Made by a program: the position numbers and the translations under genes. Below the pieces are notes generated by a model that worked only from the letters and a program-made list of their open reading frames with translations, ran no database searches and had not been told where the DNA came from. Shown here piece after piece: positions 1-64,000 of a stretch of DNA of 64,000 bases; the stretch's first letter is position 1; every line of letters begins with the position of its first letter. Source of the DNA: Chrysopilus asiliformis (Eukaryota > Arthropoda > Insecta > Diptera > Rhagionidae); NCBI GenBank assembly GCA_964034945.1, contig CAXIUK010000006.1:1-64000 (forward strand). The letters are read 5' to 3'.

Positions 1-3000
1 AGACTGACAGACAGACTGACAGACAGACTGACAGACAGACTGACAGACAGACTGACAGACAGACTGACAGACAGACTGACAGACAGACTGACAGACAGAC
101 TGACAGACAGACTGACAGACAGACTGACAGACAGACTGACAGACAGACTGACAGACAGACTGACAGACAGACTGACAGACAGACTGACAGACAGACTGAC
201 AGACAGACTGACAGACAGACTGACAGACAGACTGACAGACAGACTGACAGACAGACTGACAGACAGACTGACAGACAGACTGACAGACAGACTGACAGAC
301 AGACTGACAGACAGACTGACAGACAGACTGACAGACAGACTGACAGACAGACTGACAGACAGACTGACAGACAGACTGACAGACAGACTGACAGACAGAC
401 TGACAGACAGACTGACAGACAGACTGACAGACAGACTGACAGACAGACTGACAGACAGACTGACAGACAGACTGACAGACAGACTGACAGACAGACTGAC
501 AGACAGACTGACAGACAGACTGACAGACAGACTGACAGACAGACTGACAGACAGACTGACAGACAGACTGACAGACAGACTGACAGACAGACTGACAGAC
601 AGACTGACAGACAGACTGACAGACAGACTGACAGACAGACTGACAGACAGACTGACAGACAGACTGACAGACAGACTGACAGACAGACTGACAGACAGAC
701 TGACAGACAGACTGACAGACAGACTGACAGACAGACTGACAGACAGACTGACAGACAGACTGACAGACAGACTGACAGACAGACTGACAGACAGACTGAC
801 AGACAGACTGACAGACAGACTGACAGACAGACTGACAGACAGACTGACAGACAGACTGACAGACAGACTGACAGACAGACTGACAGACAGACTGACAGAC
901 AGACTGACAGACAGACTGACAGACAGACTGACAGACAGACTGACAGACAGACTGACAGACAGACTGACAGACAGACTGACAGACAGACTGACAGACAGAC
1001 TGACAGACAGACTGACAGACAGACTGACAGACAGACTGACAGACAGACTGACAGACAGACTGACAGACAGACTGACAGACAGACTGACAGACAGACTGAC
1101 AGACAGACTGACAGACAGACTGACAGACAGACTGACAGACAGACTGACAGACAGACTGACAGACAGACTGACAGACAGACTGACAGACAGACTGACAGAC
1201 AGACTGACAGACAGACTGACAGACAGACTGACAGACAGACTGACAGACAGACTGACAGACAGACTGACAGACAGACTGACAGACAGACTGACAGACAGAC
1301 TGACAGACAGACTGACAGACAGACTGACAGACAGACTGACAGACAGACTGACAGACAGACTGACAGACAGACTGACAGACAGACTGACAGACAGACTGAC
1401 AGACAGACTGACAGACAGACTGACAGACAGACTGACAGACAGACTGACAGACAGACTGACAGACAGACTGACAGACAGACTGACAGACAGACTGACAGAC
1501 AGACTGACAGACAGACTGACAGACAGACTGACAGACAGACTGACAGACAGACTGACAGACAGACTGACAGACAGACTGACAGACAGACTGACAGACAGAC
1601 TGACAGACAGACTGACAGACAGACTGACAGACAGACTGACAGACAGACTGACAGACAGACTGACAGACAGACTGACAGACAGACTGACAGACAGACTGAC
1701 AGACAGACTGACAGACAGACTGACAGACAGACTGACAGACAGACTGACAGACAGACTGACAGACAGACTGACAGACAGACTGACAGACAGACTGACAGAC
1801 AGACTGACAGACAGACTGACAGACAGACTGACAGACAGACTGACAGACAGACTGACAGACAGACTGACAGACAGACTGACAGACAGACTGACAGACAGAC
1901 TGACAGACAGACTGACAGACAGACTGACAGACAGACTGACAGACAGACTGACAGACAGACTGACAGACAGACTGACAGACAGACTGACAGACAGACTGAC
2001 AGACAGACTGACAGACAGACTGACAGACAGACTGACAGACAGACTGACAGACAGACTGACAGACAGACTGACAGACAGACTGACAGACAGACTGACAGAC
2101 AGACTGACAGACAGACTGACAGACAGACTGACAGACAGACTGACAGACAGACTGACAGACAGACTGACAGACAGACTGACAGACAGACTGACAGACAGAC
2201 TGACAGACAGACTGACAGACAGACTGACAGACAGACTGACAGACAGACTGACAGACAGACTGACAGACAGACTGACAGACAGACTGACAGACAGACTGAC
2301 AGACAGACTGACAGACAGACTGACAGACAGACTGACAGACAGACTGACAGACAGACTGACAGACAGACTGACAGACAGACTGACAGACAGACTGACAGAC
2401 AGACTGACAGACAGACTGACAGACAGACTGACAGACAGACTGACAGACAGACTGACAGACAGACTGACAGACAGACTGACAGACAGACTGACAGACAGAC
2501 TGACAGACAGACTGACAGACAGACTGACAGACAGACTGACAGACAGACTGACAGACAGACTGACAGACAGACTGACAGACAGACTGACAGACAGACTGAC
2601 AGACAGACTGACAGACAGACTGACAGACAGACTGACAGACAGACTGACAGACAGACTGACAGACAGACTGACAGACAGACTGACAGACAGACTGACAGAC
2701 AGACTGACAGACAGACTGACAGACAGACTGACAGACAGACTGACAGACAGACTGACAGACAGACTGACAGACAGACTGACAGACAGACTGACAGACAGAC
2801 TGACAGACAGACTGACAGACAGACTGACAGACAGACTGACAGACAGACTGACAGACAGACTGACAGACAGACTGACAGACAGACTGACAGACAGACTGAC
2901 AGACAGACTGACAGACAGACTGACAGACAGACTGACAGACAGACTGACAGACAGACTGACAGACAGACTGACAGACAGACTGACAGACAGACTGACAGAC

Positions 3001-6000
3001 AGACTGACAGACAGACTGACAGACAGACTGACAGACAGACTGACAGACAGACTGACAGACAGACTGACAGACAGACTGACAGACAGACTGACAGACAGAC
3101 TGACAGACAGACTGACAGACAGACTGACAGACAGACTGACAGACAGACTGACAGACAGACTGACAGACAGACTGACAGACAGACTGACAGACAGACTGAC
3201 AGACAGACTGACAGACAGACTGACAGACAGACTGACAGACAGACTGACAGACAGACTGACAGACAGACTGACAGACAGACTGACAGACAGACTGACAGAC
3301 AGACTGACAGACAGACTGACAGACAGACTGACAGACAGACTGACAGACAGACTGACAGACAGACTGACAGACAGACTGACAGACAGACTGACAGACAGAC
3401 TGACAGACAGACTGACAGACAGACTGACAGACAGACTGACAGACAGACTGACAGACAGACTGACAGACAGACTGACAGACAGACTGACAGACAGACTGAC
3501 AGACAGACTGACAGACAGACTGACAGACAGACTGACAGACAGACTGACAGACAGACTGACAGACAGACTGACAGACAGACTGACAGACAGACTGACAGAC
3601 AGACTGACAGACAGACTGACAGACAGACTGACAGACAGACTGACAGACAGACTGACAGACAGACTGACAGACAGACTGACAGACAGACTGACAGACAGAC
3701 TGACAGACAGACTGACAGACAGACTGACAGACAGACTGACAGACAGACTGACAGACAGACTGACAGACAGACTGACAGACAGACTGACAGACAGACTGAC
3801 AGACAGACTGACAGACAGACTGACAGACAGACTGACAGACAGACTGACAGACAGACTGACAGACAGACTGACAGACAGACTGACAGACAGACTGACAGAC
3901 AGACTGACAGACAGACTGACAGACAGACTGACAGACAGACTGACAGACAGACTGACAGACAGACTGACAGACAGACTGACAGACAGACTGACAGACAGAC
4001 TGACAGACAGACTGACAGACAGACTGACAGACAGACTGACAGACAGACTGACAGACAGACTGACAGACAGACTGACAGACAGACTGACAGACAGACTGAC
4101 AGACAGACTGACAGACAGACTGACAGACAGACTGACAGACAGACTGACAGACAGACTGACAGACAGACTGACAGACAGACTGACAGACAGACTGACAGAC
4201 AGACTGACAGACAGACTGACAGACAGACTGACAGACAGACTGACAGACAGACTGACAGACAGACTGACAGACAGACTGACAGACAGACTGACAGACAGAC
4301 TGACAGACAGACTGACAGACAGACTGACAGACAGACTGACAGACAGACTGACAGACAGACTGACAGACAGACTGACAGACAGACTGACAGACAGACTGAC
4401 AGACAGACTGACAGACAGACTGACAGACAGACTGACAGACAGACTGACAGACAGACTGACAGACAGACTGACAGACAGACTGACAGACAGACTGACAGAC
4501 AGACTGACAGACAGACTGACAGACAGACTGACAGACAGACTGACAGACAGACTGACAGACAGACTGACAGACAGACTGACAGACAGACTGACAGACAGAC
4601 TGACAGACAGACTGACAGACAGACTGACAGACAGACTGACAGACAGACTGACAGACAGACTGACAGACAGACTGACAGACAGACTGACAGACAGACTGAC
4701 AGACAGACTGACAGACAGACTGACAGACAGACTGACAGACAGACTGACAGACAGACTGACAGACAGACTGACAGACAGACTGACAGACAGACTGACAGAC
4801 AGACTGACAGACAGACTGACAGACAGACTGACAGACAGACTGACAGACAGACTGACAGACAGACTGACAGACAGACTGACAGACAGACTGACAGACAGAC
4901 TGACAGACAGACTGACAGACAGACTGACAGACAGACTGACAGACAGACTGACAGACAGACTGACAGACAGACTGACAGACAGACTGACAGACAGACTGAC
5001 AGACAGACTGACAGACAGACTGACAGACAGACTGACAGACAGACTGACAGACAGACTGACAGACAGACTGACAGACAGACTGACAGACAGACTGACAGAC
5101 AGACTGACAGACAGACTGACAGACAGACTGACAGACAGACTGACAGACAGACTGACAGACAGACTGACAGACAGACTGACAGACAGACTGACAGACAGAC
5201 TGACAGACAGACTGACAGACAGACTGACAGACAGACTGACAGACAGACTGACAGACAGACTGACAGACAGACTGACAGACAGACTGACAGACAGACTGAC
5301 AGACAGACTGACAGACAGACTGACAGACAGACTGACAGACAGACTGACAGACAGACTGACAGACAGACTGACAGACAGACTGACAGACAGACTGACAGAC
5401 AGACTGACAGACAGACTGACAGACAGACTGACAGACAGACTGACAGACAGACTGACAGACAGACTGACAGACAGACTGACAGACAGACTGACAGACAGAC
5501 TGACAGACAGACTGACAGACAGACTGACAGACAGACTGACAGACAGACTGACAGACAGACTGACAGACAGACTGACAGACAGACTGACAGACAGACTGAC
5601 AGACAGACTGACAGACAGACTGACAGACAGACTGACAGACAGACTGACAGACAGACTGACAGACAGACTGACAGACAGACTGACAGACAGACTGACAGAC
5701 AGACTGACAGACAGACTGACAGACAGACTGACAGACAGACTGACAGACAGACTGACAGACAGACTGACAGACAGACTGACAGACAGACTGACAGACAGAC
5801 TGACAGACAGACTGACAGACAGACTGACAGACAGACTGACAGACAGACTGACAGACAGACTGACAGACAGACTGACAGACAGACTGACAGACAGACTGAC
5901 AGACAGACTGACAGACAGACTGACAGACAGACTGACAGACAGACTGACAGACAGACTGACAGACAGACTGACAGACAGACTGACAGACAGACTGACAGAC

Positions 6001-9000
6001 AGACTGACAGACAGACTGACAGACAGACTGACAGACAGACTGACAGACAGACTGACAGACAGACTGACAGACAGACTGACAGACAGACTGACAGACAGAC
6101 TGACAGACAGACTGACAGACAGACTGACAGACAGACTGACAGACAGACTGACAGACAGACTGACAGACAGACTGACAGACAGACTGACAGACAGACTGAC
6201 AGACAGACTGACAGACAGACTGACAGACAGACTGACAGACAGACTGACAGACAGACTGACAGACAGACTGACAGACAGACTGACAGACAGACTGACAGAC
6301 AGACTGACAGACAGACTGACAGACAGACTGACAGACAGACTGACAGACAGACTGACAGACAGACTGACAGACAGACTGACAGACAGACTGACAGACAGAC
6401 TGACAGACAGACTGACAGACAGACTGACAGACAGACTGACAGACAGACTGACAGACAGACTGACAGACAGACTGACAGACAGACTGACAGACAGACTGAC
6501 AGACAGACTGACAGACAGACTGACAGACAGACTGACAGACAGACTGACAGACAGACTGACAGACAGACTGACAGACAGACTGACAGACAGACTGACAGAC
6601 AGACTGACAGACAGACTGACAGACAGACTGACAGACAGACTGACAGACAGACTGACAGACAGACTGACAGACAGACTGACAGACAGACTGAAGACAGACT
6701 GACAGACTGACAGACAGACTGACAGACAGACTGACAGACAGACTGACAGACAGACTGACAGACAGACTGACAGACAGACTGACAGACAGACTGACAGACA
6801 GACTGACAGACAGACTGACAGACAGACTGACAGACAGACTGACAGACAGACTGACAGACAGACTGACAGACAGACTGACAGACAGACTGACAGACAGACT
6901 GACAGACAGACTGACAGACAGACTGACAGACAGACTGACAGACAGACTGACAGACAGACTGACAGACAGACTGACAGACAGACTGACAGACAGACTGACA
7001 GACAGACTGACAGACAGACTGACAGACAGACTGACAGACAGACTGACAGACAGACTGACAGACAGACTGACAGACAGACTGACAGACAGACTGACAGACA
7101 GACTGACAGACAGACTGACAGACAGACTGACAGACAGACTGACAGACAGACTGACAGACAGACTGACAGACAGACTGACAGACAGACTGACAGACAGACT
7201 GACAGACAGACTGACAGACAGACTGACAGACAGACTGACAGACAGACTGACAGACAGACTGACAGACAGACTGACAGACAGACTGACAGACAGACTGACA
7301 GACAGACTGACAGACAGACTGACAGACAGACTGACAGACAGACTGACAGACAGACTGACAGACAGACTGACAGACAGACTGACAGACAGACTGACAGACA
7401 GACAGACTGACAGACAGACTGACAGACAGACTGACAGACAGACTGACAGACAGACTGACAGACAGACTGACAGACAGACTGACAGACAGACTGACAGACA
7501 GACTGACAGACAGACTGACAGACAGACTGACAGACAGACTGACAGACAGACTGACAGACAGACTGACAGACAGACTGACAGACAGACTGACAGACAGACT
7601 GACAGACAGACTGACAGACAGACTGACAGACAGACTGACAGACAGACTGACAGACAGACTGACAGACAGACTGACAGACAGACTGACAGACAGACTGACA
7701 GACAGACTGACAGACAGACTGACAGACAGACTGACAGACAGACTGACAGACAGACTGACAGACAGACTGACAGACAGACTGACAGACAGACTGACAGACA
7801 GACTGACAGACAGACTGACAGACAGACTGACAGACAGACTGACAGACAGACTGACAGACAGACTGACAGACAGACTGACAGACAGACTGACAGACAGACT
7901 GACAGACAGACTGACAGACAGACTGACAGACAGACTGACAGACAGACTGACAGACAGACTGACAGACAGACTGACAGACAGACTGACAGACAGACTGACA
8001 GACAGACTGACAGACAGACTGACAGACAGACTGACAGACAGACTGACAGACAGACTGACAGACAGACTGACAGACAGACTGACAGACAGACTGACTGACA
8101 GACAGACTGACAGACAGACTGACAGACAGACTGACAGACAGACTGACAGACAGACTGACAGACAGACTGACAGACAGACTGACAGACAGACTGACAGACA
8201 GACTGACAGACAGACTGACAGACAGACTGACAGACAGACTGACAGACAGACTGACAGACGACTGACAGACAGACTGACAGACAGACTGACAGACAGACTG
8301 ACAGACTGACAGACAGACTGACAGACAGACTGACAGACAGACTGACAGACAGACTGACAGACAGACTGACAGACAGACTGACAGACAGACTGACAGACAG
8401 ACTGACAGACAGACTGACAGACAGACTGACAGACAGACTGACAGACAGACTGACAGACAGACTGACAGACAGACTGACAGACAGACTGACAGACAGACTG
8501 ACAGACAGACTGACAGACAGACTGACAGACAGACTGACAGAACTGACAGACAGACTGACAGACAGACTGACAGACAGACTGACAGACAGACTGACAGACA
8601 GACTGACAGACAGACTGACAGACAGACTGACAGACAGACTGACAGACAGACTGACAGACAGACTGACAGACAGACTGACAGACAGACTGACAGACAGACT
8701 GACAGACAGACTGACAGACAGACTGACAGACAGACTGACAGACAGACTGACAGACAGACTGACAGACAGACTGACAGACAGACTGACAGACAGACTGACA
8801 GACAGACTGACAGACAGACTGACAGACAGACTGACAGACAGACTGACAGACAGACTGACAGACAGACTGACAGACAGACTGACAGACAGACTGACAGACA
8901 GACTGACAGACAGACTGACAGACAGACTGACAGACAGACTGACAGACAGACTGACAGACAGACTGACAGACAGACTGACAGACAGACTGACAGACAGACT

Positions 9001-12000
9001 GACAGACAGACTGACAGACAGACTGACAGACAGACTGACAGACAGACTGACAGACAGACTGACAGACAGACTGACAGACAGACTGACAGACAGACTGACA
9101 GACAGACTGACAGACAGACTGACAGACAGACTGACAGACAGACTGACAGACAGACTGACAGACAGACTGACAGACAGACTGACAGACAGACTGACAGACA
9201 GACTGACAGACAGACTGACAGACAGACTGACAGACAGACTGACAGACAGACTGACAGACAGACTGACAGACAGACTGACAGACAGACTGACAGACAGACT
9301 GACAGACAGACTGACAGACAGACTGACAGACAGACTGACAGACAGACTGACAGACAGACTGACAGACAGACTGACAGACAGACTGACAGACAGACTGACA
9401 GACAGACTGACAGACAGACTGACAGACAGACTGACAGACAGACTGACAGACAGACTGACAGACAGACTGACAGACAGACTGACAGACAGACTGACAGACA
9501 GACTGACAGACTGACAGACAGACTGACAGACAGACTGACAGACAGACTGACAGACAGACTGACAGACAGACTGACAGACAGACTGACAGACAGACTGACA
9601 GACAGACTGACAGACTGACAGACAGACTGACAGACAGACTGACAGACAGACTGACAGACAGACTGACAGACTGACAGACTGACAGACTGACAGACTGACA
9701 GACAGACTGACAGACTGACAGACAGACTTACAGACAGACTGACAGACAGACTGACAGACAGACTGACAGACAGACTGACAGACAGACAGCTGACAGACAG
9801 ACTGACAGACAGACTGACAGACAGACTGACAGACAGACTGACAGACAGACTGACAGACAGACTGACAGACAGACTGACAGACAGACTGACAGACAGACTG
9901 ACAGACAGACTGACAGACAGACTGACAGACAGACTGACAGACAGACTGAACAGACAGACTGACAGACAGACTGACAGACAGACTGACAGACAGACTGACA
10001 GACAGACTGACAGACAGACTGACAGACAGACTGACAGACAGACTGACAGACAGACTGACAGACAGACTGACAGACAGACTGACAGAACAGACTGACAGAC
10101 AGACTGACAGACAGACTGACAGACAGACTGACAGACAGACTGACAGACAGACTGACAGACAGACTGACACACGACAGACAGACTGACAGACAGACTGACA
10201 GACAGGACTGACAGACAGACTGACAGACAGACTGACAGACAGACTGACAGACAGACTGACAGACAGACTGACAGACAGACAGACTGACAGACAGACTGAC
10301 AGACTGACAGACAGACTGACAGACAGACTGACAGACAGACTGACAGACAGACTGACAGACAGACTGACAGACAGACTGACAGACAGACTGACAGACAGAC
10401 TGACAGACAGACTGACAGACAGACTGACAGGCAGACTGACAGACAGACTGACAGACAGACTGACAGACAGACTGACAGGACAGACTGACAGACAGACTGA
10501 CAGACAGACTGACAGACTGACTGACAGACTGACAGACAGACTGACAGACAGACTGACAGACAGACTGACAGACAGACTGACAGACAGACTGACAGACAGA
10601 CTGACAGACAGACTGACAGACAGACTGACAGACAGACTGACAGACAGACTGACAGACAGACTGACAGACAGACTGACAGACAGACTGACAGACAGACTGA
10701 CAGACAGACTGACAGACAGACTGACAGACAGACTGACAGACAGACTGACAGACAGACTGACAGACAGACGACAGACAGACCAGACAGACTGACGACAGAC
10801 TGACAGACAGACTGACAGACAGACTGACAGACAGACTGACAGACAGACTGACAGACAGACTGACAGACTGACAGACAGACTGACAGACAGACTGACAGAC
10901 AGACTGACAGACAGACTGACAGACAGACTGACAGACAGACTGACAGACAGACTGACAGACAGACTGACAGACAGACTGACAGACAGACTGACAGACTGAC
11001 AGACAGACTGACAGACAGACTGACAGACAGACTGACAGACAGACTGACAGACAGACTGACAGACAGACTGACAGACAGACTGACAGACAGAATGACAGAC
11101 AGACTGACAGACAGACAGACAGACTGACAGACAGACTGAAGACAGACTGACAGACAGACAGACTGACAGACAGACTGACAGACAGACTGACAGACAGACT
11201 GACAGGACAGACTGACAGACAGACTGACAGACAGACTGACAGACAGACTGACAGACAGACTGACAGACAGACTGACAGACAGACTGACAGACAGACTGAA
11301 GACAGACTGACAGACAGACTGACAGACAGACTGACAGACAGACTGACAGACAGACAGACTGACTGACAGACAGACTGACAGACAGACTGACAGACAGACT
11401 GACAGACAGACAGACTGACAGACAGATGACAGACAGACTGACAGACAGACTGACAGACAGACTGACAGACAGACTGACAGACAGACTGACAGACAGACTG
11501 ACAGACAGACTGACAGACAGACTGACAGACAGACTGACAGACAGACTGACAGACAGACTGACAGACAGACTGACAGACAGACTGACAGACAGACTGACAG
11601 ACAGACTGACAGACAGACTGACAGACAGACTGACAGACAGACTGACAGACAGACTGACAGACAGACTGACAGACAGACTGACAGACAGACTGACAGACAG
11701 ACTGACAGACAGACTGACAGACAGACTGACAGCAGACTGACAGACAGACTGACAGACAGACTGACAGACAGACTGACAGACAGACTGACAGACAGACTGA
11801 CAGACAGACTGACAGACAGACTGACAGACAGACTGACAGACAGACTGACAGACAGACTGACAGACAGACTGACAGACAGACTGACAGAGACTGACAGACA
11901 GACTGACAGACAGACTGACAGACAGACTGACAGACAGACTGACAGACAGACTGACAGACAGACTGACAGACAGACTGACAGACAGACTGACAGACAGACT

Positions 12001-12906
12001 GACAGACAGACTGACAGACAGACTGACAGACAGACTGACAGACAGACTGACAGACAGACTGACAGACAGACTGACAGACAGACTGACAGACAGACTGACA
12101 GACAGACTGACAGACAGACTGACAGACAGACTGACAGACAGACTGACAGACAGACTGACAGACAGACTGACAGACAGACTGACAGACAGACTGACAGACA
12201 GACTGACAGACAGACTGACAGACAGACTGACAGACAGACTGACAGACAGACTGACAGACAGACTGACAGACAGACTGACAGACAGACTGACAGACAGACT
12301 GACAGACAGACTGACAGACAGACTGACAGACAGACTGACAGACAGACTGACAGACAGACTGACAGACAGACTGACAGACAGACTGACAGACAGACTGACA
12401 GACAGACTGACAGACAGACTGACAGACAGACTGACAGACAGACTGACAGACAGACTGACAGACAGACTGACAGACAGACTGACAGACAGACTGACAGACA
12501 GACTGACAGACAGACTGACAGACAGACTGACAGACAGACTGACAGACAGACTGACAGACAGACTGACAGACAGACTGACAGACTGACAGACAGACTGACA
12601 GACAGACTGACAGACAGACTGACAGACAGACTGACAGACAGACTGACAGACAGACTGACAGACAGACTGACAGACAGACTGACAGACAGACTGACAGACA
12701 GACTGACAGACAGACTGACAGACAGACTGACAGACAGACTGACAGACAGACTGACAGACAGACTGACAGACAGACTGACAGACAGACTGACAGACAGACT
12801 GACAGACAGACTGACAGACAGACTGACAGACAGACTGACAGACAGACTGACAGACAGACTGACAGACAGACTGACAGACAGACTGACAGACAGACTGACA
12901 GACAGA
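1..12906. repeat. 12-bp satellite array, left block
   Basis: Head-to-tail copies of AGACTGACAGAC (equivalently two ACAG plus one ACTG), running off the left edge of the window. About the first 6.69 kb show no deviation that I could find. Around 6691 a short irregular unit appears. From about 9.5 to 11.9 kb there are many 1-bp gains and losses, short 8-bp units (about 9660-9710) and a few substitutions. The rest is regular up to the 5' end of the first retrotransposon. Composition is strand-skewed, with one T in twelve bases on the + strand. No gene is present. The unit has no stop codon in two + frames and in all three - frames, so apparent reading frames here mean nothing. Confidence 0.97.
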
Positions 12907-13039
12907 AATCCGGGACCGCTTAAGCGTAGGTTGGGCCTCAAGGAACTGGGGTAGGAGAAACTCTCCGAGGGTATACCCGTTCTCGACTAATACGGCCCGC
13001 CCCCCTGCACACGATGCGCTGGATATACTTACATATAAC
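12907..13039 (+). promoter_or_regulatory. 5' UTR of family 1 element (probable internal promoter region)
   Basis: These 133 bp lie between the satellite junction and the ORF1 ATG, and have the same length in E2 (19646-19778), E4 (36912-37044) and E5 (45402-45534). GC-rich, with the motif CCGCTTAAGCG at 12916-12926, which recurs inside the 3' UTR palindrome. The extreme conservation of the 5' end suggests that transcripts start at the element's first base, from an internal promoter, or are processed to it. No TATA box is visible. The promoter role is inferred from element biology, not shown by the sequence. Confidence 0.5.
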
Positions 13040-14508
13040 ATGGACAAAAAAGGAAAAAACAAGGAAAACAACGACGAAAATGCTAGGGAGATAATAGGAG
13101 ATGATACCGTGAACCCTTTTGGGCGGAGCAACACGGTCCAGAGATCCCCTCCCCTGGGAAGGAGTCCCAAACCCCTCTTGGTGGAAAAGAGGAACACACC
13201 GGGAGACCAGGGAGCCGTAGAGACTGCAAAAGTGCTGAAAAAGGCGGAGACCACGGATAGCAAGATGCAGATTAGACCGCCGGAGAATGTAATCATCAAA
13301 GGCAAATTCATGGAGCTACAGTGGCACATCGATGCCCTCATCGACTTTATGCAGGACAAGCATAACATACATGCCGAAATTAGAAGAAAGGCTGCCCAGA
13401 TCAAAGACGCATGGCTGGAGGCGGCTTTAGAAGCAGAGGCGTTGAAGACCGCGCGGAGCCGGACAGAACTGGCACCCAAGATACGCAAGGAAGAGAAATC
13501 GATCCAAACCACAGCATCTCGGCATGATATAAATAGAACCCGGCCGGTAGAACTAGTAGAACTTACAGCGGAGACTCCGAAGCGGCGCAGAGATGGTGGC
13601 GAAAGCGAAAGTTCAAGCCCATCAGGCTTCTCCAATCCGAAGAGACGCAGACAGGCCCCTTCAAAGGTAGGGATGCTCAAAAGCGCTGTAGAAGGGAGGG
13701 AAAAAGAGGGAAAAAAGGAAAAGGTTGAACCAGGATGGAAGGAAGCCCGCGCACTCACCCACGTCCGCGCGAAACTGAGGAAAAAACCGGCGAAGCCAGA
13801 CGCCATAGTGGTACATAGCACTGGGGCCGCAAGCTACGCTGACATTTTGAAGAAGGTCAGAAACGAACCACAGCTGAGGGATATCGGGAACACGGTCCAG
13901 GGGATAAGGAAAACGGCCAAGGGGGACCTACTCATTGAACTGGGAAAACCTGCAGACCCCAATACAGCACAATACCGAGAAATTATGGGCAAAATCCTAG
14001 GTGACAGTGCGGAGGTGCGGATGCTCACACATGAGGTAACGGTTGAGGTCAGAGATCTGGACGAGATGAGCTTCATGAAGCCCTATGTAATCAGATTCAG
14101 GCCTTGAAGGAACTCCCACCCACTTCAATTCGCTCACTTCGGAAGGCCTACGGTGGAACACAGACGGCAACGTTGAGCCTACCAGCGCAAATGGCTGCGA
14201 CATTGTTAAACGTTTGCAGGGTAAAAGTTGGATGGTCGTCTTGCCGAGTACGTGAGAAGGTATCCCCCACACGCTGCTATAAATGCTTGGCATTTGGTCA
14301 TATAGCAGTAAGGTGTAATAGCACAGAGGACTGGCACAATAGGTGCTTTAAATGTTCCGAAATGGGGCACAATGCTAGAGAGTGCAAAGGCAAGGCGTCA
14401 TGCGCATACTGTAAAGCGGGGAAACTGGAAGACGTGGAGCACCCCACGGGCAGCAGAGCGTGTCCAGCCTACCAGACGGCGATGAAGGACCTCTATCGTA
14501 AGATATGA
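13040..14508 (+). pseudogene. ORF1 gag-like protein of E1, frameshifted by a 13-bp deletion
   Basis: Encodes the RNA-binding ORF1 protein that packages element RNA. The first frame (13040-14107, 355 aa) has a Lys/Ser/Pro-rich N terminus, a conserved helical stretch at about residues 85-130, basic KRRR clusters at about 184 and 203 (possible nuclear localisation), and a gag-like core from about 260 (SYADILKK, then KGDLLIEL). At 14065-14067 the 13 bp present in E2 (22229-22241) are missing, with GAT microhomology. The reading frame then moves to 14104-14508, which carries three zinc knuckles: two C-x2-C-x4-H-x4-C and one C-x2-C-x9-H-x6-C. Translation of the first frame ends before the knuckles, so the product would lack nucleic-acid-binding fingers. 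Restored length would be about 493 aa. The start ATG is the first in the element and is shared by all family 1 copies. Confidence 0.93.
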
Positions 14509-17477
14509 AGGTACTACAACTAAACCTGAATCATTGTGAAGCAGCACAGGATCTCCTGGAACAGACGGTTCGGGAACTCAAAATTGACGTGGCAGTGCTG
14601 AGCGAAGTATACAGGAGCAAACCGCATGAAGTGTGGGAAAAAGATAACACCGGTAAGGCGGCGATTTGGGTGTGCGGCCTCCAACCTCAACAAATCTGTG
14701 ATAGGATGAGCGGCGACTACTACGCCAGAGCAACTATTGGAGGTATCATCTTTTATAGCTGTTACATGCCGCCCAGCCTAAATCTGGAAGAGTTTGAGCT
14801 GGCTATAAATAATTTAGTCCTGGACGCGAGCGGTAAGAACCGGATAGTGGTTGCTGGGGACTTTAATGCGTGGGCAACTGACTGGGGCTGTACCCGAACC
14901 ACACAGAGAGGACGCATCCTAGCGGATGCAATGGCAACACTGGACTTAACCCTAATGAACGTAGGGACACAGCACACCTTCACCAAAAGGGGCTTTGGCT
15001 CCGTAATTGACCTAACCTTCCTCAGCAGTGTACTGGCCAGAAGAGCTAACTGGGTAGTTAGCCATGCATACACTCACAGCGACCATCAGGCGATCATCTG
15101 TGAACTACAAAGTGCAAGGAACACATCCAAAAGACGATTGACAGGCCCGATGTTCAATGGGTGGAAAGCCGAAACTTTTGACACAGACGCATTTGCAGTC
15201 ATGCTGGATAATCTGTCCATAAACGGCTCGGCCGCCGAAATGGCTGACCAGTTCGCGAGACAACTAGAGGGGGCGTGTGACGCTTCAATGAGCAGGAGGA
15301 CCTATGGGGGCCACCAAAAACCTGTTTATTGGTGGAACGACCACATTGCAAAACTGCGAAAGGAGTGCCACCGAAGTCGGAGAAAGTACCAGCGCTCGAG
15401 AGATGACGCAGAACACCAACAGCTACACCAGCAGTACAAGGCCGCAAAAAAAGAGCTGAAACACGCCATCAAAGAGAGCAAAAACAAAAGTTTTTTGGAT
15501 CTAATTAACCAAGCGGAAGAAGAGCCATGGGGAACGGCGTACAGGCTCGTAAGGAAAAAACTCCCATGCTATAGGAAACCAGCTCCAAGATGCCCAACGT
15601 TGCTGAGAGAGATAGTGAAGGAACTCTTCCCTAGACAAGAGAATTATGAGAACCAGTTGGCTACAGAGCACCAGAACTTCAACGTCCCGGACCTTACGAA
15701 GGATGAAATATTACGTGCAACCGAAAGATTTGGGGACAAAAAAGCACCTGGTCCAGATGGCATACCCAACCGAGCTTTTAAAACCGCGGCTAAATTACAC
15801 CCAGATACATTAATGAAGTTGTACAAAGCATGTCTGAACGAGGGAGTTTTCCCGGACCGGTGGAAGAAACAACGGTGAGTTCTAGTTCCAAAGGCTAACA
15901 AACCACCAGAGGATCCCTCCGGGTACCGCCCACTTTGCATGCTAGACACGGCAGGAAAGGTTCTGGAGCGAATCTTATGTGACAGACTGGATGCGGCCAT
16001 TGTGGAAGCAGGAGGACTAGCCCAGCGACAATACGGTTTCAGAACGGCGAGGTCCACGGTTGACGCCATTGATGAGCTTGTAAGAACCGCACGAGAGGCC
16101 ATAGAAGGGAAAAGCTGGAACCGAGGCTCAAAAGAGTACTGCCTAATTGTTACACTGGACGTTAAAAATGCCTTTAACTCTGCGAATTGGTCGCGCATAA
16201 CGGAAGCACTCGCAGGGTGGAACATACCCACTTACCTGAGCCGAATGGTCGATAGCTACTTTAAGCGTAGGGTTCTAATATATGACACATCCGAAAAGAC
16301 GGAGTATTATGTGACCACTGGTGGAGTCCCCCAAGGGTCAGTCTTAGGTCCGCTCCTATGGAACGCCATGTACGATGGCATACTCCGAGTACCGGTACCC
16401 GACGGTGTCAAGATAATCGGCTATGCTGATGATGTAGCGCTAGTTGTTACGGCGAAATTCTTGGAGGATGCTGTGTCAAAGACCAATATTGCTATCCTGG
16501 CAGTGAGGAGCTGGCTTGGAAAAGCTGGTCTACAACTGGCGGAGCACAAAACAGAGGCAGTGTTGGTCTCAAGTCGCAAGGTGCTGGAGACAGCAATGAT
16601 AAGGGTCGGAGACTGTGCAATACGCACGGAACCACATCTCAAGTACCTAGGCGTTTGCATAGATAGCAGGCTGAACTTCAAGAAGCATCTGGAGTATGCT
16701 GGTAACAAAGCTGCTCAGACATGTGCTGAACTGAGTAGAATGATGCCAAATATAGGTGGACCGAAACAGCAGAAGAGGCGACTCCTAAGTGGAGTAGTCA
16801 GGTCCATAATAATGTACGGTGCGCCAATATGGGCAGACAAAACTAGCGTGTCCTCTTACTGCCATGCAATAGAGGGAACCTACAGAAGATGTGCCCTAAG
16901 GATAATTAGTGCATATCGCACCACATCAACGGATGCAGCACATGTTATTGCAGGTTTGGTCCCCATCGACATTCTTGCAAAGGAAGCGAAGAATCTCTAC
17001 TATGAGAGAAAGCAGAAAGGAACCAATCAGGGAGAACGCCAAGTCAGACACAGTAACATAGAAGAGTGGCAGAGGCGATGGGATAGGTCCCGAAAGGGTC
17101 GATGGACAAGGAGACTGATTCCCAACATCATGGACTGGGTTAACAGGAAGCACGGCGAAGTGAACTACTATGTCACACAACTATTAACAGGACATGGTAG
17201 CTATCAGTCATACCTGCATAGGTTTAAGATTGCAGATAATCCAGGTTGCACGCACTGTGGTGCACTAACAACCGAGGATGCTGAGCACGTATTTTTCCAC
17301 TGCCCGAGGTACAATGGGGCTCGAGCGAAATTGCAAGTCATTTGTAACGAGCTGGTGACCCCAGAAAATATAGTGAAGCATATGCTCGAAAGCAGAAAGA
17401 ATTGGGATGCAGTGTGTGACATGGCAGCCTATGTACTGAAGGACCTTGCACAACTGGAGAAAAACAGCAGAACGTAG
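14505..17477 (+). pseudogene. ORF2 endonuclease-reverse transcriptase of E1, one nonsense codon
   Basis: A 990-codon frame for the protein that nicks the satellite and copies element RNA into it. The APE-type endonuclease at the N terminus has the expected residues: Asn in LNLNH (7-10), Glu34 in SEVYR, GDFNAW at 118-123, Asp169 and SDHQAI at 192-197. The reverse transcriptase shows KAPGPDGIP (about 413-421), motif A LDVKNAF with Asp552, motif B GVPQGS at 607-612 and the catalytic YADD at 640-643. A C-terminal C-x2-C-x9-H-x4-C motif starts at Cys915. The ATG overlaps the ORF1 stop as ATGA, an arrangement fitting termination-reinitiation as shown for the R1-clade element SART1. A TGA at 15876-15878 replaces Leu (TTA in E2 and E4) just upstream of the RT core, so the polymerase half is not made without read-through. 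No other lesion seen. Confidence 0.95.
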
Positions 17478-17638
17478 TGCGAAGAGGGGCCCTGTAGGCC
17501 GCAATCTCTCCCCGCGAAGTAATGCCTAGCGGTGGTCCCGCGGGGAGCAGAAAGAGTGGGGGTGGTTTTAGTGGGTAAAAATCCCACACCTGGCCGCTTA
17601 AGCGGCCAGAGTCTTTCGAAGATTTCCACCTCCCAATT
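17478..17638 (+). other. 3' UTR of family 1 with conserved RNA structure
   Basis: The element's 3' end, with these foldable parts: a 9-bp stem CTCCCCGCG/CGCGGGGAG (17508-17516 with 17539-17547); a hairpin GTGGG/CCCAC (17571-17575 with 17583-17587); a perfect 20-bp palindrome CTGGCCGCTTAAGCGGCCAG (17590-17609); and a closing stem TGGGGGTGG (17557-17565) with CCACCTCC (17626-17633) that brackets the last two and ends a few bases before the poly(A). The same layout exists in family 2 with different bases in the stems. The likely role is recognition by the reverse transcriptase during target-primed synthesis, as known for 3' UTRs of R1/R2-type elements. Equivalent copies: 25655-25815, 30571-30731, 42567-42727 and 51028-51188. 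Confidence 0.75.
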
Positions 17639-17663
17639 AAAAAAAAAAAAAAAAAAAAAAAAA

Positions 17664-19645
17664 GACTGACAGACAGACTGACAGACAGACTGACAGACAG
17701 ACAGACTGACAGACAGACTGACAGACAGACTGACAGACAGACTGACAGACAGACTGACAGACAGACTGACAGACTGACAGACAGACTGACAGACAGACTG
17801 ACAGACAGACTGACAGACAGACTGACAGACAGACTGACAGACAGACTGACAGACAGACTGACAGACAGACTGACAGACAGACTGACAGACAGACTGACAG
17901 ACAGACTGACAGACAGACTGACAGACAGACTGACAGACAGACTGACAGACAGACTGACAGACAGACTGACAGACAGACTGACAGACAGACTAACAGACAG
18001 ACTGACAGACAGACTGACAGACAGACTGACAGACAGACTGACAGACTGACTGACAGACAGACTGACAGACAGACTGACAGACAGACTGACAGACAGACTG
18101 ACAGACAGACTGACAGACAGACTGACAGACAGACTGACAGACAGACTGACAGACAGACTGACAGACAGACTGACAGACAGACTGACAGACAGACAGACTG
18201 ACAGACAGACTGACAGACAGACTGACAGACTGACTGACAGACAGACTGACAGACAGACTGACAGACTGACAGACTGACAGACAGACAGACTGACAGACAG
18301 ACAGACTGACAGACAGACTGACAGACAGACTGACAGACAGACTGACAGACAGACTGACAGACAGACTGACAGACTGACAGACAGACTGACAGACTGACAG
18401 ACAGACTGACAGACTGACAGACTGACAGACAGACTGACAGACAGACTGACAGACAGACTGACAGACAGACTGACAGACAGACTGACAGACAGACTGACAG
18501 ACAGACTGACAGACAGACTGACAGACAGACTGACAGACAGACTGACAGACAGACTGACAGACAGACTGACAGACAGACTGACAGACAGACTGACAGACAG
18601 ACTGACAGACAGACTGACAGACAGACTGACAGACAGACTGACAGACAGACTGACAGACAGACTGACAGACAGACTGACAGACAGACTGACAGACAGACTG
18701 ACAGACAGACTGACAGACAGACTGACAGACAGACTGACAGACAGACTGACAGACAGACTGACAGACAGACTGACAGACTGACAGACAGACTGACAGACAG
18801 ACTGACAGACTGACAGACAGACTGACAGACAGACTGACAGACAGACTGACAGACAGACTGACAGACAGACTGACAGACAGACTGACAGACAGACTGACAG
18901 ACAGACTGACAGACAGACTGACAGACAGACTGACAGACAGACTGACAGACAGACTGACAGACAGACTGACAGACAGACTGACAGACAGACTGACAGACAG
19001 ACTGACAGACAGACTGACAGACAGACTGACAGACAGACTGACAGACAGACTGACAGACAGACTGACAGACAGACTGACAGACAGACTGACAGACAGACTG
19101 ACAGACTGACAGACAGACTGACAGACAGACTGACAGACAGACTGACAGACAGACTGACAGACAGACTGACAGACAGACTGACAGACAGACTGACAGACAG
19201 ACTGACAGACAGACTGACAGACAGACTGACAGACAGACTGACAGACAGACTGACAGACAGACTGACAGACAGACTGACAGACAGACTGACAGACAGACTG
19301 ACAGACAGACTGACAGACAGACTGACAGACAGACTGACAGACAGACTGACAGACAGACTGACAGACAGACTGACAGACAGACTGACAGACAGACTGACAG
19401 ACAGACTGACAGACAGACTGACAGACAGACTGACAGACAGACTGACAGACAGACTGACAGACAGACTGACAGACAGACTGACAGACAGACTGACAGACAG
19501 ACTGACAGACAGACTGACAGACAGACTGACAGACAGACTGACAGACAGACTGACAGACAGACTGACAGACAGACTGACAGACAGACTGACAGACAGACTG
19601 ACAGACAGACTGACAGACAGACTGACAGACAGACTGACAGACAGA
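17664..19645. repeat. 12-bp satellite array between E1 and E2
   Basis: 1,982 bp of AGACTGACAGAC units. It contains scattered 8-bp and 4-bp phase changes, concentrated at about 17695-17775, 18030-18420 and 18775-18815, and a single C to A-type change (TAACAG) at 17991. No gene. Phase-change positions differ from those beside other copies, so this block is not an obvious recent duplicate of another one. Confidence 0.96.
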
Positions 19646-20670
19646 AATCCGGGACCGCTTAAGCGTAGGTTGGGCCTCAAGGAACTGGGGTAGGAGAAAC
19701 TCTCCGAGGGTATACCCGTTCTCGACTAATACGGCCCGCCCCCCTGCACACGATGCGCTGGATATACTTACATATAACATGGACAAAAAAGGAAAAAACA
19801 AGGAAAACAACGACGAAAATGCTAGGGAGATAATAGGAGATGATACCGTGAACCCTTTTGGGCGGAGCAACACGGTCCAGAGATCCCCTCCCCTGGGAAG
19901 GAGTCCCAAACCCCTCTTGGTGGAAAAGAGGAACACACCGGGAGACCAGGGAGCCGTAGAGACTGCAAAAGTGCTGAAAAAGGCGGAGACCACGGATAGC
20001 AAGATGCAGATTAGACCGCCGGAGAATGTAATCATCAAAGGCAAATTCATGGAGCTACAGTGGCACATCGATGCCCTCATCGACTTTATGCAGGACAAGC
20101 ATAACATACATGCCGAAATTAGAAGAAAGGCTGCCCAGATCAAAGACGCATGGCTGGAGGCGGCTTTAGAAGCAGAGGCGTTGAAGACCGCGCGGAGCCG
20201 GACAGAACTGGCACCCAAGATACGCAAGGAAGAGAAATCGATCCAAACCACAGCATCTCGGCATGATCTAAATAGAACCCGGCCGGTAGAACTAGTAGAA
20301 CTTACAGCGGAGACTCCGAAGCGGCGCAGAGATGGTGGCGAAAGCGAAAGTTCAAGCCCATCAGGCTTCTCCAATCCGAAGAGACGCAGACAGGCCCCTT
20401 CAAAGGTAGGGATGCTCAAAAGCGCTGTAGAAGGGAGGGAAAAAGAGGGAAAAAAAGCAAGGTGTCTGTCTCGTAGAGACGGTCAGAAGACGTGGATCCG
20501 CCTACAACGATCGCCAATAGATTTTTAAGTAAGAAATTTTAGTGAAAAGGAAACTAAAGAAACAATTTGATTGACCGTAATGGTACGGGATTTGACTTTC
20601 CGTTTGGTGAATTTTGGCATCTTGTACCTAAAACTCAAATTTCACTTGCAACACTACGAACAATGTTTAA

Positions 20671-20838
20671 TAGGGCATTTTCATAAATGTACTCGGAACT
20701 TACGCAAATTGCACAAAACATTTTCTTCGTAAACTAAACGAATAACAAGTAAACTAAACAAATAACATAAACTGGGTTATTTATTAAGAAAAATCTTTTG
20801 TGTTATTTGCAGAACTTGAATTTATGAAAACGCCCATA
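20671..20838. repeat. Imperfect inverted repeat (fold-back segment) in the E2 insertion
   Basis: The left arm begins at about 20671 with AGGGCATTTTCATAAAT. Its reverse complement recurs at the right as ATTTATGAAAACGCCC (20820-20835), and the match continues inward for about 50 bp per arm with small gaps. MITE-like or a decayed hairpin element. Confidence 0.55.
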
Positions 20839-20923
20839 GATAAAAAACAAATAAAAATAAAATTACACGATAAAAGCAACGAAGCAATTTCAATTTAGAG
20901 CAACTAAAAACAGTGTTCAAAAC

Positions 20924-21159
20924 CATGGCCGAATTATACAAGGTCTGTTTGACAGCTCAGTTGCTTCTGGCTCTGACGTCATCGGCAAGAAATTCTTATA
21001 CGATTCAATGGGAATTTTCCCTTTTTATATGAAATATTATTGAAATTAGCGCACACACAATCAACATTAGAAAGAATGCACCGATATTTCTTGCCAATGA
21101 CGTAGCAAAATGGTGGCTGTTAAAAAGCAACCAGCGGACCTGTGTTTAATTCGGCCATG
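20924..21159. repeat. 236-bp imperfect palindrome, MITE-like
   Basis: The ends are CATGGCCGAATTA at 20924 and TAATTCGGCCATG ending at 21159, exact reverse complements over 13 bp. Internal blocks also match in inverse order, for example ACGTCATCGGCAAGAAAT near 20977 against the complement of ATTTCTTGCCAATGACGT near 21086. The whole segment would fold into one long hairpin. No convincing target duplication at its edges and no coding capacity. Reads as a small fold-back element nested in the larger insertion. Confidence 0.6.
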
Positions 21160-22680
21160 CGATCGATGCACATTTTTCCTTCTCCCGCCAAGTTAAGATC
21201 GAAATTGTTTCTCTTTAAGTTTTCCGCTCTTGTTCAAAGCGGTTTGTATGCTTTGCATAAAAATGAATGAAAGGTTCGAGCGATGGCTGCTGTTGGATGA
21301 TGCACACACACATATAAGTATGCATTTCATTAGTAAGAGAGCGATATCTCGGTCCCAGCATTAAAGTTGTGTTCTCAAAGCAAATTAAAACCATAATTTT
21401 TTCACGTTCTTTGGAGCGTTTTACTGAAATTCTGAATTTCGTTTTCTCGAGAGTGATTTTTATTTTCAATTTTTTTCAATTCCTCCAAAGCGAATTGAAC
21501 CGAAATAATATGAATAGCCAGAATCAGAACAACCCATTTAGAGAAGAGAAACAATCAAGTTCTATATGAGATTCAATACACACAAAGAAAGCATAAAAAG
21601 AGTATACATGTGAAATCTGTACTGCAAGCAGCAGACACAGCATAACAGCGGAGTAAAAATTTTGATTTTGCTTTTTAAATACATAATTGAACATAGTTTA
21701 ACATAACAAAATACCCTATACAATGCTTTAATGTAGCCCTCATCTTATAACACAGGTTTTGTTCAGATATCACCACAAACTATCGAGTTTCATCGATTGC
21801 AAATTTGTTATCATGGCAGCAAGCCGATTTTCTAATTTGTACCCCCATTACCAAAATCCAAGACGTATCCACGTCAAAAGGAAAAGGTTGAACCAGGATG
21901 GAAGGAAGCCCGCGCACTCACCCACGTCCGCGCGAAACTGAGGAAAAAACCGGCGAAGCCAGACGCCATAGTGGTACATAGCACTGGGGCCGCAAGCTAC
22001 GCTGACATTTTGAAGAAGGTCAGAAACGAACCACAGCTGAGGGATATCGGGAACACGGTCCAGGGGATAAGGAAAACGGCCAAGGGGGACCTACTCATTG
22101 AACTGGGAAAACCTGCAGACCCCAATACAGCACAATACCGAGAAATTATGGGCAAAATCCTAGGTGACAGTGCGGAGGTGCGGATGCTCACACATGAGGT
22201 AACGGTTGAGGTCAGAGATCTGGACGAGATTACTACAAAGGATGAGCTTCATGAAGCCCTATGTAATCAGATTCAGGCCTTGAAGGAACTCCCACCCACT
22301 TCAATTCGCTCACTTCGGAAGGCCTACGGTGGAACACAGACGGCAACGTTGAGCCTACCAGCGCAAATGGCTGCGACATTGTTAAACGTTTGCAGGGTAA
22401 AAGTTGGATGGTCGTCTTGCCGAGTACGTGAGAAGGTATCCCCCACACGCTGCTATAAATGCTTGGCATTTGGTCATATAGCAGTAAGGTGTAATAGCAC
22501 AGAGGACTGGCACAATAGGTGCTTTAAATGTTCCGAAATGGGGCACAATGCTAGAGAGTGCAAAGGCAAGGCGTCATGCGCATACTGTAAAGCGGGGAAA
22601 CTGGAAGACGTGGAGCACCCCACGGGCAGCAGAGCGTGTCCAGCCTACCAGACGGCGATGAAGGACCTCTATCGTAAGAT

Positions 22681-25654
22681 ATGAAGGTACTACAACTAAA
22701 CCTCAATCATTGTGAAGCAGCACAGGATCTCCTGGAACAGACGGTTCGGGAACTCAAAATTGACGTGGCAGTGCTGAGCGAAGTATACAGGAGCAAACCG
22801 CATGAAGTGTGGGAAAAAGATAACACCGGTAAGGCGGCGATTTGGGTGTGCGGCCTCCAACCTCAACAAATCTGTGATAGGATGAGCGGCGACTACTACG
22901 CCAGAGCAACTATTGGAGGTATCATCTTTTATAGCTGTTACATGCCGCCCAGCCTAAATCTGGAAGAGTTTGAGCTGGCTATAAATAATTTAGTCCTGGA
23001 CGCGAGCGGTAAGAACCGGATAGTGGTTGCTGGGGACTTTAATGCGTGGGCAACTGACTGGGGCTGTACCCGAACCACACAGAGAGGACGCATCCTAGCG
23101 GATGCAATGGCAACACTGGACTTAACCCTAATGAACGTAGGGACACAGCACACCTTCACCAAAAGGGGCTTTGGCTCCGTAATTGACCTAACCTTCCTCA
23201 GCAGTGTACTGGCCAGAAGAGCTAACTGGGTAGTTAGCCATGCATACACTCACAGCGACCATCAGGCGATCATCTGTGAACTACAAAGTGCAAGGAACAC
23301 ATCCAAAAGACGATTGACAGGCCCGATGTTCAATGGGTGGAAAGCCGAAACTTTTGACACAGACGCATTTGCAGTCATGCTGGATAATCTGTCCATAAAC
23401 GGCTCGGCCGCCGAAATGGCTGACCAGTTCGCGAGACAACTAGAGGGGGCGTGTGACGCTTCAATGAGCAGGAGGACCTATGGGGGCCACCAAAAACCTG
23501 TTTATTGGTGGAACGACCACATTGCAAAACTGCGAAAGGAGTGCCACCGAAGTCGGAGAAAGTACCAGCGCTCGAGAGATGACGCAGAACACCAACAGCT
23601 ACACCAGCAGTACAAGGCCGCAAAAAAAGAGCTGAAACACGCCATCAAAGAGAGCAAAAACAAAAGTTTTTTGGATCTAATTAACCAAGCGGAAGAAGAG
23701 CCATGGGGAACGGCGTACAGGCTCGTAAATAAAACAACTCCCATGCTATAGGAAACCAGCTCCAAGATGCCCAACGTTGCTGAGAGAGATAGTGAAGGAA
23801 CTCTTCCCTAGACAAGAGAATTATGAGAACCAGTTGGCTACAGAGCACCAGAACTTCAACGTCCCGGACCTTACGAAGGATGAAATATTACGTGCAACCG
23901 AAAGATTTGGGGACAAAAAAGCACCTGGTCCAGATGGCATACCCAACCGAGCTTTTAAAACCGCGGCTAAATTACACCCAGATACATTAATGAAGTTGTA
24001 CAAAGCATGTCTGAACGAGGGAGTTTTCCCGGACCGGTGGAAGAAACAACGGTTAGTTCTAGTTCCAAAGGCTACCAAACCACCAGAGGATCCCTCCGGG
24101 TACCGCCCACTTTGCATGCTAGACACGGCAGGAAAGGTTCTGGAGCGAATCTTATGTGACAGACTGGATGCGGCCATTGTGGAAGCAGGAGGACTAGCCC
24201 AGCGACAATACGGTTTCAGAACGGCGAGGTCCACGGTTGACGCCATTGATGAGCTTGTAAGAACCGCACGAGAGGCCATAGAAGGGAAAAGCTGGAACCG
24301 AGGCTCAAAAGAGTACTGCCTAATTGTTACACTGGACGTTAAAAATGCCTTTAACTCTGCGAATTGGTCGCGCATAACGGAAGCACTCGCAGGGTGGAAC
24401 ATACCCACTTACCTGAGCCGAATGGTCGATAGCTACTTTAAGCGTAGGGTTCTAATATATGACACATCCGAAAAGACGGAGTATTATGTGACCACTGGTG
24501 GAGTCCCCCAAGGGTCAGTCTTAGGTCCGCTCCTATGGAACGCCATGTACGATGGCATACTCCGAGTACCGGTACCCGACGGTGTCAAGATAATCGGCTA
24601 TGCTGATGATGTAGCGCTAGTTGTTACGGCGAAATTCTTGGAGGATGCTGTGTCAAAGACCAATATTGCTATCCTGGCAGTGAGGAGCTGGCTTGGAAAA
24701 GCTGGTCTACAACTGGCGGAGCACAAAACAGAGGCAGTGTTGGTCTCAAGTCGCAAGGTGCTGGAGACAGCAATGATAAGGGTCGGAGACTGTGCAATAC
24801 GCACGGAACCACATCTCAAGTACCTAGGCGTTTGCATAGATAGCAGGCTGAACTTCAAGAAGCATCTGGAGTATGCTGGTAACAAAGCTGCTCAGACATG
24901 TGCTGAACTGAGTAGAATGATGCCAAATATAGGTGGACCGAAACAGCAGAAGAGGCGACTCCTAAGTGGAGTAGTCAGGTCCATAATAATGTACGGTGCG
25001 CCAATATGGGCAGACAAAACTAGCGTGTCCTCTTACTGCCATGCAATAGAGGGAACCTACAGAAGATGTGCCCTAAGGATAATTAGTGCATATCGCACCA
25101 CATCAACGGATGCAGCACATGTTATTGCAGGTTTGGTCCCCATCGACATTCTTGCAAAGGAAGCGAAGAATCTCTACTATGAGAGAAAGCAGAAAGGAAC
25201 CAATCAGGGAGAACGCCAAGTCAGACACAGTAACATAGAAGAGTGGCAGAGGCGATGGGATAGGTCCCGAAAGGGTCGATGGACAAGGAGACTGATTCCC
25301 AACATCATGGACTGGGTTAACAGGAAGCACGGCGAAGTGAACTACTATGTCACACAACTATTAACAGGACATGGTAGCTATCAGTCATACCTGCATAGGT
25401 TTAAGATTGCAGATAATCCAGGTTGCACGCACTGTGGTGCACTAACAACCGAGGATGCTGAGCACGTATTTTTCCACTGCCCGAGGTACAATGGGGCTCG
25501 AGCGAAATTGCAAGTCATTTGTAACGAGCTGGTGACCCCAGAAAATATAGTGAAGCATATGCTCGAAAGCAGAAAGAATTGGGATGCAGTGTGTGACATG
25601 GCAGCCTATGTACTGAAGGACCTTGCACAACTGGAGAAAAACAGCAGAACGTAG
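22681..25654 (+). pseudogene. ORF2 endonuclease-reverse transcriptase of E2, +1 frameshift
   Basis: Same domains as in E1. The endonuclease frame starts at ATG 22681, which overlaps the ORF1 stop, and runs to a stop at 23749-23751. E1 reads GTAAGGAAAAAACTCCC, while this copy reads GTAAATAAAACAACTCCC (near 23727-23742), one base longer. The RT half therefore continues in the next frame, open from before 23777 to the stop at 25652-25654. The RT half is intact, with motif A LDVKNAF, GVPQGS, YADD and the C-terminal CCHC. Leu is present at the codon that is TGA in E1 (24053-24055). The break falls in the linker between endonuclease and RT, so either half alone could be translated but not the fusion. 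Confidence 0.94.
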
Positions 25655-25839
25655 TGCGAAGAGGGGCCCTGTAGGCCGCAATCTCTCCCCGCGAAGTAAT
25701 GCCTAGCGGTGGTCCCGCGGGGAGCAGAAAGAGTGGGGGTGGTTTTAGTGGGTAAAAATCCCACACCTGGCCGCTTAAGCGGCCAGAGTCTTTCGAAGAT
25801 TTCCACCTCCCAATTAAAAAAAAAAAAAAAAAAAAAAAA

Positions 25840-28800
25840 GACTGACAGACAGACTGACAGACAGACTGACAGACAGACTGACAGACAGACTGACAGACAG
25901 ACTGACAGACAGACTGACAGACAGACTGACAGACAGACTGACAGACAGACTGACAGACAGACTGACAGACAGACTGACAGACAGACTGACAGACAGACTG
26001 ACAGACAGACTGACAGACAGACTGACAGACAGACTGACAGACAGACTGACAGACAGACTGACAGACAGACTGACAGACAGACTGACAGACAGACTGACAG
26101 ACAGACTGACAGACAGACTGACAGACAGACTGACAGACAGACTGACAGACAGACTGACAGACAGACTGACAGACAGACTGACAGACAGACTGACAGACAG
26201 ACTGACAGACAGACTGACAGACAGACTGACAGACAGACTGACAGACAGACTGACAGACAGACTGACAGACAGACTGACAGACAGACTGACAGACAGACTG
26301 ACAGACAGACTGACAGACAGACTGACAGACAGACTGACAGACTGACAGACAGACTGACAGACAGACTGACAGACAGACTGACAGACAGACTGACAGACAG
26401 ACTGACAGACAGACTGACAGACAGACTGACAGACAGACTGACAGACAGACTGACAGACAGACTGACAGACAGACTGACAGACAGACTGACAGACAGACTG
26501 ACAGACAGACTGACAGACAGACTGACAGACAGACTGACAGACAGACTGACAGACAGACTGACAGACAGACTGACAGACAGACTGACAGACAGACTGACAG
26601 ACAGACTGACAGACAGACTGACAGACAGACTGACAGACAGACTGACAGACAGACTGACAGACAGACTGACAGACAGACTGACAGACAGACTGACAGACAG
26701 ACTGACAGACAGACTGACAGACAGACTGACAGACAGACTGACAGACAGACTGACAGACAGACTGACAGACAGACTGACAGACAGACTGACAGACAGACTG
26801 ACAGACAGACTGACAGACAGACTGACAGACAGACTGACAGACAGACTGACAGACAGACTGACAGACAGACTGACAGACAGACTGACAGACAGACTGACAG
26901 ACAGACTGACAGACAGACTGACAGACAGACTGACAGACAGACTGACAGACAGACTGACAGACAGACTGACAGACAGACTGACAGACAGACTGACAGACAG
27001 ACTGACAGACAGACTGACAGACAGACTGACAGACAGACTGACAGACAGACTGACAGACAGACTGACAGACAGACTGACAGACTGACAGACAGACTGACAG
27101 ACAGACTGACAGACAGACTGACAGACAGACTGACAGACAGACTGACAGACAGACTGACAGACAGACTGACAGACAGACTGACAGACAGACTGACAGACAG
27201 ACTGACAGACAGACTGACAGACAGACTGACAGACAGACTGACAGACAGACTGACAGACAGACTGACAGACAGACTGACAGACAGACTGACAGACAGACTG
27301 ACAGACAGACTGACAGACAGACTGACAGACAGACTGACAGACAGACTGACAGACAGACTGACAGACAGACTGACAGACAGACTGACAGACAGACTGACAG
27401 ACAGACTGACAGACAGACTGACAGACAGACTGACAGACAGACTGACAGATAGACTGACAGACAGACTGACAGACAGACTGACAGACAGACTGACAGACAG
27501 ACTGACAGACAGACTGACAGACAGACTGACAGACAGACTGACAGACAGACTGACAGACAGACTGACAGACAGACTGACAGACAGACTGACAGACAGACTG
27601 ACAGACAGACTGACAGACAGACTGACAGACAGACTGACAGACAGACTGACAGACAGACTGACAGACAGACTGACAGACAGACTGACAGACAGACTGACAG
27701 ACAGACTGACAGACAGACTGACAGACAGACTGACAGACAGACTGACAGACAGACTGACAGACAGACTGACAGACAGACTGACAGACAGACTGACAGACAG
27801 ACTGACAGACAGACTGACAGACAGACTGACAGACAGACTGACAGACAGACTGACAGACAGACTGACAGACAGACTGACAGACAGACTGACAGACAGACTG
27901 ACAGACAGACTGACAGACAGACTGACAGACAGACTGACAGACAGACTGACAGACAGACTGACAGACTGACAGACAGACTGACAGACAGACTGACAGACAG
28001 ACTGACAGACAGACTGACAGACTGACAGACAGACTGACAGACTGACAGACAGACTGACAGACAGACTGACAGACAGACTGACAGACAGACTGACAGACAG
28101 ACTGACTGACAGACAGACTGACAGACAGACTGACAGACAGACTGACAGACAGACAGACAGACTGACAGACAGACTGACAGACAGACTGACAGACAGACTG
28201 ACAGACAGACTGACAGACAGACTGACAGACAGACTGACAGACAGACTGACAGACAGACTGACAGACAGACTGACAGACAGACTGACAGACAGACTGACAG
28301 ACAGACTGACAGACAGACTGACAGACAGACTGACAGACAGACTGACAGACAGACTGACAGACAGACAGACAGACTGACAGACAGACTGACAGACAGACTG
28401 ACAGACAGACTGACAGACAGACTGACAGACAGACTGACAGACAGACTGACAGACAGACTGACAGACAGACTGACAGACAGACTGACAGACAGACTGACAG
28501 ACAGACTGACAGACAGACTGACAGACAGACTGACAGACAGACTGACAGACAGACTGACAGACAGACTGACAGACAGACTGACAGACAGACTGACAGACAG
28601 ACTGACAGACAGACTGACAGACAGACTGACAGACAGACTGACAGACAGACTGACAGACAGACTGACAGACAGACTGACAGACAGACTGACAGACAGACTG
28701 ACAGACAGACTGACAGACAGACTGACAGACTGACAGACAGACTGACAGACAGACTGACAGACAGACTGACAGACAGACTGACAGACAGACTGACAGACAG

Positions 28801-29169
28801 ACTGACAGACAGACTGACAGACAGACTGACAGACAGACTGACAGACAGACTGACAGACAGACTGACAGACAGACTGACAGACAGACTGACAGACAGACTG
28901 ACAGACAGACTGACAGACAGACTGACAGACAGACTGACAGACAGACTGACAGACAGACTGACAGACAGACTGACAGACAGACTGACAGACAGACTGACAG
29001 ACAGACAGACTGACAGACAGACTGACAGACAGACTGACAGACAGACTGACAGACAGACTGACAGACAGACTGACAGACAGACTGACAGACAGACTGACAG
29101 ACAGACTGACAGACAGACTGACAGACAGACTGACAGACAGACTGACAGACAGACTGACAGACAGACTGA
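25840..29169. repeat. 12-bp satellite array between E2 and E3
   Basis: 3.3 kb of AGACTGACAGAC units. Mostly regular, with a substitution at 27449 (ACAGATAGAC) and short phase changes near 26340, 27080, 27965-28050, 28105, 28150, 28365, 28730 and 29005. It ends where the repeat turns around on itself at about 29170. No gene. Confidence 0.96.
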
Positions 29170-29229
29170 CAGTCTGTCTGTCAGTCTGTCTGTCAGTCTG
29201 TCTGTCAGTCTGTCTGTCAGTCTGTCGAC
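29170..29229. repeat. Inverted stretch of the satellite at the 5' edge of E3
   Basis: From 29170 the repeat reads as its own reverse complement (AGTCTGTCTGTC units) for about 56-60 bp, up to the truncated retrotransposon. The centre is CAGACAGACT, GAC, AGTCTGTCTG, that is, two perfect arms with a 3-nt spacer, so the satellite folds back as a hairpin. It is the only place in the window where the satellite is in the opposite orientation. A 3-nt GAC lies between the inverted repeat and the first element base. Confidence 0.9.
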
Positions 29230-30570
29230 TACTGCCTAATTGTTACACTGGACGTTAAAAATGCCTTTAACTCTGCGAATTGGTCGCGCATAACGGAAGC
29301 ACTCGCAGGGTGGAACATACCCACTTACCTGAGCCGAATGGTCGATAGCTACTTTAAGCGTAGGGTTCTAATATATGACACATCCGAAAAGACGGAGTAT
29401 TATGTGACCACTGGTGGAGTCCCCCAAGGGTCAGTCTTAGGTCCGCTCCTATGGAACGCCATGTACGATGGCATACTCCGAGTACCGGTACCCGACGGTG
29501 TCAAGATAATCGGCTATGCTGATGATGTAGCGCTAGTTGTTACGGCGAAATTCTTGGAGGATGCTGTGTCAAAGACCAATATTGCTATCCTGGCAGTGAG
29601 GAGCTGGCTTGGAAAAGCTGGTCTACAACTGGCGGAGCACAAAACAGAGGCAGTGTTGGTCTCAAGTCGCAAGGTGCTGGAGACAGCAATGATAAGGGTC
29701 GGAGACTGTGCAATACGCACGGAACCACATCTCAAGTACCTAGGCGTTTGCATAGATAGCAGGCTGAACTTCAAGAAGCATCTGGAGTATGCTGGTAACA
29801 AAGCTGCTCAGACATGTGCTGAACTGAGTAGAATGATGCCAAATATAGGTGGACCGAAACAGCAGAAGAGGCGACTCCTAAGTGGAGTAGTCAGGTCCAT
29901 AATAATGTACGGTGCGCCAATATGGGCAGACAAAACTAGCGTGTCCTCTTACTGCCATGCAATAGAGGGAACCTACAGAAGATGTGCCCTAAGGATAATT
30001 AGTGCATATCGCACCACATCAACGGATGCAGCACATGTTATTGCAGGTTTGGTCCCCATCGACATTCTTGCAAAGGAAGCGAAGAATCTCTACTATGAGA
30101 GAAAGCAGAAAGGAACCAATCAGGGAGAACGCCAAGTCAGACACAGTAACATAGAAGAGTGGCAGAGGCGATGGGATAGGTCCCGAAAGGGTCGATGGAC
30201 AAGGAGACTGATTCCCAACATCATGGACTGGGTTAACAGGAAGCACGGCGAAGTGAACTACTATGTCACACAACTATTAACAGGACATGGTAGCTATCAG
30301 TCATACCTGCATAGGTTTAAGATTGCAGATAATCCAGGTTGCACGCACTGTGGTGCACTAACAACCGAGGATGCTGAGCACGTATTTTTCCACTGCCCGA
30401 GGTACAATGGGGCTCGAGCGAAATTGCAAGTCATTTGTAACGAGCTGGTGACCCCAGAAAATATAGTGAAGCATATGCTCGAAAGCAGAAAGAATTGGGA
30501 TGCAGTGTGTGACATGGCAGCCTATGTACTGAAGGACCTTGCACAACTGGAGAAAAACAGCAGAACGTAG
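29230..30570 (+). pseudogene. ORF2 C-terminal fragment of E3 (RT palm to CCHC)
   Basis: Open from 29230 to the stop at 30568-30570, in the ORF2 frame. It begins at [13 protein letters not shown], so motif A is present, followed by GVPQGSVLGPLLWN, YADD and the C-terminal C-x2-C-x9-H-x4-C. The endonuclease and the N-terminal RT fingers are absent. No start codon context or promoter; the first in-frame Met is at 29338. A dead fragment, identical in sequence to the other copies as far as read. Confidence 0.92.
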
Positions 30571-30754
30571 TGCGAAGAGGGGCCCTGTAGGCCGCAATCT
30601 CTCCCCGCGAAGTAATGCCTAGCGGTGGTCCCGCGGGGAGCAGAAAGAGTGGGGGTGGTTTTAGTGGGTAAAAATCCCACACCTGGCCGCTTAAGCGGCC
30701 AGAGTCTTTCGAAGATTTCCACCTCCCAATTAAAAAAAAAAAAAAAAAAAAAAA
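29230..30754 (+). mobile_element. R1-clade non-LTR retrotransposon, family 1 copy E3 (5'-truncated)
   Basis: Homology to family 1 starts at TACTGCCTAATTG, equivalent to 16137 in E1, inside the RT domain. All upstream sequence is missing, as is common for LINE insertions in which reverse transcription stops early. It has the same 161-bp 3' UTR, a 23-nt poly(A) (30732-30754) and a GACTGACAG 3' flank. The 5' side is joined to inverted satellite rather than to the forward satellite seen at full-length copies. Confidence 0.95.
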
Positions 30755-33700
30755 GACTGACAGACAGACTGACAGACAGACTGACAGACAGACTGACAGA
30801 CAGACTGACAGACAGACTGACAGACAGACTGACAGACAGACTGACAGACAGACTGACAGACAGACTGACAGACAGACTGACAGACAGACTGACAGACAGA
30901 CTGACAGACAGACTGACAGACAGACTGACAGATAGACTGACAGACAGACTGACAGACTGACAGACTGACAGACAGACTGACAGACTGACAGACAGACTGA
31001 CAGACAGACTGACAGACAGACTGACAGACAGACTGACAGACAGACTGACAGACAGACTGACAGACAGACTGACAGACAGACTGACAGACAGACTGACAGA
31101 CAGACTGACAGACAGACTGACAGACAGACTGACAGACAGACTGACAGACAGACTGACAGACAGACTGACAGACAGACTGACAGACAGACTGACAGACAGA
31201 CTGACAGACAGACTGACAGACAGACTGACAGACAGACTGACAGACAGACTGACAGACAGACTGACAGACAGACTGACAGACAGACTGACAGACAGACTGA
31301 CAGACAGACTGACAGACAGACTGACAGACAGACTGACAGACAGACTGACAGACAGACTGACAGACAGACTGACAGACAGACTGACAGACAGACTGACAGA
31401 CAGACTGACAGACAGACTGACAGACAGACTGACAGACAGACTGACAGACAGACTGACAGACAGACTGACAGACAGACTGACAGACAGACTGACAGACAGA
31501 CTGACAGACAGACTGACAGACAGACTGACAGACAGACTGACAGACAGACTGACAGACAGACTGACAGACAGACTGACAGACAGACTGACAGACAGACTGA
31601 CAGACAGACTGACAGACAGACTGACAGACAGACTGACAGACAGACTGACAGACAGACTGACAGACAGACTGACAGACAGACTGACAGACAGACTGACAGA
31701 CAGACTGACAGACAGACTGACAGACAGACTGACAGACAGACTGACAGACAGACTGACAGACAGACTGACAGACAGACTGACAGACAGACTGACAGACAGA
31801 CTGACAGACAGACTGACAGACAGACTGACAGACAGACTGACAGACAGACTGACAGACAGACTGACAGACAGACTGACAGACAGACTGACAGACAGACTGA
31901 CAGACAGACTGACAGACAGACTGACAGACAGACTGACAGACAGACTGACAGACAGACTGACAGACAGACTGACAGACAGACTGACAGACAGACTGACAGA
32001 CAGACTGACAGACAGACTGACAGACAGACTGACAGACAGACTGACAGACAGACTGACAGACAGACTGACAGACAGACTGACAGACAGACTGACAGACAGA
32101 CTGACAGACAGACTGACAGACAGACTGACAGACAGACTGACAGACAGACTGACAGACAGACTGACAGACAGACTGACAGACAGACTGACAGACAGACTGA
32201 CAGACAGACTGACAGACAGACTGACAGACAGACTGACAGACCTGACAGACAGACTGACAGACAGACTGACAGACAGACTGACAGACAGACTGACAGACAG
32301 ACTGACAGACAGACAGACAGACTGGACAGACAGACTGACAGACAGACTGACAGACAGACTGACAGACAGACTGACAGACAGACTGACAGACAGACTGACA
32401 GACAGACTGACAGACAGACTGACAGACAGACTGACAGACAGACTGACAGACAGACTGACAGACAGACTGACAGACAGACTGACAGACAGACTGACAGACA
32501 GACTGACAGACAGACTGACAGACAGACTGACAGACAGACTGACAGACAGACTGACAGACACGACAGACAGACTGACAGACAGACTGACAGACAGACTGAC
32601 AGACAGACTGACAGACAGACTGACAGACAGACTGACAGACAGACTGACAGACAGACTGACAGACAGACTGACAGACAGACTGACAGAGACAGACTGACAG
32701 ACAGACTGACAGACAGACTGACAGACAGACTGACAGACAGACTGACAGAGACTGACAGACAGACTGACAGACAGACTGACAGACAGACTGACAGACAGAC
32801 TGACAGACAGACTGACAGACAGACTGACAGACAGACTGACAGACAGACTGACAGACAGACTGACAGACAGACTGACAGACAGACTGACAGACAGACTGAC
32901 AGACAGACTGACAGACAGACTGACAGACAGACTGACAGACAGACTGACAGACAGACTGACAGACAGACTGACAGACAGACTGACAGACAGACTGACAGAC
33001 AGACTGACAGACAGACTGACAGACTGACAGACAGACTGACAGACAGACTGACAGACAGACTGACAGACAGACTGACAGACTGACAGACAGACTGACAGAC
33101 TGACAGACAGACTGACAGACAGACTGACAGGACAGACTGACAGACAGACTGACAGACAGACTGACTGACAGACAGACTGACAGACAGACTGACAGACAGA
33201 CTGACAGACAGACAGACAGACTGACAGACAGACTGACAGACAGACTGACAGACAGACTGACAGACAGACTGACAGACAGACTGACAGACAGACTGACAGA
33301 CAGACTGACAGACAGACTGACAGACAGACTGACAGACAGACTGACAGACAGACTGACAGACAGACTGACAGACAGACTGACAGACAGACTGACAGACAGA
33401 CTGACAGACAGACTGACAGACAGACTGACAGACAGACTGACAGACAGACTGACAGACAGACTGACAGACAGACTGACAGACAGACTGACAGACAGACTGA
33501 CAGACAGACTGACAGACAGACTGACAGACAGACTGACAGACAGACTGACAGACAGACTGACAGACAGACTGACAGACAGACTGACAGACAGACTGACAGA
33601 CAGACTGACAGACAGACTGACAGACAGACTGACAGACAGACTGACAGACAGACTGACAGACAGACTGACAGACAGACTGACAGACAGACTGACAGACAGA

Positions 33701-36700
33701 CTGACAGACAGACTGACAGACAGACTGACAGACAGACTGACAGACAGACTGACAGACAGACTGACAGACAGACTGACAGACAGACTGACAGACAGACTGA
33801 CAGACAGACTGACAGACAGACTGACAGACAGACTGACAGACAGACTGACAGACAGACTGACAGACAGACTGACAGACAGACTGACAGACAGACTGACAGA
33901 CAGACTGACAGACAGACTGACAGACAGACTGACAGACAGACTGACAGACAGACTGACAGACAGACTGACAGACAGACTGACAGACAGACTGACAGACAGA
34001 CTGACAGACAGACTGACAGACAGACTGACAGACAGACTGACAGACAGACTGACAGACAGACTGACAGACAGACTGACAGACAGACTGACAGACAGACTGA
34101 CAGACAGACTGACAGACAGACTGACAGACAGACTGACAGACAGACTGACAGACAGACTGACAGACAGACTGGACAGACAGACTGACAGACAGACTGACAG
34201 ACAGACTGACAGACAGACTGACAGACAGACTGACAGACAGACTGACAGACAGACTGACAGACAGACTGACAGACAGACTGACAGACAGACTGACAGACAG
34301 ACTGACAGACAGACTGACAGACAGACTGACAGACAGACTGACAGACAGACTGACAGACAGACTGACAGACAGACTGACAGACAGACTGACAGACAGACTG
34401 ACAGACAGACTGACAGACAGACTGACAGACAGACTGACAGACAGACTGACAGACAGACTGACAGACAGACTGACAGACAGACTGACAGACAGACTGACAG
34501 ACAGACTGACAGACAGACCTGACAGACAGACTGACAGACAGACTGACAGACAGACTGACAGACAGACTGACAGACAGACTGACAGACAGACTGACAGACA
34601 GACTGACAGACAGACTGACAGACAGACTGACAGACAGACACTGACAGACAGACTGACAGACTGACAGACAGACTGACAGACAGACTGACAGACAGACTGA
34701 CAGACAGACTGACAGACAGACTGACAGACAGACTGACAGACAGACTGACAGACAGACTGACAGACAGACTGACAGACAGACTGACAGACAGACTGACAGA
34801 CAGACTGACAGACAGACTGACAGACAGACTGACAGACAGACTGACAGACAGACTGACAGACAGACTGACAGACAGACTGACAGACAGACTGACAGACAGA
34901 CTGACAGACAGACTGACAGACAGACTGACAGACAGACTGACAGACAGACTGACAGACAGACTGACAGACAGACTGACAGACAGACTGACAGACAGACTGA
35001 CAGACAGACTGACAGACGACAGACTGACAGACAGACTGACAGACAGACTGACAGACAGACTGACAGACAGACTGACAGACAGACTGACAGACAGACTGAC
35101 AGACAGACTGACAGACAGACTGACAGACAGACTGACAGACAGACTGACAGACAGACTGACAGACAGACTGACAGACAGACTGACAGACAGACTGACAGAC
35201 AGACTGACAGACAGACTGACAGACAGACTGACAGACAGACTGACAGACAGACTGACAGACAGACTGACAGACAGACTGACAGACAGACTGACAGACAGAC
35301 TGACAGACAGACTGACAGACAGACTGACAGACAGACTGACAGACAGACTGACAGACAGACTGACAGACAGACTGACAGACAGACTGACAGACAGACTGAC
35401 AGACAGACTGACAGACAGACTGACAGACAGACTGACAGACAGACTGACAGACAGACTGACAGACAGACTGACAGACAGACTGACAGACAGACTGACAGAC
35501 CGACTGACAGACAGACTGACAGACAGACTGACAGACAGACTGACAGACAGACTGACAGACAGACTGACAGACAGACTGACAGACAGACTGACAGACAGAC
35601 TGACAGACAGACTGACAGACAGACTGACAGACAGACTGACAGACAGACTGACAGACAGACTGACAGACAGACTGACAGACAGACTGACAGACAGACTGAC
35701 AGACAGACTGACAGACAGACTGACAGACAGACTGACAGACGACTGACAGACAGACTGACAGACAGACTGACAGACAGACTGACAGACAGACTGACAGACA
35801 GACTGACAGACAGACTGACAGACAGACTGACAGACAGACTGACAGACAGACTGACAGACAGACTGACAGACAGACTGACAGACAGACTGACAGACAGACT
35901 GACAGACAGACTGACAGACAGACTGACAGACAGACTGACAGACAGACTGACAGACAGACTGACAGACAGACTGACAGACAGACTGACAGACAGACTGACA
36001 GACAGACTGACAGACAGACTGACAGACAGACTGACAGACAGACTGACAGACAGACTGACAGACAGACTGACAGACAGACTGACAGACAGACTGACAGACA
36101 GACTGACAGACAGACTGACAGACAGACTGACAGACAGACTGACAGACAGACTGACAGACAGACTGACAGACAGACTGACAGACAGACTGACAGAGACAGA
36201 CAGACTGACAGACAGACTGACAGACAGACTGACAGACAGACTGACAGACAGACTGACAGACAGACTGACAGACAGACTGACAGACAGACTGACAGACAGA
36301 CTGACAGACAGACTGACAGACAGACTGACAGACAGACTGACAGACTGACAGACAGACTGACAGACAGACTGACAGACAGACTGACAGACAGACTGACAGA
36401 CAGACTGACAGACAGACTGACAGACAGACTGACAGACAGACTGACAGACAGACTGACAGACAGACTGACAGACAGACTGACAGACAGACTGACAGACAGA
36501 CTGACAGACAGACTGACAGACAGACTGACAGACAGACTGACAGACAGACTGACAGACAGACTGACAGACAGACTGACAGACAGACTGACAGACAGACTGA
36601 CAGACAGACTGACAGACAGACTTGACAGACAGACTGACAGACAGACAGACTGACAGACAGACTGACAGACAGACTGACAGACAGACTGACAGACAGACTG

Positions 36701-36911
36701 ACAGACAGACTGACAGACAGACTGACAGACAGACTGACAGACAGACTGACAGACAGACTGACAGACAGACTGACAGACAGACTGACAGACAGACTGACAG
36801 ACTGACAGACAGACTGACAGACAGACCTGACAGACAGGACTGACAGACAGACTGACAGACAGACTGACAGACAGACTGACAGACAGACTGACAGACAGAC
36901 TGACAGACAGA
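30755..36911. repeat. 12-bp satellite array between E3 and E4
   Basis: 6.16 kb of AGACTGACAGAC units. About 30980-32240 is very regular. From about 32240 to 33200 and from 34170 to 36850 there are repeated single-base gains and losses (for example GACAGACCTGAC, CTGGACAG, GACACGACAG, CAGAGACTG). No gene. Three very long overlapping open frames exist on the - strand only because the unit lacks stops there. Confidence 0.96.
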
Positions 36912-37044
36912 AATCCGGGACCGCTTAAGCGTAGGTTGGGCCTCAAGGAACTGGGGTAGGAGAAACTCTCCGAGGGTATACCCGTTCTCGACTAATACGG
37001 CCCGCCCCCCTGCACACGATGCGCTGGATATACTTACATATAAC

Positions 37045-38542
37045 ATGGACAAAAAAGGAAAAAACAAGGAAAACAACGACGAAAATGCTAGGGAGATAAT
37101 AGGAGATGATACCGTGAACCCTTTTGGGCGGAGCAACACGGTCCAGAGATCCCCTCCCCTGGGAAGGAGTCCCAAACCCCTCTTGGTGGAAAAGAGGAAC
37201 ACACCGGGAGACCAGGGAGCCGTAGAGACTGCAAAAGTGCTGAAAAAGGCGGAGACCACGGATAGCAAGATGCAGATTAGACCGCCGGAGAATGTAATCA
37301 TCAAAGGCAAATTCATGGAGCTACAGTGGCACATCGATGCCCTCATCGACTTTATGCAGGACAAGCATAACATACATGCCGAAATTAGAAGAAAGGCTGC
37401 CCAGATCAAAGACGCATGGCTGGAGGCGGCTTTAGAAGCAGAGGCGTTGAAGACCGCGCGGAGCCGGACAGAACTGGCACCCAAGATACGCAAGGAAGAG
37501 AAATCGATCCAAACCACAGCATCTCGGCATGATCTAAATAGAACCCGGCCGGTAGAACTAGTAGAACTTACAGCGGAGACTCCGAAGCGGTAGAACTTAC
37601 AGCGGAGACTCCGAAGCGGCGCAGAGATGGTGGCGAAAGCGAAAGTTCAAGCCCATCAGGCTTCTCCAATCCGAAGAGACGCAGACAGGCCCCTTCAAAG
37701 GTAGGGATGCTCAAAAGCGCTGTAGAAGGGAGGGAAAAAGAGGGAAAAAAGGAAAAGGTTGAACCAGGATGGAAGGAAGCCCGCGCACTCACCCACGTCC
37801 GCGCGAAACTGAGGAAAAAACCGGCGAAGCCAGACGCCATAGTGGTACATAGCACTGGGGCCGCAAGCTACGCTGACATTTTGAAGAAGGTCAGAAACGA
37901 ACCACAGCTGAGGGATATCGGGAACACGGTCCAGGGGATAAGGAAAACGGCCAAGGGGGACCTACTCATTGAACTGGGAAAACCTGCAGACCCCAATACA
38001 GAACAATACCGAGAAATTATGGGCAAAATCCTAGGTGACAGTGCGGAGGTGCGGATGCTCACACATGAGGTAACGGTTGAGGTCAGAGATCTGGACGAGA
38101 TGAGCTTCATGAAGCCCTATGTAATCAGATTCAAGCCTTGAAGGAACTCCCACCCACTTCAATTCGCTCACTTCGGAAGGCCTACGGTGGAACACAGACG
38201 GCAACGTTGAGCCTACCAGCGCAAATGGCTGCGACATTGTTAAACGTTTGCAGGGTAAAAGTTGGATGGTCGTCTTGCCGAGTACGTGAGAAGGTATCCC
38301 CCACACGCTGCTATAAATGCTTGGCATTTGGTCATATAGCAGTAAGGTGTAATAGCACAGAGGACTGGCACAATAGGTGCTTTAAATGTTCCGAAATGGG
38401 GCACAATGCTAGAGAGTGCAAAGGCAAGGCGTCATGCGCATACTGTAAAGCGGGGAAACTGGAAGACGTGGAGCACCCCACGGGCAGCAGAGCGTGTCCA
38501 GCCTACCAGACGGCGATGAAGGACCTCTATCGTAAGATATGA
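37045..38542 (+). pseudogene. ORF1 gag-like protein of E4, two frameshifts
   Basis: The N-terminal frame (from 37045) ends at 37593 because a 29-bp segment, 37562-37590, is repeated in tandem at 37591-37619, shifting the frame by 29 bp. The middle part is readable from before 37707 to 38141. The 13-bp deletion shared with E1 and E5 (junction at about 38100) then shifts the frame again before the zinc knuckles, which lie in the frame ending 38542. The encoded segments match E5 exactly. The stop overlaps the ORF2 ATG at 38539. Confidence 0.93.
37562..37619 (+). repeat. 29-bp tandem duplication in ORF1 of E4
   Basis: Two perfect adjacent copies of a 29-bp segment that starts TAGAACTTACAGCGG and ends CCGAAGCGG; E1, E2 and E5 have one. 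The segment begins and ends next to short similar words (GG-TAGAA), which fits slippage or repair. Being 29 bp, it breaks the frame. Confidence 0.95.
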
Positions 38543-41500
38543 AGGTACTACAACTAAACCTCAATCATTGTGAAGCAGCACAGGATCTCCTGGAACAGAC
38601 GGTTCGGGAACTCAAAATTGACGTGGCAGTGCTGAGCGAAGTATACAGGAGCAAACCGCATGAAGTGTGGGAAAAAGATAACACCGGTAAGGCGGCGATT
38701 TGGGTGTGCGGCCTCCAACCTCAACAAATCTGTGATAGGATGAGCGGCGACTACTACGCCAGAGCAACTATTGGAGGTATCATCTTTTATAGCTGTTACA
38801 TGCCGCCCAGCCTAAATCTGGAAGAGTTTGAGCTGGCTATAAATAATTTAGTCCTGGACGCGAGCGGTAAGAACCGGATAGTGGTTGCTGGGGACTTTAA
38901 TGCGTGGGCAACTGACTGGGGCTGTACCCGAACCACACAGAGAGGACGCATCCTAGCGGATGCAATGGCAACACTGGACTTAACCCTAATGAACGTAGGG
39001 ACACAGCACACCTTCACCAAAAGGGGCTTTGGCTCCGTAATTGACCTAACCTTCCTCAGCAGTGTACTGGCCAGAAGAGCTAACTGGGTAGTTAGCCATG
39101 CATACACTCACAGCGACCATCAGGCGATCATCTGTGAACTACAAAGTGCAAGGAACACATCCAAAAGACGATTGACAGGCCCGATGTTCAATGGGTGGAA
39201 AGCCGAAACTTTTGACACAGACGCATTTGCAGTCATGCTGGATAATCTGTCCATAAACGGCTCGGCCGCCGAAATGGCTGACCAGTTCGCGAGACAACTA
39301 GAGGGGGCGTGTGACGCTTCAATGAGCAGGAGGACCTATGGGGGCCACCAAAAACCTGTTTATTGGTGGAACGACCACATTGCAAAACTGCGAAAGGAGT
39401 GCCACCGAAGTCGGAGAAAGTACCAGCGCTCGAGAGATGACGCAGAACACCAACAGCTACACCAGCAGTACAAGGCCGCAAAAAAAGAGCTGAAACACGC
39501 CATCAAAGAGAGCAAAAACAAAAGTTTTTTGGATCTACCCAAACAGCATCGAAAAGTACGGGAACATGAGATTTGTTCTTTGCGACTTGAAAGAGTAGAA
39601 ATTTACACAATCGGGATTAAAAATTTACACCTATAATTCACATCCGCGTAAAAGAAGCGAAAGAAGTGACGAGCACGATCTTTGGGGCAACATTCGCTTC
39701 ATGAAAATCCTGCGGCGATAGAGCAGCATTTGATGGTTTTCGGGCCGAAATAGTGATTGGCTGTGGAGCCTGAACGTCAGTTTAATTTTGAAGAAGCGTG
39801 TGATGGAAAAAGTGACGAAACTGCTACCACTAAAGTTTCATTAAAGCTCCCCGTCTGAGAAACACCAAAAAAAATTGATGCCTTCAGCCGCCATATTTCT
39901 CACTGACATTTGATGGAAATGATTTCGTTTCGAGAATTAAATTTCTTATTTCAGGCGAATGACTGAAGGATATTGCATAAAAAGTGGATAGCAGACATTT
40001 TTGAAACAGCACAATTTTATTGGCATCAAAATTTCATTGCAAAAGAAAAAATAAATTTGACCGGTAAAATAAAATTAACGAAATTTTTCATTAAAAACTA
40101 AATAATTTGATGGCCCATTAAAATCTGTTTAAATTTCAGATCCAATATTGTCGAAAAATTTTAATGGCAATTAAAATCACGACATGCAATCGGAAGAAAA
40201 GTCCATTATAAAATAATACTCCATAAAAGTTTCCATTAATTTGTCGCCATTAGATTTTTCTCGTTCGTCTTCTGCTTACGTTTTTATTTGTTCATCTCTG
40301 TTTACTAGCAAGCATTCGAGGGAGAAAGAAAACCCGCTCGATGATTTGTGTAATTGTGTGATATAATGCCGTCAGATGACGCTCGCGCATGAGGCAACTA
40401 ATTACGTCCCTGTCGTTATAATTGCGACGTAGCAAACCGCAGAAAAGTGTTCCCCACTATGTGTGTCGTTGCGCGTCTCATACGCACGACTAAGGACGTG
40501 TTTTCTACATAAATTGCTTATCGCCGTGATCTGCATGGTGACGAACTATGGGGATAAACATCATATTTGCTGCCTAAAATGCTATTTGGGTAATTAACCA
40601 AGCGGAAGAAGAGCCATGGGGAACGGCGTACAGGCTCGTAAGGAAAAAACTCCCATGCTATAGGAAACCAGCTCCAAGATGCCCAACGTTGCTGAGAGAG
40701 ATAGTGAAGGAACTCTTCCCTAGACAAGAGAATTATGAGAACCAGTTGGCTACAGAGCACCAGAACTTCAACGTCCCGGACCTTACGAAGCATGAAATAT
40801 TACGTGCAACCGAAAGATTTGGGGACAAAAAAGCACCTGGTCCAGATGGCATACCCAACCGAGCTTTTAAAACCGCGGCTAAATTACACCCAGATACATT
40901 AATGAAGTTGTACAAAGCATGTCTGAACGAGGGAGTTTTCCCGGACCGGTGGAAGAAACAACGGTTAGTTCTAGTTCCAAAGGCTAACAAACCACCAGAG
41001 GATCCCTCCGGGTACCGCCCACTTTGCATGCTAGACACGGCAGGAAAGGTTCTGGAGCGAATCTTATGTGACAGACTGGATGCGGCCATTGTGGAAGCAG
41101 GAGGACTAGCCCAGCGACAATACGGTTTCAGAACGGCGAGGTCCACGGTTGACGCCATTGATGAGCTTGTAAGAACCGCACGAGAGGCCATAGAAGGGAA
41201 AAGCTGGAACCGAGGCTCAAAAGAGTACTGCCTAATTGTTACACTGGACGTTAAAAATGCCTTTAACTCTGCGAATTGGTCGCGCATAACGGAAGCACTC
41301 GCAGGGTGGAACATACCCACTTACCTGAGCCGAATGGTCGATAGCTACTTTAAGCGTAGGGTTCTAATATATGACACATCCGAAAAGACGGAGTATTATG
41401 TGACCACTGGTGGAGTCCCCCAAGGGTCAGTCTTAGGTCCGCTCCTATGGAACGCCATGTACGATGGCATACTCCGAGTACCGGTACCCGACGGTGTCAA

Positions 41501-42566
41501 GATAATCGGCTATGCTGATGATGTAGCGCTAGTTGTTACGGCGAAATTCTTGGAGGATGCTGTGTCAAAGACCAATATTGCTATCCTGGCAGTGAGGAGC
41601 TGGCTTGGAAAAGCTGGTCTACAACTGGCGGAGCACAAAACAGAGGCAGTGTTGGTCTCAAGTCGCAAGGTGCTGGAGACAGCAATGATAAGGGTCGGAG
41701 ACTGTGCAATACGCACGGAACCACATCTCAAGTACCTAGGCGTTTGCATAGATAGCAGGCTGAACTTCAAGAAGCATCTGGAGTATGCTGGTAACAAAGC
41801 TGCTCAGACATGTGCTGAACTGAGTAGAATGATGCCAAATATAGGTGGACCGAAACAGCAGAAGAGGCGACTCCTAAGTGGAGTAGTCAGGTCCATAATA
41901 ATGTACGGTGCGCCAATATGGGCAGACAAAACTAGCGTGTCCTCTTACTGCCATGCAATAGAGGGAACCTACAGAAGATGTGCCCTAAGGATAATTAGTG
42001 CATATCGCACCACATCAACGGATGCAGCACATGTTATTGCAGGTTTGGTCCCCATCGACATTCTTGCAAAGGAAGCGAAGAATCTCTACTATGAGAGAAA
42101 GCAGAAAGGAACCAATCAGGGAGAACGCCAAGTCAGACACAGTAACATAGAAGAGTGGCAGAGGCGATGGGATAGGTCCCGAAAGGGTCGATGGACAAGG
42201 AGACTGATTCCCAACATCATGGACTGGGTTAACAGGAAGCACGGCGAAGTGAACTACTATGTCACACAACTATTAACAGGACATGGTAGCTATCAGTCAT
42301 ACCTGCATAGGTTTAAGATTGCAGATAATCCAGGTTGCACGCACTGTGGTGCACTAACAACCGAGGATGCTGAGCACGTATTTTTCCACTGCCCGAGGTA
42401 CAATGGGGCTCGAGCGAAATTGCAAGTCATTTGTAACGAGCTGGTGACCCCAGAAAATATAGTGAAGCATATGCTCGAAAGCAGAAAGAATTGGGATGCA
42501 GTGTGTGACATGGCAGCCTATGTACTGAAGGACCTTGCACAACTGGAGAAAAACAGCAGAACGTAG
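38539..42566 (+). pseudogene. ORF2 endonuclease-reverse transcriptase of E4, split by a DNA transposon
   Basis: The endonuclease half (ATG 38539) is intact with SEVYR, GDFNAW and SDHQAI. At codon 333 the frame runs into the 1,053-bp insertion (39538-40590) and stops at 39634-39636 after 32 foreign codons. ORF2 resumes at 40593 and the RT half is open to 42564-42566, with KAPGPDGIP, LDVKNAF, GVPQGS, YADD and the C-terminal CCHC. Removing the insertion and one TA would restore the frame as in E1. Leu (TTA) is kept at the codon that is TGA in E1 and TCA in E5. Confidence 0.94.
39538..40590. mobile_element. Non-autonomous DNA transposon, TA target, 1,053 bp (in E4)
   Basis: Compared with E1, the site GGATC-TA-ATTAACC is split with TA on both sides (39536-39537 and 40591-40592). 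Ends are CCCAAACAGCAT and, inverted, CCCAAATAGCAT (11 of 12 match). TA duplication with short terminal inverted repeats points to the IS630-Tc1-mariner superfamily. The interior is AT-rich, has no long reading frame and no transposase motif, so it must be moved by an enzyme encoded elsewhere. The motif TTTGATGG and ATTAAAA-type words recur inside. The family is not recognised. Confidence 0.85.
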
Positions 42567-42751
42567 TGCGAAGAGGGGCCCTGTAGGCCGCAATCTCTCC
42601 CCGCGAAGTAATGCCTAGCGGTGGTCCCGCGGGGAGCAGAAAGAGTGGGGGTGGTTTTAGTGGGTAAAAATCCCACACCTGGCCGCTTAAGCGGCCAGAG
42701 TCTTTCGAAGATTTCCACCTCCCAATTAAAAAAAAAAAAAAAAAAAAAAAA

Positions 42752-45401
42752 GACTGACAGACAGACTGACAGACAGACTGACAGACAGACTGACAGACAG
42801 ACTGACAGACAGACTGACAGACAGACTGACAGACAGACTGACAGACAGACTGACAGACAGACTGACAGACAGACTGACAGACAGACTGACAGACAGACTG
42901 ACAGACAGACTGACAGACAGACTGACAGACAGACTGACAGACAGACTGACAGACAGACTGACAGACAGACTGACAGACAGACTGACAGACAGACTGACAG
43001 ACAGACTGACAGACAGACTGACAGACAGACTGACAGACAGACTGACAGACAGACTGACAGACAGACTGACAGACAGACTGACAGACAGACAGACTGACAG
43101 ACAGACTGACAGACAGACTGACAGACAGACTGACAGACAGACTGACAGACAGACTGACAGACAGACTGACAGACAGACTGACAGACAGACTGACAGACAG
43201 ACTGACAGACAGACTGACAGACAGACTGACAGACAGACTGACAGACAGACTGACAGACAGACTGACAGACAGACTGACAGACAGACTGACAGACAGACTG
43301 ACAGACAGACTGACAGACAGACTGACAGACAGACTGACAGACAGACTGACAGACAGACTGACAGACAGACTGACAGACAGACTGACAGACAGACTGACAG
43401 ACAGACTGACAGACAGACTGACAGACTGACAGACAGACTGACAGACAGACTGACAGACAGACTGACAGACAGACTGACAGACAGACTGACAGACAGACTG
43501 ACAGACAGACTGACAGACAGACTGACAGACAGACTGACAGACAGACTGACAGACAGACTGACAGACAGACTGACAGACAGACTGACAGACAGACTGACAG
43601 ACAGACTGACAGACAGACTGACAGACAGACTGACAGACAGACTGACAGACAGACTGACAGACAGACTGACAGACAGACTGACAGACAGACTGACAGACAG
43701 ACTGACAGACAGACTGACAGACAGACTGACAGACAGACTGACAGACAGACTGACAGACAGACTGACAGACAGACTGACAGACAGACTGACAGACAGACTG
43801 ACAGACAGACTGACAGACAGACTGACAGACAGACTGACAGACAGACTGACAGACAGACTGACAGACAGACTGACAGACAGACTGACAGACAGACTGACAG
43901 ACAGACTGACAGACAGACTGACAGACAGACTGACAGACAGACTGACAGACAGACTGACAGACAGACTGACAGACAGACTGACAGACAGACTGACAGACAG
44001 ACTGACAGACAGACTGACAGACAGACTGACAGACAGACTGACAGACAGACTGACAGACAGACTGACAGACAGACTGACAGACAGACTGACAGACAGACTG
44101 ACAGACAGACTGACAGACAGACTGACAGACAGACTGACAGACAGACTGACAGACAGACTGACAGACAGACTGACAGACAGACTGACAGACAGACTGACAG
44201 ACAGACTGACAGACAGACTGACAGACAGACTGACAGACAGACTGACAGACAGACTGACAGACAGACTGACAGACAGACTGACAGACAGACTGACAGACAG
44301 ACTGACAGACAGACTGACAGACAGACTGACAGACAGACTGACAGACAGACTGACAGACAGACTGACAGACAGACTGACAGACAGACTGACAGACAGACTG
44401 ACAGACAGACTGACAGACAGACTGACAGACAGACTGACAGACAGACTGACAGACAGACTGACAGACAGACTGACAGACAGACTGACAGACAGACTGACAG
44501 ACAGACTGACAGACAGACTGACAGACAGACTGACAGACAGACTGACAGACAGACTGACAGACAGACTGACAGACAGACTGACAGACAGACTGACAGACAG
44601 ACTGACAGACAGACTGACAGACAGACTGACAGACAGACTGACAGACAGACTGACAGACAGACTGACAGACAGACTGACAGACAGACTGACAGACAGACTG
44701 ACAGACAGACTGACAGACAGACTGACAGACAGACTGACAGACAGACTGACAGACAGACTGACAGACTGACAGACAGACTGACAGACAGACTGACAGACAG
44801 ACTGACAGACAGACTGACAGACAGACTGACAGACAGACTGACAGACAGACTGACAGACAGACTGACAGACAGACTGACAGACAGACTGACAGACAGACTG
44901 ACAGACAGACTGACAGACAGACTGACAGACAGACTGACAGACAGACTGACAGACAGACTGACAGACAGACTGACAGACAGACTGACAGACAGACTGACAG
45001 ACAGACTGACAGACAGACTGACAGACAGACTGACAGACAGACTGACAGACAGACTGACAGACAGACTGACAGACAGACTGACAGACAGACTGACAGACAG
45101 ACTGACAGACAGACTGACAGACAGACAGACTGACAGACAGACTGACAGACAGACTGACAGACAGACTGACAGACAGACTGACAGACAGACTGACAGACAG
45201 ACTGACAGACAGACTGACAGACAGACTGACAGACAGACTGACAGACAGACTGACAGACAGACTGACAGACTGACAGACAGACTGACAGACAGACTGACAG
45301 ACAGACTGACAGACAGACTGACAGACAGACTGACAGACAGACTGACAGACAGACTGACAGACAGACTGACAGACAGACTGACAGACAGACTGACAGACAG
45401 A
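42752..45401. repeat. 12-bp satellite array between E4 and E5
   Basis: 2,650 bp of AGACTGACAGAC units, one of the most regular blocks. I found phase changes only near 43087, 43425, 44765, 45125 and 45270. No gene. Confidence 0.96.
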
Positions 45402-45534
45402 AATCCGGGACCGCTTAAGCGTAGGTTGGGCCTCAAGGAACTGGGGTAGGAGAAACTCTCCGAGGGTATACCCGTTCTCGACTAATACGGCCCGCCCCCC
45501 TGCACACGATGCGCTGGATATACTTACATATAAC

Positions 45535-47003
45535 ATGGACAAAAAAGGAAAAAACAAGGAAAACAACGACGAAAATGCTAGGGAGATAATAGGAGATGAT
45601 ACCGTGAACCCTTTTGGGCGGAGCAACACGGTCCAGAGATCCCCTCCCCTGGGAAGGAGTCCCAAACCCCTCTTGGTGGAAAAGAGGAACACACCGGGAG
45701 ACCAGGGAGCCGTAGAGACTGCAAAAGTGCTGAAAAAGGCGGAGACCACGGATAGCAAGATGCAGATTAGACCGCCGGAGAATGTAATCATCAAAGGCAA
45801 ATTCATGGAGCTACAGTGGCACATCGATGCCCTCATCGACTTTATGCAGGACAAGCATAACATACATGCCGAAATTAGAAGAAAGGCTGCCCAGATCAAA
45901 GACGCATGGCTGGAGGCGGCTTTAGAAGCAGAGGCGTTGAAGACCGCGCGGAGCCGGACAGAACTGGCACCCAAGATACGCAAGGAAGAGAAATCGATCC
46001 AAACCACAGCATCTCGGCATGATCTAAATAGAACCCGGCCGGTAGAACTAGTAGAACTTACAGCGGAGACTCCGAAGCGGCGCAGAGATGGTGGCGAAAG
46101 CGAAAGTTCAAGCCCATCAGGCTTCTCCAATCCGAAGAGACGCAGACAGGCCCCTTCAAAGGTAGGGATGCTCAAAAGCGCTGTAGAAGGGAGGGAAAAA
46201 GAGGGAAAAAAGGAAAAGGTTGAACCAGGATGGAAGGAAGCCCGCGCACTCACCCACGTCCGCGCGAAACTGAGGAAAAAACCGGCGAAGCCAGACGCCA
46301 TAGTGGTACATAGCACTGGGGCCGCAAGCTACGCTGACATTTTGAAGAAGGTCAGAAACGAACCACAGCTGAGGGATATCGGGAACACGGTCCAGGGGAT
46401 AAGGAAAACGGCCAAGGGGGACCTACTCATTGAACTGGGAAAACCTGCAGACCCCAATACAGAACAATACCGAGAAATTATGGGCAAAATCCTAGGTGAC
46501 AGTGCGGAGGTGCGGATGCTCACACATGAGGTAACGGTTGAGGTCAGAGATCTGGACGAGATGAGCTTCATGAAGCCCTATGTAATCAGATTCAAGCCTT
46601 GAAGGAACTCCCACCCACTTCAATTCGCTCACTTCGGAAGGCCTACGGTGGAACACAGACGGCAACGTTGAGCCTACCAGCGCAAATGGCTGCGACATTG
46701 TTAAACGTTTGCAGGGTAAAAGTTGGATGGTCGTCTTGCCGAGTACGTGAGAAGGTATCCCCCACACGCTGCTATAAATGCTTGGCATTTGGTCATATAG
46801 CAGTAAGGTGTAATAGCACAGAGGACTGGCACAATAGGTGCTTTAAATGTTCCGAAATGGGGCACAATGCTAGAGAGTGCAAAGGCAAGGCGTCATGCGC
46901 ATACTGTAAAGCGGGGAAACTGGAAGACGTGGAGCACCCCACGGGCAGCAGAGCGTGTCCAGCCTACCAGACGGCGATGAAGGACCTCTATCGTAAGATA
47001 TGA
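45535..47003 (+). pseudogene. ORF1 gag-like protein of E5, frameshifted by the 13-bp deletion
   Basis: First frame 45535-46602 (355 aa), with the same layout as E1. It differs from E1 at Ile/Leu (RHDLNR), Ala to Glu (NTEQY) and Arg to Lys near its end. The 13-bp deletion at about 46560 puts the three CCHC zinc knuckles into a second frame, readable at 46599-47003. The ATGA overlap with ORF2 is at 47000. Confidence 0.93.
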
Positions 47004-50000
47004 AGGTACTACAACTAAACCTCAATCATTGTGAAGCAGCACAGGATCTCCTGGAACAGACGGTTCGGGAACTCAAAATTGACGTGGCAGTGCTGAGCGA
47101 AGTATACAGGAGCAAACCGCATGAAGTGTGGGAAAAAGATAACACCGGTAAGGCGGCGATTTGGGTGTGCGGCCTCCAACCTCAACAAATCTGTGATAGG
47201 ATGAGCGGCGACTACTACGCCAGAGCAACTATTGGAGGTATCATCTTTTATAGCTGTTACATGCCGCCCAGCCTAAATCTGGAAGAGTTTGAGCTGGCTA
47301 TAAATAATTTAGTCCTGGACGCGAGCGGTAAGAACCGGATAGTGGTTGCTGGGGACTTTAATGCGTGGGCAACTGACTGGGGCTGTACCCGAACCACACA
47401 GAGAGGACGCATCCTAGCGGATGCAATGGCAACACTGGACTTAACCCTAATGAACGTAGGGACACAGCACACCTTCACCAAAAGGGGCTTTGGCTCCGTA
47501 ATTGACCTAACCTTCCTCAGCAGTGTACTGGCCAGAAGAGCTAACTGGGTAGTTAGCCATGCATACACTCACAGCGACCATCAGGCGATCATCTGTGAAC
47601 TACAAAGTGCAAGGAACACATCCAAAAGACGATTGACAGGCCCGATGTTCAATGGGTGGAAAGCCGAAACTTTTGACACAGACGCATTTGCAGTCATGCT
47701 GGATAATCTGTCCATAAACGGCTCGGCCGCCGAAATGGCTGACCAGTTCGCGAGACAACTAGAGGGGGCGTGTGACGCTTCAATGAGCAGGAGGACCTAT
47801 GGGGGCCACCAAAAACCTGTTTATTGGTGGAACGACCACATTGCAAAACTGCGAAAGGAGTGCCACCGAAGTCGGAGAAAGTACCAGCGCTCGAGAGATG
47901 ACGCAGAACACCAACAGCTACACCAGCAGTACAAGGCCGCAAAAAAAGAGCTGAAACACGCCATCAAAGAGAGCAAAAACAAAAGTTTTTTGGATCTACC
48001 CAAACAGCATCGAAAAGTACGGGAACATGAGATTTGTTCTTTGCGACTTGAAAGAGTAGAAATTTACACAATCGGGATTAAAAATTTACACCTATAATTC
48101 ACATCCGCGTAAAAGAAGCGAAAGAAGTGACGAGCACGATCTTTGGGGCAACATTCGCTTCATGAAAATCCTGCGGCGATAGAGCAGCATTTGATGGTTT
48201 TCGGGCCGAAATAGTGATTGGCTGTGGAGCCTGAACGTCAGTTTAATTTTGAAGAAGCGTGTGATGGAAAAAGTGACGAAACTGCTACCACTAAAGTTTC
48301 ATTAAAGCTCCCCGTCTGAGAAACACCAAAAAAAATTGATGCCTTCAGCCGCCATATTTCTCACTGACATTTGATGGAAATGATTTCGTTTCGAGAATTA
48401 AATTTCTTATTTCAGGCGAATGACTGAAGGATATTGCATAAAAAGTGGATAGCAGACATTTTTGAAACAGCACAATTTTATTGGCATCAAAATTTCATTG
48501 CAAAAGAAAAAATAAATTTGACCGGTAAAATAAAATTAACGAAATTTTTCATTAAAAACTAAATAATTTGATGGCCCATTAAAATCTGTTTAAATTTCAG
48601 ATCCAATATTGTCGAAAAATTTTAATGGCAATTAAAATCACGACATGCAATCGGAAGAAAAGTCCATTATAAAATAATACTCCATAAAAGTTTCCATTAA
48701 TTTGTCGCCATTAGATTTTTCTCGTTCGTCTTCTGCTTACGTTTTTATTTGTTCATCTCTGTTTACTAGCAAGCATTCGAGGGAGAAAGAAAACCCGCTC
48801 GATGATTTGTGTAATTGTGTGATATAATGCCGTCAGATGACGCTCGCGCATGAGGCAACTAATTACGTCCCTGTCGTTATAATTGCGACGTAGCAAACCG
48901 CAGAAAAGTGTTCCCCACTATGTGTGTCGTTGCGCGTCTCATACGCACGACTAAGGACGTGTTTTCTACATAAATTGCTTATCGCCGTGATCTGCATGGT
49001 GACGAACTATGGGGATAAACATCATATTTGCTGCCTAAAATGCTATTTGGGTAATTAACCAAGCGGAAGAAGAGCCATGGGGAACGGCGTACAGGCTCGT
49101 AAGGAAAAAACTCCCATGCTATAGGAAACCAGCTCCAAGATGCCCAACGTTGCTGAGAGAGATAGTGAAGGAACTCTTCCCTAGACAAGAGAATTATGAG
49201 AACCAGTTGGCTACAGAGCACCAGAACTTCAACGTCCCGGACCTTACGAAGCATGAAATATTACGTGCAACCGAAAGATTTGGGGACAAAAAAGCACCTG
49301 GTCCAGATGGCATACCCAACCGAGCTTTTAAAACCGCGGCTAAATTACACCCAGATACATTAATGAAGTTGTACAAAGCATGTCTGAACGAGGGAGTTTT
49401 CCCGGACCGGTGGAAGAAACAACGGTCAGTTCTAGTTCCAAAGGCTAACAAACCACCAGAGGATCCCTCCGGGTACCGCCCACTTTGCATGCTAGACACG
49501 GCAGGAAAGGTTCTGGAGCGAATCTTATGTGACAGACTGGATGCGGCCATTGTGGAAGCAGGAGGACTAGCCCAGCGACAATACGGTTTCAGAACGGCGA
49601 GGTCCACGGTTGACGCCATTGATGAGCTTGTAAGAACCGCACGAGAGGCCATAGAAGGGAAAAGCTGGAACCGAGGCTCAAAAGAGTACTGCCTAATTGT
49701 TACACTGGACGTTAAAAATGCCTTTAACTCTGCGAATTGGTCGCGCATAACGGAAGCACTCGCAGGGTGGAACATACCCACTTACCTGAGCCGAATGGTC
49801 GATAGCTACTTTAAGCGTAGGGTTCTAATATATGACACATCCGAAAAGACGGAGTATTATGTGACCACTGGTGGAGTCCCCCAAGGGTCAGTCTTAGGTC
49901 CGCTCCTATGGAACGCCATGTACGATGGCATACTCCGAGTACCGGTACCCGACGGTGTCAAGATAATCGGCTATGCTGATGATGTAGCGCTAGTTGTTAC

Positions 50001-51027
50001 GGCGAAATTCTTGGAGGATGCTGTGTCAAAGACCAATATTGCTATCCTGGCAGTGAGGAGCTGGCTTGGAAAAGCTGGTCTACAACTGGCGGAGCACAAA
50101 ACAGAGGCAGTGTTGGTCTCAAGTCGCAAGGTGCTGGAGACAGCAATGATAAGGGTCGGAGACTGTGCAATACGCACGGAACCACATCTCAAGTACCTAG
50201 GCGTTTGCATAGATAGCAGGCTGAACTTCAAGAAGCATCTGGAGTATGCTGGTAACAAAGCTGCTCAGACATGTGCTGAACTGAGTAGAATGATGCCAAA
50301 TATAGGTGGACCGAAACAGCAGAAGAGGCGACTCCTAAGTGGAGTAGTCAGGTCCATAATAATGTACGGTGCGCCAATATGGGCAGACAAAACTAGCGTG
50401 TCCTCTTACTGCCATGCAATAGAGGGAACCTACAGAAGATGTGCCCTAAGGATAATTAGTGCATATCGCACCACATCAACGGATGCAGCACATGTTATTG
50501 CAGGTTTGGTCCCCATCGACATTCTTGCAAAGGAAGCGAAGAATCTCTACTATGAGAGAAAGCAGAAAGGAACCAATCAGGGAGAACGCCAAGTCAGACA
50601 CAGTAACATAGAAGAGTGGCAGAGGCGATGGGATAGGTCCCGAAAGGGTCGATGGACAAGGAGACTGATTCCCAACATCATGGACTGGGTTAACAGGAAG
50701 CACGGCGAAGTGAACTACTATGTCACACAACTATTAACAGGACATGGTAGCTATCAGTCATACCTGCATAGGTTTAAGATTGCAGATAATCCAGGTTGCA
50801 CGCACTGTGGTGCACTAACAACCGAGGATGCTGAGCACGTATTTTTCCACTGCCCGAGGTACAATGGGGCTCGAGCGAAATTGCAAGTCATTTGTAACGA
50901 GCTGGTGACCCCAGAAAATATAGTGAAGCATATGCTCGAAAGCAGAAAGAATTGGGATGCAGTGTGTGACATGGCAGCCTATGTACTGAAGGACCTTGCA
51001 CAACTGGAGAAAAACAGCAGAACGTAG
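47000..51027 (+). pseudogene. ORF2 endonuclease-reverse transcriptase of E5, split by a DNA transposon
   Basis: The endonuclease half is identical to E4 and reads into the insertion, ending 48095-48097. ORF2 resumes at 49054 and runs to 51025-51027 with all RT motifs and the C-terminal CCHC. The codon at 49426-49428 is TCA (Ser) where E2 and E4 have TTA and E1 has TGA. Asp to His (TKHEIL) is shared with E4. Without the insertion this ORF2 would be complete. Confidence 0.94.
47999..49051. mobile_element. Non-autonomous DNA transposon, TA target, 1,053 bp (in E5)
   Basis: Same insertion as in E4: TA at 47997-47998 and 49052-49053, same ends and length, and no difference noticed. Because the site is identical to the base, this is one insertion event copied along with its host, not two insertions. 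Confidence 0.85.
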
Positions 51028-51211
51028 TGCGAAGAGGGGCCCTGTAGGCCGCAATCTCTCCCCGCGAAGTAATGCCTAGCGGTGGTCCCGCGGGGAGCAG
51101 AAAGAGTGGGGGTGGTTTTAGTGGGTAAAAATCCCACACCTGGCCGCTTAAGCGGCCAGAGTCTTTCGAAGATTTCCACCTCCCAATTAAAAAAAAAAAA
51201 AAAAAAAAAAA

Positions 51212-52256
51212 GACTGACAGACAGACTGACAGACAGACTGACAGACAGACTGACAGACAGACTGACAGACAGACTGACAGACAGACTGACAGACAGACTG
51301 ACAGACAGACTGACAGACAGACTGACAGACAGACTGACAGACAGACTGACAGACAGACTGACAGACAGACTGACAGACAGACTGACAGACAGACTGACAG
51401 ACAGACTGACAGACAGACTGACAGACAGACTGACAGACTGACAGACAGACTGACAGACAGACTGACAGACAGACTGACAGACAGACTGACAGACAGACTG
51501 ACAGACAGACAGACTGACAGACAGACAGACTGACAGACAGACTGACAGACAGACTGACAGACAGACTGACAGACAGACTGACAGACAGACTGACAGACAG
51601 ACTGACAGACAGACTGACAGACAGACTGACAGACAGACTGACAGACAGACTGACAGACAGACTGACAGACAGACTGACAGACAGACTGACAGACAGACTG
51701 ACAGACAGACTGACAGACAGACTGACAGACAGACTGACAGACAGACTGACAGACAGACTGACAGACAGACTGACAGACAGACTGACAGACAGACTGACAG
51801 ACAGACTGACAGACAGACTGACAGACAGACTGACAGACTGACAGACAGACTGACAGACAGACTGACAGACAGACTGACAGACAGACTGACAGACAGACTG
51901 ACAGACAGACTGACAGACAGACTGACAGACAGACTGACAGACAGACTGACAGACAGACTGACAGACAGACTGACAGACAGACTGACAGACAGACTGACAG
52001 ACAGACTGACAGACAGACTGACAGACAGACTGACAGACAGACTGACAGACAGACTGACAGACAGACTGACAGACAGACTGACAGACAGACTGACAGACAG
52101 ACTGACAGACAGACTGACAGACAGACTGACAGACAGACTGACAGACAGACTGACAGACAGACTGACAGACAGACTGACAGACAGACTGACAGACAGACTG
52201 ACAGACAGACTGACAGACAGACTGACAGACAGACTGACAGACAGACTGACAGACAG
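51212..52256. repeat. 12-bp satellite array between E5 and E6
   Basis: 1,045 bp of AGACTGACAGAC units with phase changes near 51435, 51508, 51524 and 51837. It ends ...TGACAGACAG at the E6 5' junction. No gene. Confidence 0.96.
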
Positions 52257-52676
52257 GGTGGTCAGGCGTCTGTTGCAGGGGGGAATAGGTCGGCACTGCC
52301 GGCCCCGTAACCTGAAACAGCATCGGGCCCCCCGCTTCTGTGCCGGTCATGTTTCGGGCAGCTGCGGTGGTACCGATGGTCATAGTAGCGGGCAACCCTG
52401 CTATGACTCGCAAGTAGACGCGTTGCCTCCTCGTGGCGATCACCGGTAACTAGCTTCTTGCTAGGCCAAAACGCGATGCTAAAGGAGCAAACCTTGAACA
52501 AAAACCCCCAATCCAAGGTGGAACAGCATATGCTGAGGGATGAGTGGCTAGTGGGTTAACTAGTCGTGAATATGCGGACTCAGGATACCTGGCGACCTCC
52601 TGTTTCAAGCAGCCTTACGCTCGTATAGGAGCTCTGCGGGCGTGGACAGTTCTTCTCCACTACTCGTGGGAACAAA
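52257..52676 (+). promoter_or_regulatory. 5' leader of family 2 element
   Basis: About 420 bp from the satellite junction to the proposed ORF1 start, three times longer than in family 1 and without obvious similarity to it. GC-rich, with a potential hairpin around CATAGTAGCGGG...CCCTGCTATG (52381-52405). An internal promoter is expected for this type of element, but no motif proves it. The last in-frame stop before ORF1 is at 52626-52628. Confidence 0.45.
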
Positions 52677-54131
52677 ATAGAATCTCAATTTGCCGCGGAG
52701 AAGGACCCCTCCCGAATAGGGTCCGCGGAGAAGGACCCCTCCGTACTAGGGTCCACGGAGAAGGGCCCCTCCGAACCAGGGTCGAACCTTGTTTCGGCAG
52801 ATCCAACCCAGTCGAAAGACCCGTTTGGGCGCAGTTCGGTACTCATGCGATCGCCAGTAAGAGACAAACGGCGTACACAACAGGAGAACTCGCCGAAACC
52901 AACCGAAACAAAAATGGTTGAGGAATCATCCTCGTTGCCAGCCACAGTGGAAGATATCGAAGTCGTAGGGGAAGCCTTCAACAAGTTGGGAGTGATGATC
53001 GTGGGGCTCATGGAGTATGTAAAGAGTCGTAACAACGTGCATCACGCAATCAAGGAGCAGATTAGAGCTATTCGAAGCGTCTACAACAAGGCACGGGAAG
53101 AAACTAAAACCCGGAAGGCGATGCAAATACCTAATAAAGGGGAGACCGCATCGGAGACGATCCCAAAGCCATCGTTCTCCCAGTCAGGGTGCAGCAACAA
53201 CAAAACACAAAAAAGGGGAAGAGAAACAACCGGCGACAACCACAGCCGGATGCATACTCCGAAGAGGCAGAAAGGTCCACCAATGAAGGACTCGGAGACA
53301 ATGGGGGACAAACCACAAAACCTGACAAAGAAAGAAAAGCCCCAGCCAATAAAAGCGGCTCAGGGCACCGTCAAAGACGCGAGAAGAAAACCCCAAATGA
53401 AAAGTCGGTCAGATGCCATGATAATCTCAGCGAAAGGGGAAACTACGTATGCAGAGATTCTCCGTAAAATTAAATCAGACCCTACTCTGAAGGACCTAGG
53501 TGACAACGTGACCCGCATTCGGAGAACGCAAAAAGGAGACCTTCTACTGGAAATTAAAAAGTCAAACGAAGAGAATAGAAATGGTCTTCAGACCCAAGTA
53601 GAGAAATCCCTGGGCGAACAAGCGGACATTAAAATGCGAAGGAACGAGACACTAATAGAATGCAAGGACCTTGATGAGGTGACCTCGAAGGCGGAAATCT
53701 GCGCGGCACTGGTAGATCAACTCGAAATAGCCGACATACACGAGTCTGCCATAAAGAACCTTAGAAAGGCATACGGTGGAACACAAATAGCCACAATAAG
53801 TCTGCCAGTGGAAGCAGCGCAAAAAGCACTAGCGGCAGGAAAAATTCGAGTCGGATGGGTTATCTGCCGGCTTAGGGAAAAAGTGATATTAACAAGGTGT
53901 TTCAAGTGCTTCGAATTTGGGCACATAGCGAAAGTCTGCAGCAGCCCTCACGATAGATCAGAGCTCTGCAGGAGATGTGCAGAAAAAGGCCATATTGCCA
54001 AAGACTGCAAAAAAGATCCGGAATGTATGTTTTGTAAAGAAAGCAAAGACAATGACAGCAAGCATGTGGCAGGAAGTACGAGATGCCCAATATACAGAAG
54101 GGCACTAAATAAATCATGCCAATATAGCTAA
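52677..54131 (+). pseudogene. ORF1 gag-like protein of E6, start codon apparently lost
   Basis: The frame is open from 52629 to the TAA at 54129-54131. The first ATG is at 52845 (428 aa), but similarity to family 1 begins upstream of it: DPFGRSSV (from 52818) matches NPFGRSNT near the family 1 N terminus. Three in-frame 10-residue repeats precede it. An ATA at 52677, in AACAAAATAGAA, would give 484 aa, close to the roughly 493 of family 1, so a mutated ATG there is plausible. It contains the helical stretch (residues counted from 52677: about 80-120), basic clusters, the gag-like core (TYAEILRK, KGDLLLEI) and three zinc knuckles near the C terminus: C-x2-C-x4-H-x4-C twice and C-x2-C-x9-H-x6-C. 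There is no internal frameshift and no 13-bp deletion. If the ATG at 52845 is used, a shortened protein is possible. Confidence 0.85.
52694..52783 (+). repeat. Three 30-bp tandem repeats at the start of family 2 ORF1
   Basis: Units 52694-52723, 52724-52753 and 52754-52783, each starting CRCGGAGAAGG and ending AGGGTC, with divergence only in the middle. Thirty bases is ten codons, so in the ORF1 frame they read as AEKDPSRIGS, AEKDPSVLGS and TEKGPSEPGS (phased from the GCG/ACG codon). Each unit can also form a GGACCC/GGGTCC hairpin in RNA. Confidence 0.93.
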
Positions 54132-57087
54132 AACTAATTCAAATAAACTTAAACCACTGCGAGGCGGCACAGGACTTGCTGTCACAAACTATTTACGAAA
54201 CGAGAGCTGATGTCGCTATAATAAGCGAACAGTATAAGAACATAAGAAGCGGAGTATGGGTATCAGATAAACTTGGAAAAACGGCGGTTTGGGCATGCGG
54301 AAATCGTGCAATACAAGAGGTCAACACAAACTCGGTAGAGTATTTCGTAAGAGCTAAAATTGGAGGAATTCACATCTACAGTTGCTACGCCCCACCGAGT
54401 GCTACGATTGAAGAATACAAGCTAGGCATACCCCAAAAATCATAGCCGGTGACTTCAATGCATGGGCAGTGGATTGGGGAAGTCGAGCTACAAATGAAAG
54501 AGGACGCATTCTTCTGCAGGCATTTTCAAGACTAGATATAGTTCTAGCAAACGTTGGAAGCGTGAATACCTTTAGGAGAGCAGAAGCAGGATCCGTAGTA
54601 GACCTTACATTTGTGAGCAACAGTCTAGCAAGACACTTGAAATGGCGGGTAAGTGAACACTACACCCATAGTGATCATCAGGCCATCCTCTTCTCTACAG
54701 GTCGCAGCAGTATAGGCGTAAAAAACCTACGAGTAAAGAAAGTAGGGGCAGCGGGCTGGGCGACAAAGCTGATCGACGAAGATGCTTTCAAAGAGGTCCT
54801 AAAAGACCAGGAAATAAAAGGATCGGCGCCAGAAAAGGCAAAGGAAATCATCTCACAGTTAAAGCAAGCATGCGACGCCTCTATGCCAAGACGAAGTATA
54901 CCCCAAAATAAAAGGGCGAACTACTGGTGGAACTCAGATATACAAGATCTGCGAATTCAATGTCTTCGAGCCAGAAGACTTAGTCAACGAGGTAGAGGAA
55001 AGACAGACTCCGCGGAACGAGAACAGGCCTATAAACTAGCGCGAAAAAATCTACAAGTGGCTATCATAAAGAGCAAACGTGAGTGCTTCACGCAACTATG
55101 CGAAGAAGCAGATAGAGACCCGTGGGGTGGAGCATATAAAGTAGTGATGTCACGTATTAAGGGCAAAAGATCGCCACAAGTCACTTGCCCCACTCTACTG
55201 ACGGAAATAACTTCATCTCTGTTTCCTCAGCACAGTGAAAACATTCTACCGGAAGCAACACTGCCGTTCGAGGCGTCGGACATACCAGCAGTGACGGAGG
55301 AAGAGTTGTTAGAGGCGTCCAGGAAGCTAGGGGACTATAAGGCACCAGGCCTAGATGGTATCCCGAACAAAGCGCTCAAGATTGCGGTCAAGGCTGTGCC
55401 TAACAGATTCGCAGACATATTTAATACATGTTTTTTAGAGGGGGTGTTCCCCGCCCCCTGGAAAAAGCAGAAGCTGATTCTCATACCAAAGCCAAATAAG
55501 AATCCCGGAGAATCGTCTTCTTACCGCCCAATATGTCTACTCGACACGGTGGGCAAACTTCTAGAGCGAATCGTCTACAATAGACTACTTCCCGTAATAG
55601 AGGAAAATAATGGTTTATCCGACCGCCAATTTGGATTTCGAAAAGCGCGATCAACTACAGATGCTATTAGCATGGTAGTGAACCTGGCAAGACGAGCTAT
55701 TGAAGGAAGAGGTGCGTCGCAAAAATACTGCGCTGTGGTAACATTGGATGTTAGAAACGCTTTCAACTCGGCCAAATGGACCCAAATAATAAGGTCGCTC
55801 CACGAATTTAGCATCCCCGACTACCTACTGAGGATAGTACGGAGTTACTTCACTGAAAGAGACTTATTATACGACACGGATGACGGCCCTAAAGTGCACA
55901 AAATTACAGCAGGAGTCCCACAGGGCTCCGTTCTCGGACCCTTACTGTGGAATGTGATGTACAACGGCCTGCTAAACCTTGAGGTACCCGAGGAAGTTAC
56001 TATCATTGGATTCGCGGATGACATCGCGGTGGTGGTGGAAGCACGCTACATCGATGAACTGGAGATATACGTTAACGAAACGATGAGTCGCATAAAACAA
56101 TGGCTTGAGTCCGCTGGACTCGAATTAGCAGAGCAGAAGACTGAAGCTGTGCTGATCAGCAAACGTCGTAAAAGGGAGACGATCAACGTTACTGTCGGAA
56201 GACACAAAATCAAGTCCAAGGATGCCATCAAATATCTGGGAGTTATGATCGACCAAAAACTCAATTTTAAACCCCACCTAAAATACGCAGCTGAGAAGGC
56301 ATCAATTGTCGGCAATGCGCTTGCACGGATGATGCCCAATATTGGAGGCCCACGACAGAGCAGAAGGCTACTCGTCTCTAGAGTAGTCAGTTCCATCATC
56401 CTGTATGCTGCACCAATATGGGCAAATGCTATGATGAGCACCAAGGTGATTCAAAAGGAGATGCGAGCGGTATATCGATTGAGTGCGCTCCGAGTATGTA
56501 GCGCGTTTCGAACAACGTCAGACCAAGCAGCGTGCGTGATTGCAGGAATGATTCCCATAAATATCCTCGTAGACGAAGTGCGTCGCTTGTACGAAGCAAA
56601 ACAAGCGAATCCACAACTCGACATGAACGAAAGGCGAAGGAGAGAAAGAGAGAAGTCCATAAGACGGTGGCAAGAGCAATGGGAAAGAGCGGAGAATGGC
56701 CGCTGGACCCACAAGGTTATTCCAAATATTAGACGTTGGTTGGACAGACAACACGGGGAGGTTAATTTCAATCTGACCCAATTTTTAACTGGACATGGGG
56801 GTTACCGAAAATACTTGCATCGGTTTGGTCTAGACAACTCACCAGACTGCCCAAGCTGCATAGGGGTGATGGAAGATCAGGAGCATGTGCTGTTCGGTTG
56901 TCCGAGATTCGAAATAGAAAGAATAACCCTGGAGACTACACTCGGAAGTACAATAACCGCAGGAAATATAGTAGCGGAGATGTTGAAGTCCGAAGAGAAC
57001 TGGAACGCTGTGGATAGAGCAATAAGGTCGATACAGGCAAAGCTAATGGAAGAGGAGCGTGTGAGGAAGGCACTCATAACTGGATGA
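54128..57087 (+). pseudogene. ORF2 endonuclease-reverse transcriptase of E6, no ATG and one frameshift
   Basis: Similarity to family 1 ORF2 begins at 54128 (LKLIQINLNHCEAAQ), where family 1 has ATGAAG but this copy has CTAAAA, so the usual start is gone. The first frame carries the Glu of SEQYK and runs to 54445. About 31 nt are missing near 54428-54434 relative to family 1, and the frame continues one register over, through GDFNAW (about 54450), SDHQAI, KAPGLDGIP, motif A LDVRNAFNSA, GVPQGSVLGPLLWN, FADD (56011-56022) and C-x2-C-x8-H-x4-C (from 56848) to the stop at 57085-57087. The RT half is undamaged. FADD replaces YADD, which is normal among LINEs. Confidence 0.92.
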
Positions 57088-57230
57088 GCAGCGAAAGCTG
57101 ATCCCGCCCCGCGAAGTAATACCATTTGGCAGTCCCGCGGGGAGCACGAATGGAGAAGAAGGTGGTTTTAGCCGGTAGGAATCCAGCATAACCGTATTTT
57201 CGGTATCTTTTGAAGATTTCCACCTTCTAT
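57088..57230 (+). other. 3' UTR of family 2 with conserved RNA structure
   Basis: Contains a CCCCGCG/CGCGGGG stem (57107-57113 with 57136-57142) with the same AAGTAAT loop start as family 1; a closing stem AGAAGGTGG (57157-57165) pairing perfectly with CCACCTTCT (57220-57228), two bases before the poly(A); and inside it GGTTTTAG plus a short ACCG/CGGT hairpin (57191-57204). The layout matches family 1 while the paired bases differ. Confidence 0.75.
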
Positions 57231-57254
57231 AAAAAAAAAAAAAAAAAAAAAAAA

Positions 57255-57389
57255 GACTGACAGACTGACAGACTGACAGACTGACAGACTGACAGACTGA
57301 CAGACTGACAGACTGACAGACTGACAGACTGACAGACTGACAGACTGACAGACTGACAGACTGACAGACTGACAGACTGACAGACTGAC
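57255..57389. repeat. 8-bp satellite variant (ACTGACAG) beside E6
   Basis: About 17 uninterrupted copies of GACTGACA directly after the E6 poly(A), then mixing with 12-bp units until about 57475. The 5' flank of E6 is pure 12-bp type. Confidence 0.93.
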
Positions 57390-60300
57390 AGACAGACTGA
57401 CAGACTGACAGACTGACAGACAGACTGACAGACAGACTGACAGACAGACTGACAGACAGACTGACAGACTGACAGACTGACAGACAGACTGACAGACAGA
57501 CTGACAGACAGACTGACAGACAGACTGACAGACAGACTGACAGACAGACTGACAGACAGACTGACAGACAGACTGACAGACAGACTGACAGACAGACTGA
57601 CAGACAGACTGACAGACAGACTGACAGACAGACTGACAGACAGACTGACAGACAGACTGACAGACAGACTGACAGACAGACTGACAGACAGACTGACAGA
57701 CAGACTGACAGACAGACTGACAGACAGACTGACAGACAGACTGACAGACAGACTGACAGACAGACTGACAGACAGACTGACAGACAGACTGACAGACAGA
57801 CTGACAGACAGACTGACAGACAGACTGACAGACAGACTGACAGACAGACTGACAGACAGACTGACAGACAGACTGACAGACAGACTGACAGACAGACTGA
57901 CAGACAGACTGACAGACAGACTGACAGACAGACTGACAGACAGACTGACAGACAGACTGACAGACAGACTGACAGACAGACTGACAGACAGACTGACAGA
58001 CAGACTGACAGACAGACTGACAGACAGACTGACAGACAGACTGACAGACAGACTGACAGACAGACTGACAGACAGACTGACAGACAGACTGACAGACAGA
58101 CTGACAGACAGACTGACAGACAGACTGACAGACAGACTGACAGACAGACTGACAGACAGACTGACAGACAGACTGACAGACAGACTGACAGACAGACTGA
58201 CAGACAGACTGACAGACAGACTGACAGACAGACTGACAGACAGACTGACAGACAGACTGACAGACAGACTGACAGACAGACTGACAGACAGACTGACAGA
58301 CAGACTGACAGACAGACTGACAGACAGACTGACAGACAGACTGACAGACAGACTGACAGACAGACTGACAGACAGACTGACAGACAGACTGACAGACAGA
58401 CTGACAGACAGACTGACAGACAGACTGACAGACAGACTGACAGACAGACTGACAGACAGACTGACAGACAGACTGACAGACAGACTGACAGACAGACTGA
58501 CAGACAGACTGACAGACAGACTGACAGACAGACTGACAGACAGACTGACAGACAGACTGACAGACAGACTGACAGACAGACTGACAGACAGACTGACAGA
58601 CAGACTGACAGACAGACTGACAGACAGACTGACAGACAGACTGACAGACAGACTGACAGACAGACTGACAGACAGACTGACAGACAGACTGACAGACAGA
58701 CTGACAGACAGACTGACAGACAGACTGACAGACAGACTGACAGACAGACTGACAGACAGACTGACAGACAGACAGACTGACAGACAGACTGACAGACAGA
58801 CTGACAGACAGACTGACAGACAGACTGACAGACAGACTGACAGACAGACTGACAGACAGACTGACAGACAGACTGACAGACAGACTGACAGACAGACTGA
58901 CAGACAGACTGACAAACAGACTGACAGACAGACTGACAGACAGACTGACAGACAGACTGACAGACAGACTGACAGACAGACTGACAGACAGACTGACAGA
59001 CAGACTGACAGACAGACTGACAGACAGACTGACAGACAGACTGACAGACAGACTGACAGACAGACTGACAGACAGACTGACAGACAGACTGACAGACAGA
59101 CTGACAGACAGATTGACAGACAGACTGACAGACAGACTGACAGACAGACTGACAGACAGACTGACAGACAGACTGACAGACAGACTGACAGACAGACTGA
59201 CAGACAGACTGACAGACAGACTGGCAGACAGACTGACAGACAGACTGACAGACAGACTGACAGACAGACTGACAGACAGACTGACAGACAGACTGACAGA
59301 CAGACTGACAGACAGACTGACAGACTGACAGACAGACTGACAGACAGACTGACAGACAGACTGACAGACAGACTGACAGACAGACTGACAGACAGACTGA
59401 CAGACAGACTGACAGACAGACTGACAGACAGACTGACAGACAGACTGACAGACAGACTGACAGACAGACTGACAGACAGACTGACAGACAGACTGACAGA
59501 CAGACTGACAGACAGACTGACAGACAGACTGACAGACAGATTGACAGACAGACTGACAGACAGACTGACAGACTGACAGACTGACAGACTGACAGACTGA
59601 CAGACTGACAGACAGACTGACAGACAGACTGACAGACAGACTGACAGACAGACTGACAGACAGACTGACAGACAGACTGACAGACAGACTGACAGACAGA
59701 CTGACAGACAGACTGACAGACAGACTGACAGACAGACTGACAGACAGACTGACAGACAGACTGACAGACAGACTGACAGACAGACTGACAGACAGACTGA
59801 CAGACAGACTGACAGACAGACTGACAGACAGACTGACAGACAGACTGACAGACAGACTGACAGACAGACTGACAGACAGACTGACAGACAGACTGACAGA
59901 CAGACTGACAGACAGACTGACAGACAGACTGACAGACAGACTGACAGACAGACTGACAGACAGACTGACAGACAGACTGACAGACAGACTGACAGACAGA
60001 CTGACAGACAGACTGACAGACAGACTGACAGACAGACTGACAGACAGACTGACAGACAGACTGACAGACAGACTGACAGACAGACTGACAGACAGACTGA
60101 CAGACAGACTGACAGACAGACTGACAGACAGACTGACAGACAGACTGACAGACAGACTGACAGACAGACTGACAGACAGACTGACAGACAGACTGACAGA
60201 CAGACTGACAGACAGACTGACAGACAGACTGACAGACAGACTGACAGACAGACTGACAGACAGACTGACAGACAGACTGACAGACAGACTGACAGACAGA

Positions 60301-60423
60301 CTGACAGACAGACTGACAGACAGACTGACAGACAGACAGACTGACAGACAGACTGACAGACAGACTGACAGACAGACTGACAGACAGACTGACAGACAGA
60401 CTGACAGACAGACTGACAGACAG

Positions 60424-60775
60424 ACTGACAGACTGACAGACTGACAGACTGACAGACTGACAGACTGACAGACTGACAGACTGACAGACTGACAGACTGA
60501 CAGACTGACAGACTGACAGACTGACAGACTGACAGACTGACAGACTGACAGACTGACAGACTGACAGACTGACAGACTGACAGACTGACAGACTGACAGA
60601 CTGACAGACTGACAGACTGACAGACTGACAGACTGACAGACTGACAGACTGACAGACTGACAGACTGACAGACTGACAGACTGACAGACTGACAGACTGA
60701 CAGACTGACAGACTGACAGACTGACAGACTGACAGACTGACAGACTGACAGACTGACAGACTGACAGACTGACAG
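60424..60775. repeat. 8-bp satellite variant (ACTGACAG), long patch
   Basis: About 44 consecutive copies of the 8-bp unit, with sharp changes to the 12-bp unit on both sides. A smaller patch of the same unit is at 59563-59613. This shows local amplification of a unit one ACAG shorter. Confidence 0.93.
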
Positions 60776-63700
60776 ACAGACTGACAGACAGACTGACAGA
60801 CAGACTGACAGACAGACTGACAGACAGACTGACAGACTGACAGACAGACTGACAGACAGACTGACAGACAGACTGACAGACAGACTGACAGACAGACTGA
60901 CAGACAGACTGACAGACAGACTGACAGACAGACTGACAGACAGACTGACAGACAGACTGACAGACAGACTGACAGACAGACTGACAGACAGACTGACAGA
61001 CAGACTGACAGACAGACTGACAGACAGACTGACAGACAGACTGACAGACAGACTGACAGACAGACTGACAGACAGACTGACAGACAGACTGACAGACAGA
61101 CTGACAGACAGACTGACAGACAGACTGACAGACAGACTGACAGACAGACTGACAGACAGACTGACAGACAGACTGACAGACAGACTGACAGACAGACTGA
61201 CAGACAGACTGACAGACAGACTGACAGACAGACTGACAGACAGACTGACAGACAGACTGACAGACAGACTGACAGACAGACTGACAGACAGACTGACAGA
61301 CAGACTGACAGACAGACTGACAGACAGACTGACAGACAGACTGACAGACAGACTGACAGACAGACTGACAGACAGACTGACAGACAGACTGACAGACAGA
61401 CTGACAGACAGACTGACAGACAGACTGACAGACAGACTGACAGACAGACTGACAGACAGACTGACAGACAGACTGACAGACAGACTGACAGACAGACTGA
61501 CAGACAGACTGACAGACAGACTGACAGACAGACTGACAGACAGACTGACAGACAGACTGACAGACAGACTGACAGACAGACTGACAGACAGACTGACAGA
61601 CAGACTGACAGACAGACTGACAGACAGACTGACAGACAGACTGACAGACAGACTGACAGACAGACTGACAGACAGACTGACAGACAGACTGACAGACAGA
61701 CTGACAGACAGACTGACAGACAGACTGACAGACAGACTGACAGACAGACTGACAGACAGACTGACAGACAGACTGACAGACAGACTGACAGACAGACTGA
61801 CAGACAGACTGACAGACAGACTGACAGACAGACTGACAGACAGACTGACAGACAGACTGACAGACAGACTGACAGACAGACTGACAGACAGACTGACAGA
61901 CAGACTGACAGACAGACTGACAGACAGACTGACAGACAGACTGACAGACAGACTGACAGACAGACTGACAGACAGACTGACAGACAGACTGACAGACAGA
62001 CTGACAGACAGACTGACAGACAGACTGACAGACAGACTGACAGACAGACTGACAGACAGACTGACAGACAGACTGACAGACAGACTGACAGACAGACTGA
62101 CAGACAGACTGACAGACAGACTGACAGACAGACTGACAGACAGACTGACAGACAGACTGACAGACAGACTGACAGACAGACTGACAGACAGACTGACAGA
62201 CAGACTGACAGACAGACTGACAGACAGACTGACAGACAGACTGACAGACAGACTGACAGACAGACTGACAGACAGACTGACAGACAGACTGACAGACAGA
62301 CTGACAGACAGACTGACAGACAGACTGACAGACAGACTGACAGACAGACTGACAGACAGACTGACAGACAGACTGACAGACAGACTGACAGACAGACTGA
62401 CAGACAGACTGACAGACAGACTGACAGACAGACTGACAGACAGACTGACAGACAGACTGACAGACAGACTGACAGACAGACTGACAGACAGACTGACAGA
62501 CAGACTGACAGACAGACTGACAGACAGACTGACAGACAGACTGACAGACAGACTGACAGACAGACTGACAGACAGACTGACAGACAGACTGACAGACAGA
62601 CTGACAGACAGACTGACAGACGACAGACAGACTGACAGACAGACTGACAGACAGACTGACAGACAGACTGACAGACAGACTGACAGACAGACTGACAGAC
62701 AGACTGACAGACAGACTGACAGACAGACTGACAGACAGACTGACAGACAGACTGACAGACAGACTGACAGACAGACTGACAGACAGACTGACAGACAGAC
62801 TGACAGACAGACTGACAGACAGACTGACAGACAGACTGACAGACAGACTGACAGACAGACTGACAGACAGACTGACAGACAGACTGACAGACAGACTGAC
62901 AGACAGACTGACAGACAGACTGACAGACAGACTGACAGACAGACTGACAGACAGACTGACAGACAGACTGACAGACAGACTGACAGACAGACTGACAGAC
63001 AGACTGACAGACAGACTGACAGACAGACTGACAGACAGACTGACAGACAGACTGACAGACAGACTGACAGACAGACTGACAGACAGACTGACAGACAGAC
63101 TGACAGACAGACTGACAGACAGACTGACAGACAGACTGACAGACAGACTGACAGACAGACTGACAGACAGACTGACAGACAGACTGACAGACAGACTGAC
63201 AGACAGACTGACAGACAGACTGACAGACAGACTGACAGACAGACTGACAGACAGACTGACAGACAGACTGACAGACAGACTGACAGACAGACTGACAGAC
63301 AGACTGACAGACAGACTGACAGACAGACTGACAGACAGACTGACAGACAGACTGACAGACAGACTGACAGACAGACTGACAGACAGACTGACAGACAGAC
63401 TGACAGACAGACTGACAGACAGACTGACAGACAGACTGACAGACAGACTGACAGACAGACTGACAGACAGACTGACAGACAGACTGACAGACAGACTGAC
63501 AGACAGACTGACAGACAGACTGACAGACAGACTGACAGACAGACTGACAGACAGACTGACAGACAGACTGACAGACAGACTGACAGACAGACTGACAGAC
63601 AGACTGACAGACAGACTGACAGACAGACTGACAGACAGACTGACAGACAGACTGACAGACAGACTGACAGACAGACTGACAGACAGACTGACAGACAGAC

Positions 63701-64000
63701 TGACAGACAGACTGACAGACAGACTGACAGACAGACTGACAGACAGACTGACAGACAGACTGACAGACAGACTGACAGACAGACTGACAGACAGACTGAC
63801 AGACAGACTGACAGACAGACTGACAGACAGACTGACAGACAGACTGACAGACAGACTGACAGACAGACTGACAGACAGACTGACAGACAGACTGACAGAC
63901 AGACTGACAGACAGACTGACAGACAGACTGACAGACAGACTGACAGACAGACTGACAGACAGACTGACAGACAGACTGACAGACAGACTGACAGACAGAC

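Follow-up and report, generated by a model that had tools for sequence, protein, structure and literature searches.

Three lineages of R1-type retrotransposons share one favored site and one orientation in an ACAG/ACTG satellite of Chrysopilus asiliformis

Non-LTR elements of three families lie in a tandem satellite of the Chrysopilus asiliformis genome, almost always at one 4-bp register of the repeat and in one orientation relative to it. We consider it highly probable that these are R1-type elements of three lineages which entered the ACAG/ACTG satellite by target-primed insertion, with an APE-type endonuclease directing them to the site. The evidence comes from six copies in the stretch analyzed here (the window, 64,000 bp) and from 3' junctions collected over the whole assembly.

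The window is C11:1-64000, part of an unplaced contig of 66,412 bp in an assembly of 429,065,045 bp and 42 contigs; four contigs measure 68-117 Mb, one measures 10.9 Mb, and the remainder, among the lengths looked at, do not exceed 132 kb. Two units of 4 bp each, ACAG (a) and ACTG (t), make up the satellite and are arranged mostly as the 12-bp aat, (ACAG ACAG ACTG)n or (ACAGACAGACTG)n, with runs of the 8-bp at, (ACAGACTG)n. A 24-mer of the 12-bp repeat was counted 21,409 times in the forward and 27,398 times in the reverse direction of the genome; a reversed-pattern control gave 39 and 166. In the window, plus-sense satellite words cover 34,788 bases and minus-sense words 57, the latter being a short inverted satellite piece at the 5' end of one element copy (c3). 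Plus-strand arrays occupy positions 1..12906 (mostly ACAG ACAG ACTG), 17664..19645 (between c1 and c2), 25839..29172 (c2 and c3), 30754..36911 (c3 and c4), 42751..45401 (c4 and c5), 51211..52256 (c5 and c6), and 57254..64000, the last opening with a run of 8-mer units that adjoins c6.

The six R1-type non-LTR elements of the window all lie on the plus strand, five belonging to family 1 (c1-c5) and one to family 2 (c6). Four family 1 copies are complete at the 5' end: c1 (12907..17663), in which a 13-bp deletion shortens ORF1 and ORF2 is split over two frames; c2 (19646..25838), which has a 1,424-bp insert in ORF1 and an ORF2 likewise split over two frames; c4 (36912..42750), with a 29-bp duplication in ORF1; and c5 (45402..51210), which shares with c4 a 1,055-bp insert in ORF2. 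Copy c3 (29173..30753) is 5' truncated, its first ~54 bp being the inverted satellite, and c6 (52257..57253) has an ORF1 with a zinc knuckle at 52845-54131 and a listed ORF2 at 54469-57087 from which the beginning of the endonuclease is missing. No window copy has both ORFs open; elsewhere in the genome, both are open in the examined portion of a family 1 copy, and a family 2b copy has an open ORF2. The DNA of families 1 and 2 can be aligned only over ~160 bp at the 3' end and ~100 bp in ORF2 (73-77% identity), and their ORF2 proteins are ~47% identical.

Every one of the six copies ends in a poly(A) of 22-25 A followed by (A)GACTGACAG, as the preliminary description had observed. Its account of the 5' ends was also confirmed: the satellite stops at ...ACTGACAGACAGA in the four 5'-complete family 1 copies and at ...ACTGACAGACAG in c6. 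The 5' phase is defined by these five window copies only; genome-wide, 12 family 1 and three family 2 5' ends were located, eight and two of them, respectively, outside the window. R1 generates a 14-bp target duplication, whereas c6 permits one of 1-2 bp only. Owing to the repetition of the array, c1, c2, c4, and c5 are compatible with ~14-15 bp as well, and an R1-like 14-bp duplication, which suits these four with a one-base ambiguity, was rejected for c6.

The preliminary description had taken the six copies as evidence against random integration into up to 12 phases and both strands. The common phase and orientation hold, with two corrections, one to the chance level and one to the independence of the copies. 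Since A residues of the flank cannot be told apart from the poly(A), the chance of the observed 3' phase is 2/12 rather than 1/12, and six independent copies would agree in phase with a probability of (1/6)^5, or ~1.3e-4, times (1/2)^5 for orientation. The copies represent fewer than six independent insertion events: among 5,788 bases compared, c4 and c5 show a single difference, apart from the 29-bp duplication, and the 13-bp ORF1 deletion is common to c1, c4, and c5. The window alone is therefore suggestive, and the genome-wide junctions decide.

Because the window copies are not independent, 3' tails were searched over the whole genome with the flank left free. The pattern, consisting of the shared 3' tail of the three families and at least 8 A before any flank, matched 108 sites (60 forward and 48 reverse), and its reversed-pattern control matched none. 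We read 95 of the 108 junctions, namely 80 from chromosomes C1-C4, six in the window, eight on C12, C13, C16, and C18, and C3:44631128, so that four chromosomes and five unplaced contigs are represented; the other 13 tails are eight outside the 100 that were listed and five on C16 and C18. Among the 100 listed tails, sites cluster in the middle of the chromosomes (C1 57-84 Mb, C2 56-80 Mb, C3 42-63 Mb, and C4 39-45 Mb), and each of the four also has outlying sites; the clustering suggests that the satellite is pericentromeric.

At 85 of the 95 junctions, the poly(A) is followed directly by GACTG, the phase seen in the window; four of these have a variant unit farther on, and three have a C inside or just past the poly(A). 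GACAG follows at five junctions. The others comprise a different satellite phase, poly(A) before CTGACAGAC (C3:44631128), a degenerate ACAG-like repeat at two sites (C1:108430478 and C4:56764555), non-satellite DNA at one (C2:100482895), and one read too short to interpret (C2:76596901). No satellite in the opposite orientation was found at any of the 91 readable satellite junctions, and the 81 chromosomal sites are divided between the minus (39) and plus (42) strands of the assembly. Copies in other sequence contexts, in both orientations, or at many phases, which the preliminary description had named as evidence against a specific site, are thus limited among the 95 to the few exceptions just given. 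When phases beginning with C were sought behind a run of 12 or more A, the genome gave two matches, C3:44631128 and C4:35316305, the latter absent from the listed tails. Poly(A) followed by GACTG accounts for 28 of 33 junctions in family 1, 46 of 50 in family 2, and 11 of 12 in family 3; the specificity that had been described as common to two diverged families is indeed shared, by three. The 95 junctions are themselves partly non-independent, as a pair on C16 is identical over 4,621 bp with one common 5' truncation and a pair on C18, also with one common 5' truncation, shows two differences in 1,584 bases. Copies c4 and c5 may be a duplicate pair of the same kind. Probabilities computed from the junctions as if they were independent are therefore no more than indicative.

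The downstream flanks of the 85 main junctions are 8-mer arrays in 60 cases, 12-mer arrays in 16, and mixed or short in nine. In the 8-mer arrays, ACTG is the next unit at 60 of the 61 junctions in the same register, where one half would be expected; in the 12-mer arrays, it is next at 16 of 19, where one third would be expected. Because 60 of the 85 main junctions lie in 8-mer arrays and five more junctions fall at ACAG^ACAG, we identify the target as the step ACAG^ACTG, taken in a 4-bp register, and rule out the 12-mer. The proposal of an endonuclease specific for one site in the 12-mer therefore survives as to the fixed site and orientation and fails as to the 12-mer; that an endonuclease is the cause is what we infer from the behavior of R1-type elements.

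The fixed point and orientation suggest that each lineage carries an enzyme that cuts the satellite sequence. An APE-type endonuclease would nick the complementary strand at the ACAG/ACTG step, 5'-..CTGTCAGTC(T)^GT..-3', and the freed 3' end would pair with the poly(A) tail and prime cDNA synthesis, the second strand presumably being cut 1-3 bases off. The asymmetry of such a site would fix both the orientation of the copies and their 4-bp register, with ACTG much favored over ACAG as the next unit downstream. If the nick falls in the CTGTCAGT strand, target-primed reverse transcription accounts for the orientation, the register, and the poly(A) junction together, the precise positions of the nick and the stagger being those that best fit the junctions. 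A passage of PMC7265360 reports that replacing the SART1 endonuclease domain with that of TRAS1 changes specificity, and that TRAS1 reads ~10 bp and SART1 ~12 bp around the nick.

The ORF2 proteins gave matches above the cut-off to PF14529, PF03372, and PF00078, that is, an APE-type endonuclease together with a reverse transcriptase, as in the R1 clade. The CCHC motif that marks ORF1 in this clade is predicted above the cut-off (20.8 bits) in c6 only, where zf-CCHC scores 30.4 bits; c2 stays below it at 18.7 bits, and the shortened ORF1 of c1 gave no match. The assignment to the R1 type is a probable one, drawn from the labels of relatives (P0155 is labelled R1DM by its source) and from endonuclease similarity. 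The motifs NLNH, SE, GDFNAW, DLTF, and SDH, which we take to be catalytic, were found in families 1 and 2b. We modeled the part of the c2 endonuclease domain encoded at 22681..23346 on the plus strand (Pfam PF14529/PF03372; 222 aa, 43 sequences, mean pLDDT 88), and the best distinct PDB matches to the predicted fold were TRAS1 (1wdu) and R1Bm (2ei9). The same two structures were the sole PDB matches of the c2 ORF by sequence within an E-value limit of 1.

The kinship of the families was examined through ORF2 phylogeny. In a tree of 174 rows (four from the host and 170 relatives), the starred branches require the host label to change three times, and in a 40-row tree, holding the four host rows together was rejected (p-AU 2.95e-40), a test made after the larger tree had been seen. 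By these protein trees, the three host families form no single clade. The named relatives among the matches listed come from Neodiprion, Trichogramma, Bactrocera, and Anopheles. Relatives with flanks were also sought elsewhere; microbial genome contigs yielded 19 distant loci (20-47% identity), and viral contigs yielded none. Separate gain of the specificity by each lineage in this host, or transfer of the endonuclease region between lineages by recombination, is the strongest competing account, one that we regard as the less probable and yet take seriously. The absence of a single host clade would fit it, as would two indications of 5' exchange: where ORF1 begins, 165 bp of a family 2b copy on C16 are 83% identical to family 1, and the 5' region of a family 3 copy on C13 resembles that of family 1. 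The endonucleases of families 1 and 2b are, however, 49% identical, which falls inside the 47-53% between family 1 and seven outside relatives and argues against a recent swap, and a single inheritance is simpler than separate gains. We therefore favor inheritance of the shared specificity.

A different view is that insertion is broad, that the phase reflects only which nicked satellite ends are able to pair with poly(A), and that the satellite setting reflects loss of copies elsewhere. The junction does set a target-strand T beside the poly(A), and the A residues at the edge cannot be assigned to either side. Other T-ending satellite positions such as A/CTG should then be used as well, whereas only one of the 91 satellite junctions lies at such a position, and pairing leaves unexplained both the single orientation and the preference for ACTG over ACAG in 8-mer arrays. 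We consider broad insertion very improbable. Unequal exchange that multiplied a few founder insertions along with the satellite around them would produce a common phase and orientation with no site preference. As the whole cause it is scarcely credible and can be set aside, even though the C16 and C18 pairs are such duplicates and the insert of c4/c5 and the deletion of c1/c4/c5 hint at others, because the phase is common to three families with different tails on all the chromosomes and contigs sampled, is the same in 8-mer and 12-mer arrays and on both assembly strands, and accompanies poly(A) lengths of 10 to 62, 5' ends that differ among c3 and the copies on C12, C16, and C18, and flanking unit patterns that vary between the window copies, the last speaking against simple copying of element plus flank.

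Insertion at one sequence and in one orientation is also a feature of the site-specific members of the R1 clade. Among these, the Waldo elements, which target (ACAY)n, are likewise R1-type elements in a short ACAN-type tandem repeat; the units here are ACAG and ACTG and not ACAC or ACAT, a comparison confined to the target. As with TRAS1 and SART1, several lineages share one tandem repeat with a fixed phase and orientation and a poly(A) tail, and the predicted endonuclease fold is closest to that of TRAS1. TRAS and SART, in contrast, target telomeric (TTAGG)n, while the flanks here consist of ACAG/ACTG units, and TRAS1 and SART1 insert in opposite directions, according to a passage of PMC7265360, whereas the present families all have one orientation. 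R1Bm resembles these elements in its endonuclease fold and its two ORFs and differs in its target, 28S rDNA instead of a satellite.

Target-specific R1-clade elements are known, and microsatellites and telomeric repeats are recognized non-LTR targets, as a passage of PMC4640811 states. In our literature searches, the ACAG^ACTG target was absent from the titles and abstracts found; the 12-mer string returned only papers with unrelated titles, ACAGACTG combined with satellite returned none on the subject by title among the matches listed, and 'ACAY' combined with 'non-LTR retrotransposon' had no match. The target is likely new, a grade that stops short of proven because the main papers on R1-clade targets were met as citations only.

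A single short, asymmetric site appears to be shared by three endonuclease lineages, which form a natural data set for studying DNA recognition by R1-type endonucleases and the retention or change of their target preference. The mid-chromosome satellite serves as a shared haven for several LINE lineages, parallel to the telomeric repeats that harbor TRAS and SART, and the long-standing question whether target specificity is inherited or regained becomes testable through the flanks of relatives. As a tentative suggestion, which we think more doubtful than probable, recognition of an ACAG/ACTG-type step may be an old inherited trait of a large insect R1-type group; such satellites would persist, diverged lineages would keep the same address, and satellite and retrotransposons would be long-term partners away from the telomere.

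Several rearrangements were found within the six satellite-embedded R1-type copies of the window (c1-c6). A 29-bp tandem duplication lies in ORF1 of the family 1 copy c4 (37561-37619), and a 30-bp unit is repeated about three times in tandem in the 5' region of c6, the family 2 copy (52696-52783). ORF2 of both c4 and c5 carries a 1,055-bp insert at an identical position (approximately 47997-49052 in c5), which resembles a DNA transposon in its TA target and inverted ends (CCCAAA.../...TTTGGG). Another insert, of 1,424 bp, occupies ORF1 of c2 (approximately 20455-21876), and portions of it matched L028 on contig C13 at 79-89%. At c3, approximately 54 bp of inverted satellite (29173-29229) separate the array from the truncated 5' end of the element, perhaps as a result of template switching as cDNA synthesis ended.

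We also found a 36-bp tandem repeat, GGTGGCCTGAGCATGGGTGAGGTAGTGTACGAGGGT, which occupies about 2.0 kb at the end of contig C1 (L002) and, at the starts of three other contigs, approximately 2.1 kb of C3 (L004), 1.8 kb of C4 (L005), and 3.3 kb of C5 (L006). At all four termini, the G-rich strand points to the contig end, and the repeat is possibly a non-TTAGG terminal repeat. Inspection of the starts of C1 and C2 showed that it was absent there. Among other unplaced contigs, C15, C20, and C30 (L016, L018, and L019) start with arrays made purely of TGAAA/TTTCA pentamers or, in one instance, of GTCT units.

Elsewhere in the genome, two pairs of copies each share a common 5' truncation: the pair on C16 (L033 and L044) is identical over 4,621 bp, and that on C18 (L036) shows 2 differences in 1,584 positions. 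Either element copies were multiplied also by DNA duplication, or these pairs are assembly doubles. Both C16 copies, which belong to family 2b, and the family 3 copy L042 on C13 contain family 1-like 5' parts, a sign that co-resident families have undergone exchange.
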